Source: Phycisphaerae bacterium (GTDB lineage Bacteria > Planctomycetota > Phycisphaerae > Phycisphaerales > UBA1924). From it: a DNA stretch of 56,604 nt. Under the pieces are notes generated by a model. The model was not told the origin of the DNA. It did no database searches and saw only the letters and a program-made list of their open reading frames with translations. Positions within the stretch are counted from its first letter, which is position 1. Each line of letters begins with the position of its first letter. Below, piece by piece: positions 1 through 56,604 of the stretch. The stretch spans positions 1 to 56,604 of the forward strand of contig JAUIFD010000003.1 of NCBI GenBank assembly GCA_030429485.1, in the 5' to 3' direction. The translations under genes were made by a program, and so were the position numbers.

Positions 1-555
1 ATGACCGCCATCACCTTCCCGCTCTTCCTGGCGAACGTAGGCGCTCAGTTGATCCTGTTGCTCGGCGCCGTCTGGTGCATCGCTGTCCCCGAGCGGCGGG
101 TCTATCCAATGACCCAGCGCTCGGGCTGGCTGTACGTCATGTGGGCGCTCTTCTATTTCGCCTTCGCCAGCAACTTCGCGCTCGTGATCCTCGACTGGAA
201 CACCGGGCTTTGGCCGGGCTGGCACCGCTTTCTCCTCGGGGGCCCGCTCGCCGCCCTTGGAGGCGGGCTCGTGACCTGGGGCATCGTCACCCTGGGCACC
301 ACCAACACCAGCGGCGTCAAAGATGGGTTCGTCCGCGCCGGCCCCTACGCCTTCACCCGGAATCCGCAGTACCTGGGCGACGTTTTTCTCTTCACCGGCG
401 TCTCGATCATCGCCAACTCGGAGTTCGTGCTGGTGACGCACATGCTGACCGCGCTCATCTTCCTCATCACCCCCATCGCGGAGGAGCCGTGGTTGGTCGA
501 GCAGTATGGCGAGGAGTACACGCGCTATCGCAGCGAAGTGGCGAGGTTCTTCTAG
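1..555 (+). CDS. czcN: CzcN-like isoprenylcysteine carboxylmethyltransferase-family membrane protein
   Basis: 184-aa integral membrane protein. Hydrophobic segments are seen near residues 5-27, 40-62, 78-100 and 130-155. The C-terminal third carries the ICMT/phospholipid-methyltransferase signature: GPYAFTRNPQYLGD near residue 115 and EEPWLVEQYGEEYTRYR near 160. In Cupriavidus the homologous CzcN lies directly upstream of czcICBA, and the same order follows here. The stop at 553-555 abuts the next reading frame, so the genes are probably cotranscribed. The true role of CzcN is not settled; lipid or protein methylation is an inference from the fold. The first base of the window is the A of the ATG, so an upstream start or promoter cannot be judged. 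Confidence 0.75.
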   Translation: MTAITFPLFLANVGAQLILLLGAVWCIAVPERRVYPMTQRSGWLYVMWALFYFAFASNFALVILDWNTGLWPGWHRFLLGGPLAALGGGLVTWGIVTLGTTNTSGVKDGFVRAGPYAFTRNPQYLGDVFLFTGVSIIANSEFVLVTHMLTALIFLITPIAEEPWLVEQYGEEYTRYRSEVARFF

Positions 556-636
556 GTGACGACAGCTGGAACCACGCGGCGCCGAGGGCGCACATTGAGC
601 GGGGCGACCGCCAGCGGTAGTCTGTCTGCTGTGAGC

Positions 637-969
637 ATGAGCTGGCGCGCCCTGGCTGTGGTTCTCGTCTTCTCCCTGACGCCGGGAGCAGCTGAGGCCG
701 TCGAGAACACGGCTCACCTCGTCACCGAGGGTCACCTCGCTCACGACGGGGAGCACGCCGACGAGCACGCCCCCGAGGGCGATGAGCACGGCTGCAACTC
801 GGTCTTTCACCTGTGCGCCTGCCACGTGTCCGCGTCGTTCGTTCTGCACCTGCAGCCCGGGTTTGATCCCGAGCCCACGTCGGCGACGGTAGGCTCGGGA
901 GCGCACCTCTACGAAGACATGGACGCCGACGGCGTCCGCCTCGGGCTCCTCCGCCCTCCCATCACCTGA
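637..969 (+). CDS. czcI: CzcI-like small His-rich periplasmic protein
   Basis: About 110 aa from ATG 637; GTG 631 is an alternative, and the reading frame is open back to 556. A signal peptide is visible (MSWRALAVVLVFSLTPGAAEA). After it comes a His/Glu/Asp-rich stretch with GHLAHDGEHADEHAPEGDEH, then a Cys-containing CNSVFHLCACHVSASF motif. CzcI proteins in czc operons are small periplasmic metal-binding modulators placed between czcN and czcC; position and composition fit, sequence identity was not tested. The earlier in-frame residues 1-27 (Arg/Thr-rich) look non-coding and sit before the signal peptide, which is why the later start was chosen. Confidence 0.6.
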   Translation: MSWRALAVVLVFSLTPGAAEAVENTAHLVTEGHLAHDGEHADEHAPEGDEHGCNSVFHLCACHVSASFVLHLQPGFDPEPTSATVGSGAHLYEDMDADGVRLGLLRPPIT

Positions 970-1123
970 CCTCATCCAGAGTCTGATCGGCTCCCCGTGA
1001 GCCGGTATCGCGCGGCCGTGCAGCCTTTGTGCTGCGCGTTGCCGACGGTTGCCTTTGGTTGTCCCCGCGCGTGGCGCGGAGACGAGGCCCGAAACGCCTT
1101 CGGCGTTCATCGGGAGGTCAGAA
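970..1123 (+). other. czcI-czcC intergenic leader with three small hairpins
   Basis: A 154-bp gap between same-strand genes. It holds three perfect short stem-loops: GCAGC/GCTGC (1020-1035), CCGCGC/GCGCGG around GTG (1065-1079) and AACGCC/GGCGTT around TTC (1093-1107). The last lies just before the GGGAGG ribosome site of czcC. No convincing promoter was recognised. The hairpins could protect or pace the czcCBA message, but in DNA this GC-rich short stems also arise by chance. Confidence 0.35.
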
Positions 1124-2428
1124 ATGAAAGTCACGTTCTCGCCCGACGCCGCCCGGCGTCGGGGAGCGCTCCTTTGCGCGGCGCTCCTCATGCCCTCGAC
1201 GTCCATGGCCGTCGACGGTTCACGCCGCCTCGACATCGAAGAGGCGGTCCAGCTTGCGCTGACCGCAGGACCCGACGTGGCGGTCGCTCAGCAGAACGTC
1301 GCCGTCCAACGAGCGCTTCTCTCGGGCGCCGAGGTGTTCCCACAGAACCCGTCGCTGAGCGCTGGGGCCGGTGGTCGCTACGGCTTTGCCGACGGCCCGG
1401 GCGTCGACGCCAGCATTGGCCTGAGCCAATCGCTTCCTCTCTTCGGCCGCTGGGGTGCTGGCATCGACGCGGCAGCCGCGGGCGTCACCGCTGCCGAGGC
1501 AGAGGTCTGGGCGGAGCGCACCAGGCTGGCGCGGGCCGTGGCGCTGGCCTTCGTCGCCGCCCAGCGCGCCGCAGGCCAGCTCGCCGTTGCTGACCGCCGG
1601 ATCGCTTTGGTCGAGAAGCTCGTCGACACGGCGCACCGGCGGCTGAACGCTGGCGACGGAACGATTCTCGACGTGAACCTGTGGGAGGCCGAGCTCGGCC
1701 AGGCCGAGGCTCAACGAGCCCGCATTCGGGTGATGGACGCTACGGCACGGACCCGCCTCGCGCTGTTGTGCGGCCTCGACCCGTCAGACCCGCCAGCCGT
1801 CGACGGTGAGCTCACCGAGACCACGCTCGCAGGGTGGGTGGCGGAGACGGCCGAGCGCGCGGACCTGACCGCGCGAGCCAAGCGAATCGAGGAGGCCGAG
1901 CGGGTCACCGACCGCGAGGAGGCGAAGGCGTGGCCAGACGTGACGCTGAACGCCGGCGCCGAGACTGAGGGAGCGTGGTGGCGGAATGGGCCGGCTGGCG
2001 ACGTCGTAGGTGGCGCAGGCGTGACCGTCCCCCTACCCATCTTTGACCGCAACCAGGCCGGCGTGCTCCGAGCGCGCGCGAGCACGGGCGCGCTCCGCAC
2101 GGAGCTGGCGCGGGCTCGGCTCGTGGCGGACGCGGAGCTCGCGGTCGCGCGGGCGCAGCTGGCGGCTTTTGAAGAGGCGGCTGAGACGCTGAAGACCCGC
2201 GTAAAGGGAAAGCAGAGCGCCACGCTGGAGCTACTGGAGAAGGCGTTCATCGCGGGGAAGCTCGGCGTCGCTGACGTTCTGCTTCGGCAGCGATTCGTCC
2301 TCGACGCTGAAGCGGCGCTCGCCGACGTGGCCATCGCTCGCGTGCGCCTCTCCTTTGCGTCCGGTGCGCTCTCGCAACGAACGGCGACGCGGATGGCTAG
2401 CGTCGAAACCGCAGGAGGTGAGCGATGA
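1124..2428 (+). CDS. czcC: CzcC-type outer membrane factor (TolC family)
   Basis: 434 aa from ATG 1124, preceded by GGGAGG at 1113-1118; the 25 residues of upstream open frame lack signal-peptide character. An N-terminal signal sequence (MKVTFSPDAARRRGALLCAA...SMA) is followed by two OEP repeats with the usual long amphipathic, Ala/Glu-rich helices and the LDIEEAVQLALTAGPDV opening typical of metal-efflux outer membrane factors. It would form the trans-outer-membrane channel of a tripartite HME-RND pump with the adaptor and pump encoded next. Its stop overlaps the czcB ATG (ATGA at 2425-2428), so translation is coupled. Metal specificity cannot be read from this subunit. Confidence 0.88.
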   Translation: MKVTFSPDAARRRGALLCAALLMPSTSMAVDGSRRLDIEEAVQLALTAGPDVAVAQQNVAVQRALLSGAEVFPQNPSLSAGAGGRYGFADGPGVDASIGLSQSLPLFGRWGAGIDAAAAGVTAAEAEVWAERTRLARAVALAFVAAQRAAGQLAVADRRIALVEKLVDTAHRRLNAGDGTILDVNLWEAELGQAEAQRARIRVMDATARTRLALLCGLDPSDPPAVDGELTETTLAGWVAETAERADLTARAKRIEEAERVTDREEAKAWPDVTLNAGAETEGAWWRNGPAGDVVGGAGVTVPLPIFDRNQAGVLRARASTGALRTELARARLVADAELAVARAQLAAFEEAAETLKTRVKGKQSATLELLEKAFIAGKLGVADVLLRQRFVLDAEAALADVAIARVRLSFASGALSQRTATRMASVETAGGER

Positions 2429-3732
2429 AGGCGCTCAACCAGATCGGCTTCTTCCTGATGCTCACTGGCGTTGGCGGTTCGCTCGGCTGCAGCGATTCCC
2501 GGGGTACCGGCACCGAAAAACATGAGCACGATCGAGAGTCCGCCAGCCGCAGCGACAAGAAGACGCACGACGGCGACAAACACGACGGCGACAAACACGA
2601 CGGCGACGAACACGACGGCGACGAACACGATGACCACGATGAGACCGGGCGGGTCCTTCTCGACCCGAAGATGGCGAAGAGGATCGGCCTCACCACCGAG
2701 ACCGTGAAGCGTCGGCCCCTCCCCGCGGAGCTCAGCACCACCGGCGAGGTCGACTTCGACCGGGATGCGCTCGCCCACGTCTCGGCTCGATTGCCGGGCC
2801 GCGTGGCCGACGTTCTCAAGACGCTCGGCGACGATGTTGACCGTGGCGACTGGCTCGTGGTGTTGGACTCCATCGAGCTCGGGCAGGCCAAGGCCGCCTA
2901 CCTCCAGGCCAAGGCCGCATAAGAGGTCGCACGGTTGGCCTTGGCTCGCGAAGAGGGACTGTTGAAGGACCGAATCACGTCTGAGCGCGAGGTCCTGGAG
3001 GCGCGAGGGAGGCACCTTGCGGCCAGGAGCTCGCTCGACGTCGCTGCTGAGACCCTGCGTCTGTACGGGCTGAGCGACGCGAGCATCGCTGCGCTGAAGT
3101 TCGGAGAGAAGGGAGCGTCGGCGGTGCCGGTTCGCGCCCCCATCGGCGGGCGGATCGTCGACAAGCACGTCACGCGCGGCGAGCTCGTCACACCGGACAA
3201 AGCGCTGTTCACGATCGCCGACCTTTCGTCGGTGTGGGTGTGGATCGACCTGTTCGAGCGCGACCTCCCGCTCGTTCACGTCGGTGATGACGTGGCGGTC
3301 ACCACCGCGTCTGTGCCCGACCGGGTGTTCGTCGGGAAGATCGGCTACATCCGAGACGAAGTTGACCGCGACACCCGGGCCGTCCGGGCGCGCATCGACG
3401 TCGAGAACACCGATCGGAAGCTCAAGCCGGGCATGTACGCGACGGTGCAGGTCGCCGACCCGCACGCGGCGGGCGGCGAAGGCGATGCAACCGAAGGGCT
3501 CGCTATCCCCGTAGCCGCGCTCGTCCAAGAAGGGAGCGCGGTCTTCGTCTTCGTGGAGACGACGGCGGGCGCCTTCGAGCGACGCAAGGTGAGGCTCGGG
3601 CGCCGGAGCGCGCAAGTCGTCGAGGTTCTTGCAGGGGTCAAGGAGGGGGAGGCGGTCGCCACGAAGGCCACCTTCTACCTGAAGTCCGAATCACAAAAGG
3701 GCTCGCTCGGCGAGTCCGGACACTCGCACTGA
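2425..3732 (+). pseudogene. czcB: CzcB-type periplasmic adaptor interrupted by an in-frame TAA
   Basis: RND membrane fusion protein split by TAA at 2920-2922; the same frame continues without shift to 3732 (about 435 codons in all). The first half is a lipoprotein (lipobox ...GGSLGC near residue 22) with a His/Asp-rich metal-binding stretch, then the barrel-sandwich start (RIGLTTETV...LSTTGEVDFD, VSARLPGRV) and first hairpin helix (LGQAKAAYLQAKAA). After the stop comes EVARLALAREEGLLKDRITSEREV, the second hairpin helix, then VRAPIGGRIVDKHVTRGE and the beta-barrel domain. A stop in the helical hairpin would destroy the adaptor unless read through. One substitution (for example CAA or GAA to TAA) explains it, and a sequencing error is equally possible. 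It lies 5 bp before czcA. Confidence 0.85.
2566..2625 (+). repeat. 4 x 15-bp tandem repeat encoding HDGD(K/E)
   Basis: Four consecutive 15-bp units (cacgacggcgacaaa or ...gaa) at 2566-2580, 2581-2595, 2596-2610 and 2611-2625, followed by a diverged cacgatgaccacgatgag. Each unit encodes His-Asp-Gly-Asp-Lys/Glu in the N-terminal linker of the czcB adaptor. The repeat makes a flexible His/Asp metal-binding segment whose copy number can change by slippage without breaking the frame. Confidence 0.9.
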
Positions 3733-3737
3733 GGGGG

Positions 3738-6953
<3,216 letters not shown>

Positions 6954-7233
6954 GGACGCGACCTGCTCGCGGCACTCGGCCATGACGGCGGGGCCAACGA
7001 GACGCCGAACCAGTAAGATGCCGAGCGGGATGATGATCACGTCATCGAGCAACCCGAGGACCGGGATGAAGTCCGGGATCAGGTCGATCGGGCTGAGCGC
7101 ATACGCGACGACGAGGCCCGCCATGAGCTTGGCGGCGAGCGGTGTGTCCCGATGACGGACGCAGAGCGAGAGGACCTGGGCCTCGCGCCCTGCGGTCCCG
7201 GCTAGCTCGCGGAGCCGTTCAAGAAGTCGCAAC

Positions 7234-8196
7234 CTAGGCAGCCTCCTGGGCGTCGCTACACCGATGGACCTCTACCGTGACGTGAGCCATGCCGAGCCGA
7301 CCCGCAACCTCTGCGAACACCGAGGGCGAAACGTCGTCGTGCGTCACGACCGCAGCCACCGCCGCCATCTTTGCGTCGCCCAATCGCCACACGTGGAGGT
7401 CGGCAACCCGGGCATCGGCGATCGCCTCCAGCTCTCGCTTCAGCTCATCGACCCGCTCGGGCGCGACCGACGCGTCGAGGAGGATCCGACTCGTTGCCCG
7501 AAGCAGACCGACGCCCCACCGAGTGATCAGCACCGCACCCACGATGCCCATCATCGCGTCCATCCAGCTCCAGCCGGCGAAACTGCCCGCAACCAGCGCG
7601 ACCACCGCCAGCACCGACGTGAGCGCGTCCGCGACGACGTGGAGATAGGCCGCTCGAAGGTTGTGGTCGTGGTGTTCGTGATGGTGATGGTGATGGTGAT
7701 TGTGATGGTGCCCGTCTTCATGGGGATGGTGGTGGCCAGGCCCACCGTGGAGGACGAGCGCGCTCACCAGGTTCACCAACAACCCGGCGACGGCGACAAC
7801 GATGGCTTCCGTGAAGTGGATGTCGACGGGGTTGAGCCAACGATCGATGGACTCGACGGCCATCAGCGCCGCGACCACGACCAGCAGCAACGCGCTGGAG
7901 AATCCGCCAAGGGCGTTCACCTTCCCCGTTCCGAACGCGAAGCGCCGATCATCGCGATGCCGACGGGCGTACCAGTACGCGAAGGCCGCGAGACCGAGCG
8001 CACCTGCGTGGCTCGCCATGTGCCATCCGTCGGCAAGCAGAGCCATGGAGCCGAAGGCGTAGCCGGCGGCGATCTCGACGATCATGGCGGTGAACGTCAG
8101 GGCGATGACCCAGCGTGTCCGCCTCTCACCGCTCTCGTTGGCTCCGGTGAAATCGTGCTCGTGTTGCCAGTGGGAGAGGTCCTCGTGGTGCATCAT
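7234..8196 (-). CDS. dmeF: DmeF-type cation diffusion facilitator
   Basis: 320-aa CDF exporter. The cytoplasmic N-terminus has the SHWQHEHDF motif typical of DmeF-type (Co/Ni) members. TM2 carries ALLADGWHMASHAGALG and TM5 carries LHVVADALTSVLAVVAL: the paired H/D-x3-D transport-site motifs, here D-x3-H in one of them. Between TM4 and TM5 is an extreme His loop (HGGPGHHHPHEDGHHH and seven further consecutive His). A CDF C-terminal ferredoxin-like domain follows (RVADLHVWRLGDAKMAAVA). It exports divalent metal from cytoplasm to periplasm in exchange for protons, feeding the RND pump encoded just upstream (ATGA overlap at 8193-8196). Confidence 0.85.
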   Translation of the reverse strand: MMHHEDLSHWQHEHDFTGANESGERRTRWVIALTFTAMIVEIAAGYAFGSMALLADGWHMASHAGALGLAAFAYWYARRHRDDRRFAFGTGKVNALGGFSSALLLVVVAALMAVESIDRWLNPVDIHFTEAIVVAVAGLLVNLVSALVLHGGPGHHHPHEDGHHHNHHHHHHHEHHDHNLRAAYLHVVADALTSVLAVVALVAGSFAGWSWMDAMMGIVGAVLITRWGVGLLRATSRILLDASVAPERVDELKRELEAIADARVADLHVWRLGDAKMAAVAAVVTHDDVSPSVFAEVAGRLGMAHVTVEVHRCSDAQEAA

Positions 8197-11100
8197 GGCT
8201 CCTGGCTGCTGGCTGCCTGCGCAGTGCTGGTTCCGTCACGAAGGCGGCGCGTCACGCTCCCGAACTGAAGATACAGGGCCGGGACGACGAGCATGTTCAA
8301 CGCCGTCGATGTCACCAGGCCGCAGAGGATGACCACGGCCATCGGTGATTGGATCTCCGCGCCCGGCTCCCCTGATGCGAGCGCGAGTGGCACCAACGCG
8401 AGCGCGGAAGCCAGGGCGGTCATCAAGACGGGCGCGAGGCGCTCCATCGCGCCACGCCGCACCGCCACCGCAGGGTCGTCGACCCCTTCCTCCCGCACGA
8501 GGTGCTGGACGTGGGTGACCAACATCAGCCCGTTGCGCGTCGCGATGCCGAACAGGGTCACGAAGCCGATGAGTGTGGCCACCGAGATGACCGCGCCCGA
8601 GAGGAACACGCCGACGACGCCGCCGATGAGGGCGAGCGGAAGGTTGAGGAGCACCAGCAGCGTGTCGGTCGCCGAACCGAGCACGCTCAAGAGCAGCGCG
8701 AAGACGCCCAGCAGCACCAGGAGCGAGAGCCAGAAGATCGTCTGCTGCGCTTGCTGCGCGCTCTCAAACTGGCCGCCGTATTCGACGTGGACTCCCGTCG
8801 GAAGCGTGACCCGCTCGCGGACCCGTTCGCGTACGGCCTCTACGACGCCGACCACGTCCTCTCCGGCCACGTTGGCCTGCACGACGACCTTCCGCTCGAC
8901 GTTCTCTCTCGCGATGCGCCCCGGCCCTACGTCGCGCACGACCGAGGCCAACGCCGAGAGAGGCACTGACCCGCCCGAGGGGATGGAGACGCGGAGGGCC
9001 TTCAGACGAGAGAGGCTCGACCGCTCCTCGTCGGGAAGCTTCACGACAAGGTCAAAGCGACGGTCGCCGTCGGTCACCGTGGCGACCTCTGCGCCGGTAT
9101 AGGCGATCTCCATCGCCTCGGTGACGTCGTGAGCAGCCAACCCATGAGCGGCAACCGCAGCCCGATCGAGCCCGACGCGCGCGAAAGGGATCGACGGCTG
9201 CTGCTCCAGCGACAGGTCGACGATGCCCGACACGCCCTCCATCTCGCGCTGGATCTCGCCGGCTACGCGGTACAAGAGCGTGAGATCCTGGCCGAAGACT
9301 TTCACCGCGAGGTTGGCGCGCGTCCCTGACAGCATGTGGTCGATGCGGTGGGAGATGGGCTGGCCAATCGTTATGTTCGTGCCGGGGACCGCCGCGAACG
9401 CAGAGCGAAGCGCGGCGAGAAACTCTGCCGTTGACCGCTCCTTCACCGCGAGCGTGACGTCGATCTCGGACGCATTGACGCCCTGGGCATGCTCGTCGAG
9501 CTCCGCGCGGCCGGTGCGGCGGGCCACCCGCGTGACCTCGGGCTGGGCGAGGAGGATGCCGTCGACCATCCTGGCCAGGCTGTCCGACTGCTTGAGCGAG
9601 ACACCGGGGACAGTGACCACTGAGATGGTGAGCGTCCCCTCGTTGAAGCGCGGGAGAAAGCTCTGCCCCGCCGACGCCAGCGCGACCCCAGCGGCGAGGA
9701 GCAGAACCAGCGACGCGGCGGCGACGGCCAACCACCTCTTGAGCGCCACCTCGAGCAGGGGCGCGAACACTGCCTTCAGTCCGCGTAGGAACCGCGTCTC
9801 TTCCTCCTGGTGGCCACCCCGGGCGAGCAAGAGCAGACATAGGGCGGGCGTCACCGTGAGCGCGACGACGAGGGAAGCGCCGAGTGACACGAGATAAGAG
9901 AGCCCAAGCGGAACGAGGAGCCGACCTTCGACCCCGCTCAGGAAGAAGAGCGGGAGGAAGACCAACATGATGATCAGGGTCGCGAAGACGATCGAGGAGC
10001 GGATCTCGCGGCTGGCGTCGAAGACCACGGACAAGGCCGACCGCCGCTCAGCCTCCGGTCGGACTGCGTTCTCGCGGAGTCGACGGACGACGTTCTCCAC
10101 GTCGATGATGGCGTCATCGACGAGCGCACCCACCGCGATGGCCATGCCGCCGAGGGTCATGGTGTTCAGGGTGACGCCCATCGCGTCGAGCACGAGCACG
10201 CTGACCACGAGCGAGAGGGGGATGGCCAGCGCGCTGATGACGGTGGGCCGGAAGCTCCCGAGGAAGACGAGCAGGATCAGGAGGACCAGGATCGCGCCGT
10301 CGCGAAGCGCTGAGCTCACGTTGTCCACGGCGACGTCGATGAAGTCAGCCTGCCGGAAGATGTCGCTGTGGATCTTCATCCCCTCGGGCAGGCGCGCCTG
10401 AAGATCTGCGAAGACCTCGTCGAGGCGTTCGGTCAGCGCCAGGGTATTCGCCCCAGGCTGCTTTTGGATGCCCATCACCACGGCCGGCTCGCCGCCGAAC
10501 GCGCCGGTGCCTCGCTTGAGGGCCGGCCCCCACAGCACCTTGCCCACGTCGCGGACGAGGACCGGGTGACCTCCGCGGCGCGCGACGAGAGTGGTGAGCA
10601 GGTCGTTCTCGGAGTGAACGCGGCCGAGCCCGTGCACGAGGAGCTCTTCCCCACCTTCGAGGATGAAGCCCGCCGAGCTGCTGGAACTGGCCAGGGTGAG
10701 GGCCTCGCTGACCTCATCGAGGGCGAGGTCGAAGGCCGCAAGTCGCTCCGGCGACAGAATGACCTGTAGCTGACGGACTTCGCCGCCGATGGGGATGACC
10801 TGGGCGACGCCGGGCACCGACAAGAGGCGACGCCGCACCGTCCAGTCGGCCTCCGTTCGGATCTCCATGGGCGACTGCGCGTCGCTGGTCATGGCGATGA
10901 AGAGAATCTCGCCCATGATCGACGTCACCGGCGCGAGCATGGGCGGCTCCAGATCGGCAGGTATTTGACCTCGCGCGGTCTGTAGGCGCTCGCTCACGAC
11001 CTGGCGGGCACGGAAGATGTCGGTGCCCCACTCGAACTCTGCCCAGACCACGCTGATGCCAACACCTGACGAGGAGCGCACCCGGCGGAGCCCCGCAGCC

Positions 11101-11324
11101 CCGTTCAGCGCGGTCTCGATGGGGAGCGTGACGTAGCGCTCGACTTCCTCGGGCGCCATGCCGTGGGCCTCCGTCAGCACCGTTACCGTTGGGGCGGTCA
11201 GGTCTGGGAACACGTCGACGGGCATCTGGCTCGCGCGCCAGGCACCGATGCCAAGCAGACCGGCGGCAACCAGCAGCACGATGACGCGGTTCTTGAGGGA
11301 CCAGGCGATGAGGCCGTCGATCAT
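8193..11324 (-). CDS. HME-RND efflux pump, HME5-like TM4 signature
   Basis: 1043 aa. N-terminal helix LIAWSLKNRVIVLLVAAGLLGIG and MPVDVFPDLTAPTVTVLTEA, duplicated porter domains, 12 predicted helices. The TM4 signature reads AIAVGALVDDAIIDVEN. It has two adjacent Asp and no DFG motif, unlike CzcA (DFG...DG...EN) and CusA (AIG...DAS...EN). It resembles the group labelled HME5 in the classification of Nies and colleagues, whose substrate is not well defined. The partner adaptor and TolC lie upstream in the same operon, with a 36-bp gap to the adaptor stop. A metal substrate is inferred from the His-rich adaptor and the downstream dmeF. Confidence 0.88.
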   Translation of the reverse strand: MIDGLIAWSLKNRVIVLLVAAGLLGIGAWRASQMPVDVFPDLTAPTVTVLTEAHGMAPEEVERYVTLPIETALNGAAGLRRVRSSSGVGISVVWAEFEWGTDIFRARQVVSERLQTARGQIPADLEPPMLAPVTSIMGEILFIAMTSDAQSPMEIRTEADWTVRRRLLSVPGVAQVIPIGGEVRQLQVILSPERLAAFDLALDEVSEALTLASSSSSAGFILEGGEELLVHGLGRVHSENDLLTTLVARRGGHPVLVRDVGKVLWGPALKRGTGAFGGEPAVVMGIQKQPGANTLALTERLDEVFADLQARLPEGMKIHSDIFRQADFIDVAVDNVSSALRDGAILVLLILLVFLGSFRPTVISALAIPLSLVVSVLVLDAMGVTLNTMTLGGMAIAVGALVDDAIIDVENVVRRLRENAVRPEAERRSALSVVFDASREIRSSIVFATLIIMLVFLPLFFLSGVEGRLLVPLGLSYLVSLGASLVVALTVTPALCLLLLARGGHQEEETRFLRGLKAVFAPLLEVALKRWLAVAAASLVLLLAAGVALASAGQSFLPRFNEGTLTISVVTVPGVSLKQSDSLARMVDGILLAQPEVTRVARRTGRAELDEHAQGVNASEIDVTLAVKERSTAEFLAALRSAFAAVPGTNITIGQPISHRIDHMLSGTRANLAVKVFGQDLTLLYRVAGEIQREMEGVSGIVDLSLEQQPSIPFARVGLDRAAVAAHGLAAHDVTEAMEIAYTGAEVATVTDGDRRFDLVVKLPDEERSSLSRLKALRVSIPSGGSVPLSALASVVRDVGPGRIARENVERKVVVQANVAGEDVVGVVEAVRERVRERVTLPTGVHVEYGGQFESAQQAQQTIFWLSLLVLLGVFALLLSVLGSATDTLLVLLNLPLALIGGVVGVFLSGAVISVATLIGFVTLFGIATRNGLMLVTHVQHLVREEGVDDPAVAVRRGAMERLAPVLMTALASALALVPLALASGEPGAEIQSPMAVVILCGLVTSTALNMLVVPALYLQFGSVTRRLRDGTSTAQAASSQEP

Positions 11325-11360
11325 GGTCTCGACCGTGGCGACAGGTCCCTTGCCGTGGCC

Positions 11361-13076
11361 CTAGTGCGCATGGCCGTGTCCGATCGCCGCGCCTGAGGCG
11401 GTCGCGAGCTTCACGTACATTGCCCCCGTAGAGACCACGCGCTCGCCGGCCTGCACGCCTTCCTCGATGAGCACGCGTCCGCCAACTTCACCGGCGAGCG
11501 TCAACGGCCGGCGCGCGAACGACTCTCCCTCGACCATCACGTAGGCGACGGGTGCGCCCTGCTCGTAGACCACCGCGCTCGCTGGCATCGCGAGCCGCAC
11601 CCTCGGGGCGGCGACCGCGAGATCCACGACCACCTTCGCGCCCGCCGGGAGCGCGCCGTCCGCGTTCTCGATCGCGACGCGCAGCGGGAACGTGCGGTCT
11701 GCCTCGTCGAGCACGGTCGACGGCGAGACGCCGCCCTCGCCGACGACGATGTCGCGCCACTCGCCGCCAGGCAGCCGGAATGCCCCGCCGAAAACCTTGC
11801 GTGCTTCGGCATGTTTGATCTCGGGTACCCGCGCGACGAGCCAGAGGACGGAAGTGTCGACGATCTCGAACATCTTCTCGCCCTCTTCGACGTACGACCC
11901 CGCAACGACCGGGACGTCGGTCAGGACGCCGCCGATGGGTGCGACGATCTGGATGCCTCCCGGCGCGCGCCCACCGGAGACGGCGCCCTGGTATTGGGCG
12001 AGCAAGCGATCCGCGCTGGCGCTGTCCGCCTTTGCGCGAGCCACCCCGGCCTCGGCTTCTTGAAGCCGCCGCGCGGGGACCGCGCCCTGCTCGACGAGGG
12101 AGGTCAGGCGGTCGACCTCACGCTGGGCAGTGCTCGCCGCGATGGACGCCTTCTCTTTCTGCAAAAGGATGGCCGCGAGGTTCCCGCCCCCGCTCATCGA
12201 TGGGACGAGGGTCCCGAGGACGGTGCCGCGCCCGATGACCGCGCCCACCTGCGGGAGTCCGCCGCTGGCCGCCACCAAACGACCTGACGCGGAGGCGGTG
12301 ACGCGCGCACGACCGTCGCTGCGAGGGACGAGCTCTCCGAAGACCCGGACTGTGGGGCTCACGGCTTGCTTCTTCACTTCTGCAAGTGCGAAATCGAGCC
12401 TCCAGGCCTGCTCCTTGAGGAACGAGATGCTGCCGTCGTCACCCTCTTCCTCTCCCCCGCCGAGCGCCTTCTCCGCCGCGGCGCGGGTGGGATAGACCGT
12501 GACCTCTCCGACGTCGTGAACGTGTACGCGCGCCCCGCGGGCGAGGTGGAATCGCAGCCTTCGCAGTCCAGCGGTGGTCGGCTTGGCGACCGGCCGGAAG
12601 ATGCCGGGCACGGAAGGCCCGCGGACCTCAAAGGTCTCTGCCGCCCCTGACGCAGTAGACAGCTCGACGACCAGTGCCCCTTCGCCGACGGCCGTCCACA
12701 GCTCGCCACAGTCGGTGAAGTGGGCGGCGAAGGGCGTCTCCTCGCCGACGATGAGGGGGCCGAACTCGACGAAGAGCTCCGTCTCACTGCCGTCGGCCGG
12801 GGAGCGCGAAAAGTCGGTGATGGTCGTGCCAGGGAGCCCGCCCTCAACGCCGTGGCCATGCCCGTGCCCAGGGGCGCCCGCCTGCTCGTGCCCACCGTGG
12901 TCGTCGTGCCCACCGTGGTCGTCATGCCCAGCGTGGTCGTCGTGCCCGCCGTGACTGTGGCCGCCGCGGTCGTGGTCGCTCTCGCAGCCAGAAAGAACAG
13001 CGAGACCCAGGCCACAGCCCACAGCGAGCACGAGCAAGGGGAAGGTGAGGAGCTTCGGGCTGTTGTGGCCAGTCAT
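11361..13076 (-). CDS. His-rich lipoprotein RND periplasmic adaptor (CusB/CzcB family)
   Basis: 571 aa, long for an adaptor. The lipoprotein signal ends at AVLSGC (Cys about 31), followed by a (GGHDDH/DHGGH)n His-rich linker. An extra beta domain follows (residues about 80-210: FSRSPADGSETELFVEFGPLIVGEETPFAAHFTD...), an N-terminal module seen in some CzcB-like adaptors that recalls metal-sensing folds. Then come the standard pieces: TVRVFGELVPRSDGRARVTASASGRL, a helical hairpin (QKEKASIAASTAQREVDRLTSLVEQGAVPARRLQEAE), IVAPIGGVLTDVPVVAGSYVEEGE, and the beta-barrel and membrane-proximal domains. The C-terminus ends in GAAIGHGHAH, another His cluster. ATG 13076 overlaps the tolC stop (ATGA). It bridges the pump and the TolC channel in the periplasm. 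Confidence 0.88.
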   Translation of the reverse strand: MTGHNSPKLLTFPLLVLAVGCGLGLAVLSGCESDHDRGGHSHGGHDDHAGHDDHGGHDDHGGHEQAGAPGHGHGHGVEGGLPGTTITDFSRSPADGSETELFVEFGPLIVGEETPFAAHFTDCGELWTAVGEGALVVELSTASGAAETFEVRGPSVPGIFRPVAKPTTAGLRRLRFHLARGARVHVHDVGEVTVYPTRAAAEKALGGGEEEGDDGSISFLKEQAWRLDFALAEVKKQAVSPTVRVFGELVPRSDGRARVTASASGRLVAASGGLPQVGAVIGRGTVLGTLVPSMSGGGNLAAILLQKEKASIAASTAQREVDRLTSLVEQGAVPARRLQEAEAGVARAKADSASADRLLAQYQGAVSGGRAPGGIQIVAPIGGVLTDVPVVAGSYVEEGEKMFEIVDTSVLWLVARVPEIKHAEARKVFGGAFRLPGGEWRDIVVGEGGVSPSTVLDEADRTFPLRVAIENADGALPAGAKVVVDLAVAAPRVRLAMPASAVVYEQGAPVAYVMVEGESFARRPLTLAGEVGGRVLIEEGVQAGERVVSTGAMYVKLATASGAAIGHGHAH

Positions 13077-14404
13077 GGGTCGCTCTTTCGGTCGCCCAGG
13101 CCGCCAGAAACTCGCGGGGCGGCCTGGAATCGCAGCGCGCGACGGACGAGGTCGGCTTGTCGGGCGGTGGAGGTCAGATCGATGGCGACGAGCTCGTCGT
13201 CGAGGACCGAGCGCTCTGCCTCCAGGAGCGCGAGCAGTGGGAGCTCGCCGCCGGCCCAGGCGGCTCTCGCGGTCTTCACCAGCGCCTCGCCGCGTTCGCT
13301 TGCGGCGGCGCGATGAGCCGCGAGCGCGTCCAGGGCCTTCGAGGACAAGGCGCGCGCAGCCTCGGCCTTGCGCGCCACGTGGTCCGTCTCCAGCTCGGCG
13401 CTCAGCTCCGCCGACCGTCGAGCCGAGGCGAGGGCTTCGCGTTTGTCGTCGCCGCGCTCAAAGACGGGGAGCGGCACCTGGAGGGTCGCGTAGTAGCCGG
13501 CCTCAAGCGAGCCGGGGAGACCGCCTCCGAGATAGCCCTCGTTCGTCTTTCCCCCGAGGGAGACGGTGACCGGGGGGAGATACCACCGGCCAGCGGCTTC
13601 CTCTTCGATCGTGAGCGCCTTCTTGCGCTCGTCCCAAGCCCTCGCGAGGAGCGGGCGCGGCGGCGTCCCCGCGGCCGGCGCGCGCAGCGGAACGAGCGTG
13701 ACGTCGTCTGCGAGCTCCGCGTCGGGATCGTTGAGCCACGCGCGCATCTCGGCGAGGTCGGCGTCTCGGGCGAGCTCGGTCTTCAGTCTGGCCTGCTCCG
13801 CTCTCCTCCGCTCGCGCTCGATGCGGAGGACTTCGTAGCGAGAGGCATCCCCCTTCGCCTCGCGCGCCTCGATGCGTGCAGCGAGCTCGTCGAGGCGCGC
13901 CAGCCACGAGTTGTGTGCCCGCAAGCGTTGGGTGTCGGCGACGACGCGAAAGAAGAGCGTGTCGAAGGCAAGCAGCCGCTCCACCTTTCGGGCCTCGCCC
14001 ACCAGCCCCTCGGCGTTCGCGCGCCGAGCGCCCGCGTCGTCGAGGAGGCCACGCCGGAACGAAAAGTCGATCGTCTGGCCGAGCCAGACGTAGCTATCGG
14101 CGCTGCCCGAATAGGTCAGACCTCCACCTTGAGCCGTCGCCCCGAACGACTGCTCGCGCTGAAGACCCACAAAGGGGTTCTCTCGCGGGAGCGCCGCACG
14201 AGCCTCGGCACGAACACGATCGCGCTCGGCCTCGGTGAGGGCGTCGAGGCGTCCATCTTTCATCAGGTGCTCGTGCGCGGCATCGAGCGTCCATGTCTTT
14301 GCGTGCACAGCGGGCGTCGCAGCCGTCACGAGGACGGCGAGAAACCGACCAAGAATCGGTTTTCGGTTCGAGCGCCAGCGGTTGTGCCTTTGAGGGGCCG
14401 TCAC
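13073..14404 (-). CDS. TolC-family outer membrane efflux protein
   Basis: 443 aa, GTG start at 14404, 2 bp after the M56 gene stop. Signal sequence: ILGRFLAVLVTAATPAVHA. The mature part begins KTWTLDAAHEHLMKDGRLDALTEAERDRVRAEARAALPRENPF and continues with the long alpha-helical barrel repeats of the OEP family. It is the outer membrane channel for the His-rich adaptor and the HME5-like pump that follow. Codons about 15-21 contain a copy of the candidate BlaI operator (AAACCG-N9-CGGTTT), which is unusual inside a gene. Confidence 0.85.
   Translation of the reverse strand: MTAPQRHNRWRSNRKPILGRFLAVLVTAATPAVHAKTWTLDAAHEHLMKDGRLDALTEAERDRVRAEARAALPRENPFVGLQREQSFGATAQGGGLTYSGSADSYVWLGQTIDFSFRRGLLDDAGARRANAEGLVGEARKVERLLAFDTLFFRVVADTQRLRAHNSWLARLDELAARIEAREAKGDASRYEVLRIERERRRAEQARLKTELARDADLAEMRAWLNDPDAELADDVTLVPLRAPAAGTPPRPLLARAWDERKKALTIEEEAAGRWYLPPVTVSLGGKTNEGYLGGGLPGSLEAGYYATLQVPLPVFERGDDKREALASARRSAELSAELETDHVARKAEAARALSSKALDALAAHRAAASERGEALVKTARAAWAGGELPLLALLEAERSVLDDELVAIDLTSTARQADLVRRALRFQAAPRVSGGLGDRKSDP
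14342..14362. promoter_or_regulatory. Second AAACCG-N9-CGGTTT palindrome, inside tolC
   Basis: A 21-bp inverted repeat with the same arms and the same 9-bp spacing as the palindrome in front of the BlaI gene. It lies 42-62 bp inside the tolC gene of the same operon. Two copies of a 12-base-specific motif in 56.6 kb are very unlikely by chance. A role as a secondary repressor site or roadblock is inferred. Confidence 0.5.
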
Positions 14405-14406
14405 GA

Positions 14407-15453
14407 TCAGTCCTCTGGGTGCGGTTGTCGGAGCTCGCCGAGGTCGACGTGGCCGGCGGCGTGGTGGCCGTGTACGGGCGACGCCACCATCACACCGGCC
14501 AACGACTCGACGACGCTGTGCAGCTGTACGGGCGCAAGTAGGACCGGGAGGGAGAGCACGGCGGCGGTGAGCACCGAGCGATAGACGAGCCGGTCGCCAT
14601 GTTGGGGCAAGCAGAGCGCCTCGACACGGGCCTCCAGCCAGCCGCTCGAAAATGCAGGGGCGAGGTTCGGAGCGGCTTTACCGGGGTGCTGTCGACCGAG
14701 AACAAGAAGGGTCTCAGCGACGAGCGCCGCGCTCCCGACCGTGATCGCCGCGCGCCGGTCGGCGCGCTTTTCTTGGGCAAGGACGAGGAGCGATACCAGT
14801 TGCCGACGGAGCGAGGGCCACAGCAGGAACGACGCGAGTCGGGCTACGACACGCCACATCGCGTCGCGCCCGCGCACATGGGCCACCTCGTGGGCGACCG
14901 CGGCACGAAGTTGAGCCTTCGAGAGAATGGTTTTCAGGCCGCGTGAGATCACGATCCGCGGGGCGACGATACCGAGGCTGAAGGCGTAGGGCATGTCGTC
15001 GTCGGTCTGTACGTACGCGCCGCGCGCCCCACCGCCGAAGAGGGCCACAACGCTCCGACGTGCGTGAAGGAACCGCCGCAACTCGTTCGAGAGTGCGGCC
15101 AACGCCAGCGCGCCGATCGCAACGGCGACCGCCGCCTCCCACCCGGAGCTGAACGCCAGCGTGCCATGGGTGAAGCAGAGGTGAGGCGCCGCCGGGTAGG
15201 CTGCGCAGTGATCCAACGTCGGAGCGAAGAGCGCGACTGCCGGCACGGCCACGACGGCTCCGGTGAACAGCAGGCTGAAGCCACCCGGGAGGAGCAGACC
15301 CGCCCATGTCATGCGATGGAGCTGCGCCACGGGGAGGCGCGCGAGCCGGCTGCGCCCCCAACCCGCAGCGCCGGCAGCCACGAGGAAGTTGCCCACGAGC
15401 GCGCCAAGAGCGAGCGAGAGAAGCACCACAAGGAGGCCGCCGTGCGCGTGCAT
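14407..15453 (-). CDS. BlaR1/MecR1-like M56 membrane metalloprotease without sensor domain
   Basis: 348 aa from ATG 15453 (GTG 15456 possible); TGATG junction with the BlaI gene. Hydrophobic helices occur near residues 8-28, 50-75 and 100-120. The gluzincin site AAVAHEVAHVRGRD (HExxH) sits in the middle, with a downstream EKRADRRA segment as the probable third ligand region. In BlaR1/MecR1 systems the membrane protease, once activated, leads to cleavage of the BlaI repressor. This protein ends about 100 residues after the catalytic site and has no penicillin-binding or other obvious extracytoplasmic sensor. How it would sense a signal, presumably metal, is therefore unclear. A metal-efflux operon follows it. 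Confidence 0.82.
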   Translation of the reverse strand: MHAHGGLLVVLLSLALGALVGNFLVAAGAAGWGRSRLARLPVAQLHRMTWAGLLLPGGFSLLFTGAVVAVPAVALFAPTLDHCAAYPAAPHLCFTHGTLAFSSGWEAAVAVAIGALALAALSNELRRFLHARRSVVALFGGGARGAYVQTDDDMPYAFSLGIVAPRIVISRGLKTILSKAQLRAAVAHEVAHVRGRDAMWRVVARLASFLLWPSLRRQLVSLLVLAQEKRADRRAAITVGSAALVAETLLVLGRQHPGKAAPNLAPAFSSGWLEARVEALCLPQHGDRLVYRSVLTAAVLSLPVLLAPVQLHSVVESLAGVMVASPVHGHHAAGHVDLGELRQPHPED

Positions 15454-15848
15454 CACTCGGTCTCCTGGGTTTCTCTTGCACGCCGTTCGGCGATCATCGC
15501 CTCCAGCTTTTCGAGCGTGTCGGTCCCCGCGTCAGCTGCGACGTCGACGAAGGCGGCGAGGATCTCGGTCTCCGCGTCGCTGACGGACTCGGCGACATCA
15601 CGGATGACGCGTGCTCTGAACTCCGCACGGCTGAGGCTCGGGCGGTAGACGAAGGCGTGGCTGACCTTGTCGCGGTCGAGCAGCCCCTTCTTGAACAGGC
15701 GGTCCATGGTCGACTGGATGGTGTTGTGGCTGACCTTGCGCCGGCGGCCGACTACCTTCCAGACGGCCTTCACGTCGACGTCGGAAACCTCCCAGAGGTG
15801 GTCCATCACGGCGCGTTCGAGGTCTCCCAGGGTGATCGGCGGTGGCAT
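15453..15848 (-). CDS. BlaI/MecI/CopY-family repressor
   Basis: 131 aa from ATG 15848; an upstream in-frame TTG at 15857 is less likely because AGG at 15859-15861 sits correctly only for the ATG. A winged helix occupies residues about 5-75 (LGDLERAVMDHLWEVSDVDVKAVWKVV..., KVSHNTIQSTMDRLFKKGLLDRD). A C-terminal dimerisation helix follows. The family includes BlaI and CopY, which repress resistance genes until proteolysis (BlaI) or metal binding (CopY) releases them. No CopY-type CxC metal hook is present, so release by the adjacent M56 protease is the better guess. It heads the minus-strand efflux operon, and a palindrome lies 20-40 bp upstream of its start. Confidence 0.88.
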   Translation of the reverse strand: MPPPITLGDLERAVMDHLWEVSDVDVKAVWKVVGRRRKVSHNTIQSTMDRLFKKGLLDRDKVSHAFVYRPSLSRAEFRARVIRDVAESVSDAETEILAAFVDVAADAGTDTLEKLEAMIAERRARETQETE

Positions 15849-15867
15849 GCCGGGCAACCTAGCAGGA

Positions 15868-15888
15868 AAACCGGCCGGCTATCGGTTT
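15868..15888. promoter_or_regulatory. Candidate BlaI operator, AAACCG-N9-CGGTTT
   Basis: Perfect 6-bp arms separated by GCCGGCTAT; one more A/T pair extends it to 15867-15889. It lies 20-40 bp upstream of the BlaI start, where a repressor would cover the promoter or transcription start. The same arms and spacing recur at 14342-14362. Assignment to the BlaI-type protein is by position only. Confidence 0.65.
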
Positions 15889-16062
15889 TTAGCGGGGCAG
15901 CCCTTTCACGGATCAGCCGTGCAGCGCGTTAGGGCCGACGATTCCCCACAACCCGGAGGGCGGCCCCCATCCGATCGAGCCAATCGTGGGCGGCCACGTC
16001 GGCGCCTGAACTGATTCAAACCGGTTCGTCGCAGGGAAAACCCCCCGAGCCGTCGTGGACCT

Positions 16063-16081
16063 CGCGAGAGCGACTCTCGCG
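16063..16081. repeat. Perfect 8-bp inverted repeat (hairpin)
   Basis: CGCGAGAG and CTCTCGCG flank a CGA loop. There is no T-run on either side. It could be a relic terminator or a regulator site in the divergent region; nothing else distinguishes these options. Confidence 0.5.
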
Positions 16082-16171
16082 GGGAGCCGAGAGCGGGCCG
16101 GCACTCACAGCTTGCTGAAGAGCGCGTAGCCCGGCCCCGACTACCGCAGGCGACCGCCGCTCGCCCGGTAA

Positions 16172-16191
16172 ATAGCCGACAGCTGTTGTCG
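16172..16191 (+). promoter_or_regulatory. Upstream activator element U1
   Basis: ATAGCCGACAGCTGTTGTCG, with a CGACA-N5-TGTCG dyad inside. It is 17/20 identical to the element at 53199-53218 and 16/20 identical to the one at 29055-29074. In each case it is on the coding strand and 60-65 bp upstream of the -24 GG of a sigma-54 type promoter. This is the geometry of an NtrC-family enhancer site. The binding protein is inferred to be the regulator encoded at 43510-44967. Confidence 0.65.
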
Positions 16192-16249
16192 AGATGCGGA
16201 CACCTGGAGCGTGTGTGTCGCCAAACCTACTGCGGACGCAGCTGTGGGA

Positions 16250-16265
16250 TGGCCCGCCCTCTGCA
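16250..16265 (+). promoter_or_regulatory. Sigma-54 promoter P1 (TGGCCCG-N4-CTGCA)
   Basis: Matches TGGCAcG-N4-TTGCa with GG at 16251-16252, ten bases, then GC at 16263-16264. The predicted start of transcription is about 16276, with AGGAG and ATG 16303 following. It drives the orphan lipoprotein gene. Confidence 0.7.
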
Positions 16266-16302
16266 TGATCGGAGATTGCCAACCAAACCAAGGAGCCAAG
16301 CC

Positions 16303-16968
16303 ATGAAGGCCATCGGCATGATCGTCGCGACCACATCGTCACTTCTGTTCTTGTCCGGCTGCGCGTCCGATGGGACCAAGCCGGATGACATGGGCGCCTC
16401 GGAGCACCGCGCCGCCGCGGAGCGCGAGAGGGTTGAGGCGGAGCAGCATGAGGAGCAATACGACCCGTCAGCCGTGAGCCATCGAGATCCGTCCCAAGCA
16501 GAGGACGTCATCTATGGGGTCACTGACGTCTACTGGAGCGGCGATGTCTACAACCCGACCAAGGTGCATAAGAACGTGGCAGAGGCACACAGGGATCTGG
16601 CCAAGGCCCACGATGCTGCCGCCGTGACACTTGAATCGTTCGAAGAGGCAGAGTGCAAGGCTTTCCCAGCCTCAACGCGGCCCTCATGCCCGCTCCTCGG
16701 GTCCGTCGCTACCGTGGACGACATCGAGGGAGGCGTTCGGCTCCGCTTCAGTGAGGGCTTCGATGTAGCGCCGGTGGCTGCGCACGTTCGCTGCCACTTC
16801 GCGTTCGCCCGGGCGCAGGGCTACAAGGGAATGGACGGCTGCCCCCTGTATCTGAAGGGCCTGCGCGTGAAAAAGGGAGACGGCGCCATCGACCTGCTCA
16901 TCGAAGACGACGCGCAGCTAAAAGAGCTCCGCAAGCGGGCCCACGCGCACGCTGGCGTATCCCAGTAG
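16303..16968 (+). CDS. Lipoprotein of unknown function in the copper regulon
   Basis: 221 aa from ATG 16303, with AGGAG 8 bp upstream; the open frame reaches back to 16186 but crosses the promoter. The signal ends at LLFLSGC (lipobox; Cys about 20). The mature protein opens with an Ala/Glu/Arg coiled segment (SEHRAAAERERVEAEQHEEQYD). A region with four Cys follows (AECKAFPASTRPSCPLLG and VRCHFAFARAQGYKGMDGCPLY). The last part resembles FAFARAQGYKGMDGCPLYLKG-type conserved text, but I cannot name a family. It is a single-gene unit with its own sigma-54 promoter and activator site, which places it in the envelope response. An 11-bp stem terminator follows. Confidence 0.75.
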   Translation: MKAIGMIVATTSSLLFLSGCASDGTKPDDMGASEHRAAAERERVEAEQHEEQYDPSAVSHRDPSQAEDVIYGVTDVYWSGDVYNPTKVHKNVAEAHRDLAKAHDAAAVTLESFEEAECKAFPASTRPSCPLLGSVATVDDIEGGVRLRFSEGFDVAPVAAHVRCHFAFARAQGYKGMDGCPLYLKGLRVKKGDGAIDLLIEDDAQLKELRKRAHAHAGVSQ

Positions 16969-16989
16969 CGGGAACCACCTTGACCAGCG

Positions 16990-17025
16990 GGCGCAGTCGG
17001 CGTGACGAGCACACCCGACTGCGCC
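16990..17025. terminator. Bidirectional hairpin terminator between convergent genes
   Basis: Perfect 11-bp stem GGCGCAGTCGG (16990-17000) / CCGACTGCGCC (17015-17025) with a 14-nt loop. It lies in the 104-bp gap between the lipoprotein stop and the AAA ATPase stop. No T-tract follows on either strand, so termination strength is uncertain. Confidence 0.65.
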
Positions 17026-17072
17026 GCCGCGCGCACCGCCTCCGACGTCGGGGCGGGACTTGGCCCCGGCGA

Positions 17073-17702
17073 CTAACCGTCGAGCTCGGGCACGGCGTGT
17101 TCGCGGCAGCAGGCGGGGACCACATCGCGGACCGCCGCGATGGCCAGCCGGAGCTTGTCGAGGAACGACGCCGCGCTCTCGATCTCAACCCGGTGCGGAT
17201 GGCGCGACCACACATCGGCGACCTTCCGGTCCAGCACGAGCGCGTCGGAGGCAGACTCGATGCGCAGCGGGTTGTCGTTGCTGTAGCCAGCCGCGCCCGG
17301 CGTGTGCAGATGGATGACGGCGTCATAGCGCGCGAGCTCTTCGGCCTCCGTCGAGCCGATCTCTGAGAAGAACTCGCTCGCGCCGCCCGGCCAGTAGGCG
17401 AGGCCGTCGAGGGTCCCGCGGTCGCAGAGCGCGACAGCCACCTCGCCCGACTCGACCGCGCGCCGCTCGAGCTCCCGCTGCACAGCGTAGATGGCGCGCT
17501 GCGCCGCGCGCAGGCTCACAGGATCGTCGCCGCGGGGGAAGCCGCCGCCGAAAATGATGGAGGCGGCTTCGGGCAGCACCGCGACGTGCTGACAGAAGTG
17601 CCGACGTACGACCTCGAGGACCGCCGTCTTGCCGGCGCTCGGTCCGCCCGTGAGCGCGACCAGCCGGCACGCGTGACGCTCGAGGTCGCAGCGGCAACTC
17701 AA
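17073..17702 (-). CDS. AAA-type ATP-binding protein (AAA_28-like)
   Basis: 209 aa, TTG start at 17702 with GGGAG 5 bp upstream; overlaps the MBL-gene stop. Walker A is GGPSAGKT (residues 19-26), and CDRGTLDGLAYWP near 92-104 looks like Walker B plus a sensor. The compact single-domain P-loop fold, with EAASIIFGGGFPRGDD and YSNDNPLRIES motifs, resembles AAA_28/NadR-like nucleotide kinases of unknown substrate. It ends the long minus-strand run that starts with copA. Kinase or regulatory ATPase activity is inferred only. Confidence 0.72.
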   Translation of the reverse strand: MSCRCDLERHACRLVALTGGPSAGKTAVLEVVRRHFCQHVAVLPEAASIIFGGGFPRGDDPVSLRAAQRAIYAVQRELERRAVESGEVAVALCDRGTLDGLAYWPGGASEFFSEIGSTEAEELARYDAVIHLHTPGAAGYSNDNPLRIESASDALVLDRKVADVWSRHPHRVEIESAASFLDKLRLAIAAVRDVVPACCREHAVPELDG

Positions 17703-19069
17703 TGGAGCTCCCAGGTCGAGCCATCCGTAGGCACGACCACGTCCCAGCCGAAGCGATCCCGCAGCCGGCGCCGAAAGGCGTCCGCCGCGCTCGCCTCGCC
17801 GTGGGTGACGAACACCTTCTTCGGCCGGACGTCCGAGCGTGCGAGCCAGTCGATCATCTCGCTGTAGTCCGCGTGCGCCGAGAGGCCGCCGACCTGGACG
17901 ACGCGCGCCTTCACCGGCACATACTGGCCGTGGATCTTGAGATCGTCGGTGCCGTCGACGAGGCTCCGCCCGCGCGTGCCGCCGGCCTGGTAGCCGACCA
18001 TGAGGAGCGTGTTCCGCTCGAACGGGAGGAAGCGCCGGAGGTGATGAAGCACGCGCCCCCCTGTGAGCATGCCGCTGGCGGAAATGATCACGCGGGGCCC
18101 GTCGGAGCGGTCGAGCGCCTTGGACGCCTCCGGTGTGCTGGCATAGTCAGCGACGTTGCACATGGCGTGGCAGTCGTCGTCGCTGAGGACGTGGTCGACG
18201 GTGTTGTCGCAGAAGAGCCGGCTGGCGTTGATGGCCATCGGGCTGTCGAGGCTGACGGGCAGGTCGGGGATCCGACCCCGCTGTTTCAGGTCGGCGATGA
18301 GGTGCAGCAGGTGCTGGGCGCGACCCACGGCGAACGCAGGAACGACCACCGTGCCTTCGCGCTCGGCTGTCGAGGTGATCACCTCCGCGAGGACGTCGCT
18401 GACCTCCTCGCTTGGATGCCGCCGATCGCCGTACGTGGACTCGATGACGAGCGTGTCAGCCGACGGCAGCGACTCAGGCGGCTTCATGATGGGGTCGTGC
18501 GGCCGGCCCACGTCGCCGCTGAACACGAGCGAGCCACTGCCCCATCCGAGCCGCACGGCGCTGGAGCCGATGATGTGCCCGGCACGGCTGAACCGTGCCT
18601 CGATTCCGTTCGCCACGGGCACGGGCACATCGAACGGGTGACACGAGAGCCGATCCAATGCCTTCTCAGCGTCGTCAACGCCGTAGAGCGGCTCTGGCGA
18701 GGCATGGCGGCTGTAGCCACCGCGCCGCGCTCGCTTGGCGTCCTCCTCCATGAGGTGTGCGGAGTCGCGGAGCAGGATCTGAAGCAGATCACCTGTGCCC
18801 TTCGTGCAGTAGATGGGGCCAACGAAGCCGTCCCGACACAGCCTCGGTAGGTAGCCGGAGTGGTCGATGTGCGCATGCGTCAGCACGACGGCATCGACGT
18901 CCTTCGGCGAGAACGGTGGTGAAGACCAGTTTCGCTCGCGCAGTCGCTTGAAGCCCTGGAAGAGGCCGCAGTCGACGAGGACGGTCTGGTCGCCTGCGCG
19001 CACGAGGTAGCGCGACCCGGAAACCGTCTCGGCCGCGCCGCAGAACGTGAGGTCAGGACGTTTGCTCAC
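17699..19069 (-). CDS. MBL-fold beta-CASP ribonuclease
   Basis: 456 aa from GTG 19069, with GGGGG about 5 bp upstream; the 14 residues before it overlap the preceding gene without merit. Metallo-beta-lactamase motif THAHIDHSGYL (His65, His67, Asp69, His70), GHIIGSSAVRLG and SGDVGRPHDPI. The beta-CASP insertion and C-terminal motifs ISASGMLTGGRVLHHL and GGLSAHADYSEMIDW follow, then FVTHGEASAADAFRRRL. These match the YSH1/CPSF-73-like RNA-processing exo/endonucleases, zinc dependent and cytoplasmic. It overlaps the universal stress protein gene by 17 bp. A role in mRNA turnover under stress is plausible; a direct metal link is not shown. Confidence 0.9.
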   Translation of the reverse strand: MSKRPDLTFCGAAETVSGSRYLVRAGDQTVLVDCGLFQGFKRLRERNWSSPPFSPKDVDAVVLTHAHIDHSGYLPRLCRDGFVGPIYCTKGTGDLLQILLRDSAHLMEEDAKRARRGGYSRHASPEPLYGVDDAEKALDRLSCHPFDVPVPVANGIEARFSRAGHIIGSSAVRLGWGSGSLVFSGDVGRPHDPIMKPPESLPSADTLVIESTYGDRRHPSEEVSDVLAEVITSTAEREGTVVVPAFAVGRAQHLLHLIADLKQRGRIPDLPVSLDSPMAINASRLFCDNTVDHVLSDDDCHAMCNVADYASTPEASKALDRSDGPRVIISASGMLTGGRVLHHLRRFLPFERNTLLMVGYQAGGTRGRSLVDGTDDLKIHGQYVPVKARVVQVGGLSAHADYSEMIDWLARSDVRPKKVFVTHGEASAADAFRRRLRDRFGWDVVVPTDGSTWELH

Positions 19070-19520
19070 GCTGCCCCCTGTCTGCGCCGTAGACCACGTG
19101 CACAGGAACATCGGCCTCGCGCGCTACGCGCTGCGCGACGCTGCCATGCAGCAACCGGTCGACGCCTCGGCGCGCGTGAGAGGGCATGACGACAACCTCG
19201 ACGTCTGCAGCAGCGCGCAGAATCTCGTCGGCGGCGTCGGTTGCGCGCGACACGTGCGTGGTCACCGGTCCGTCGCCCTGAAGTGCGCCGGCAACCTCAT
19301 CGAGCCGATGCTTCGCTCCCTGCATCGAGGCGTCGTTGCGGGCTGTCGACCCATCCTCATGGCATCCGGCGCCTCGGAGTGCGGGCGGGAGGATGGCGAG
19401 CAGGAGGAGCGTCGCGTCGGGACCGCCGAGGCGTCGCGCTGCGCGGGCGGCAACCGCACCGAGCGCGACACCTTCGTCGTCATCGGTCGCAATCGGGATC
19501 AGGACGTCGGTCTTGGCCAT
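19053..19520 (-). CDS. Universal stress protein (UspA family)
   Basis: 155 aa. It opens MAKTDVLIPIATDDDEG (the beta-1 strand with the Asp of the Usp nucleotide pocket). Later it reads DEILRAAADVEVVVMPSHARRGVDRLLHGSVAQRVAREADVPVHVV. The last part corresponds to the family's G-2x-G-9x-G(S/T) region, degenerate at the first Gly. It lies 30 bp after the ICMT-like gene and overlaps the RNase gene. The Usp proteins are cytoplasmic stress-tolerance factors, and here the gene travels with copper-export genes. Confidence 0.85.
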   Translation of the reverse strand: MAKTDVLIPIATDDDEGVALGAVAARAARRLGGPDATLLLLAILPPALRGAGCHEDGSTARNDASMQGAKHRLDEVAGALQGDGPVTTHVSRATDAADEILRAAADVEVVVMPSHARRGVDRLLHGSVAQRVAREADVPVHVVYGADRGQREQTS

Positions 19521-19550
19521 ATATCTGCTCCTACCGCTGGGGATCGGCGC

Positions 19551-20210
19551 TCATGCGTGGGCCTGTTGCCCACCGAATCGACTCACCTTGGGGATGAACG
19601 CTGGGGTGCTGGCGACGTAGGCGCGCCATTGGTCGCCGAACTGCGCCTCCATGTCCGCCTCTTCACGTCGGGAGAGGCGCGCGTACATGAACACCAGCAC
19701 GGGGAACATCGCGAGGGTCAGCAGCGTGGGCCACTGCAGCAGGAACCCGAACATCACCAGGACGAAGGCGATGTACTGCGGGTGGCGGACCCAGCTGTAG
19801 GGACCCGATGTCGCCAGCGTGCCCTTCTTCTGGGCGAGGTAGAGCACGCGCCAGGACGCGCTCAGCAGGATGAAGCCTGCGACGATGAACACGTTGCTGG
19901 CGATGTGGATCGGGTGGAAGTGGGCGTCGCCCTGCACCCCGAGGAAGGTCGCCCACAGATGGCCATTCTCGTGGGCGAAGAAGTCCGTTTCGGGGAACAT
20001 GCTCTGGAGCCAGCCTGCGAGGACATAGATCGTCAGCGGAAAGCCGTACATCTCGACGAAGAGCGCGAGGACGAAGGCGGAGAACGTCCCGAGCGTCCGC
20101 CAGTCACGCTTCGTCTGCGGCTTGAAGAAGGTGAACGCAAAGAAGATGAACAGGGCCGAGTTGAGGATGACCAAGCCCCAGAGGCCGTAGGAGGAGGTGT
20201 CGTGGCTCAT
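19551..20210 (-). CDS. ICMT-like membrane methyltransferase family protein
   Basis: 219 aa with about five membrane helices. The C-terminal signature GPYSWVRHPQYIAFVLVMFGFLLQWPTLLTLAMFP and REEADMEAQFGDQWRAYVASTPAFIP is that of isoprenylcysteine carboxylmethyltransferase-like proteins. A His-bearing loop (VQGDAHFHPIHIAS) precedes it. ATG overlaps the DUF2933 stop (ATGA at 20207-20210). Homologues often sit beside DUF2933 and copper ATPase genes. It is the second ICMT-like gene of the window after the czcN-like gene at the left edge. The methyl acceptor is unknown. Confidence 0.82.
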   Translation of the reverse strand: MSHDTSSYGLWGLVILNSALFIFFAFTFFKPQTKRDWRTLGTFSAFVLALFVEMYGFPLTIYVLAGWLQSMFPETDFFAHENGHLWATFLGVQGDAHFHPIHIASNVFIVAGFILLSASWRVLYLAQKKGTLATSGPYSWVRHPQYIAFVLVMFGFLLQWPTLLTLAMFPVLVFMYARLSRREEADMEAQFGDQWRAYVASTPAFIPKVSRFGGQQAHA

Positions 20211-20494
20211 CGTCCTCCCTCCTCGCGCTCGCCGTGGCGGCGGGGGCCGTCGCTGGTGTGGGTGTCACCATTCTGACCCTCCTCGTGGTGCCCGTGCCCA
20301 TGGTGGTGTCCCCCGTGCATGAACAGATGCATCAACGGACAGAGCAAGAGGATGGCGTAGGGGAGCGCTCCGAGGATGTGCGCCTCATGCTCCTCCCAGA
20401 GCAGAAAGAGCGCCGCAGCGATGAGCACGCAAAGGCCGAGGACGTAGGTGCTCTTCGAGTGCGCCGCGCGCGCGAGGCCGGCAGTCGCGGTCAT
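20207..20494 (-). CDS. DUF2933 small membrane protein with His tail
   Basis: 95 aa: two helices (STYVLGLCVLIAAALFLLWEE and AHILGALPYAILLLCPLMHLFMH), then GGHHHGHGHHEEGQNGDTHTSDG. The CPLMHLFMHGGHHHGHGHH segment is the DUF2933 hallmark. The Cys/Met/His ligands suggest Cu(I) binding at the membrane. Start and stop both overlap neighbours by 4 bp, so it is translated in strict coupling with the 42-aa protein upstream and the methyltransferase-like protein downstream. Confidence 0.85.
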   Translation of the reverse strand: MTATAGLARAAHSKSTYVLGLCVLIAAALFLLWEEHEAHILGALPYAILLLCPLMHLFMHGGHHHGHGHHEEGQNGDTHTSDGPRRHGEREEGGR

Positions 20495-20619
20495 CGGTCA
20501 CCGTCCCTTCTCGTCCGCATGCTTCTCACTGCTACCGGGATGACCACCGCGAGAACGAGGAGCGCTCCGCCCCACCACCAGCCGTGCCACATCGAGTCGA
20601 ACCAACCGTGCATCTCCAT
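20491..20619 (-). CDS. 42-aa Trp/His-rich single-helix membrane protein
   Basis: ATG 20619 is preceded by GGGAGGAA, a strong ribosome site, and the stop overlaps the DUF2933 ATG. The sequence opens MEMHGWFDSMWHGWWWGG (Met/His/Trp-rich), continues as one hydrophobic helix (ALLVLAVVIPVAV) and ends RSMRTRRDGDR, so the N-terminus should face the periplasm. It lies 17 bp after the lipoprotein gene. The N-terminal Met, His and Trp residues suggest a Cu(I) site, by composition only. I do not recognise a named family. Confidence 0.75.
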   Translation of the reverse strand: MEMHGWFDSMWHGWWWGGALLVLAVVIPVAVRSMRTRRDGDR

Positions 20620-20636
20620 GACGTTCCTCCCGTTGA

Positions 20637-21116
20637 TCAACGGCCCATCTGACACGTCCCCTTGTCCAGTCGATCGGCGTGCCACTGCACATGCGTCCGA
20701 AGAGACGAGACCGACTCCGGCCGCTTGGCCTTGAACACGATCCGCGCACCGTCGGGCGTCTCCTCGACGATGACATCGGTCTCCGGCATCTCCGCCATGT
20801 GGGCGGGCCCCTTCATCGCGTGAGCCCGGTAGTGGTCGGCCATCGCCGAGACTCGCCGCCGAAGGTCGTCGAGCATGTTGATAGGCGCGGTGAACGTCAT
20901 CGCCGCGCCGCCCTTTACCTCCGCGTGAGAAACTGTCGCGTTCATCACGTACATGGGACAGATGTCGTCGTTCCCTGACGGCATCTTCATCATGTGCGGC
21001 CGTCCGGTGGCGGTGGCCTGCTCCGCGGGCTTGGCCACGGGGTCCTCGCACCCGGCGGTCAACGCCAGCGCGGCCACGACGGCAACGGTGAACAGCAGGG
21101 CGCTTCTGACCATCAT
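20637..21116 (-). CDS. Met/His-containing lipoprotein downstream of copA
   Basis: 159 aa. The signal ends at ALALTAGC (lipobox; Cys about 23). Mature features are [29 protein letters not shown], and a later [18 protein letters not shown] with His and Met pairs. The ATG overlaps the copA stop (ATGA, 21113-21116). A periplasmic copper-binding or chaperone role is inferred from composition and from position between the P-ATPase and DUF2933; no family is recognised. Confidence 0.75.
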
Positions 21117-23422
21117 GACAACCTCGCGCGCTTCAAGCGGAGCGCGTTCCCGACGACGGAGAGGGAGCTGAAGCTCATCGCCGCGGCCGCGAGCATCGGG
21201 CTCAGCAGCAGGCCGAAGAACGGATAGAGCAACCCGGCCGCGACGGGGACGCCCGCGGCGTTGTAGGCGAACGCCCAGAAGAGGTTTTGCTTGATGTTGC
21301 GCATGGTGGCGCGACTCAGCCGGCGCGCTCGCACGATGCCGCCAAGGTCGCCCTTCACGAGGGTAACGCTGGCGCTCTCCATGGCGACGTCGGTGCCGGT
21401 GCCCATGGCGATGCCGACCTGTGCCTGCGCGAGGGCGGGCGCGTCGTTCACGCCATCGCCCGCCATGGCGACGATGGCGCCTTCGCCCTGGAGTCGCTCG
21501 ACCTCAGCCTTCTTCTGTTCGGGCAGGACCTCGGCGACGACCCGGTCGATGCCAAGCTTCTTCGCGACCGCCTCCGCCGTCGTGCGGCTGTCGCCAGTGA
21601 GCATGACGACCCGCAGCCCCTCTTCGTGAAGCGCCTTGATGGCGTCGGGGGTTGTTGCCTTGATGGGGTCAGCCACGCCGAGCAGCCCGCTGGCGACGCC
21701 ACCGATCACGACGAACATCACTGTCTGGCCCTCTGCGCGCAGGGCCTCTGCGCGCTCGACGAGGTTCCCAGGCTCCACCCCGAGCTCGGTGAGCAGCGCG
21801 CGGTTGCCGAGGCCGATGCGCTTGCCACTGACGACGCCCGTCACGCCCTTGCCGGTGACCGATTGAAAGCCGTCGACGTCGAGGGAGCCGGTCGGGCCGC
21901 CGCGCTGCTCCGCACCGCGCACGATCGCCGCGGCCAGTGGGTGCTCGGACGACCGCTCGATGGCGGCCGCGGCGGCCAGCAGCTCTGCCTCGTCGGCGCC
22001 ATCGGCCACCTCTACGGTGACCAGCTCGGGGTGGCCCTCCGTGAGGGTCCCCGTCTTGTCGACGACGAGGGTGTCGACCTTGCGCATCACCTCGATGGAC
22101 TCGGCGTTCTTGAACAGCACGCCGAGCTGCGCACCCTTGCCCGTCGCGACCATGATCGACATCGGCGTAGCGAGCCCGAGCGCGCAGGGACAAGCGATGA
22201 TGAGCACAGCGACCGCGTTGATGAGCCCGTACGCCATCGCGGGGTCGGGGCCCCACACCGCCCAGACCACAAACGTGATCACGGCGACGGCGACGACGAC
22301 GGGGACGAAGTATCCGGACACCACGTCGGCCAGCTTCTGGATGGGAGCACGGCTGCGCTGGGCTTCGGCCACCATGGTCACGATGCGCGAGAGCAGGGTG
22401 TCGGCGCCGACCTTCTCCGCTCGCATGACAAAGCCGCCCGTCTGGTTGACGGTTGACCCCACGACCGCGTCGCCTTCGGCCTTCTTCACGGGGATGGGCT
22501 CGCCTGTGACCATGGACTCGTCGACGCTCGAGGAGCCCTCGAGCACGACGCCGTCCACCGGCACCTTCTCTCCGGGACGGACGCGTAGGCGGTCACCGGC
22601 GACGACGGCCTCCAGAGGCACATCGCTTTCCGTCCCGTCGTCGGCCACGCGTCGCGCGGTCTTGGCCTGCATGCCCAGGAGCTTCTTGATCGCCGCGCTC
22701 GTCTGCGACCGCGCCTTCAGCTCCAGCACCTGGCCGAGCAGGATGAGGGTCACGATGGTGCCGGCCGCCTCGAAGTAGACGGCGACCTCGCCGGCTTCGT
22801 TCCTGAACGACGCGGGGAAGATGCCGGGCAGCAGCGTGGCGATGACGCTGTAGGTGAAGGCGACGAACACACCGAGCCCGATCAGCGTGAACATGTTCAG
22901 GTTGAATCCCTTGAGAGACTGGACGGCCCGTACGTAGAACGGCCACGCTGACCACAGCGCGATGGGCAACGCGAGCACGAGCTCGATCCAGCTGCGCCAG
23001 CCATGAGGGAGAGCGGAGGAGACCGGCTGGCCGGGGAGCATGTCGCCCATGACGATGGCGACGAGCGGGACGGTCAGCACTGCCGCGAAGACGAATCGCC
23101 TCGTGAAGTCCTTGAGCTCGGGGTTCTCCTCCTCGTCACCGACGGGCGTTCGAGGCTCAAGCGCCATGCCGCACTTGGGGCAGGAGCCCGGCTCCGACTG
23201 GACGATTTCGGGGTGCATCGGGCACACCCACTCCGTCGCGGCGACCGCGGGGGTGGCCCGCTCGAGCGCCATGCCGCACTTGGGGCAGGACCCCGGGTCC
23301 GCCTGGCGCACCTCAGGGTGCATGGGGCAGGTCCACGGGCCGCTCGATGCCGCCGGTTGGTTTGGGCCGGCTGGAGGCGCCTCATGGTGGCAGTCGGTGT
23401 GGTCGTGATCCGTGTGCAGCAT
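21113..23422 (-). CDS. copA: CopA-type Cu(I) P1B-ATPase with two N-terminal CPMHP metal-binding motifs
   Basis: 769 aa from ATG 23422. The open frame extends to 23635, but the sigma-54 promoter at 23435-23450 lies inside that extension, which fixes the start. After a His-rich head ([14 protein letters not shown]) come two heavy-metal-binding motifs, CPMHPEV...CPKCGMAL, replacing the usual HMA domains. Eight helices follow with all P1B-ATPase motifs: VTGEP (actuator), [12 protein letters not shown] (transmembrane Cys pair), DKTGTLTEG (phosphorylation), SSEHPLA (HP motif) and [10 protein letters not shown]. The CPC type indicates Cu(I)/Ag(I) export to the periplasm. It is the first gene of an eight-gene minus-strand operon. 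Confidence 0.92.
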
Positions 23423-23434
23423 GCCCCCATCCAC

Positions 23435-23450
23435 CGCAAGCTTCGTGCCC
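23435..23450 (-). promoter_or_regulatory. Sigma-54 promoter P2 for copA (GGGCACG-N4-TTGCG)
   Basis: On the minus strand GG (23449-23448), ten bases, GC (23437-23436). All core consensus bases fit except the first T. The predicted transcription start is about 23424, only 2 nt before the copA ATG, so the message would be nearly leaderless. Confidence 0.72.
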
Positions 23451-23538
23451 AGCGGCTGGCGGTACTTGGGGTCGTTCCAGCACGCCTTTCGGTTCTTGCC
23501 GAAGTGGTGGGTGTCGGGCAGCCGCCGACGACTGGGGA

Positions 23539-23558
23539 ATAGCCGACACGTAGCAGCG
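23539..23558 (+). promoter_or_regulatory. Partial upstream activator element U2 in the copA/ABC divergent region
   Basis: ATAGCCGACACGTAGCAGCG: the first ten bases are identical to U1, 13/20 overall. It lies 90 bp upstream of the copA -24 and 122 bp upstream of the ABC-operon -24, so one site could serve both promoters. The right half of the dyad is not conserved. Confidence 0.45.
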
Positions 23559-23678
23559 CGAGCCGGTGTGGGGCATCGCCCGGGTGCTCGGGCACTTTGG
23601 CCCATTTGTGCCCGATGACCCGTAGGTTCTCGCACGGTTGGCGTGCGGACTGTGCCGAGGCGCCCGCCCCCGAGCCGA

Positions 23679-23694
23679 TGGCCCGGTCATTGCG
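23679..23694 (+). promoter_or_regulatory. Sigma-54 promoter P3 for the ABC-YHS operon (TGGCCCG-N4-TTGCG)
   Basis: GG 23680-23681, ten bases, GC 23692-23693. The predicted transcription start is about 23705 and the first codon is GTG 23707. The 14-bp distance from the -12 C to the start codon is the same as for the divergent copA promoter. Confidence 0.72.
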
Positions 23695-23706
23695 TAAGGC
23701 TTGGCC

Positions 23707-24840
23707 GTGTGGCGCCTGCTCCTCCGCAACCTGCTCGATGACCCGGCTCGGACGCTGCTGAGCATCCTCGGTCTCGCCGCCGCGGTGATGTTGGTGCTCG
23801 TGTTCGAGGGCTTTTCGGAGGGGCTGTACGCGCAGCTGCGGGCCTACCCCGAGCGAGTCGGCGCCGATCTGGTCGTACTTCGCGCCGGCGTCCGCAACCT
23901 GGCCGCCGCTACCTCGGCACTCCCGCAGAGCACGAGAGCCGAGCTGGAGGCCACGCCCGGGGTGGAGCGTGTCCATCCGCTCGGCGGCCTCCCTCTCATC
24001 TACGAGGCGAACGGACAGCGCACACCCATCTATGTGGTCGCGTTCGAGGACAAGGGTGGCCCGCCGGTGGTGGTCGAAGGGGGCCCCCCGGAACCGGGGC
24101 GCCGCGTCGTCATCGACGCCGGGCTCGCCGACAAGTATGAACTCGGCGTAGGCGACGAGGTGGAGCTGGCCGGCGAGCGCTTCGTCGTCGCCGGGATCAC
24201 CACGGGGGCGGCGGCGCTGTTCACGCCCTATGTGTTCGTGCGGATTGAAGACCTGATCGACATCGCCATCACACGGGCGATGGAGACCGGCGATGCGCCA
24301 GCCAACCTCGGGGTGGGCTTCTACCTCGTCGATCTGGCCCCGGCGGCCCAGCTAGAGGACGTGGGGGCAAGCATTGAGCGACGGCTCCCCGCCGTGGACG
24401 TCCTGGCGCCGGCCGAGATCGCGGCGAACGACGTGCAGATGGGCCGCCGGATGATGGGCGGCGTCATGCAGCTGCTGGTGGTCGTCGCCTACGTCATCGC
24501 GCTGCTCGTGGTGGTCATCGTCTTGTCGTCGTCGGTGCTGGCGAGGGCCCGCGAGCTCGGCACGTTGAAGGCGGTGGGCGCGAGCACGCCGCGGCTGATC
24601 GTGTCGCTTGGTCTCGAAGCCTCCCTGCTCATGAGCGTAGCGTTCGTCGTCGGCGCGGCGGCAGCGGCCGCCGTCGCGGCCGGCATCGAGGCGGCGTCGC
24701 CGATGTACCTGGTGACGCCGTGGGTACCCGGCGCGCTCCTGCGGACGGCGGCGGGCGCGCTGCTCATCTCCTGGGTCGGCGCGGCCATGCCCGCTCATCG
24801 CATCGGCCAACTGGACCCGGCCGAGGTCTTCGCGAGGTGA
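23707..24840 (+). CDS. ABC transporter permease, FtsX/MacB-type
   Basis: 377 aa from GTG 23707 (TTG 23701 possible). N-terminal helix WRLLLRNLLDDPARTLLSILGLAAAVMLVLVFEG, then a large periplasmic MacB_PCD-like domain (residues about 45-250). Three C-terminal helices carry the FtsX pattern ARARELGTLKAVGAS and end PAHRIGQLDPAEVFAR. It pairs with the second permease (4-bp gap) and with the YHS-fused ATPase. Such MacB/LolCDE-like permeases act mechanically on periplasmic substrates. The gene set lacks a membrane fusion protein, so a LolCDE-like or metal-protein handling role is conceivable; the substrate is unknown. Confidence 0.85.
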   Translation: MWRLLLRNLLDDPARTLLSILGLAAAVMLVLVFEGFSEGLYAQLRAYPERVGADLVVLRAGVRNLAAATSALPQSTRAELEATPGVERVHPLGGLPLIYEANGQRTPIYVVAFEDKGGPPVVVEGGPPEPGRRVVIDAGLADKYELGVGDEVELAGERFVVAGITTGAAALFTPYVFVRIEDLIDIAITRAMETGDAPANLGVGFYLVDLAPAAQLEDVGASIERRLPAVDVLAPAEIAANDVQMGRRMMGGVMQLLVVVAYVIALLVVVIVLSSSVLARARELGTLKAVGASTPRLIVSLGLEASLLMSVAFVVGAAAAAAVAAGIEAASPMYLVTPWVPGALLRTAAGALLISWVGAAMPAHRIGQLDPAEVFAR

Positions 24841-24844
24841 GGTG

Positions 24845-25960
24845 ATGCTTCGGTGGGCCATCAAGAGCATGATCGTCGACCGCGGCGCCCTGATCGGCGC
24901 CGCGGCGGGGGTTGGCGTGGCGCTCCTCCTGGTGCTGCTGCTCGAAGGCGTGTTCGCCGGAGCCTCCGACACCATCGTCGCCTACCCGCAAGCGGCGAAC
25001 GCGGACGTTTGGGTGATGCAGAAGGGCGTCGCCAACATGCACATGGCGAGCTCGCTGATCGACGGCGACCTCGTCGGCCAGACCGCTGACGTCCCCGGCG
25101 TCGAGTCGGTCGAGCCCATCCTCTATGTAAACAGCTTCATAGAGACAGAAGGGGGAGCGCTCTGGTTCGCCTACATCGTCGGCATCACGCTTGCGGCCAC
25201 GAACAGCGGGCCGTGGGAGATGGCGGCGGGTGCGCCCGTGCCCCGTGCCGGCGAGGCGGTGCTGCCGGAGGGCCTCGCGAAGAAGGCCGGCGTGCGCGTC
25301 GGTGACGAGGTGCGGGTGCTGGGCAGGGAGCTCCGGGTGAGCGGCCTGTCCCGCGGAACGTTCTCCATGGCCAACTCCATCGCCTTCGTCGCCTATGCCG
25401 ACCTTGAGTCGATGCGGGAGGCCAGCGGCGCGGCCAGCTACGTGTTGGTTCGGGCCCGGCCCGGTGTCGACGCGGAGGCACTGGCCGAGGCGATCCGCAC
25501 CGCGGTCCCCGGCGTGAACGCCGTGACGTCGACCGTGTTCATCGAGAACGATCGCGAGGTCGCCCTGCAGATGGGCGTCAACGTGGTGCGTCTCATGAGC
25601 GGCGTCGGCGGTGGTGTCGCGCTCCTCATCATCGCGTTCACCCTGTTCACGCACGCGGCGCGACGGTCGCGTGAGCTGGCGATCGCCAAGGCCCTCGGCG
25701 CGACGTCGCGGTCGCTCTACGGCGCGTTGCTGGTCCAGTCCCTGTTCATCGCGAGCGCGGGCTTCGCAGCGTCGGTGGTGCTGGCGCTGATCGTCGAGCC
25801 GATCATCGAGACGGCGGTGCCGGAGGTCGCCGTCACTTACGTGCCGACCACCGCCGGCTGGCTGCTCCTCGTCTCGTTGGTCGTCGGGATCGTCGCGTCT
25901 GTGGTCATCGCCCAGCGCGTCGCTCGCACCGACCCCGCGGCCGCGTTCTCTGGATCGTAG
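24845..25960 (+). CDS. ABC transporter permease, FtsX/MacB-type (second)
   Basis: 371 aa from ATG 24845, with GAGGTGAGG upstream; GTG 24842 is an in-frame alternative. Topology as for the first permease: helix at about 12-35, a periplasmic domain with NADVWVMQKGVANMHMASSLIDGDL, then AARRSRELAIAKALGATSRSLYGALLVQSLFIASAG and two further helices, ending RVARTDPAAAF. It forms a heterodimeric permease with the preceding gene. The MHMASS-type Met/His in the periplasmic part is noted but may not be functional. Confidence 0.85.
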   Translation: MLRWAIKSMIVDRGALIGAAAGVGVALLLVLLLEGVFAGASDTIVAYPQAANADVWVMQKGVANMHMASSLIDGDLVGQTADVPGVESVEPILYVNSFIETEGGALWFAYIVGITLAATNSGPWEMAAGAPVPRAGEAVLPEGLAKKAGVRVGDEVRVLGRELRVSGLSRGTFSMANSIAFVAYADLESMREASGAASYVLVRARPGVDAEALAEAIRTAVPGVNAVTSTVFIENDREVALQMGVNVVRLMSGVGGGVALLIIAFTLFTHAARRSRELAIAKALGATSRSLYGALLVQSLFIASAGFAASVVLALIVEPIIETAVPEVAVTYVPTTAGWLLLVSLVVGIVASVVIAQRVARTDPAAAFSGS

Positions 25961-25968
25961 GAGGCTCC

Positions 25969-26892
25969 ATGACGTCCACCGCCGATGCGCTGCTCGAGGC
26001 CAGGGACCTGGTCAAGGTCTATGGCGAAGGTCACGCCGCGACGCGCGCCGTCGACGGCATTAGCGTCCGTATTGCGCCGGGCGAGCTCGTCCTCGTCACG
26101 GGACCCTCAGGATCGGGAAAGACGACGCTGCTGTCGATGCTCGGCGCGCTGCTGCGCCCGACCTCCGGCGAGGTCATCGTCGGGGGCGTCGATGCCGCCG
26201 GCGCGCCCGCAGGCGAGCTGCCCCGGATTCGCGCGCAGAAGATCGGCTTCATCTTTCAGGCCTTCAACCTGCTCGAAGCCTTGTCGGCTGTGGAGAACGT
26301 CGCGTTCGCGGCGAGTCTGGTCCCGGGGGGCAGCTTGCGGGCCGCGCTCCCCGAGGCCGCCGAGCTGCTTGAGCGCCTCGGCCTCGGCCACCGGCTGCTT
26401 CATCGCCCGCGGGCGCTCTCGGGTGGTGAGAAGCAGCGCGTGGCCATCGCGCGCGCGCTCATCAACGACCCTCCGTTGATCCTCGCCGACGAGCCCACGG
26501 GCAACCTCGACTCGCACAGCGGGCAGGAGGTGATGATGGTGCTGCACGACATCGTCCGCGACGAGGGGAGAGCGGCGCTGATCGTCACCCATGACCCGCG
26601 TATCGAGGAGATCGCCGACAGGATTCTGTGGCTGGAGGACGGGCGGCTGCGCGACCGCAAGGCCGAGCGTCATGACTGGGTGCGCGACCCCGTGTGCGGC
26701 ATGCGGGTCGACGCGTGGACGGCCACCATCACCATGGACGTCGATGATGCTCGGGTGGTCTTCTGCTCGAGCCGCTGCCGGGAGCGCTTTGAGATGGAGC
26801 CGGGTGCCTACCCTGGGTCCGCTGCACCCGGGTCGCTAGATCCATCAGACGCAGACGAGGGACGTCCTCGCGCAGAAGGAGCCTCGTCATGA
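25969..26892 (+). CDS. ABC ATPase fused to a C-terminal YHS metal-binding domain
   Basis: 307 aa; AGGAG upstream. Residues 1-225 are a MacB/LolD-type ATPase: TGPSGSGKTTLLSMLGALLRP (Walker A), IGFIFQAFNLLEALSAVENV (Q-loop), SGGEKQRVAIARAL (signature), LILADEPTGNLD (Walker B), LIVTHDP (H-loop). Residues about 233-275 add a YHS-like domain: VRDPVCGMRVD...FCSSRCRERFEMEPGAY. That DPVCGM...FCSxxC pattern is the metal-binding module usually found on copper ATPases or as free proteins. Fusion to an ABC ATPase would place a metal (probably copper) sensor on the motor. The stop overlaps the oxidase ATG. Confidence 0.88.
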   Translation: MTSTADALLEARDLVKVYGEGHAATRAVDGISVRIAPGELVLVTGPSGSGKTTLLSMLGALLRPTSGEVIVGGVDAAGAPAGELPRIRAQKIGFIFQAFNLLEALSAVENVAFAASLVPGGSLRAALPEAAELLERLGLGHRLLHRPRALSGGEKQRVAIARALINDPPLILADEPTGNLDSHSGQEVMMVLHDIVRDEGRAALIVTHDPRIEEIADRILWLEDGRLRDRKAERHDWVRDPVCGMRVDAWTATITMDVDDARVVFCSSRCRERFEMEPGAYPGSAAPGSLDPSDADEGRPRAEGASS

Positions 26893-28328
26893 GCCAGCAC
26901 ACCCTCACCGCATCGGCGATCGTTCTCGTGCTGGCCACCGGCGCTTGCGAGACCGGCGATGTTCGTGTGGACGTCGACCTGCCGGTCGCGCCGGCCTCGA
27001 TCGAGGAGCCTCCTGCGAGCGAAGTGGAGCTCGTCGCCGCGCCCGCGCTCCTGCAGCTCCGTGATGACGGTCCGCCTACGGAGGTGTGGGCCTTCAACGG
27101 GCGCGTCCCCGGGCCGACGATCCACGCGGAGCCAGGGACGAGGATCCGTGTCCGTTTCACCAATGAGCTGCCCGAGGCGACGACGCTTCACTGGCATGGG
27201 CTACGGGTCAGCAATGCGATGGACGGCACCCCCGCGGTGATGCGGCCGGTGGCGCCGGGCGAGACCTTCGTCTACGACCTCGACGTGCCCGATGCCGGGC
27301 TCTTCTGGTACCACCCGCACGTCAACACGCACCATCAAGTGGACCGCGGCCTGTACGGGGCGTTCCTCGTCGAGCCGGCGGGCGCGGCGGATGTGCCCAT
27401 CGCGTTGATCGACGACTGGTCTCTTGATGACGACAACCAGCTCGTCCCGCCCACCGCGCGCGAGGACGTAGAGGGTCGCACCGGCAACTTGCTCACGATC
27501 AACAGCCGGCCGCAGGCCGCGCTGGCTGTCGGCGAGTCATCGCCGCGCCTGCACCTGCTCAACGGGAGCAACGCGACACCCTTCGCGGTAGGGCTGAGCG
27601 GCCACTCGTTTCGCGTCGTCGCGAAGGATGGCCCGGCGGTCGATGATCCGGTCGTGCTCGAGCGGCTGAGGATCGCACCCGGGGAGCGCTTCGAAGTCGA
27701 GCTGCTGCCGGTGGACGGCGACGTCCCTGAAGCCGAGTTGATCGTCAGCCCGCTCTCGCGCGGAACCATGATGGGGGGCGGCGGCGCACGAGGTTGGACC
27801 GTCAACGGTGCCCAATGGCCGGACGTGCCTCCGCTCGAGGTCCCCACGGGGGAGCTGCTTGTGCTCGACGTCAGCAACGAGACCATGCTCTCGCATCCAT
27901 TGCACATCCACGGCCACTTCTTCCGCGTCCTGGGGCGAACGTCATCGGGGGCGAGTAGCGTCCCCTCGGTGGAGGGGGGCGTGACGCTCGCGACCGTGGC
28001 CTTCAACGAAGCCGCGCCTGCGGCTCAACCGGCGAGGCTGGCGCTCGAGCCGGCGTCGGAACAAGCGCCGGTCGTGCCGCTGCGATTGGGTGCCGCGATG
28101 AGCATGGGGATGGGGGGCATGGGAGGCATGCATGGCGGTGGCACGCCAAGCGGCGAGCGGCTGACGGACATCGATCGCGTCGCCCTGCAGGACACCGTGG
28201 AGGTGTTTCCCGGGGAGACCGTGCGGGTGGCCCTCCGCGCCGACAACCCGGGCGAGTGGCTCTACCACTGCCACGTCCTCGAACATGAGGAGGGCGGGAT
28301 GATGGGCTTGCTGCGCGTCGTCGAGTAG
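26889..28328 (+). CDS. Multicopper oxidase lipoprotein 1 (CueO/laccase-like)
   Basis: 479 aa. The lipoprotein signal ends at LATGAC (Cys about 20). All four copper-ligand motifs are present: TTLHWHGL, FWYHPHVNTHH, SHPLHIHGHFF and YHCHVLEHEEGGMMG, giving the type 1 and trinuclear type 2/3 sites. A Met-rich segment (MSMGMGGMGGMHGG) near residue 400 recalls the CueO methionine loop that binds Cu(I). The ATG overlaps the ABC-YHS stop (26889-26892). Predicted periplasmic or outer-membrane-anchored oxidation of Cu(I) to the less toxic Cu(II), using O2. Confidence 0.92.
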   Translation: MSQHTLTASAIVLVLATGACETGDVRVDVDLPVAPASIEEPPASEVELVAAPALLQLRDDGPPTEVWAFNGRVPGPTIHAEPGTRIRVRFTNELPEATTLHWHGLRVSNAMDGTPAVMRPVAPGETFVYDLDVPDAGLFWYHPHVNTHHQVDRGLYGAFLVEPAGAADVPIALIDDWSLDDDNQLVPPTAREDVEGRTGNLLTINSRPQAALAVGESSPRLHLLNGSNATPFAVGLSGHSFRVVAKDGPAVDDPVVLERLRIAPGERFEVELLPVDGDVPEAELIVSPLSRGTMMGGGGARGWTVNGAQWPDVPPLEVPTGELLVLDVSNETMLSHPLHIHGHFFRVLGRTSSGASSVPSVEGGVTLATVAFNEAAPAAQPARLALEPASEQAPVVPLRLGAAMSMGMGGMGGMHGGGTPSGERLTDIDRVALQDTVEVFPGETVRVALRADNPGEWLYHCHVLEHEEGGMMGLLRVVE

Positions 28329-28343
28329 ACGCGCGCAGGTCGT

Positions 28344-28958
28344 TCACGAACGCCGGCAGTAGCAGTACGTGAACTCCTGCTCCGCGCCCCATGGCGTGCG
28401 GTGGCGCTCTTGTTCGGCGCCGACTTTCTCGAAGCGAGCGCCGAACGCTTCGTGCAGCTCGTCGTCGTCGTAGCGAACGACGTCCAGGCCACTGCACTGT
28501 TCCGGACCACCATGGCCAAAGGTGGCCACGATGATGTGCCCACCGGGCCGCAGCGCCGACCAGGCCTGCTCCACGTAGCGCTGGCGAGCCTCCGGATCGG
28601 TGAGGAAGTGAAACACGGCGCGATCGTGCCAGAGCCCGTAGTGAGCAGGCTCAAGCTGTACGCTGGTGATGTCGCCGACCACCCAATGCACGCCCCGGGC
28701 TCGGGCCCCCAGGCGAGCCTTTGAGCGCTCCAGAGCGGGCTCTGCAAGATCAAGGACGGTGACGTCCTCGAAGCCGAGGTCGAGGAGGTCATCAACCAGA
28801 GTGGAGCTGCCACCACCCACATCGATGGCGGGAACGTCGGCCATGATCCCCGCTCGCTTGATGAGCGAGATCGACGTCGACAGGTGGGGCGAGAACCAAC
28901 TCGTCTGTTGGTCCGCTTTGCGCCGATAGACGTCATCCCAGTGCGACGCGTTACCCAT
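28344..28958 (-). CDS. Class I SAM-dependent methyltransferase
   Basis: 204 aa, cytoplasmic. It opens MGNASHWDDVYRRKADQQTSWFSPH, the start typical of thiopurine/tellurite-type methyltransferase relatives. Motif I is AIDVGGGSSTLVDDLL, then VTVLDLAEPALERSKARL (motif II), VVGDITSVQL, WHDRAVFHFL and ALRPGGHIIVATFG. The family includes class I SAM-binding enzymes with metalloid or small-molecule substrates, but the substrate here is not identifiable. Its stop lies 15 bp from the convergent multicopper oxidase stop. It has its own sigma-70-like promoter with -10 directly before the ATG. Confidence 0.85.
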   Translation of the reverse strand: MGNASHWDDVYRRKADQQTSWFSPHLSTSISLIKRAGIMADVPAIDVGGGSSTLVDDLLDLGFEDVTVLDLAEPALERSKARLGARARGVHWVVGDITSVQLEPAHYGLWHDRAVFHFLTDPEARQRYVEQAWSALRPGGHIIVATFGHGGPEQCSGLDVVRYDDDELHEAFGARFEKVGAEQERHRTPWGAEQEFTYCYCRRS

Positions 28959-28964
28959 CCAAGG

Positions 28965-28994
28965 ATTATAGCGATCCGACCTTCACGTCGGCAA
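28965..28994 (-). promoter_or_regulatory. Sigma-70-like promoter of the methyltransferase gene
   Basis: TTGCCG (28994-28989), 18 bp, TATAAT (28970-28965). TATAAT is perfect, and is striking in this GC-rich DNA. The predicted transcription start falls at the A of ATG 28958, so the message is probably leaderless. Confidence 0.6.
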
Positions 28995-29054
28995 TGAAGC
29001 GGCCCACGGGGCAAGCGCGCCGAGGCAGAGCTTCGCCACCGTGAGGAGCAGTGA

Positions 29055-29095
29055 ATAGTCGACGGCCGTTGGCGAATAGTCGTCACCCGACATGG
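29055..29095 (+). promoter_or_regulatory. Tandem upstream activator elements U3 and U4
   Basis: U3 (29055-29074), ATAGTCGACGGCCGTTGGCG, is 16/20 identical to U1 and 15/20 to U5. U4 begins 21 bp later (29076) and repeats GAATAGTCG(A/T)C but lacks the right half. The 21-bp period puts both on the same DNA face, as for cooperative NtrC-type activators. U3 ends 62 bp before the -24 GG of P4. Confidence 0.62.
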
Positions 29096-29134
29096 CATCT
29101 CTGCCCAAAGTCGTGCCGGGCGACGCCGCACAGA

Positions 29135-29150
29135 TGGCGCGAAGGATGCA
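29135..29150 (+). promoter_or_regulatory. Sigma-54 promoter P4 (TGGCGCG-N4-ATGCA)
   Basis: GG 29136-29137, ten bases, GC 29148-29149; the predicted start of transcription is about 29161, 15 nt before ATG 29176. This rules out the longer open frame that begins at 29092. Confidence 0.68.
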
Positions 29151-29175
29151 ACCTCGCATCGCCTACTCTTCAGCC

Positions 29176-30795
29176 ATGCTTCCCTCCCTCTGTCTCCTTG
29201 CTGCGCTCGCGGCCCACGGTCCCGCTCATTCGAGCGGCGAGCTGGCGCCGCGGTTGACCAAGGCCGCCGGCCACCTCTGGTTGAGCTGGATCGACCAGCC
29301 CAGCGGAAGCAAGCCGGCGCGGGTCCTCGCCTCCTCTTTTGACGGGCGCCGGTGGACCAAACCTGCGGTTGTCGTGGCTGACCCGGACCTGTTCGTGAAC
29401 TGGGCGGACGTGCCGGGCGTGTTCGAGGGCGGGGACGGTCAGGTCTACGCTTTCTGGCTACACAAGCGGAAGGGGGGCAAGTACGCCTACGACGTGCGGG
29501 TCGGCCGCCGCAGCGACGACGGCTGGCAGTCGTTGGGGCCCCTTCACGACGACGGTCGCGCCGCCGAACACGGCTTCGTCAGCGCTGCGCCGACAGCTGC
29601 GGGCCTTCAGGTCGTCTGGCTGGACGGGCGCGAGACGCCTCAGGGCCTCCCCATGACGCTGCGCACCGCGCACTTCGTGAATGGCCACAAGCGCGACGAG
29701 CGGTTGCTCGATCCTCGTGTCTGCGATTGCTGCGGCACCGCAGCCGCCGCTACGCGTGACGGCGTGAGGGTGGTGTATCGCGACCGTGGCGAAGAAGAGA
29801 TCCGCGACATGGCGTCGGTGCTCATCGATGCGCCCCCCGCTCCTGCAGCTCAGCCCACGGTGCTCTCTCCCGATCGCTGGCAGATGCCCGGGTGCCCCGT
29901 GAACGGCCCTTCGGTGGCCACGGACGGTCAGAAGACCGCCGCGGCGTGGTTCACGGCAGGCGGCGGGCGCGCGGAGGTGCGGGGCGGCTACCTCAGCGAG
30001 GGGGGGCAAGTATCCTCCCCAACGAGCTTGTGGTCGACGTCGACGTTGGGGCGTGTCGACTTGGTGATGGACGCCACGTCGGCCATCGCGACCTCGCTTG
30101 AGGCGAGCGGAGACGAGGCCACCGTCGTGGTCCGCCGCTTTGATGCGAGCGGCGCGATGGGAGATGTCGTCATCGTCGGAAAGACATCGTCAGCGCGAGC
30201 GTCTGGGTTCCCCCAGGCCGAGATCTTCGGTGAGGAGCTCATCGTCGTCTGGACGGACGCGCGCTCGTCCCCCACGCGATTGATGAAGAAGCGGATGCCG
30301 CTCAAGGACATTCCCGCGCCCGCGACGCGACCTGTCGACGCGCCTCAAGAGCCAGCGTCCGCGTCGATCACGCGTCCCCGGCTCCAGCTGCTCACGACAG
30401 ACGGACGAGTGGCGGGGCCTGATGGCACCCGACCGATGCTGTTGCACCTGTGGGCGACGTGGTGCGCTCCCTGTCTGAAGGAGATGTCTGACGTCGTGAA
30501 GGCGGCCGGTCAGCTTCGAGCGCGAGGCGTCGACATCGTACTGCTCTCGGTCGATGGGCCTGACCAGCGCGCTCGCGTCGCAGAGCTCGCCAAGGAATGG
30601 GGGGCCCCTGAGCTGTTCTTCGTCGAGGCCAAGCCCCTCGCGGAAAAGGCGCTGGGCGCTCGTGTCGTTCCCGCCACCTATCTCTTCGACGCGGATGGCG
30701 AGCTCCGCCTCCAAGTCTCGGGCGCGTTCGACGCGGCACAGCTCCTGACGATCCCTCTCTCCGATTCACCTCCATGGAAGTCGAAAGGACCCTGA
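29176..30795 (+). CDS. Sialidase-like beta-propeller fused to a TlpA-type thioredoxin domain
   Basis: 539 aa from ATG 29176, chosen because promoter P4 lies just upstream and because a signal peptide (MLPSLCLLAALAAHG) starts there. Residues about 30-370 show repeating propeller blades (LWLSWIDQP, VYAFWLHKRKG, LQVVWLDGRETPQG, LIVVWTDARSSPTRLM) of the sialidase/neuraminidase type, but catalytic sialidase residues were not identified. A CDCC motif (183-186) interrupts it, suited to metal or disulfide chemistry. Residues about 395-539 form a thioredoxin domain with WCAPC at 429-433 and the VPATYLFD cis-Pro motif. Predicted periplasmic redox protein, perhaps delivering or reducing copper sites. 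It starts the operon with DUF3347, LPMO-like and oxidase genes. Confidence 0.82.
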   Translation: MLPSLCLLAALAAHGPAHSSGELAPRLTKAAGHLWLSWIDQPSGSKPARVLASSFDGRRWTKPAVVVADPDLFVNWADVPGVFEGGDGQVYAFWLHKRKGGKYAYDVRVGRRSDDGWQSLGPLHDDGRAAEHGFVSAAPTAAGLQVVWLDGRETPQGLPMTLRTAHFVNGHKRDERLLDPRVCDCCGTAAAATRDGVRVVYRDRGEEEIRDMASVLIDAPPAPAAQPTVLSPDRWQMPGCPVNGPSVATDGQKTAAAWFTAGGGRAEVRGGYLSEGGQVSSPTSLWSTSTLGRVDLVMDATSAIATSLEASGDEATVVVRRFDASGAMGDVVIVGKTSSARASGFPQAEIFGEELIVVWTDARSSPTRLMKKRMPLKDIPAPATRPVDAPQEPASASITRPRLQLLTTDGRVAGPDGTRPMLLHLWATWCAPCLKEMSDVVKAAGQLRARGVDIVLLSVDGPDQRARVAELAKEWGAPELFFVEAKPLAEKALGARVVPATYLFDADGELRLQVSGAFDAAQLLTIPLSDSPPWKSKGP

Positions 30796-30796
30796 C

Positions 30797-31462
30797 ATGC
30801 TTCAACGAATCCACCTCACGGCGGTCGCGCTCAGCGTGGCGCTCGTTGGGACATCCTGCACGCAGAACCAGACCGCAGCGAGCGGCGCGTCGAAGACCAG
30901 CGAGGTGGCGCCAACGTCGAAGCCCACGACGCCCAAGGCCTCCGGGCCGGCATCCGCCCCTGCGCAGCGCGTGGCCCTCAAGCTGACCGGGCTTGCGCCC
31001 TTGTCGCCTGCGATCTCACTCGAGGCTCCGGCTCGCAGCAAGCTGCAGGCGCTCGTCGCTGGCTACATGACCATCGGAGAAGCGCTCGTGGCGTCAAACG
31101 TGAAAGCCACCCGGGAGGCGGCAGCGAGCGCCCAGACCCTGATCGACGGTGTGCCCGCCGCTGGCCTGCCCCCCGATGCCGCCGCCGCGTGGACGCAACA
31201 GTCGACCGCCATGCGTGACGCCCTCAAGGTGATGAGCAACGCCGAGGCGGACTTGGTCGCCCAGCGGTTTCGGTTTGCTCGGTTGTCGGAAGCGGTCTAC
31301 GCCGCGGCGCGGTCGTTTGACCTGAAGGGCAGCTTCGTCCAGTTCTGCCCGATGGCGAACGACAACGCGGGCGCGATCTGGCTGAGCAGCGCCAAGGAGA
31401 TCAAGAACCCCTACTTCGGAGAGGCCATGCTGATGTGTGGCGAGACGAAGGAGCAGATCTGA
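30797..31462 (+). CDS. DUF3347 copper-associated lipoprotein
   Basis: 221 aa. The signal ends at ALVGTSC (Cys about 21), followed by a Thr/Ser/Ala/Pro linker. The conserved domain (residues about 75-221) is helical: LQALVAGYMTIGEALVASNVKATREAA ... FVQFCPMANDNAGAIWLSSAKEIKNPYFGEAMLMCGE. The FCPMA...G..WLSS...I.NPYFG..ML.CG signature is DUF3347, found alone or fused to CusB-type adaptors in copper systems. The Cys and Met in FCPMA and MLMCG are probable Cu(I) ligands. It is tightly packed: 1 bp after the propeller-Trx stop, and TGATG overlap with the next gene. Confidence 0.88.
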   Translation: MLQRIHLTAVALSVALVGTSCTQNQTAASGASKTSEVAPTSKPTTPKASGPASAPAQRVALKLTGLAPLSPAISLEAPARSKLQALVAGYMTIGEALVASNVKATREAAASAQTLIDGVPAAGLPPDAAAAWTQQSTAMRDALKVMSNAEADLVAQRFRFARLSEAVYAAARSFDLKGSFVQFCPMANDNAGAIWLSSAKEIKNPYFGEAMLMCGETKEQI

Positions 31463-32229
31463 TGCTGAATCAGCGACGAACGATGCCGAATCAGCTCGCC
31501 TGGGCGACCACGGTCCTTGTGCTGGGAGTGTCGGGATCGGCCGCGGCCCATATGGATATGAGCTTCCCTACCGCGCGGTACCCTATCGCTCTCGGCGACG
31601 AGAACAAGGCTTGCCCTTGCGGGGTCGGCGGCACCAACCGGACCTGTGACATCCCCGTTGCACAGCAGGTCGACAACAACCGCGACGAGAGTCGCGTCAC
31701 GACGTTCCAGGCCGGCGAGACGATCACGCTCGTCTTCGACGAGTACATCGGCCATGCCGGCCGCTGGCGCGTGGCCTTTGACCCCGACGGTGCCGAGACC
31801 GCGGACTTCAACGCCAACATCCTCCTCGACGTGGTGGACCCCGCCGGCGGAGCGGGCAACGCGGGGGGCTCGATGTGGAACCTCGAGGTGACCCTGCCGA
31901 ACACCCCATGCGACAACTGCACGTTGCAGCTCGTTCAAATGATGGACGGCAACACCGCCGACCCGGTACCCGACCCCACGGGACGATCCTCGTACTACCA
32001 GTGCGCCGATATCGTGCTCTTGGGGAGTGACGAGGACGCGGGCGCACCGCCCGACGCCGGTGAAGCGCAAGCCGATGGCGGTCTCGGCGACGGCGCAGGG
32101 TGCTCGCATACGGTGGCCGCAGGGACCGCCAGCCGTCCCGCCCTTCTGGTGGTGCTCGGTGGGGTTTTTGTGCTGGGTTGGCGTCGGCGAAGAGGAGCCA
32201 ACCGCGCAGCCTCCCTGCCCGTGCGGTGA
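31462..32229 (+). CDS. LPMO-like His-brace copper protein with MYXO-CTERM-like tail
   Basis: 255 aa from ATG 31462, overlapping the previous stop. A signal peptide ends SGSAAA and the mature protein would start HMDMSFPTARYP (His30), giving the free N-terminal His needed for a copper histidine brace. Cys pairs follow (CPCGVGGTNRTCD; CDNCTLQLVQMM; YYQCADIVLL), the pattern of the myxobacterial LPMO-like family that I recall as SCE4755. The C-terminus has an Asp/Ala/Gly linker, a Cys, a helix (ALLVVLGGVFVLGW) and RRRRG, a MYXO-CTERM-like sorting tail for the outer surface. A copper binding or transfer function is more likely here than polysaccharide oxidation, from its operon. Confidence 0.78.
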   Translation: MLNQRRTMPNQLAWATTVLVLGVSGSAAAHMDMSFPTARYPIALGDENKACPCGVGGTNRTCDIPVAQQVDNNRDESRVTTFQAGETITLVFDEYIGHAGRWRVAFDPDGAETADFNANILLDVVDPAGGAGNAGGSMWNLEVTLPNTPCDNCTLQLVQMMDGNTADPVPDPTGRSSYYQCADIVLLGSDEDAGAPPDAGEAQADGGLGDGAGCSHTVAAGTASRPALLVVLGGVFVLGWRRRRGANRAASLPVR

Positions 32230-32356
32230 GGTGCAGGCCACGCGCTGTGGCGGGGGCAACGCGGAGAGATCGGATTTGCGGATCAGACTCCGCCTGCTAC
32301 TCAGGGGGTGGGACCTTTCCCTACCTGGGTCCTACCTGGAAGGCGATCGCACTACG

Positions 32357-33601
32357 ATGACCTTTGGCAGACCCTTCTCCTCATTCTTCCTGGCGCTGGT
32401 CGTCCTCTGCGCCAGCTCGACGATAGCGCGCGCGGCGGACGGTGGCACAGACGCCGGTCCAACCGTCGATGCCGGCGAGTTGGATGCAGGGACGAGCTCC
32501 CAGGATGCGGGGACACCGACCGTCGACGGCGGCGAGGACGCCGGAGTGTCGCCCCCGCCGCCGCCCGACCCCGTGTGGACCTGTGATCCCAGCTATTACG
32601 ACGCCGCCGACGGTTGCGACTGCGAGTGCGGTATCCCCGATCCCGACTGTGGGCTCGCCAACCAAGCCTTGTACGGCTGTCCTTCCGAAGCGAACGGCTG
32701 CTCGATGGACGGCTATTGCGAGATCCCGGGCTGTGGCGACGGCGCCTTCAACCCCGGCCTCGAGGGATGCGACGACGGCAACGACGTCGCGTACGACGGA
32801 TGCAGCCCCGGGTGCCGACCCGAGGCAGGTTGGAGCTGCTCTGCCGATCCCACGTCGTGCGTTCCCGTTCCGCAGGGCTGGGTAGGGAGCGCCGGCCCGT
32901 ATTGTCTGGACGCCCGCTACGCCGACGGCGAGCTCTGCGATTGCGGCTGCGGCGTGCTCGACCCGGACTGTGCCGACGTGACGGCGGCGTGCGACGGCCT
33001 TCCGCTCGGCTGTATCACCGAGACGGCTGTGAACGAGGATGGTGAGGTCGAGTTCGAGCTGCTCACCGAGGTCCCCTCTGCCGCGGACAACACACAATGC
33101 GTCGCCAATACCTGCGGTGACACCTGGGTGGTCGGCGGCGAAGAGTGCGACGACGGCAATACCGCCGACGGAGACCTCTGCGACAGCTCCTGCAGCATTG
33201 AGGTGCCGGAGGGTTGGACCTGCAACCCTCTCCACGTGCTCGATGACGTGTGCGACTGCGGGTGCGGCGCGCTCGATCCGGCGTGTCCGGGCCAGGCGCT
33301 CAACCCCCTCACCGACTGCGCGTTCGACGAGTGCCGCGGTCCGGAGAACGTTGATCCAAGCGATCACGGCCGCTGCATCGAGCTCGAATCGCTGGTCGAC
33401 GCAGGCTCCGAACCCGACGCTGACGGTGGGCAGCCGCCCGCCGACGGCGGCGACCCCGCCGTGATGCCCGCCTGCTCGAGTATGGGCGCGCACGACGCCA
33501 CGACCCCTCTCGCAGGCGCTCTCGCTTGCTGCCTCCTCACCTTCATCGGTCGTCGCCGGTCGCGCCGAGCCGACCTTGACCTGACCCATCGGAGAAAATG
33601 A
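32357..33601 (+). CDS. Cys-rich DUF4215-repeat surface protein with MYXO-CTERM-like tail
   Basis: 414 aa from ATG 32357, which begins a signal peptide (SSFFLALVVLCASSTIARA); the frame is open from 32027 without support. An Asp/Ala/Gly/Thr linker follows. Cys-rich modules then repeat: CDCECGIPDPDC, CDCGCGVLDPDC and CDCGCGALDPAC, alternating with DUF4215-type CDDGNDVAYDGCSPGC and ECDDGNTADGDLCDSSC. The tail (CSSMGAHDATTPLAGALACCLLTFIGRRRSRR) is a MYXO-CTERM-type anchor. It is probably displayed on the cell surface; the Cys/Asp modules could bind Ca or other metals. The 127-bp gap before it shows no clear promoter. The stop overlaps the next ATG. Confidence 0.78.
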   Translation: MTFGRPFSSFFLALVVLCASSTIARAADGGTDAGPTVDAGELDAGTSSQDAGTPTVDGGEDAGVSPPPPPDPVWTCDPSYYDAADGCDCECGIPDPDCGLANQALYGCPSEANGCSMDGYCEIPGCGDGAFNPGLEGCDDGNDVAYDGCSPGCRPEAGWSCSADPTSCVPVPQGWVGSAGPYCLDARYADGELCDCGCGVLDPDCADVTAACDGLPLGCITETAVNEDGEVEFELLTEVPSAADNTQCVANTCGDTWVVGGEECDDGNTADGDLCDSSCSIEVPEGWTCNPLHVLDDVCDCGCGALDPACPGQALNPLTDCAFDECRGPENVDPSDHGRCIELESLVDAGSEPDADGGQPPADGGDPAVMPACSSMGAHDATTPLAGALACCLLTFIGRRRSRRADLDLTHRRK

Positions 33602-35097
33602 TGCGCCACCCCTCCTACTACGCGCTGCTCAGCGTACCGTTGTCGATCGCGGTCGCGTGCACCCCGATGACCACGACGCCGGACGGCGATCCCGAGCCCG
33701 AGACCGTTCCGGAGCCGGACACCAATGTGAACACCGAGCCGCCCATGCCCGCTGTGGAGGGTCTGGTTGCGCTCGAGGATGAGAGCCCCGAGGTCGGCGT
33801 CGTCGAATACACGATCGATATCGGCACGCACTCGGCGCGTCTGCTGCCCGGCACATCACCGACGGAGGTGTTCGCATACAACGGCATGCTCCCCGGTCCG
33901 CTCCTTCAGGCTCGCGTGGGCGAGACGGTGCGCATCGTCGCGACCAACAATCTCTCCGAGCCGACGACCATCCACTGGCACGGGCTACGCATCGACTACC
34001 GCATGGACGGCGTCGTGCACGGCGACCTCCCCATGATCGCGCCCGGCGAGACCTTCGTTTACGAGTTCACGCCGCCGGAGGCGGGGACCTTTTGGTACCA
34101 CCCTCATATGCGCACGACGGTGCAGGTCGAGCGCGGCCTCTACGGCATGCTGATCGTCCACGAGGACGAGGACGTGCGGCCCGATGTCGACGCGGATCGC
34201 GCGTTCGTGTTCGACGACATCCGGCTGAACGACGACGGGTCTATCGCGCCGTTCGCCACCAATGGCATGGATGTGGTGCACGGACGAAGTGGCAACGTGC
34301 TGCTCGTCAACGGCGACGCCGATCCCGTTACGCTCACCCTGTCGCCGGGGCAGGTGGAGCGTTGGCGCCTGGTCAACACGGCCAACGCTCGCGAGATGCT
34401 GTTCAGATTCTCTGGCCTCGAAGTTCGCGAAATCGGTGCTGACGCGGGGCTGTGGCCCCAATCCGAGACCCGGTTCGTCGACGAGGTCCCCCTCGCCGTA
34501 GGCGCGCGCGCTGAGCTCGAGGTCCGTCTCGCGCCCGGGGTTTCAAGCGCCGCGCTCGACAGCATGGTGATCACGCAGAATCCCCAGGGTCAGCTCGTCC
34601 TTTCGCCGTTCACAATGGTCTCTGTGGCCGTGGGCGACGCCGTGGTCGAGACCGCGCGACTCGGGCACACGGCTGAGCTTCCGGTTGAGCCGCTGACCGC
34701 CCGCCTCGATGTCGATGAAGAGTTCGAGCTGCAGGCGTTCAACATCGGTGGACAGGTCGTCACGATGATCAACGACGTGGCCTACGAAGACAGCACGCCG
34801 TGGAAGGTGAACCAGGGCGAGTTCAAGGTGATGAAGATCATCAATCGCATGCCGATGAGCGGTCACCCTTTCCACCTGCACGGCCAGTTCTTCAAGGTCG
34901 TCGAGCGCGACGGGCAGCCAGCCGATGAGCCAGGCTGGCGTGACACGGTCATGCTGCCTGCGGGCAACGGTCGCTCGGTGACAATCGCCTCGTGGTTCGA
35001 CAACCCCGGAACGTGGATGTACCACTGCCACATCCTTGAGCACGCAGATGCAGGCATGATGGCGGTCGTGGAGGTTGCGCCGAGCGAGGCCGAGTAG
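33601..35097 (+). CDS. Multicopper oxidase lipoprotein 2
   Basis: 498 aa from ATG 33601 (33598 also possible), with GGAG 7 bp upstream. The signal ends LSIAVAC (Cys about 20), followed by a Pro/Glu/Thr linker. Copper motifs: TTIHWHGLRIDYRMDG, FWYHPHMRTTVQ, HPFHLHGQFFKVV and MYHCHILEHADAGMMAVVEV. These give complete type 1, 2 and 3 sites. It lacks the Met-rich loop of oxidase 1, and its central domain is longer. The substrate (Cu(I), Mn(II), Fe(II) or organics) cannot be deduced. A c-type cytochrome gene follows, which could exchange electrons with it. Confidence 0.9.
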   Translation: MRHPSYYALLSVPLSIAVACTPMTTTPDGDPEPETVPEPDTNVNTEPPMPAVEGLVALEDESPEVGVVEYTIDIGTHSARLLPGTSPTEVFAYNGMLPGPLLQARVGETVRIVATNNLSEPTTIHWHGLRIDYRMDGVVHGDLPMIAPGETFVYEFTPPEAGTFWYHPHMRTTVQVERGLYGMLIVHEDEDVRPDVDADRAFVFDDIRLNDDGSIAPFATNGMDVVHGRSGNVLLVNGDADPVTLTLSPGQVERWRLVNTANAREMLFRFSGLEVREIGADAGLWPQSETRFVDEVPLAVGARAELEVRLAPGVSSAALDSMVITQNPQGQLVLSPFTMVSVAVGDAVVETARLGHTAELPVEPLTARLDVDEEFELQAFNIGGQVVTMINDVAYEDSTPWKVNQGEFKVMKIINRMPMSGHPFHLHGQFFKVVERDGQPADEPGWRDTVMLPAGNGRSVTIASWFDNPGTWMYHCHILEHADAGMMAVVEVAPSEAE

Positions 35098-35162
35098 TCT
35101 GGCCGGCACCGGTGTCCCATGGGCCCTTTTCGGGGCTACACCGTGCCGTCGCAGGGCGGGAC

Positions 35163-35543
35163 ATGAGTGAAAACGAACGCCGCGTGGAGCCTCCCGCTTC
35201 AGGCATCCGGACGCCTCTCAACGTCGCTGCGCTGTCGGCGTTGTTGGGGGTAGTGGCCTGTGGAACGCCGAGCCCTGAAATCGAGGAGGCGCTGGCTATC
35301 GAAGGCTCAGCGTCGGCGGGCGCAGAACACTACGAAGCCGTGTGTATTCAATGCCACCTCAGGGACCTGTACCTCGGCGACATGACGCCTTCGCATTCGG
35401 ACGAACAGATCGTTGCTGCCCAACTGCAGGGAATCGGCCAGATGCCGCCGCAAGAGCTGACGGCTCAGGGTGCCGCAGACGTCCTCGCCTACCTGCGCGA
35501 TCGGTTCGGCGCGTTCGACGAGTCTTTGGCGCACGGTCACTGA
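35163..35543 (+). CDS. Small monoheme cytochrome c lipoprotein
   Basis: 126 aa from ATG 35163, with GGGCGGG upstream; the open frame from 35112 lacks a signal. The signal ends ALLGVVAC. The heme motif is CIQCH within SAGAEHYEAVCIQCHLRDLYLGD. GQMPPQELTAQGAADVLAYLRDRF supplies the axial Met and the C-terminal helix of a class I-type cytochrome. It closes the plus-strand operon, 65 bp after oxidase 2. A role as electron partner for periplasmic oxidases or reductases is inferred. Confidence 0.85.
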   Translation: MSENERRVEPPASGIRTPLNVAALSALLGVVACGTPSPEIEEALAIEGSASAGAEHYEAVCIQCHLRDLYLGDMTPSHSDEQIVAAQLQGIGQMPPQELTAQGAADVLAYLRDRFGAFDESLAHGH

Positions 35544-35571
35544 GCCTGCGTTGAGACGGGGCCGAGCGCGT

Positions 35572-35587
35572 GGCGCGCGACCGCGCC
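35572..35587. terminator. GC hairpin between convergent operons
   Basis: GGCGCG-CGAC-CGCGCC, a perfect 6-bp stem with a tetraloop. It lies in the 49-bp gap between the cytochrome stop (35543) and the oxidase 3 stop (35593). There is no T-run on either side; it is the only terminator candidate there. Confidence 0.4.
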
Positions 35588-35592
35588 GATCA

Positions 35593-36887
35593 TCACGGGC
35601 GTACGCGGAGCACGGTCATCATGCCGCCCTCCGCGTGCTCGAGCAGGTGACAGTGAACCATCCACTCGCCAGGGTGCTCGGGCAGGAGTCGTAGCCTGAC
35701 GTCAGTCTGAACCGGGACGTCGATGGTGTCCTCCACCATCTGGATGTCGGGCGGAACGCCACCAACCTCGAGCACCTCGAAGCGCATGCCATGCGCATGA
35801 AAAGGGTGGCGCCGAGTCGAGCTGTTCCGGACCGTCACCTCAACCGGTGTCCCCACGTCGATCTCGTAGGGCGTGATGTCGGGAAACGCCTCGCCGTTGA
35901 TGCGCCACTCACCCGTGCTCTCATCGCCGCTGAAGACGTAGAGGAACTCACTGATGGTCGCCGACGTCGGTGGCATACCGCCGCCGCCGAAGCCCGCCTC
36001 CATCGGCACGGACGCCGGGCCGACGACGTCGAACAAGACTTGGGAGCGGTCGACGCCTGGGCCAGCGGCGCTGAAGGCCACCGCCTCGAAGGTCTGTGGT
36101 TCCCCACCGACGAGGATCTCGAGCTCCGCGCGATCGCCGGGCGCGAGCAGCAGGTTGTCGACCGTAGAGAGCGTCCCTATCAGCCCCTGGTCGCCGGCGA
36201 TCTGACGCAGGTCGCCCGACAGGCTCAGGTAGCCACGGTTGCTCACGTTGATGAGCCGCGCCCGCACCGTCGAAGGCAGCGCGCGTTCAAGCCGTGGCGA
36301 GAGGAGGCCGTTCACTATCCAACGCGGCCGCACACGAGGGAGCGGCTCGCCGTTGACGTCGGTCTCGCCGATGTCGTCCACGAGCAGCACAAGCTCCTCG
36401 TCGACGGAGGGCTCATTCGGATCCTCGACGATGAGGGCCCCGTAAAGACCAGCGTCTACTTGCCGATGGGTGTCGAAGTGCGGGTGGTACCAGAATGTGC
36501 CGGGACGGTTGACCGTGAACCGGTACTGAAAGGACGCGCCCGGCTCGACCGGCGCCTGCATCCAGAGGGCCCCGTCCATCTCCCACGGGACCTCGACACC
36601 GTGCCAGTGAATGGTCGTGGGGGTCTCGAGCTGGTTGTCGAGGTCGACGACCAGCGTGTCGCCGACGTTGAGCCGGAGCGTGGGGCCGGGCACCTGCCCG
36701 TTGTACGCGTAGCCGTCCACTTCGATGCCGCCGGCAGACCACACGTGCGGCGCCGCCTCCAGGCGAACGTGGAGCGTGATGCCTGCTCGCCACCGTCGGG
36801 GAAGACCTCCGGCGAAGGGCAGCCAGTCGCCATGGCCAGCACGGCGAACGCACGGCCTATGACGCTGAGGGCGAGGAGGTACCTCAC
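35593..36887 (-). pseudogene. Multicopper oxidase 3 with an N-terminal frameshift
   Basis: The body (35593-36744 frame) has all copper motifs: TTIHWHGVEVPWEMDG, FWYHPHFDTHRQ, RHPFHAHGMRFEV and VHCHLLEHAEGGMM. The lipoprotein signal lies in another frame: GTG 36887 encodes MRYLLALSVIGRAFAVLAMATGC then PSPEVFPDGGEQ. Near 36782 one missing base (CAGGC where CAGGGC would restore the frame) separates it from ITLHVRLEAAPHVWSAGGIEVDGYAYNG. As read, only an unsignalled protein could start at GTG 36744. A recent lesion or a sequencing error is likely. The GTG overlaps the pentaheme stop (GTGA). Confidence 0.82.
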
Positions 36888-39040
36888 GGCATCTCCAGTC
36901 GAAGCATCAGGCGGTCGGCGTCAGACCAGCCTCGCTGCTGTTGGAGCGCAAAGGGGAAGGCGCGGTGCAGAGCGACCACCGACACCACGGGGTCGGCACA
37001 CGTGCTCAGGAACTCATGCGACGTTGTGACCGGCGCGAACGGCAACAGGCGACGATCGCTCGCCACGTCGACGGCGAGATGATGGGGAACACCTCGGGTG
37101 CCATCGCTGCCCGCCATCACCCGCCCGAAGGCAACGCCAGGTGCCCCCGCCCAGGCGATGGGTGCGCCGTCCGACGAAGGCAGCGATGAGGGCCGGACGC
37201 GATACGCCCGGTCGCCAACAGGGAGTTCGGCATCGAAGCTCACCGGCTCGTCCGCTGCACCGATCGCCGTGATGGCGGCTTCGCCCACCACATGCACCTC
37301 CGCGACACCGCGCTCTGCAGGGCTGAAGCGCCCGCCCTCGCGCGCGAACGGCCCCGGGCCGTCGTAGTCGACGAAGCTACCGGTGAACGCGACCACACGG
37401 ATGACGTCACCGACCTCAGCGCCGGGCCAAACGTCCCAATCGCTGCCGCTGTCCTGCCGATCGAGCGCGCCTCCCAGGTCATCGATGGCGTCGCCACCGA
37501 CAGGCAGGAGCCGTGCCTCGGCGCATCGTGCATCGACAGCAACGAAGACCGCGCGGCCTGGCTCTCCGGTGGGCACGGCGTGGCCTGCGCCGACGTTGGT
37601 CACCGTGACCTCGACGTGAAGATTGTCGCCCGTCTGCACGGTGGCCACACTGGCGAACAACGCCAGTCCAAGTAGGGGGCCGTCGTCGGTGCGCGGGCCG
37701 AGGAACGCGTGAGATCGAACCGCGCCTGGAGGGCGAGGCCATGCGGCCGCGATTGAGCCAGCGGCTGCCGAGTCGATCTGCAGGTCGGCTGAGTTCAGAA
37801 CGTCGGTCAGCGGCGGCATGTGGCAGCTCTGGCAGGGCGCCACGTCAGCGTAGGGGCTGGCGCGCCACTCCTCGAAGGTGCTGTGCACCGGCAGTGCTCC
37901 AGACGGCCAGCGCGCAGCGTCGGGCGTCAGCGCGTCGCTCAGCGCGGGCTGGTCGTATTGATGGCAGCCGGCGCACAGCTCGCCGTTGGTGAAGTGCTCC
38001 CGCTTCACGCCCCCCATGACGCGAATGGGCACGTCGTCAAAGGGGCCAAAGGAGAGCGGTCGGTAGTCGCCGAGCACGGGCGTCAACCCTGGTTCGCTTG
38101 GCCGGACGATCCGCAGCTTCCCGCCGACGCCGGGGCGCGACGCATCGAGGCTCACCGACTCCACGAGGTGGCAGGCTTCACAGTGCACACCGTAGTCGCG
38201 CCCGAAGCCCGTGGCGTCGCGGAGGTCGCGGCCGCCGAGGTCGCCGTCCATCCCCGGCGCATGGCAGTCGGCGCAGTGCCCGACGGCTTGGGGCTCGTCG
38301 CAAGGATCGCCTGGCGCGCAATCGTCGTTGAGCTGGTGCAGCACACCGTCGTCGAAGGCACACCCCGCGCCTGTGACGCCGCCTGCGTTGAACACCCCAC
38401 CCGCAGCGGCGCACGCCGCCTCATCGAGCGAGGAAGCAGTGCCGAGGTAGAGGTCGTGTAGCTTTGGGTTGATTGCGCTCGAGCGATGCTCGGAGTCGAA
38501 CCAACCCTCGTTAATGCGGAGGTGACAGTGCGCGCACAGCGCGGCGGTTCCATTGCGCTTGGGCTCGCCTGGGTCGCGAAAGGGGTAGTCGGTGTTGTCC
38601 ACGTCGACGAAACGCACCAGCTCGATCTCGACTTCGGTGGCGAGCGCACTACGGCTGAGTTCAACGCCTTCTGAGCGGGCCTCAGGGTGCGCGCTCATCA
38701 GCCACAGCTCGCCCTCCACGCTGAGGTCGAGGGGCACCACCACTCGTCCTTGTTCGTCGGTGGTGTGGACGGTCAAGGCTCCGCCTTGCCGGACCGGTAG
38801 GTTTGGTGTGGGCAGGCCGTCCACCGTGACAACGACGTCGACGAGCCAGGGACCGTCATGAACGACGCCCCCGTCGGCGGGGATGGGTGGGGACGACGTC
38901 GGCGGTAGAGGGCCAGGATCAGGGCGTCCTTGGCAGGCCATGCCGCCTGCCACCGCGATGACGGCGATTAGGGGAAGCACGTTTGGCGGTCTGCGGCTAC
39001 CGCCGCGATTCGTGCCCTGGTCTGGTGGCAAGGGACCCAT
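36884..39040 (-). CDS. Pentaheme cytochrome c lipoprotein
   Basis: 718 aa. The signal ends VAGGMAC. It has five CxxCH heme motifs: CAHCH, CADCH, CEACH, CAGCH and CQSCH, spread over residues about 165-400. An N-terminal carboxypeptidase-regulatory-like beta domain (VDVVVTVDGLPTPNLPVRQGG) and a C-terminal beta-rich half follow, with VEVTVTNVGAGHAVPTGEPGR, a motif seen in multiheme proteins. Anchored in a membrane facing the periplasm or the outside, it would carry electrons to or from the neighbouring triheme protein and oxidase 3. It is separated from the triheme gene by 2 bp. No family name is assigned. Confidence 0.85.
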   Translation of the reverse strand: MGPLPPDQGTNRGGSRRPPNVLPLIAVIAVAGGMACQGRPDPGPLPPTSSPPIPADGGVVHDGPWLVDVVVTVDGLPTPNLPVRQGGALTVHTTDEQGRVVVPLDLSVEGELWLMSAHPEARSEGVELSRSALATEVEIELVRFVDVDNTDYPFRDPGEPKRNGTAALCAHCHLRINEGWFDSEHRSSAINPKLHDLYLGTASSLDEAACAAAGGVFNAGGVTGAGCAFDDGVLHQLNDDCAPGDPCDEPQAVGHCADCHAPGMDGDLGGRDLRDATGFGRDYGVHCEACHLVESVSLDASRPGVGGKLRIVRPSEPGLTPVLGDYRPLSFGPFDDVPIRVMGGVKREHFTNGELCAGCHQYDQPALSDALTPDAARWPSGALPVHSTFEEWRASPYADVAPCQSCHMPPLTDVLNSADLQIDSAAAGSIAAAWPRPPGAVRSHAFLGPRTDDGPLLGLALFASVATVQTGDNLHVEVTVTNVGAGHAVPTGEPGRAVFVAVDARCAEARLLPVGGDAIDDLGGALDRQDSGSDWDVWPGAEVGDVIRVVAFTGSFVDYDGPGPFAREGGRFSPAERGVAEVHVVGEAAITAIGAADEPVSFDAELPVGDRAYRVRPSSLPSSDGAPIAWAGAPGVAFGRVMAGSDGTRGVPHHLAVDVASDRRLLPFAPVTTSHEFLSTCADPVVSVVALHRAFPFALQQQRGWSDADRLMLRLEMP

Positions 39041-39042
39041 GG

Positions 39043-41430
39043 CTACTGGACGCTGAAGGTCACCGAGGCCTCCACCATGTTGTCGTCACTGTCCGTCGCC
39101 GTCAGCGTGACCGTGTGCGGGCCGCTGGCAAGATTGACGTCGAGCACGTCGCCGGTCCCGAGGGAGCCAACGACGCTGTCGGTCCACACGAGGGCGGCAC
39201 CGGTCAGCAGGCCGTCCTGCGGGTCGATGGCCTCGCCGCGCAGCGTGACTGCGCCGGCAACGGTCTGACCGGATTGAGGCACAAAGATGCCCACCGTCGG
39301 CGCCTCAGGCAGATCGGGAAGCGTGCCGTCGGCGTAGCACTGTGCGTACAGCTCAAGCCAACTGAGGAACGAGACGTAGGAAGGATCGTTCACGTCGGCG
39401 AACTTCGGCCCACCGGCGTGCTCGACGCCGCCCACCGCTGGGTCGAGAGGTTTCAGCAAGAGCAAGCTGTCCTGTGGGGCGTCAGCGTCGACGGCACCCA
39501 GGCCGATCAGGTTGTACATCGTCGCCAGCGCCGCGGCCGTGTCGCCGGTCCCGTTGATGTACAGCGGCGCAGTGGGTTGGAACTGCGGACCGTCCGGGTC
39601 GTGACAACCGGCGCACCGGCCCCGGCTCCCGTACACGAGCAGCTCGAAGCTGGCGCCAAGCTGCGCCTCGCTGCAGGCGCCAATGGGGGTCAGAACATCG
39701 TCAGGAAGCGGGCCGGCGTCCGCTCCTCCGGCGCAGGCGTTCACGAGCTGGCCACAGACATCGTCCTGACAGGCGGCGCTCCAGGAGATCCACTCGAGAA
39801 AGCCGTCGTGCTCGGCCTGGATGACCGACGGCGTGATCAACGCGCTGTCTGGCTCGGCGAGGAGGATCTGATTGAGGATCGAACTGCTGCCGGGGTCGTC
39901 CAGATCCACCAAGCCTTGTTCAGCAAGGCAAGCCATCGAAGCGCACGGCGTCGGCTGCACGAAAGCCGCCAGCGACACGCCACTGAGGTGACATTGGTTG
40001 CAGGTGGTCGGTTGTCCACCCGTCACGAGCGGCTCGATCCGCTGCTCATAGATGCCCAGGCCGACCTCGGCGCTGCAGTCGACGGGGGGCTCGTATTCGA
40101 GCAGCATTCGTTCGTAGTCGTGGATGTCCTGAACCTCGCTGCCGAGGAGCGCGCGGTCGAACATCCGCACCTCGTCGATGTCGCCGAGGAACGTGCCGAA
40201 ATCGAACTGGCTGTGGCGCCCGAGCCGGAGGGCGGTCGGCTGGTCGTCGACGCTGCCGCCGCTCGCGTTTGTCTGTGTGACCAAGCCATCGCGGTAGAGC
40301 GCGTGCTCGCCGGAGTTGCTGTCGAACGTCCATGCAACGTGATGCCAGGTGCCGCGGTTGGAAGGCGCGTTGAACGCGTAGCTTGGGTCGGTGATGCCGC
40401 CGCCGTTGACCCCGCCACTGAGTTCACCGTTGCCGGTGAGGCGGAAGTCGTACTCCTGGTTGTGCTTGTTCAAGATGATGAAGTCGGGGGCGGTCGTCGC
40501 GACGTCCGCGAAGCGGATCCAGGCCATCACGGTGAGGCTGCTTGGCGAAGGGAAGTCCATCGCTTCGGCGAGGTCATCGGACCCGTCGAAGCGGAGGGCG
40601 TCACCGATGACGCCTCGCACGCGCATGGGGTCGCTGCCGTCGGCGGCTGGGCTCATTCCCATCCTCGCCCACCGCCCGTTGCCAGACTCGTCCAGCACCT
40701 CTTGCGCGGGATCGTCGTCGAAGCTCCAGTGAAGCAGCAGCCCGGAAACGTCCGGAGGGGGCCCTGCATCGAAGGGTTCTGGCGGAGGACCAGCGTCCTG
40801 TATCGGGTCCGTCGCGCCACCGTCTGCCATGCCGGCATCGACGATCGGCGGGGTGCAGGAACTGTCAGCGCCCGACTCGATCCATGCTCGGAGCAGCCCC
40901 CGCTCCTCGGCGGTCGCCGCGGGTGAGGGCGGCAGCGGCATGGCTTCCCCCTCGTCGTCGTCCTGGACGTCCATCACCTTGCGATACAGAAGGCTCGCGT
41001 CGGGGTTGCCGGCGACGACGAGGGTCGCGTCGGGGTAGGTCGAGCTGGCGGCGCCCGACAAGCTCTGGACGGCCGGGTAGGTCAGATCGGGCGCGGTGCC
41101 GCCGGCGAAATGGCAGGCCACGCACCGGCGCTCGAAAAGCGCCTCAGAGAGGTCGCAAAGGGAGGGGCCAGCGGTGACTCCGCCATCACCATCAACATCG
41201 CCATCGCCATCGCCATCGCCATCGCCATCGCCATCGCCATCGCCATCGCCATCGCCATCGCCATCGCCATCGCCATCGCCACCTCCATCGCTCGAGGGGG
41301 GCGGCCCTCCGTCCGCCGGCGCCTCGCAGCCGTCGCATGCACCGAGCCCTAGCACCAGCATCAGCGCCGCCAGACGTGCGGTTGTTCCAAGTTTGCAAGC
41401 AGGCGGGCGGTAGCTATCGCAGAGCATCAT
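39043..41430 (-). CDS. Triheme lipoprotein with LamG domain and (Asp-Gly)n linker
   Basis: 795 aa from ATG 41430, with AAGGGG just upstream (TTG 41460 and ATG 41442 are alternatives). The lipobox is VLGLGAC. A (GD)n linker encoded by the GCCATC microsatellite is followed by a heme motif CVACH in a planctomycete-type cytochrome region (LFERRCVACHFAGG...LLYRKVMDV...MPLPPS). A LamG/concanavalin-like domain (LLHWSFDDDPAQEVLDESGNGR ... GDIDEVRMFDRAL) comes next, then CNQCH and CAGCH domains, and a C-terminal Ig-like domain (GTGDVLDVNLASGPHTVTLTATDSDDN). It is probably a surface electron carrier; the LamG domain may bind glycan or protein. Confidence 0.82.
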   Translation of the reverse strand: MMLCDSYRPPACKLGTTARLAALMLVLGLGACDGCEAPADGGPPPSSDGGGDGDGDGDGDGDGDGDGDGDGDGDGDGDVDGDGGVTAGPSLCDLSEALFERRCVACHFAGGTAPDLTYPAVQSLSGAASSTYPDATLVVAGNPDASLLYRKVMDVQDDDEGEAMPLPPSPAATAEERGLLRAWIESGADSSCTPPIVDAGMADGGATDPIQDAGPPPEPFDAGPPPDVSGLLLHWSFDDDPAQEVLDESGNGRWARMGMSPAADGSDPMRVRGVIGDALRFDGSDDLAEAMDFPSPSSLTVMAWIRFADVATTAPDFIILNKHNQEYDFRLTGNGELSGGVNGGGITDPSYAFNAPSNRGTWHHVAWTFDSNSGEHALYRDGLVTQTNASGGSVDDQPTALRLGRHSQFDFGTFLGDIDEVRMFDRALLGSEVQDIHDYERMLLEYEPPVDCSAEVGLGIYEQRIEPLVTGGQPTTCNQCHLSGVSLAAFVQPTPCASMACLAEQGLVDLDDPGSSSILNQILLAEPDSALITPSVIQAEHDGFLEWISWSAACQDDVCGQLVNACAGGADAGPLPDDVLTPIGACSEAQLGASFELLVYGSRGRCAGCHDPDGPQFQPTAPLYINGTGDTAAALATMYNLIGLGAVDADAPQDSLLLLKPLDPAVGGVEHAGGPKFADVNDPSYVSFLSWLELYAQCYADGTLPDLPEAPTVGIFVPQSGQTVAGAVTLRGEAIDPQDGLLTGAALVWTDSVVGSLGTGDVLDVNLASGPHTVTLTATDSDDNMVEASVTFSVQ
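41200..41277. repeat. (GCCATC)13 hexanucleotide microsatellite
   Basis: Thirteen perfect GCCATC units, flanked by imperfect ones (catcaacatc; gccacctcc). On the coding minus strand they encode an alternating Gly-Asp linker after the lipobox Cys of the triheme protein. Copy number can vary without frameshift, altering only tether length and charge. Confidence 0.95.
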
Positions 41431-41456
41431 GGTCCCCTTCATCCGTAGGCTATCAG

Positions 41457-42326
41457 TCAATCAGCCGGCTCTACATCGACCGACTGGGACATCGGCATGG
41501 AGAACATCGAACACTCATGGCCACAGCCGCACGAGAGGATCCGGCGATTCCAGCTGTAGTGGGTGAGGGGGAAGGCGTGCTCGGCACCTCGGATGACTTC
41601 CACCTCGGCCAGGCTGTAGCGGGACGCAAAAGCCCTCGCGCGTTCAGGCGGCGCCACTGGGTCGTCCTCGCCGACGACGATGCGCATGCGTACGCCCCTT
41701 TCTTGAAGCCGCGTCGCCGAGGCATCCACCCTGTGCTCGATGATGCACCGATGCAGGGTGCGGGAGACAGACGCGAAGCTGTGGAGCATGCCGTCTTCGA
41801 CGACCTCGCGTGGGACGTCTGGTAGCAGCGGCGGAAGCAAGTGCTTCCAGACCCGGCGTCGCTGGCAAATCAAGGAGCACGCCAGGCGCGCCTGCCGTGG
41901 ATGATCGATGAGCGATCTGCCCCAGAAGGCGTGCCGGACGTACGAGCGAGCTTGTTCGTCGTCGTCGTAATAGGGGAAGGCGAGGAGCGACAACGAACGC
42001 ACTCGATCACCGAGTCGGGCGGCGAGCTCGAGCGCGAGCAAGGCACCAAGTGAGTGCCCGACAATGTCGACCGGCTCGCTCAAGTACGGCCGGAGTGAGT
42101 GCTCGAGCGCAAAGAGGTGGTCGTCGACTGTGTAGCCGCACCTTGCTGGCCACGCTGACCGACCGAAACCGAGAAGGTCCGGGCACACAGCGCGGCGGTG
42201 CTGGGTGATGGTGCCGAGGGCCGGTGCCCAGTAGCGCCACGAGCCGGCCAAGCCGTGCAGTAGGATGACGGACGGACCGCCCTCGCCGCTCGTGTGGACG
42301 TGCAGGACGTGAGGAGCTCGTTTCAC
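41457..42326 (-). CDS. Alpha/beta hydrolase
   Basis: 289 aa from GTG 42326, overlapping the antiporter stop (GTGA); the 81 earlier in-frame residues are Arg-rich and lie antisense to nothing useful. Features: PSVILLHGLAGSWRYWAPAL (oxyanion HG), PDLLGFGRSAWP, the nucleophile elbow VDIVGHSLGALLAL (GHSLG), the acid region MRIVVGEDDPVAP and a His in IRGAEHAFPLTHYSW. The C-terminal tail is Met/Cys-rich (LSCGCGHECSMFSMPMSQS), which is odd for a hydrolase and could bind Cu(I). The substrate is unknown. Confidence 0.85.
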   Translation of the reverse strand: MKRAPHVLHVHTSGEGGPSVILLHGLAGSWRYWAPALGTITQHRRAVCPDLLGFGRSAWPARCGYTVDDHLFALEHSLRPYLSEPVDIVGHSLGALLALELAARLGDRVRSLSLLAFPYYDDDEQARSYVRHAFWGRSLIDHPRQARLACSLICQRRRVWKHLLPPLLPDVPREVVEDGMLHSFASVSRTLHRCIIEHRVDASATRLQERGVRMRIVVGEDDPVAPPERARAFASRYSLAEVEVIRGAEHAFPLTHYSWNRRILSCGCGHECSMFSMPMSQSVDVEPAD

Positions 42327-43495
42327 TTGCTGGCCTCGTTCGATCGATGGTTGAGCTGTCGCCGCAGTGCGACGGGGCCGACCACGGTGCTCAAAGCAAT
42401 GACCATCGCCAGTTCGCCGAACTGCCGCTGGTTGAGCGCATGCGAAGCGAGCCCGATCTTGGCGAAGATGAACCCCACCTCCCCGCGAGGGACCATCGCC
42501 CAGCCGATCGCAGAGCGGGGAAGATCGAGCTCGGGCAAGAGCCAAGCGACGCCGACTTTGCCTGCGCATGCGATGGCGAGAAGAAGGCTGACGAAGACCA
42601 AGGTCGCCGCAGGGTCACCGCCGCCCACGGAGTCCGGGGTGAGCGAAAGGCCGATGCTGACGAAGAAGAGGGGGGTGAACAGACGCAGGAGTGGGTCCAG
42701 CTCGCCGAGCAGCCGCTCTCGGTCAAGGGCGCGACCCATGCCTAGGCCGAGGGCGTACGCGCCGATGATCATCTCAAGCCCCGCGGCGTGTGCGGCCGCG
42801 GCGGTCAGCAACAAGAAGCTGACGACGATGACGAAGAGCGTTCCGCGGCCTCGGTCTGGTCCCCACCAACCCTGCAACCCCCGCTCGAGAAGCGAACCCG
42901 CCAGAGGAGCGACAACGAGGAACGCGCCGGCCTTGGCTGCTGCCAACCCGCCCGCTTCGGCGAGCGACGTCTCACCTCCCAACGTGCCGACGAGCGCGGC
43001 AAGAAGCACGAGGCCGAGCACGTCGTCGACCACCGCCGCCCCGAGAATCACGGTCGCCGATGAAGTCCGATTCAGCTTGGCCTCACCAAGTACCGATGCG
43101 GAGACAGCCACGCTTGTCGCCGAGATGGCAGCTCCCACGAAGAGCGCTGACATCCCGTCCGCGCCAAATGCGGATGCCACGAGGACCCCTCCGACGAGCG
43201 GCAGGAGCATCCCGGCGCCACCAAGAAGGATCGCACCTCGCGCTTCGCGGCGAATGTCACGTAGGTCAGTCTCGAGGCCTGTGCGGAACAGCAGTACGCA
43301 CAGGCCAATCTGCGCGAGCTCCTCGAAGGTTTGCATCTCCGGCGTAGATCCCGTCAGCAGACCCAGCCCAGCGGCTCCAAGGGCCAACCCCGCGCCGATC
43401 TCGCCCAGCACTCGCGGGAGCCGAAGGCGCGTCGCCACGGCGCCCAAGCCCAATGCCGTGAGAAGCACCACGGGGAGAAGGACATGGAAGGTCAC
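42323..43495 (-). CDS. Cation:proton antiporter (CPA2, Kef-type membrane domain)
   Basis: 390 aa with about 12 helices, GTG start 43495, 14 bp after the regulator stop. Family motifs: LRLPRVLGEIGAGLALG, LFRTGLETDLRDIRREA, GAAISATSVAVSASVLGE, ILGAAVVDDVLGLVLLA (the Asp pair of the ion site) and FTPLFFVSIGLSLTP. There is no C-terminal RCK/TrkA-N nucleotide-binding domain, so it resembles short Na+(K+)/H+ antiporters. It could offset proton influx caused by the RND pump; that is inference from the operon. Confidence 0.87.
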   Translation of the reverse strand: MTFHVLLPVVLLTALGLGAVATRLRLPRVLGEIGAGLALGAAGLGLLTGSTPEMQTFEELAQIGLCVLLFRTGLETDLRDIRREARGAILLGGAGMLLPLVGGVLVASAFGADGMSALFVGAAISATSVAVSASVLGEAKLNRTSSATVILGAAVVDDVLGLVLLAALVGTLGGETSLAEAGGLAAAKAGAFLVVAPLAGSLLERGLQGWWGPDRGRGTLFVIVVSFLLLTAAAAHAAGLEMIIGAYALGLGMGRALDRERLLGELDPLLRLFTPLFFVSIGLSLTPDSVGGGDPAATLVFVSLLLAIACAGKVGVAWLLPELDLPRSAIGWAMVPRGEVGFIFAKIGLASHALNQRQFGELAMVIALSTVVGPVALRRQLNHRSNEASK

Positions 43496-43509
43496 GCTCG
43501 TGGGGCTCG

Positions 43510-44967
43510 CTACGTTCCCGGGACGGGGACGATGGGGGCGGTCCCCGCGCCAGCGAGCGCATCGACCTCATCGTCGCGAATGTGGAACTTTTCCAGGCGA
43601 TAGAGGAGAAAGTGCCTTGGGACGCCGAGGAGGCGCGCTGCCTGCGAACGGTTCCCCCCCGCCTTTGAGAGCGCGGCCACGATGAGGGCGCGCTCGACCT
43701 CCTCAAGGTGGAGCCCGCCGTCAGGGATGGCGACCTCATGTTCGGAGATAAGTGAGGATCCGATGTGCCGCCTCGTCGCCCCAAGGTCGAGGCGGCCGTC
43801 TTGGGGGAGGAGCAGCTCGGGTGAGAGCGCCGCCCCCGGTGCCACGGTCACCGACATTCGGGTTGCGACGTTCTCCAACTCCCGGACGTTCCCCGGCCAG
43901 GCGCGCGCGTCGAGCTCCTGCAAGAGCTCGGCGCTGATCGCAGGCGCCTCGCGGCCCGCGACCGCGGCCGCCCGTGTGACAAACGCCGCGAAGAGGAGGC
44001 CGACGTCGGTGCCGCGCTTGCGAAGCGGCGGGAGTTCGAGCGGGACGACGCGAATGCGAAAATACAGGTCCTCTCGGAACTCGCCCCTTCGAGCCATCGC
44101 CTCGAGATCCTGGTGCGTCGCCGCGACGATACGGACATTGACCTTCTGCTGCCCGCCGCCAACGACGTCGACGACCCCGTCTTGGAGCACACGCAGCAGC
44201 TTGGCCTGGAGCTCAAGATCGAGGTCTCCGATCTCGTCGAGGAAGAGGGTCCCGCCGTCGGCCTCCACGAACCGGCCCTTGCGCGACGCGCTGGCACCGG
44301 TGAACGCTCCCTTCGCATGGCCGAACAGCTCCGACTCAAGGAGATCCTTCGGTAGGGCCGCGCAGTTCAGCGCCACGAAGGGCCGCTCGGCGCGCGCCGA
44401 GCCCTCATGGATTCGTTTGGCGATCAGCTCCTTGCCGGTGCCGCTCTCGCCTCGGATCAGGACCGTGGCGTCGGTCGGCGCTACCCGATCAACAAGATCG
44501 AGCGCGTCGCGCATCACACGGGACTGCGCAATCAGGCCGCCGCCCCTGGAGAGCTCCTCGAGACGCTGTCGAAGCTCTAGGTTCTCGCGTTCGAGGTCGA
44601 CACTTCTGACGACGCGATCGAGCGTCATCTTGAGCACGTCTCGGCTGACCGGCTTCGATAGGAAGTCGGCCGCGCCGGCCTTCATGGCCTCGACCGCCGC
44701 ATCTACCGAACCATGCGCCGTCAGCACGATGATGGGTGGATGGGCGTCCTGCGAGCAAACCTCTCGCACCAGCTCCATTCCGTCGCGGCCAGGCATACGC
44801 AGATCTGTGATGATGGCGTCGAAGGTCTGCACCTCGGTCATCAGCCCGAGCGCATCGTCGACAGAGTGCCGGACGGTGACGTCGCGCCCCTGTTGCTCCA
44901 TCGCATACGAGAGCACCTCGGCCAGCCGCTCGTCGTCATCGACCAGGAGTACGCGCTGCTTCTTCAT
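43510..44967 (-). CDS. NtrC-family sigma-54-dependent response regulator
   Basis: 485 aa. Receiver domain: acidic pocket D10-D12, phospho-acceptor D55 in IITDLRMPGRDG, T83 and K105. AAA+ domain: GESGTGKE (173-180), the sigma-54 contact loop GAFTGA (220-225), LFLDEIGD (241-248), and arginine-finger region FREDLYFRIRVVPLELPPLRKR. C-terminal Fis-type HTH: NRSQAARLLGVPRHFLLYRLEKFHI. It resembles ZraR/HydG-type metal-response activators. The ATG overlaps the kinase stop (ATGA). It is the only enhancer-binding protein in the window and so the best candidate to bind the U elements and fire promoters P1-P5, including that of its own operon. Confidence 0.93.
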   Translation of the reverse strand: MKKQRVLLVDDDERLAEVLSYAMEQQGRDVTVRHSVDDALGLMTEVQTFDAIITDLRMPGRDGMELVREVCSQDAHPPIIVLTAHGSVDAAVEAMKAGAADFLSKPVSRDVLKMTLDRVVRSVDLERENLELRQRLEELSRGGGLIAQSRVMRDALDLVDRVAPTDATVLIRGESGTGKELIAKRIHEGSARAERPFVALNCAALPKDLLESELFGHAKGAFTGASASRKGRFVEADGGTLFLDEIGDLDLELQAKLLRVLQDGVVDVVGGGQQKVNVRIVAATHQDLEAMARRGEFREDLYFRIRVVPLELPPLRKRGTDVGLLFAAFVTRAAAVAGREAPAISAELLQELDARAWPGNVRELENVATRMSVTVAPGAALSPELLLPQDGRLDLGATRRHIGSSLISEHEVAIPDGGLHLEEVERALIVAALSKAGGNRSQAARLLGVPRHFLLYRLEKFHIRDDEVDALAGAGTAPIVPVPGT

Positions 44968-46112
44968 GGCTTGCCCCCTCCGTGCGTTCCCTCATGGTGC
45001 GGTCCCACGCTCACGCTCGGGGGGAGACGAACAACGAATCGAGCGCCACCGGCAGCCGACTCCTCATATTGGATCGTCCCGCCATGCCCCTCGACGATCC
45101 GGGTCGCGATGCTCAGGCCGAGGCCGCTGCCCTCTGGTCGCGACGTGTAGAAGGGGTCGAAGATTCGCTCGCGGTCTTCTGCTGGAACGCCAGGTCCCGC
45201 GTCGTCGACCGTCCACTCGCAGCCGTCATCCGAGCAGACGGATCCGATGCAAACCGCGGCTCCCTCCGGACTCGCTTCTATTGCGTTGAGGACGAGGTTG
45301 AGAAGCATCTGGAGGATCTGGTCAGCGTCTACCAAGATGTTTGGTTGGTCAGGTCGATTGAAGACGAGGCGGACCCCCTTCTTGCGCGCCGTGCTCTCCG
45401 CGAGAGAGGACAGTCGCTCGATGAGCTCGTTCGCGTCCGCAGCAATGGGTTGCGGCCTCGGCGGCTTAGCAAACGCGAGAAACCGGTCGACGATGCCCTC
45501 GAGGCGCTTGACTTCCTCGAGGTTGAGCTCGGCCATTCGGTGCCTCTCGTGGCCAGACGGGTAGTCGTCGAGGAAGATCTCGGCCGTGCCGAGGAGAGAC
45601 GCGAGCGGGTTTCGGATTTCGTGAGCGACCCCCGCGACCAGCTCACCAAGCGCGGACAGTCGCGCTGCTCGATCGAGCTCGTCACGCGTGCGGTCGAGAT
45701 GAGCCTGCGTGCTCTTCGCCCGGTCAACCGCCCAGCCGACCGCGAGTCCCAAGGCCAGGTAAAGCACGATCTCCGACATCTTTTCGAGCGTGGGAGCAGG
45801 ATCACCGTGGAGATGGACCCCGAGGATGTCCGTTGGGCTCTCGAGGAACGCGTGCGGCGAGTAGACGGCGATAACGACCGCCGCGGCGACCCCGCCACCG
45901 CGCAAGCCATGGGTGACCGCAAGCATGACGATGGGCAGATAGTAGAGACGGCGAAATAGTGTGTGGCTATCCAGGTTCCCGAGATCGCCGTGGGTCGTGT
46001 AGTGGAAGACGGTGATGGTGCAGAGCGCTGCCACTGCTCCACCGTTCCAGAGCTTCCAGGCGCGCGTCCCAGGGGCGAAGCGGCCGCCGGTTGATGGCCC
46101 CAAATCACCCAT
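44964..46112 (-). CDS. Sensor histidine kinase paired with the sigma-54 regulator
   Basis: 382 aa from ATG 46112, with AAGGG upstream; it overlaps the cusA stop by 8 bp. Four to five N-terminal helices (about 21-128) include a short external segment HYTTHGDLGNLDSH with three His. The HisKA domain has AHEIRNPLASLLG (His164). ATPase motifs: LVLNAIEASPEG (N box), VDDAGPGVPAEDRE (G1), FDPFYTSRPEGSGLGLSIA (F/G2) and GHGG. There is no separate periplasmic sensor domain as in ZraS, so sensing would occur in the membrane or through the His loop. Its partner is the NtrC-type regulator. Confidence 0.9.
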   Translation of the reverse strand: MGDLGPSTGGRFAPGTRAWKLWNGGAVAALCTITVFHYTTHGDLGNLDSHTLFRRLYYLPIVMLAVTHGLRGGGVAAAVVIAVYSPHAFLESPTDILGVHLHGDPAPTLEKMSEIVLYLALGLAVGWAVDRAKSTQAHLDRTRDELDRAARLSALGELVAGVAHEIRNPLASLLGTAEIFLDDYPSGHERHRMAELNLEEVKRLEGIVDRFLAFAKPPRPQPIAADANELIERLSSLAESTARKKGVRLVFNRPDQPNILVDADQILQMLLNLVLNAIEASPEGAAVCIGSVCSDDGCEWTVDDAGPGVPAEDRERIFDPFYTSRPEGSGLGLSIATRIVEGHGGTIQYEESAAGGARFVVRLPPSVSVGPHHEGTHGGGKP

Positions 46113-49100
46113 CGCCCTTGCCTTCGGCCGGCGGCGCGTCTTCCACGGCCTCATCCGCATCGTCTTCTTCTGCAGACGTCGCGTCGCGTCCGCGCGTCCC
46201 CTTCCTGGCGGCCTGAGCATCAGCGTCTTCGGCCGGGTCGCTCAACTCCGCTTCTGCCTCACCTTCGACCGGCGGGTGTTGCCCATCCTCAGTCTCGTTG
46301 GGTGAGGGCTCGACGGTGCCGCCCTCGACTTGCGCGCCTTCCGAGGCAACCTGCGGTGCTTCAGCTGAGATGTGGACCAGCCCGTCAGCAGCGCCGCTAC
46401 CACCCGCTGGGGCGAGCTCGGGGCCCAACATTGCCCTGCGCCAGAGCAGATAGACCGCGGGGATGAGCAGCAGCGTCAGCACGGTCGAGGAGAGCAGGCC
46501 GCCAACCATCGGCGCAGCGATCCGCTTCATCACGCGCGTGCCGGTCTCGGTCCCGAACATCACGGGCAGCAAACCAATGACGGTCGTCGCGACGGTCATG
46601 ACCTTGGGTCTCACCCGGTCGACAGCGCCCTCGATCACGATCTCGACGAGGTCGGACAACGAGCGAAGGCGGCCCTCTGCGCGCCAGCGATCGAACGTCT
46701 CGTCGAGGTAGACGAGCATCACCACCCCTGTTTCGGCGGCGAGCCCCGCGAGCGCGATGAAGCCGACCCCGACGGCGACCGAGAGGTTGTAGCCGCTGAA
46801 GTACAAGAGCCATACGCCACCGACGAGCGCGAAGGGCAGCGTCCCCATGACGATCAACGTCTCGGCGAGGTTGCGGAAGTGCAGGAACAAGAGCAGCAGG
46901 ATGATGACGAGCGTGAGCGGCACAACAAGGGCGAGCCGCTTGTTCGCTCGCTCCATGTACTCGAACTGCCCGGACCAGAGGATAGACACGCCTTCAGGCA
47001 GCGACACCTCCGCGTCGACAACCTTCTGCGCAGCCTTGACGAACCCGCCAACATCCGAGGTCTTGAGGTCGACGAAGATCCATGCGGTCTGCCGAGCGTT
47101 CTCGCTCTTGATCGCCGGCGGGCCCTTCACGGTCTTGATGTCCGCGATGGCGCCGAGCGGGATGGTGTGTCCCAGCGGGGTGGTGACGGCGACGCGCCGG
47201 AGCGCTTCGATGTCGTTGCGAAGCTCACGCGGGTACCGCACGTTGATGGGGTAGCGCTCCAGTCCCTCCACGGTCCACGAGACGTTCATGCCACCCATCG
47301 CGGTCTTGATGACGTCCTGTACGTCGCCGACGGTGAGTCCAAAGCGCCCCGCGGCATCTCGGCGAATGTCGATGTCGACGAAGTTCCCGCCGGTGACGCG
47401 CTCCGAGTAGACGCTCAGCACGTCACCCATGCCTCGGACCACGGCCTCGATCCGTTGCCCAACCTGGTTGAGCTCTTCGAGGTCGGACCCCATGAGCTTG
47501 ATGCCGACCGGCGTCTTGATGCCGGTCGCGAGCATGTCGATGCGCGTCTTGATGGGCATCGTCCAGGCGTTGGTCAGGCCCGGGAACCTCACGCGCTCAT
47601 CGAGCTCGCGGATGATGTCCTCGATCGTCTTCCCCTCGGGCCACGTCTCCTCCGGCGCGAGGATGATCGTGCTCTCCATCATCGACAGAGGGGCCGGATC
47701 GGTCGCTGTCTCGGCCCGCCCCACCTTGCCGAGCACGTGCTCGACCTGTGGATGGCCGGCGATGAGCTTGTCGGTCTGTTGCAGAAGCTCCTTGGCCTTG
47801 GTGATGGAGATGCCCGGCGGCGTCGTCGGCATGTAGAGGAGATCGCCCTCGTTGAGCGGCGGCATGAACTCGCTGCCGAGCTTTGTGTACGGCCAAAGTG
47901 ATCCCGCCGCGATGAGCAGCGCTCCGAACAGGACGAGGACCGGGTGCCGAAGCGCTCGGCTGAGCAGCGGCCGGTACAGGGCGATGAGCACGCGGCTGAT
48001 CGGGTTGTCCTTCTCGGTTCGCACTTTGCCCCGGACGAAGAAGAACATGAGCACAGGGACGATCGTCACCGCGAGGAGCGACGACGCGGCCATCGCGAAA
48101 GTCTTGGTGTACGCCAGGGGCGTGAAGAGCCGTCCCTCCTGTTGTTCGAGAGTGAAGACTGGAAGGAAGCTCACCGTGATGATGAGCAGCGAGAAGAAGA
48201 GCGCCGGCCCAACCTCCTTGGCCGCCCTGAGGACGACCTCCTCGTGGGAGAGCCCGACGTCACGCTCCTTGTGCTTGTGGAGGTTTTCAACCATCACCAC
48301 GCTGGCATCGACCATGACGCCGATGGCGATGGCGATACCGCCGAGACTCATGATGTTGGCGTTGAGCCCCATCAACTTCATCACGATGAACGAGATCAGG
48401 ATGCCGACGGGGATGGTGAAGATCGCGACGAGGGCCGACCGGAAGTGCAGCAGGAAGATGATGCAGATGAGCGCGACCACGAGCATCTCTTCAAGGAGCT
48501 TGTTTCGGAGCGTGTCGATGGCACGCTCAATGAGCAGCGAGCGATCGTAGGAGGTGTGGACCTCGACGCCCGCCGGCAACCCGGCGTTCAACTCGGCCAG
48601 GCGTTCCTTGACCCCATCGATCACCTCGAGCGCGTTTTCTCCGAAACGCATGATGACGACCCCCGTGACGACCTCTCCTTCGCCGTTCATCTCCGCGACC
48701 CCGCGCCGGATCTCAGGGCCGCGTTGAACGCGCGCTACCTGGCTGAGCAAGACCGGTGTGTGGGTCGATGCGTCCAGGCCGACAGGAATGCTCATCAGGT
48801 CATCGAGCGATCGGATGTAGCCTTTGCCGCGGATCATGAACTCGGTCTCGCCCATCTCGATAAGGCGACCACCGACGTCGGTGTTGCTTCGCTTGATAGC
48901 TGCCTTCACCTTGGCGAGAGGAACGCCGTAGGCACGCAGCTTCTCGGGGTCGACCTCTACCTGGTATTGGCGAACGTAGCCCCCAACGGTCGCGACTTCC
49001 GAAACGCCGGGGAGGGCCATCAGCTCGTAGCGGAGGTACCAGTCCTGCTTGCTCCGCAGCGTGCTCAGATCGATGCCTGAGAAGTTCGCCGCCGCCAGGA

Positions 49101-49833
49101 CCTCCTCCCATGACAGCCCTGCTTCGCCGTCGCGGTCGAAGGCTTGTTTGATGTACCGGACAGAGTCCTCGAGAAACCGTCGAGCGTGTTGTGCGTGCTC
49201 GCCGTCGGTAGGGGGCTCAGCGTCGCCTCGAAAGAGGGATGTCAGCCAGGCGTCGCTCGAGGGGCCGTCCCCTTCCGGGAGCTCGTCTCGGGTGATTTCA
49301 CCGTTGCCGTCAGCGTCGTAAAGGTTGCGAAGGTGCTCGGCCCGTGGAAGGAAATCGCTCAGCGTGTACATGTACACCCAGCCGACACCGGTAGCGTCAG
49401 GGCCCAGCTGGGGTGTCACACCTTCAGGGAGACGGCTGCGCGCGAAGTTCAGGTATTCGAGCACCCTGGACCGCGCCCAATACAGGTCGGTGCCGTCCTC
49501 GAAGATCACGTAGACCATCGAGAAGCCGAAGAAGGAGTAGCCGCGCACCGTCTTGGCGTAGGGGACGCTCAGCATGGCGGTCGTGAGCGGATAGGTGACC
49601 TGGTCCTCGACGACCTGCGGTGCCTGGCCCGGGTACTCTGTGTAGACGATGACCTGGACGTCGCTGAGGTCGGGGATGGCGTCGATGGGCGTAGTCAGGA
49701 GTGCCCAGACGCCACCGGCGACGACGACCGCGGTGAGGATGAGCACAAGGCCTCGGTTCCTCACCGACCCATCGATGACCCGGTCGAGAAGGGAGGGTGG
49801 GCGTTCGGCGTCTTTGAGGTCAGAACTGGACAT
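46105..49833 (-). CDS. cusA: CusA-type Cu(I)/Ag(I) RND pump with inserted EF-hand pair and acidic tail
   Basis: 1242 aa, about 200 longer than CusA. TM4 reads AIAIGVMVDASVVMVEN, the CusA (HME4) signature. Methionines M668, M718 and M767 keep exactly the 50/49 spacing of the E. coli CusA copper triad (M573, M623, M672). Between YMYTLSD (about 157) and LRSKQDWYLRYELMALPG (about 259) lies a roughly 95-residue insert instead of the usual dozen residues. It has a canonical EF-hand loop DADGNGEITRDE (173-184) and a second, imperfect one DRDGEAGLSWEE (233-244). The last about 110 residues are an acidic Glu/Asp/Ala/Pro tail. It exports Cu(I) across the envelope with the flanking adaptor and TolC. Confidence 0.9.
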   Translation of the reverse strand: MSSSDLKDAERPPSLLDRVIDGSVRNRGLVLILTAVVVAGGVWALLTTPIDAIPDLSDVQVIVYTEYPGQAPQVVEDQVTYPLTTAMLSVPYAKTVRGYSFFGFSMVYVIFEDGTDLYWARSRVLEYLNFARSRLPEGVTPQLGPDATGVGWVYMYTLSDFLPRAEHLRNLYDADGNGEITRDELPEGDGPSSDAWLTSLFRGDAEPPTDGEHAQHARRFLEDSVRYIKQAFDRDGEAGLSWEEVLAAANFSGIDLSTLRSKQDWYLRYELMALPGVSEVATVGGYVRQYQVEVDPEKLRAYGVPLAKVKAAIKRSNTDVGGRLIEMGETEFMIRGKGYIRSLDDLMSIPVGLDASTHTPVLLSQVARVQRGPEIRRGVAEMNGEGEVVTGVVIMRFGENALEVIDGVKERLAELNAGLPAGVEVHTSYDRSLLIERAIDTLRNKLLEEMLVVALICIIFLLHFRSALVAIFTIPVGILISFIVMKLMGLNANIMSLGGIAIAIGVMVDASVVMVENLHKHKERDVGLSHEEVVLRAAKEVGPALFFSLLIITVSFLPVFTLEQQEGRLFTPLAYTKTFAMAASSLLAVTIVPVLMFFFVRGKVRTEKDNPISRVLIALYRPLLSRALRHPVLVLFGALLIAAGSLWPYTKLGSEFMPPLNEGDLLYMPTTPPGISITKAKELLQQTDKLIAGHPQVEHVLGKVGRAETATDPAPLSMMESTIILAPEETWPEGKTIEDIIRELDERVRFPGLTNAWTMPIKTRIDMLATGIKTPVGIKLMGSDLEELNQVGQRIEAVVRGMGDVLSVYSERVTGGNFVDIDIRRDAAGRFGLTVGDVQDVIKTAMGGMNVSWTVEGLERYPINVRYPRELRNDIEALRRVAVTTPLGHTIPLGAIADIKTVKGPPAIKSENARQTAWIFVDLKTSDVGGFVKAAQKVVDAEVSLPEGVSILWSGQFEYMERANKRLALVVPLTLVIILLLLFLHFRNLAETLIVMGTLPFALVGGVWLLYFSGYNLSVAVGVGFIALAGLAAETGVVMLVYLDETFDRWRAEGRLRSLSDLVEIVIEGAVDRVRPKVMTVATTVIGLLPVMFGTETGTRVMKRIAAPMVGGLLSSTVLTLLLIPAVYLLWRRAMLGPELAPAGGSGAADGLVHISAEAPQVASEGAQVEGGTVEPSPNETEDGQHPPVEGEAEAELSDPAEDADAQAARKGTRGRDATSAEEDDADEAVEDAPPAEGKGDG

Positions 49834-49836
49834 GGC

Positions 49837-51792
49837 TCACCGCCTCTTCTCGACGAGGTCCATGCCGCAGATCGGGCAGCTGCCGGGCCCGCTCTGCACG
49901 ATCTGGGGGTGCATCCCGCACGTCCAATAGGTGTCGGCCTCTGAGCTCCCTTCGTCCGACGTGGCTTGCGCAAACCCCGGGCTCTTCGCTTCGAGGCGGG
50001 CATCGAGGAGCTTCTGAACCGCCTCCTGCAGTTGGCTCTCGCTGTCGAGCAGGAACTGCCCGGAAACCACAACGCGCTCGCCCTCGCGGACGCCGCTTTG
50101 AACTTCGGTCAGATGTCGATCGGCGACGAGCCCGGTGACGAGCTCGCGCTTTTCATACCTGCCACCACCGAGGGCAACGAAGACCAGCTGCCGCTCGCCG
50201 GAGTGGAGGATGGCCTCCGTCGGAATAGCCAGGGCTCCGTTGCGACGCCGCGCCTCAATGCGCACCGTTGCAAACATGCCCGGCTTCAAGGCAAGGCCGG
50301 GATTGTCGAACTCCAGCCGAACGGAGAGGGTGCGGCTCTTCTCATTGAGGGTCGGGTAGATGTAAGCGACCTTGCCGGAGTAGGTCTTGCCCTGTTGGTA
50401 GGTGAGCTCCATCGTCGCGGGCGCCCCGAGCTCGACCCAGGGGGCGTCGAACTCATAGACCTCAGCGTTGATCCAGATCTTCTGTAGGTTGCCGATACGG
50501 AAGATGTCCATGCCGGCCATGACTCGAGCGCCCTGCACCACGTTCTTGTGCAGCACATAGCCCTCACGAGGTGCCCGCACGCGAATGGTGCGCAGCGTCT
50601 GCTTTGTGGCGTCGACGCGGTCGATGTCCGACGGCGACATCCCGAAGAACTCGAGCCGGCGTCGCGCGCTCTTGGCCAGCGGGCTGCCGGTGCCACCCGT
50701 CCGCAGGGCGAGGAGGTACTCCTCCTGGGCGCTGACCAGCTCGGGCGAGTAGACCTCGGCCAGCCATTGCCCCGGCTTCACCTTCACGCCCGTCTCGTCG
50801 ACGTAGAGCTGTTCGATCCATCCCGAGAAGCGGAGGTTCACCACGGCGATCTCGTCTTCGGCCACGTCGACGGTGCCGAGCGCACGAATGTGGCGGAAGA
50901 GCGGCTCGCGGGTGGCCTTGGCGATGCGGACACCCATGTTCTGGACGACGACCGGGTCGATCTTCACCACGGGACCATTGGCACCGTCGTCTTCGTACAC
51001 AGGCACGAGGTCCATCCCCATCGGCGACTTGCCGGGTTTGTCGGAGATGAACGTGGGGTCCATCGGCGCGACCCAGTGCTTCACCGTGCGCGTCTTCTTC
51101 GCAGGGGCGTTCGAGGCCGCGCCCGTGTCCTTCTCTTCGAGGTCCATGCCGCAGATCGGGCAGCGGCCCGGCTCGTCGGTCACAACCTGGGGGTGCATCG
51201 GACAGACGTACGTGTCGTGATCGTGCGCGTGGCCTTCATGCTCCTGCAGCTGGTCGCGCGGAACGAGGTGCATGCCGCAGACGGGACAGCGCAGCTCCTC
51301 GTCTTGGCCCGCCTTCGTCTTGGCGATGTGCGTGTGCATGGGACAGGTGTAGTCGCCAGCGCCGACTCTTTTCGCGACCCGCGGCTTGGTCGATGTACCC
51401 GTGGACGTCGATGGTGCTGTCGAGGCCTTTGTCTGGCCGGACTTTGCCTTCGATTTGGGTGCAGGCACCGCCTTCGCGTTGGGTTGGGACGCAGGAGCCG
51501 GCGCTCGGCCGCTGAGCATGGGCGGGGCCTTCTTCCCGGTCTTCTCCTCCCAGGACTTGAGCTTCTTCATCGCCTCCCCAGCCGGGCGTTGCTTCAAGAA
51601 CATCTTGCAGAGGGGGCAGCGGCCTTCGCCGTCGCTTATGATCTGGGGGTGCATCGGGCATTGGTAGAGCACGTCGCCATGCTCGTGCTCCTGAGCGTGC
51701 GACGGGCTCGGGGCCCAGGTCAGCGTGATGGCAGAAACGCCCACGAGCAGGGCCGCGGCGAGCGCGACGGAGAGTCGGGTCCGGATCTTCAT
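49837..51792 (-). CDS. cusB: CusB-type adaptor with five CPMHP-like metal-binding motifs
   Basis: 651 aa against roughly 400 for E. coli CusB. A signal peptide (residues 1-33) is followed by repeated heavy-metal-binding motifs. These are CPMHPQI...CPLCKM (45-64), CPMHTHI...CPVCGM (150-174), CPMHPQV...CPICGM (197-216), a degenerate APMDPTF...SPMGM (242-260), and a C-terminal CGMHPQI...CPICGMDL (last 28 residues). Lys/Ala/Ser-rich linkers separate the first two. Adaptor core: VVQNMGVRIAKATREPLFRHIRALGTV, FSGWIEQLYVDETGVKVKPGQ, hairpin SPELVSAQEEYLLAL, VRAPREGYVLHKNVVQGARV and the beta-barrel. It would collect periplasmic Cu(I) and hand it to CusA. The gap to cusA is 3 bp. Confidence 0.92.
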   Translation of the reverse strand: MKIRTRLSVALAAALLVGVSAITLTWAPSPSHAQEHEHGDVLYQCPMHPQIISDGEGRCPLCKMFLKQRPAGEAMKKLKSWEEKTGKKAPPMLSGRAPAPASQPNAKAVPAPKSKAKSGQTKASTAPSTSTGTSTKPRVAKRVGAGDYTCPMHTHIAKTKAGQDEELRCPVCGMHLVPRDQLQEHEGHAHDHDTYVCPMHPQVVTDEPGRCPICGMDLEEKDTGAASNAPAKKTRTVKHWVAPMDPTFISDKPGKSPMGMDLVPVYEDDGANGPVVKIDPVVVQNMGVRIAKATREPLFRHIRALGTVDVAEDEIAVVNLRFSGWIEQLYVDETGVKVKPGQWLAEVYSPELVSAQEEYLLALRTGGTGSPLAKSARRRLEFFGMSPSDIDRVDATKQTLRTIRVRAPREGYVLHKNVVQGARVMAGMDIFRIGNLQKIWINAEVYEFDAPWVELGAPATMELTYQQGKTYSGKVAYIYPTLNEKSRTLSVRLEFDNPGLALKPGMFATVRIEARRRNGALAIPTEAILHSGERQLVFVALGGGRYEKRELVTGLVADRHLTEVQSGVREGERVVVSGQFLLDSESQLQEAVQKLLDARLEAKSPGFAQATSDEGSSEADTYWTCGMHPQIVQSGPGSCPICGMDLVEKRR

Positions 51793-53090
51793 GGCTGCGT
51801 GTCCTTCTCGCCGGATGGGGCGAAGCGTCCGGTGAGCATGTCGATGGCGATGGCGGCCGTGGCAGCCTCAGCTCGCGCGTTCAGCTCGGCGCGTTCGTAC
51901 TCGAGGACGGTGAGCTCCGCAGAAAAGAGCTCGGCGAACCCAGCGCGGTCGACCTGGTACGACCCGAACGCAGCCTCGAGGGTCTTCTGCGCGCCGGGGA
52001 TCAGCTTCGCGCCGTAGACCTCGCTCTTTTCGATCGCGCGCTGGTACCTGACGACCGCAGCGTCGAGCTCGCCGCGCAGGTTCAGCTCCACGCCCTGGCG
52101 GCGGGCGTCCTCGGAGCGCGCGCGCGCCTCGTGCGCCTGCGCCTTCTCTTCCCACTTCCAAAGCGCAGATGCCCACGGGATCGGCACCGAGACGCCAGCG
52201 GTCAGGAAGTTGTTGCCGGGATCGGCTCCGGCGGGCAGCCGAACCCGGTAACCCGCCCAGGCCGTGACGTCGGGCCACTTCTCCGAGCGCATCGCTGAGG
52301 CCTGAGCGCGTTCGGCCGTGGCCGAACCTCGAAGGGCGGCCAGCACCGGACGGTTCTGCCGGGCCACCTCGACGAGCCGGACAACGTCGAGTTCTGCCGC
52401 GTCGGGGATCGGTATCTCTGAACCGAGCTGGAGCGGCGCACCGGGTTCGCGCTGCGCTGCAGCATTAAGCGCCGCGGCGATGGCGTCGCGTCGTCGATCG
52501 AGCTCGACGAGGTCGTCGGCGAGCTTGTCGCGCAAGACCTCGAGCCGGATGAGGTCGTGCTGCTCGACGCGGCCGAGCTCGTACTTGACGCGTACTGCAT
52601 CGAGTAGCTGCTCTGCCGCTTCCAGGTGACGCTCGGTGACGCCGCGGAGGGCACGAGAGAGTCGCCATTGCACGACGAGCATGTGAACGCGGCCGGCGAT
52701 CTGATTGGCGGCCTCGTCCTTCATGGGGACGGCCGCGTCCCGCACTGCTTCTGCGGCACCTGCGCGCGCCCAGAACTTGTACGGAAAGGGAACGGTCTGG
52801 CTGACCTTGAGCTGGATGCCGCTCATCGGGTGGTTCCCGGGCCACGGCGCGAGCACCGGCATGTTGCTGTACTCTGTCGCGACCATCGCATCCGGCCAGA
52901 CCCAGGCCTGGGGAATGGCATGCCCGAGGGCTTCGATGCGCTGGTTCGCGGCCTCAACATCCGGGTGACCAGCGATGGCGCCCTCGATCAGCGCATTGAC
53001 GTCTGTCGGCGAGACCTCTGGGCCAGCCTCCGGAGGCGGGACAGAGGGCGGCGCGGCAGCAAGCGCGAGCAAGAGTAGGATGGGCTCCAC
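51789..53090 (-). CDS. cusC: CusC-type TolC-family outer membrane factor
   Basis: 433 aa from GTG 53090, with GGAGG 9 bp upstream; the open frame to 53141 crosses the sigma-54 promoter. The short signal (MEPILLLLALAAAPPSVPPP) is followed by VNALIEGAIAGHPDVEAANQRIEALGHAIPQAWVWPD and long barrel helices of the OEP family. It is the first gene of a ten-gene run and overlaps cusB (ATGA). It forms the outer-membrane duct for the CusBA pump. Confidence 0.88.
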   Translation of the reverse strand: MEPILLLLALAAAPPSVPPPEAGPEVSPTDVNALIEGAIAGHPDVEAANQRIEALGHAIPQAWVWPDAMVATEYSNMPVLAPWPGNHPMSGIQLKVSQTVPFPYKFWARAGAAEAVRDAAVPMKDEAANQIAGRVHMLVVQWRLSRALRGVTERHLEAAEQLLDAVRVKYELGRVEQHDLIRLEVLRDKLADDLVELDRRRDAIAAALNAAAQREPGAPLQLGSEIPIPDAAELDVVRLVEVARQNRPVLAALRGSATAERAQASAMRSEKWPDVTAWAGYRVRLPAGADPGNNFLTAGVSVPIPWASALWKWEEKAQAHEARARSEDARRQGVELNLRGELDAAVVRYQRAIEKSEVYGAKLIPGAQKTLEAAFGSYQVDRAGFAELFSAELTVLEYERAELNARAEAATAAIAIDMLTGRFAPSGEKDTQP

Positions 53091-53119
53091 GTTGTTGGTC
53101 CTCCAGCACAACGAGGCCA

Positions 53120-53135
53120 AGCACCATCCGTGCCT
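53120..53135 (-). promoter_or_regulatory. Sigma-54 promoter P5 for the cusCBA operon (AGGCACG-N4-GTGCT)
   Basis: On the minus strand GG (53134-53133), ten bases, GC (53122-53121). The predicted transcription start is about 53109, 19 nt before GTG 53090. It would drive at least cusCBA and the kinase/regulator pair, giving autoregulation. Confidence 0.7.
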
Positions 53136-53198
53136 GAGCATAAGAGTCTGATTTCAAAGCCTTTGTGGTGGGGGCTGCGAATCCGTCTGTAGCGCACG

Positions 53199-53218
53199 CG
53201 ACAACGCCTGTTGGCTAT
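53199..53218 (-). promoter_or_regulatory. Upstream activator element U5
   Basis: Minus-strand ATAGCCAACAGGCGTTGTCG, 17/20 identical to U1 and in the same orientation to its promoter, 65 bp before the -24 GG. A weaker relative (11/20) lies one 21-bp period further upstream (53220-53239). The 18-bp near-palindrome at 53208-53225 overlaps it. Confidence 0.65.
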
Positions 53219-53236
53219 CCGACAGCGATTGCCCGC

Positions 53237-53362
53237 CTAGCCTCGAGCGAGGTCCCGGTCCTCCTCCATCCGGCCATCGCGCCAGCGCTCGTGGAACCAA
53301 GCGTTTCCCTCAAGCGCCGCCTTCTTCGCCTCCTCGATGACGGTGTGTCGAGCGCGACCCAC
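53237..53362 (-). CDS. Short ORF or C-terminal remnant, 41 aa
   Basis: GTG 53362 to TAG 53237. It reads MGRARHTVIEEAKKAALEG then NAWFHERWRDGRMEEDRDLARG, a helical composition with clean codon use. A different frame just upstream (DRSLDEDEIVWVALDT, 53409 onward) also looks coding. The two halves may therefore be one small gene split by a frameshift near 53350. No family is recognised. It is the last unit of the hypothetical minus-strand genes before the cus promoter region. Confidence 0.35.
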   Translation of the reverse strand: MGRARHTVIEEAKKAALEGNAWFHERWRDGRMEEDRDLARG

Positions 53363-53431
53363 ACGATCTCGTCCTCGTCCAGGGAACGATCGGCGGGCCG
53401 CCGCAGCAAGCACGCACTCTGTGAAGCGCGA

Positions 53432-54111
53432 TTAGAACAGCGTGTTCATGTTGATGCCTACGCGACCGTAGTCATCATGCTCTTCGAGTTGACGAAAAAC
53501 GGAGGCCAGCCGCTCGGGGAACAGGTCGGCGCACAGGCATGGCATGTAGCCGAGGTCCCATCCCCAGTCGTGGCTCTTGGGCATCATGCTGAGGATCACC
53601 CAGTTCCGTGCTTGGCCCAGCACGACGCCGTCCTTGCCAACGGCATCCGCCAGCATGTCGATACCACCGACGACGGGGGCTCTCACGTCCCACGGTCTCG
53701 CTCCCCGCTCCCTTGGCACTCTGTCTCGGCGCAGGTCGCGCTGGCCATCACCTCCAACGGCGACAACGGACCAAGCCTCAGCGCGAGGATGACCTTCGCC
53801 ACCACCAGCCACCACTCAATATGCTCGATCTTCTCGAGCGCGTTGTCGACATCGCGGTGGCGATCGACCTCATCCGCAGCGGTCCTGATGTCGGAGACGA
53901 CCAGGCCGAGGTGGTCGGTGAGGGCTTCGATCGCCTCCACGGCCCCGAACTTGTGGCGCTCGCCGGTCAGCTCGAAGAGGAGCCGCGAGGCGTCCTTCTC
54001 GCTCAGACGGCGCAGCGCAAAGCGCAACCGCTCGACGTCGGCTGACGGTCTCTCGGGGAGAGACGCAGCGGAATGCAAGAACCCCTCAAGCGTTGTCGAG
54101 GACCTCAGCAA
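53432..54111 (-). pseudogene. Hypothetical gene, apparently frameshifted
   Basis: Two minus-strand frames each look coding in part. From TTG 54111, MLRSSTTLEGFLHSAASLP...IEHIEWWLVVAKVILALRLGPLSP is convincing up to about 53740. The neighbouring frame is convincing from about 53680 to its stop at 53432 (VRAPVVGGIDMLADAVGKDGVVLGQ, then ARNWVILSMMPKSHDWGWDLGYM, FPERLASVFRQLEEHDDYGRVG). A single shift in 53680-53740 would join them into one protein of about 220 aa. The start overlaps the upstream stop by 7 bp. Function is unknown. Confidence 0.5.
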
Positions 54112-54638
54112 ATCCGAAACCCGCCGCAGCTGAGAAGATCCAGGAGGTCCGCCAGCGCCGCTCCGTGCTCCGGGTACGCACGGCGCAGGGCGGCGGCGAT
54201 GGCATCAGCGTCCTCGGCGGTCACGAACTGTCCGTCGTTGCTGAAGTAGTTCATGGGGTTCCACCCATGCTGGAGCTCGCCGGCGTCAACACTCCCGCTC
54301 ACGTCGACCTCGACCAGATGGCGCTCGGGCGAGCCTGGCGCCGGCGACGGCACGTCACCGGCGGCGTCGAGCAGGTCGTCGTCCTTGCCAGGCTCGTGCT
54401 CGTCCTCGAGGCCGGGGAGGTGTACGTCCGCGCTGCGGAAGCCCGCTGCCTCCGCAGCGGACGGCGTCGTCACGGCCACGATCGCTGTCTCGTGCGTGCC
54501 CCACGACTCCGGCGGGCCGTCGTACTCCGTCCCTGCGGGCCGCCAACCGTGACCGTGAGCGCTGATGAGAAGCGACGTCCACGTCGAGCGCGGGAGGACG
54601 ATACTGCGTCCGTCAGAGCCGGAAAGTGAGATACCCAT
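54105..54638 (-). CDS. Hypothetical soluble protein
   Basis: 177 aa from ATG 54638, with AAGGAG 7 bp upstream. No signal peptide or membrane segment. Acidic, with a Glu/Asp/Pro-rich centre (GLEDEHEPGKDDDLLDAAGDVPSPAPG). Its most conserved-looking parts are SLLISAHGHGWRPAGTEY and WNPMNYFSNDGQFVTAEDADAIAAALRRA near residues 130-155. A similar composition is seen in immunity-type or cytoplasmic hypothetical proteins, but I cannot place it. It sits in a tight run with its neighbours. Confidence 0.6.
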   Translation of the reverse strand: MGISLSGSDGRSIVLPRSTWTSLLISAHGHGWRPAGTEYDGPPESWGTHETAIVAVTTPSAAEAAGFRSADVHLPGLEDEHEPGKDDDLLDAAGDVPSPAPGSPERHLVEVDVSGSVDAGELQHGWNPMNYFSNDGQFVTAEDADAIAAALRRAYPEHGAALADLLDLLSCGGFRIC

Positions 54639-54656
54639 CGTCGGGCTCCTTGATCG

Positions 54657-55280
54657 CTACAGCTTGTCAACCACGTGCTGGGCGGCGTCGAGGGCGACGC
54701 TGAGGTCCACGGCGACCACGGCGCCGGCGTTGGTCAGGTGAGTCAAGGACTCACTGCCGCGGACGATAACTTCGCGCTCCAACGAGACGACCAGCTGAGG
54801 CCTGCCCTTCATGCGGCGCACCTCATCGAGCATCTCGCCGATGTCCCACCGGGCGGCGACCTCGCACACGAGCTCGGGCGCATGAAGCCGGCGGTGGATG
54901 TCCGACAGCACGGCCCACAGGAGCGCCGGCCCCAGGACCTTGTCGAGGCCGTGGACGCTGGCGTCGACGGCGCGCACGCCGCCCGCATAGAAAGGTCGTT
55001 CGCGGATGGCGAGCTCGGCCGCGTGCCGGTTGATCGGGTTCGGGATGTCGATCAACAGCGAGTTGATCCGCTTCTCCCACTCTTCTGCAGCGATCTCAGC
55101 AAACAGCGGCTGAAGGGCCTCCCGCAACCAAGTCGCTTTGTGCCCAGGCCCCCCGCGCGCGTCCGCCGGCGTCGCGATCTCACGCTCACGCCGTGCGCGC
55201 TCGAACCAGGAGCGGGACCGCCCGAAGAAGAGAGGCGGAAGCTCAGTGATGTCGAACCGGTCGCGTCTGAGTCGAAACAT
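54657..55280 (-). CDS. Hypothetical protein with coupled downstream genes
   Basis: 207 aa from ATG 55280 (GTG 55286 is 6 bp upstream); AAGG is 7 bp before the ATG. Predicted cytoplasmic, alpha/beta: MFRLRRDRFDITELPPLFFGRSRSWFERARRER at the start. RINSLLIDIPNPINRHAAELAIRERPFYAGGVRAVDASVHGLDKVLGPALLWAVLSDI is in the middle, and LTHLTNAGAVVAVDLSVALDAAQHVV at the end. No recognised domain. It is the first gene of the hypothetical minus-strand set, reading away from the integrase genes across a shared operator-like region. Confidence 0.6.
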   Translation of the reverse strand: MFRLRRDRFDITELPPLFFGRSRSWFERARREREIATPADARGGPGHKATWLREALQPLFAEIAAEEWEKRINSLLIDIPNPINRHAAELAIRERPFYAGGVRAVDASVHGLDKVLGPALLWAVLSDIHRRLHAPELVCEVAARWDIGEMLDEVRRMKGRPQLVVSLEREVIVRGSESLTHLTNAGAVVAVDLSVALDAAQHVVDKL

Positions 55281-55304
55281 AGGCACACCTTGACGTCTGC
55301 CGAC

Positions 55305-55326
55305 TGACTTGTCAAATGACTTGTCA
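55305..55326. promoter_or_regulatory. Paired TGACTTGTCA palindromic direct repeat (operator-like)
   Basis: TGACTTGTCA at 55305-55314 and again at 55317-55326, 12-bp period; each unit is itself a dyad (TGAC-TT-GTCA). It lies in the 57-bp gap between the divergent hypothetical gene (start 55280) and the TTG-start ORF (55338). A dimeric regulator of both directions is inferred. Confidence 0.5.
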
Positions 55327-55337
55327 GGAGCAGTTCC

Positions 55338-55745
55338 TTGCGAAGCACCACCACTTTTTCACGGCGGCTGACGAAGCCGAGCCCCTTCGGCGCCCCGACG
55401 TGCCTGCCGATCGCGGCGCGGGAGGTGGCGACCTTCCGCGAGCATGTGTCGGGGGCGAGACCGAAGTGCAGTTCGTTGGCAGAGGGCTCGCCTACTGACT
55501 ACGCCTGGTGCTCGGTCGCCATCGGGGAAACCAAAGATCCGCAGCGTTGCGTGATGTCGCGGGTCCGAGCCAGCGCCCTGATCCACCAAGCAGGCAAGAA
55601 GTCGCTCACACCGATCGCGGCCGACGCCGATCCGCAGAAGCTCGACGAGGTTGTTGGCGAGCGCGACGACGCGGCGGCGCATATCCGCGACAGCGAGTTG
55701 ATCGAAGCCCGCGGCGTCCAGCTCCAGGGCGGTGAGCCAGGCTGA
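55338..55745 (+). CDS. Hypothetical protein upstream of the HTH gene
   Basis: 135 aa, TTG start with AGGAG 8 bp upstream. Its stop overlaps the next ATG (TGATG at 55743-55747), which is the main support. The C-terminal half (VRASALIHQAGKKSLTPIAADADPQKLDEVVGERDDAAAHIRDSELIEARGVQ) is hydrophilic and looks coding, the first 60 residues less so. No domain recognised. Confidence 0.4.
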   Translation: MRSTTTFSRRLTKPSPFGAPTCLPIAAREVATFREHVSGARPKCSSLAEGSPTDYAWCSVAIGETKDPQRCVMSRVRASALIHQAGKKSLTPIAADADPQKLDEVVGERDDAAAHIRDSELIEARGVQLQGGEPG

Positions 55746-56248
55746 TGGTGTGGCTTGGGTACAAGCGGCTCGCCGAGTACCTCGGCGGCGAGTGGACGGT
55801 GGAGGCACTACGCATGCAGGTGTCGCGCGGCCAACTGACACCGACAGCCTTCCACTGCGGCCACCCCCTCTTTCACCCAGACGACGTCGACCGCCAACTC
55901 GGCTACGATCGTGGGCGCTCTGTGGCGTCCACTTTCAATGGGGGAATCCCTGATGAAGATGGGCACCAAAACGAGGACGCCGGGTCTCTGGGAGACGCCG
56001 GCGGGCCACGCCCTTCGGGTGAAGGTCAAACGCGGCTCTCTGACAATCGAACGAGCGAGAAACCTCCCCGGCACGACGCTGGAGGAGGCAATGGCGGAAC
56101 TCGCCCGACTCAGGGCAGAGGTGGTCGACGAGGCCGAGCGGCGTTCCCGCGGCGAAGCGGAGAGGACCGTCACGGTCTTCGCGCGGCGCTGGTTCAAGGT
56201 CTTGGGACAGCGAGTGACGAGGGGGGCGATCGCGATGAGCACGGCTGA
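55745..56248 (+). CDS. HTH (excisionase-like) protein; 3' part doubtful
   Basis: The first about 70 residues look genuine: MVWLGYKRLAEYLGGEWTVEALRMQVSRGQLTPTAFHCGHPLFHPDDVDRQLGY. This is a MerR/excisionase-type winged helix of the kind that directs integrases. From about residue 70 the frame runs out of phase over the integrase gene and becomes low-complexity Gly/Arg/Asp, so the real protein may be shorter through a lost stop or frameshift. It starts by coupling to the preceding ORF. Confidence 0.5.
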   Translation: MVWLGYKRLAEYLGGEWTVEALRMQVSRGQLTPTAFHCGHPLFHPDDVDRQLGYDRGRSVASTFNGGIPDEDGHQNEDAGSLGDAGGPRPSGEGQTRLSDNRTSEKPPRHDAGGGNGGTRPTQGRGGRRGRAAFPRRSGEDRHGLRAALVQGLGTASDEGGDRDEHG

Positions 56249-56604
56249 GGAGTACCTCCGAAAGATGGAGACGCACTTCCTGCCCTACTTCGGCGGGATG
56301 GAGATCGACGAACTCAAGCCGTCGATGTTCTCGGACTGGCTGGTCTGGCTGTCAGAGCAGCGGCGGCCAGCGACGCGCGCGGGCCGCAACGGGTCGAGCT
56401 ATGCGCAGGAGCCCACGCCCTACAAACGACGGTCCCTCGAGTACGCGTGGGGGACCGCCAAGACTTTCCTCGACTGGGTTGCTGACGCCGAGGATTTCCA
56501 CCGCCACCCGATGGGCCGCGTCCGATTCGACATCCCGGCTGAGGATGTCGTGGCCAAGGATACGTTGACGCCCGCCGAAGCGATTGCTTTGGTCGACGTC
56601 GCGG
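55953..56604 (+). CDS. Tyrosine recombinase/integrase, partial at window edge
   Basis: Open to the end of the window (217 codons seen; ATG 55938 in frame is an alternative start). An N-terminal arm-type segment (GLWETPAGHALRVKVKRGS), a helix (TLEEAMAELARLRAEVVDEAERRS), then a SAM-like core-binding domain: VTVFARRWFKVLGQ...STAEEYLRKMETHFLPYFGGMEIDEL...SMFSDWLVWLSEQ...SLEYAWGTAKTFLDWVADAE...HPMGRV. The text then enters the catalytic domain (TLTPAEAIALVDVA). The RHRY catalytic residues lie beyond the window. It is probably the integrase of an integrative element, next to its own HTH gene. Confidence 0.8.
   Translation, partial: MKMGTKTRTPGLWETPAGHALRVKVKRGSLTIERARNLPGTTLEEAMAELARLRAEVVDEAERRSRGEAERTVTVFARRWFKVLGQRVTRGAIAMSTAEEYLRKMETHFLPYFGGMEIDELKPSMFSDWLVWLSEQRRPATRAGRNGSSYAQEPTPYKRRSLEYAWGTAKTFLDWVADAEDFHRHPMGRVRFDIPAEDVVAKDTLTPAEAIALVDVA

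Follow-up and report, generated by a model that had tools for sequence, protein, structure and literature searches.

A predicted sigma54-dependent copper regulon with operator-like dyads on a tRNA-Arg genomic island

Copper genes, a two-component system and an integrase

The window, i.e. the whole stretch of 56,604 nucleotides analyzed here, encodes on its minus strand a CusC-like outer membrane factor (51789..53090, OEP; the GTG start at 53090 follows the initial annotation), a CusB-like adaptor with repeated heavy metal binding domains (49837..51792; HlyD_D23, and HMBD in 5 stretches), and a CusA/CzcA-type RND pump (46105..49833; ACR_tran; TIGR00914, 1209 bits, cut-off 701). On the same strand lies CopA, a P-type ATPase with N-terminal heavy metal binding domains (21113..23422; TIGR01511, 582 bits, cut-off 397). 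The plus strand carries an operon for two FtsX/MacB permeases, an ABC ATPase, and a multicopper oxidase (23707..28328), a propeller-thioredoxin operon encoding thioredoxin-like, DUF3347, BIM1-like copper, and DUF4215 proteins, a multicopper oxidase, and cytochrome c (29176..35543), as well as a lipoprotein gene without Pfam match whose product has a lipobox-like LSGC (16303..16968).

The cus genes are accompanied, again on the minus strand, by a histidine kinase (44964..46220; HisKA and HATPase) and a sigma54 activator (43510..44967; Pfam Response_reg, Sigma54_activat, HTH_8), our proposed master regulator. The activator combines a receiver, an AAA+ domain with GAFTGA, and a Fis-type HTH, which places it in the NtrC class, and among the 40 ORFs scanned with Pfam, to which this claim is limited, it is the only enhancer-binding regulator, as the initial annotation had stated for the window. 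Its recognition helix, VPRHFLLYRLEKFHI, has the pattern RHxLxYRxEK, which is common to 50 relatives and absent in the 23 other activators listed; a structure look-up returned generic activators only. The membrane sensor of the partner kinase is a four-helix DUF4118-like domain, the match to DUF4118 being distant (16.6 bits, below the cut-off of 28.4), and Pfam finds no HAMP domain in this protein. The kinase carries the motif HY, H, RRLYYxP, PH, and His73, His86, His123, and Glu150 of the sensor are invariant in 42/42 aligned kinases; the three histidines probably bind copper. An AlphaFold2 model of the kinase based on three sequences (mean pLDDT 62, pTM 0.37) was set aside.

The window covers the greater part of what is recognizable as a tRNA-Arg genomic island of 85 kb. 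A tyrosine integrase begins at 55911..56604 (plus strand, open frame) and is cut by the contig end; its complete copy on contig C7 of the metagenome-assembled genome (MAG) G151 (190976-192187; Phage_integrase, 7.5e-19) adjoins a tRNA gene, and direct repeats flank the island there. The right-hand end of the island was not found in MAG G000.

Sigma54 promoters and a 16-bp dyad

Five -24/-12 elements had been claimed for the copper units: TGGCCCGCCCTCTGC before the lipoprotein gene (16250-16264, plus), GGGCACGAAGCTTGC before copA (23436-23450, minus), TGGCCCGGTCATTGC before the ABC/multicopper oxidase operon (23679-23693, plus), TGGCGCGAAGGATGC before the propeller-thioredoxin operon (29135-29149, plus), and AGGCACGGATGGTGC before the cus operon (53121-53135, minus). 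These are borne out by a scan of both strands of the window with a sigma54 matrix whose frequencies reportedly approximate the Barrios 1999 compilation: the score exceeded 10.17 at 13 of 113,180 positions, and the claimed sites rank 1, 2, 5, 9, and 13. A strong site 5-90 bp upstream was found at exactly these five of the 32 listed gene starts and at no others, with 0.31 expected; the resulting Poisson p of 2e-5 is optimistic, because threshold and start codons were picked with the five sites already known. The two best scores in the window belong to copA and the ABC operon. Given that their transcription starts, as predicted from the -12 element, fall at 23424 and 23705, 2 bases before the start codons, either the mRNAs would be leaderless or these starts are misassigned. 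Both MAGs, G151 and G000, contain an rpoN gene.

Upstream of three of the promoters, the initial annotation had recognized a shared 20-mer, and its measurements are reproduced here: pairwise identities are 16, 17, and 15 of 20, all copies lie on the coding strand, and their 3' ends are 60, 62, and 65 bp before the GG. Among the 150-bp regions upstream of the five units, the best 20-mer triple reaches a minimum identity of 15, compared to 11 to 14 in 300 Markov shuffles, none of which (0/300) equaled it. The 20-mer itself is not the true element; it consists of the right half of one dyad and the left half of a second, 21 bp on. On the sequence evidence, the element is a 16-bp dyad, TGNNGRATAGYCNNCA, centred between AT and AG of ATAG and frequently present as two copies at a pitch of 21 bp. 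Before the propeller-thioredoxin operon, CAGTGAATAGTCGACG (29049..29064, plus) is followed 21 bp on by TGGCGAATAGTCGTCA (29070..29085, plus; from the matrix scan). The cusCBA genes are preceded by TGTCGGATAGCCAACA (53209..53224, minus; leave-one-out ranking) and, 21 bp on, by a degenerate copy assigned by inspection, TGTCGCGTGCGCTACA (53188..53203, minus), and the lipoprotein gene by a divergent copy, CGGTAAATAGCCGACA (16166..16181, plus; leave-one-out ranking), and a degenerate one, again assigned by inspection, TGTCGAGATGCGGACA (16187..16202, plus). A further dyad, overlooked before, is TGGGGAATAGCCGACA (23533..23548, plus), located between copA and the ABC operon, which diverge from each other. 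The window contains four exact matches to ATAGYCRAC, all of them within the copper promoter regions. An early formulation of the element as CGACA-N5-TGTCG was dropped after relatives showed GAATAGTC or GAATATTC.

Genome-wide searches of G000 and G151 revealed no enrichment of the 20-mer beyond the three sites: with up to 3 mismatches G000 contained 11 sites vs 6 for reversed-pattern controls, with 2 mismatches G151 contained 30 vs 54 for controls, and zero-mismatch sites were the three promoters only. The 10-mer ATAGYCRACR, also tried as a search motif, is too short (18 sites in G000 vs 7 for controls). For the dyad, we applied a matrix of 13 sites, none from the window's genome, to contigs C7 and C18 of G151, 1.107 Mb in total. 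Its best joint hit was the thioredoxin operon, with the ABC operon second, another cus operon, located on C18, third, and copA fourth; the dyad at 29070..29085 is the best match in this 1.1 Mb, and the dyad at 23533, shared by the ABC operon and copA, ranks second and fourth. The C18 operon encodes CusCBA, a kinase, and an activator that are 67-78% identical to those of the window, and has a dyad and a sigma54 site. At a joint score above 21, plain column permutation did not discriminate between signal and null (6 hits observed against 0 to 17 over 20 permutations), so dyad-preserving permutation and a higher threshold were adopted; four hits above 26 were then reached by 2 of 200 permuted matrices. 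When left out, the lipoprotein dyad, scored with the remaining sites of this genome, and the cus dyad each ranked 6 of 687 sigma54-like sites in the 1.1 Mb. With relatives added, the lipoprotein dyad falls from 6 to 12 of 687, and neither the lipoprotein nor the cus promoter is among the 16 best joint hits of the relatives' matrix.

Distribution of the system in other genomes

Dyad and sigma54 site were found together at 26 of 40 held-out loci of RHxLxYRxEK activators vs 2 of 81 loci of control activators, and permuted matrices recovered a mean of 1.5 and a maximum of 5 of the 40 (100 permutations); the remaining 14 test loci lack the pair at threshold. Cus, CopA, or multicopper oxidase genes accompany 24/40 test loci vs 0/81 controls, while the stretches fetched for 16/40 contain no copper gene, and the kinase sensor motif is present at 40 of 48 relative loci vs 0 of 83 controls, the eight exceptions being partly due to the absence of a kinase nearby. 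Many of these loci are close kin, and the counts are therefore not independent. Helix, sensor motif, dyad, and copper genes co-occur at such loci, and the first genes behind ten scanned dyad promoters encode outer membrane factors (4), HMA proteins (2), FtrD-like proteins (2), or products without Pfam match (2). The two Firmicute members of the activator set are paired with PAS kinases.

A single clade for RHxLxYR activators is not supported by a tree calculated without the HTH, which requires 3 changes, at least 2 of them forced; 37 relatives form one supported group, and the window activator and that of locus L192 fall outside it. Helix and dyad may thus have originated, or spread, repeatedly. 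Plasmid pPRO1 of Pelobacter propionicus, which was outside the training set, carries a kinase, an activator, TolC-CusB-CusA, and four intergenic dyad pairs. This system and others like it appear to form a set that extends over at least three GTDB phyla.

A proposed copper switch and its relation to known systems

We consider it likely that a copper-responsive two-component system with sigma54 output drives the five promoters. In the mechanism that we infer, the membrane kinase (44964-46220) would sense copper via its four-helix sensor with the three invariant histidines and phosphorylate the activator (43510-44967), which would bind TGNNGRATAGYCNNCA dyads, usually two at a pitch of ~21 bp, 48-140 bp before the -24 element; its ATPase would then open sigma54 RNA polymerase at the five promoters. 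The regulon would comprise cusCBA with kinase and activator, copA, the ABC/multicopper oxidase operon, the thioredoxin/BIM1/multicopper oxidase operon, and the lipoprotein gene, with the system riding on an integrative island; a size of ~25 genes would hinge on operon read-through. The earlier notion of one regulator over the copper units gains from an operator-like element that is shared and upheld on other contigs and in other genomes, but its ZraSR-like label and the 20-mer did not stand.

Several other readings have to be weighed against such a switch. Chance similarity in high-GC sequence would fit the lack of genome-wide enrichment of the mismatched 20-mer pattern, but can practically be dismissed given the confinement of zero-mismatch copies to three promoters, and is excluded by shuffles, held-out scans, and other genomes. 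It is highly improbable that the dyads are bound by another regulator, such as an OmpR-type CusR, which likewise recognizes dyads, with arms GACA/TGTC, or a MerR-type CueR, with the activator acting elsewhere: the dyad tracks RHxLxYRxEK activators, it precedes sigma54 sites at distances expected of an enhancer, and no OmpR- or MerR-type regulator was detected among the 40 window ORFs scanned. The regulon could also be restricted to the paired-dyad promoters (lipoprotein, thioredoxin operon, and cus), with copA and the ABC operon transcribed from other promoters and their -24/-12 matches being accidental. The position of their predicted starts would agree with this, as would the CorE promoter that Myxococcus xanthus copA has in addition to its sigma54 promoter (PMC3707914); we nevertheless regard it as quite unlikely, for these two promoters have the best sigma54 scores of the window and share a dyad that came out second and fourth in the 1.1-Mb scan with the matrix free of the window's genome.

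Somewhat more room is left for two readings that alter the signal or the regulator. The five promoters might be controlled mainly by the chromosomal C18 paralog, or by both activators jointly. The C18 activator is 76% identical and its helix almost the same, and its own cus operon is preceded by an equivalent dyad, but the island has a kinase and an activator of its own inside the regulated operon, and we deem this reading a minor, if real, possibility. Alternatively, silver, zinc, or envelope/redox stress could be the signal, with copper genes merely among the targets. Membership in the CusA/CzcA families does not reveal the metal, ZraSR-type systems respond to zinc and to envelope stress, and 16/40 relatives lack a copper gene in the fetched stretch; still, neighbors of copper-specific type (CopA by TIGR01511, multicopper oxidases, BIM1-like protein, HMBD, HMA) render this unlikely.

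In bacteria, the copper switches studied in depth mostly rely on regulators of the OmpR, MerR, or CsoR type or on ECF sigma factors. The proposed sigma54 switch recurs in distant phyla, travels on mobile DNA, and comes with a predicted operator and sensor site. On balance, we favor the view that it represents a widespread, horizontally mobile sigma54 copper module, undescribed as such, which comprises a kinase with a tri-histidine four-helix membrane sensor, an activator with the RHxLxYRxEK helix, and the phased tandem dyad TGNNGAATAKTCNNCA, is conserved in at least three GTDB phyla, is carried by a plasmid and by a tRNA-Arg island, and would supply new hosts with a copper regulon that is already wired. 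No description of the 16-bp dyad or the sensor was found in the literature covered, most subscription papers lying outside this coverage, and the accessible parts of the Desulfovibrio, Geobacter, and marine copper-system literature contain no copper operator of this kind. The operator could support annotation of many regulators now labeled only 'sigma-54 dependent', and the system raises a testable question, namely how copper is perceived by a membrane sensor with three histidines.

Escherichia coli ZraSR likewise pairs a metal-linked kinase with a sigma54 activator composed of the same domains; its sensor differs from the four-helix DUF4118-like domain, its targets differ from those in the window, and the NCBIfam scores (ZraR, 350 of 760 bits; ZraS, 195 of 479 bits) are far below the cut-offs. 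The pPRO1 pair PPRO_RS18145/RS18150, annotated just as ATP-binding protein and sigma-54 dependent regulator and located next to CusCBA (RS18155-18165), shares the helix (IPRHTLIYRLEKYGI), the kinase motif, and paired dyads, but the dyad core is AT-rich (GAATATTC), unlike that of the window; its culturable host, P. propionicus DSM 2379, makes the copper-switch idea directly testable. Paired dyads also precede a sigma54 promoter in the case of the NtrC-like activator NmpR of M. xanthus (GCGCA-N5-TGCGC, preferred spacing 14-15 bp), whose dyad sequence, pitch, and oxygen-related regulon differ (PMC11841059).

A further parallel contradicts the initial view that the layout was not known in myxobacteria. 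The curA copper operon of M. xanthus, with four putative sigma54 promoters, is under the control of CorSR, a histidine kinase with a sigma54-dependent response regulator, and its expression depends on CorSR (PMC3707914). As in the window, kinase and regulator are encoded inside a copper operon with CopA and a multicopper oxidase, whereas CorS has a periplasmic sensor and a HAMP domain (PMC3707914). The putative CorR, a gene at locus L202 assigned by the order CopA-EBP-HK-MCO, is 40% identical to the window activator and has the helix MERESLHRLLKRFGL instead of RHxLxYRxEK. Window-type dyads in its operon score 10.3 at best, none of them strong; GTGTGACC-type dyads, absent from the window, lie 91-94 bp before three sigma54 sites there and are the predicted CorR operator. 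Sigma54 control of copper genes is therefore already known from CorSR, but the helix of CorR and its likely operator appear to differ from those of the system proposed here.

Sigma54 promoters and a paired dyad in the copper cluster

The five sigma54 promoters proposed in the initial annotation, belonging to the lipoprotein gene, copA, the ABC/multicopper oxidase operon, the thioredoxin operon, and the cus operon (cusCBA-kinase-activator), are present in the window at the positions assigned to them, as are its three 20-bp elements. In a matrix scan of the window based on sigma54 frequencies approximating the Barrios 1999 compilation, the promoters ranked 1, 2, 5, 9, and 13. Among the 32 gene starts listed, a site scoring >10.17 was found at exactly the five claimed starts (0.31 expected), with threshold and gene starts chosen when the five sites were already known. 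The 20-mer triple was better than 300/300 shuffles. As the unit of the element, the 20-mer was not borne out; the promoters of relatives instead reveal a 16-bp dyad, often doubled at 21-bp pitch, with the core GAATAGTC or GAATATTC upstream of sigma54 sites adjoining related activators. In the window, this dyad reads TGTCGGATAGCCAACA at the cus promoter, TGGGGAATAGCCGACA between copA and the ABC operon, and CGGTAAATAGCCGACA at the lipoprotein promoter, while the thioredoxin operon carries a pair (CAGTGAATAGTCGACG and TGGCGAATAGTCGTCA, 21 bp apart); the cus and lipoprotein promoters also contain a second, weaker copy 21 bp further on. Dyad centers are located 77.5, 79.5 and 58.5, 82.5, 91.5 and 139.5 bp upstream of the GG of the -24 element, and the most frequent distances in relatives are 61-63, 82-86, and 92-98 bp.

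The most likely reading of these sequences is that copper, as the inferred signal, would be sensed at a histidine site of the kinase (44964-46220), that the phosphorylated activator (43510-44967) would bind the paired dyads as its predicted operator, and that the dyad-bound activator would drive sigma54 polymerase from predicted starts at the five promoters.

Recognition helix, dyad, and kinase sensor across genomes

Activator loci with the recognition helix of the window activator, RHxLxYRxEK, were gathered by similarity and by profile and occur in three GTDB phyla: that of a second MAG, G151 (including M. xanthus), and those represented by G347 (a Chlorobiaceae MAG) and G349. Profile matches at E <=1e-174 were obtained in 24/394 genomes of G347's phylum and 63/395 of G349's. 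The helix, inspected in fetched loci only, is shared by the window activator and 50/50 relatives and absent from 23/23 other activators. A tree built without the HTH did not place the RHxLxYRxEK activators in a single clade. For the dyad, 40 loci fetched later and outside the training set (20 from G347's phylum, 19 from G349's, and one from G151's), many of them close kin, served as test set, and a locus was counted as positive when a dyad >13 was accompanied by a sigma54 site >9 at 35-170 bp. This arrangement was present in 26/40 test loci vs 2/81 loci around other activators, and permuted matrices found 1.5 positive test loci on average and never more than 5. Copper-efflux genes accompanied 24/40 test loci and 0/81 other-activator loci. 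Outer membrane factors and proteins of the HMA-domain and FtrD-like types are among the products of the first genes after dyad promoters; one myxococcal relative encodes a plastocyanin-like protein in this position.

In a held-out scan, 14 sites of seven other loci were combined into a matrix and contig C7 of G151 (370 kb, containing the window region) was searched with it; the top match fell at 29074 (thioredoxin operon), and 23537, 29053, and 53220 were also recovered (ranks 4, 9, and 21); among the best 40 matches listed, only these four had a sigma54 score >=10 at 40-200 bp. With the single G151 site dropped from the matrix, the best four joint matches across C7 and C18 (1.107 Mb) were three window promoter arrangements and a second cus operon on C18, a number reached by 2/200 dyad-preserving permuted matrices; when the permutation was cruder and the threshold lower, signal and null could not be told apart. 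This second cusCBA-kinase-activator operon of the same genome (G151:C18:581001-601000) is 67-78% identical and has an equivalent dyad and sigma54 site. In leave-one-out scans with this genome's other sites, the lipoprotein and cus sites each ranked 6/687, the former falling to rank 12 once relatives joined the training set; because of these ranks, both are divergent dyad members.

The partner kinases have in common a four-helix membrane region with the motif HY...H...RRLYYxP...PH, which was found in 40/48 relative loci vs 0/83 control loci. His 73, 86, and 123 and Glu150 are invariant in 42/42 aligned partner kinases, an alignment that omits five loci without a kinase match, the two loci from Firmicutes, whose kinases are of the PAS type, a truncated kinase, and a locus with its nearest match 4.3 kb away. 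We infer from these residues that the three histidines and Glu150 may form a copper site. Pfam returned a distant DUF4118 match for the sensors, above cut-off in 1/4 sequences only, and a fold prediction of the kinase was set aside for its low quality.

An integrative island and its host

The window is 99.96-99.99% identical to JAUIJE010000008.1 (G151:C7, 191494-248209, where it is reversed), so near-identical DNA occurs in two MAGs, G151 and G000, the 3.69-Mb MAG in which the window is contig C249 (56,604 bases); about 95 bases of JAUIJE010000008.1 are absent at window 36774-36778, a gap between two BLAST pieces. On G151:C7, a sharply bounded block of foreign tetranucleotide make-up extends from ~190 to 276 kb. 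Its edges carry a perfect 50-bp repeat (190846-190895 and 276159-276208) formed by the terminal part of a tRNA-Arg(CCG) gene; a tyrosine integrase is encoded at one end of the block, and a primase/VapE (VapE/prim-pol) protein near the other. Together, these features identify 190846-276208 as an ~85-kb integrative island inserted in tRNA-Arg(CCG) and carrying the copper cluster as cargo. The window covers two thirds of the island and ends within the integrase. Window positions 1049-15456, in the same island, encode two more RND systems, a CDF transporter, and an M48/M56-type peptidase; an in-frame stop splits the adaptor gene at 2425-3732 into two ORFs. Members of G000's family gave no match to such an activator at an E of 1e-100, and the right island end was not found in G000. 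Given these two results, G000 could be a true carrier or the window could be misbinned, and its host is uncertain.

Relation to known copper control

In Pelobacter propionicus DSM 2379, plasmid pPRO1 encodes a kinase (PPRO_RS18145) and an activator (PPRO_RS18150) with the helix IPRHTLIYRLEKYGI, as well as TolC-CusB-CusA, a P-type ATPase, an HMA-domain protein, and an FtsX/ABC pair. Dyad pairs are located at positions 1060/1091, 5137/5157, 11478/11499, and 18456/18476 of the fetched locus (L354); a sigma54 score >10 was found close to three of the four regions, and none near the pair before TolC. Beside the sigma54 system, a gene for a CsoR-type 'metal-sensitive transcriptional regulator' precedes CopA, which suggests two-layered copper control, CsoR-type and sigma54, on pPRO1. 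This strain offers a host in which the system is testable.

The ZraSR-like identity initially assigned to the pair was not upheld, as window activator and kinase fell well short of the cut-offs of the ZraR and ZraS models. We found no description of this dyad or kinase sensor in the open-access literature searched, and one may be in print elsewhere. Sigma54 copper two-component control is already a known kind of system, since CorSR of M. xanthus controls curA through sigma54 (PMC3707914). The CorR candidate of M. xanthus, assigned by gene order, has a helix unlike that of the window activator, and its operon instead carries GTGTGACC dyads 91-94 bp upstream of three sigma54 sites. In the curA-like operon of M. 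xanthus AM003 (L202 9823-, 7607-, and 3613-), these take the form GTGTGACC-N5-GGTCACAC, a type not mentioned in the portion of PMC3707914 available; judged by sequence, such dyads are a candidate operator of CorR.
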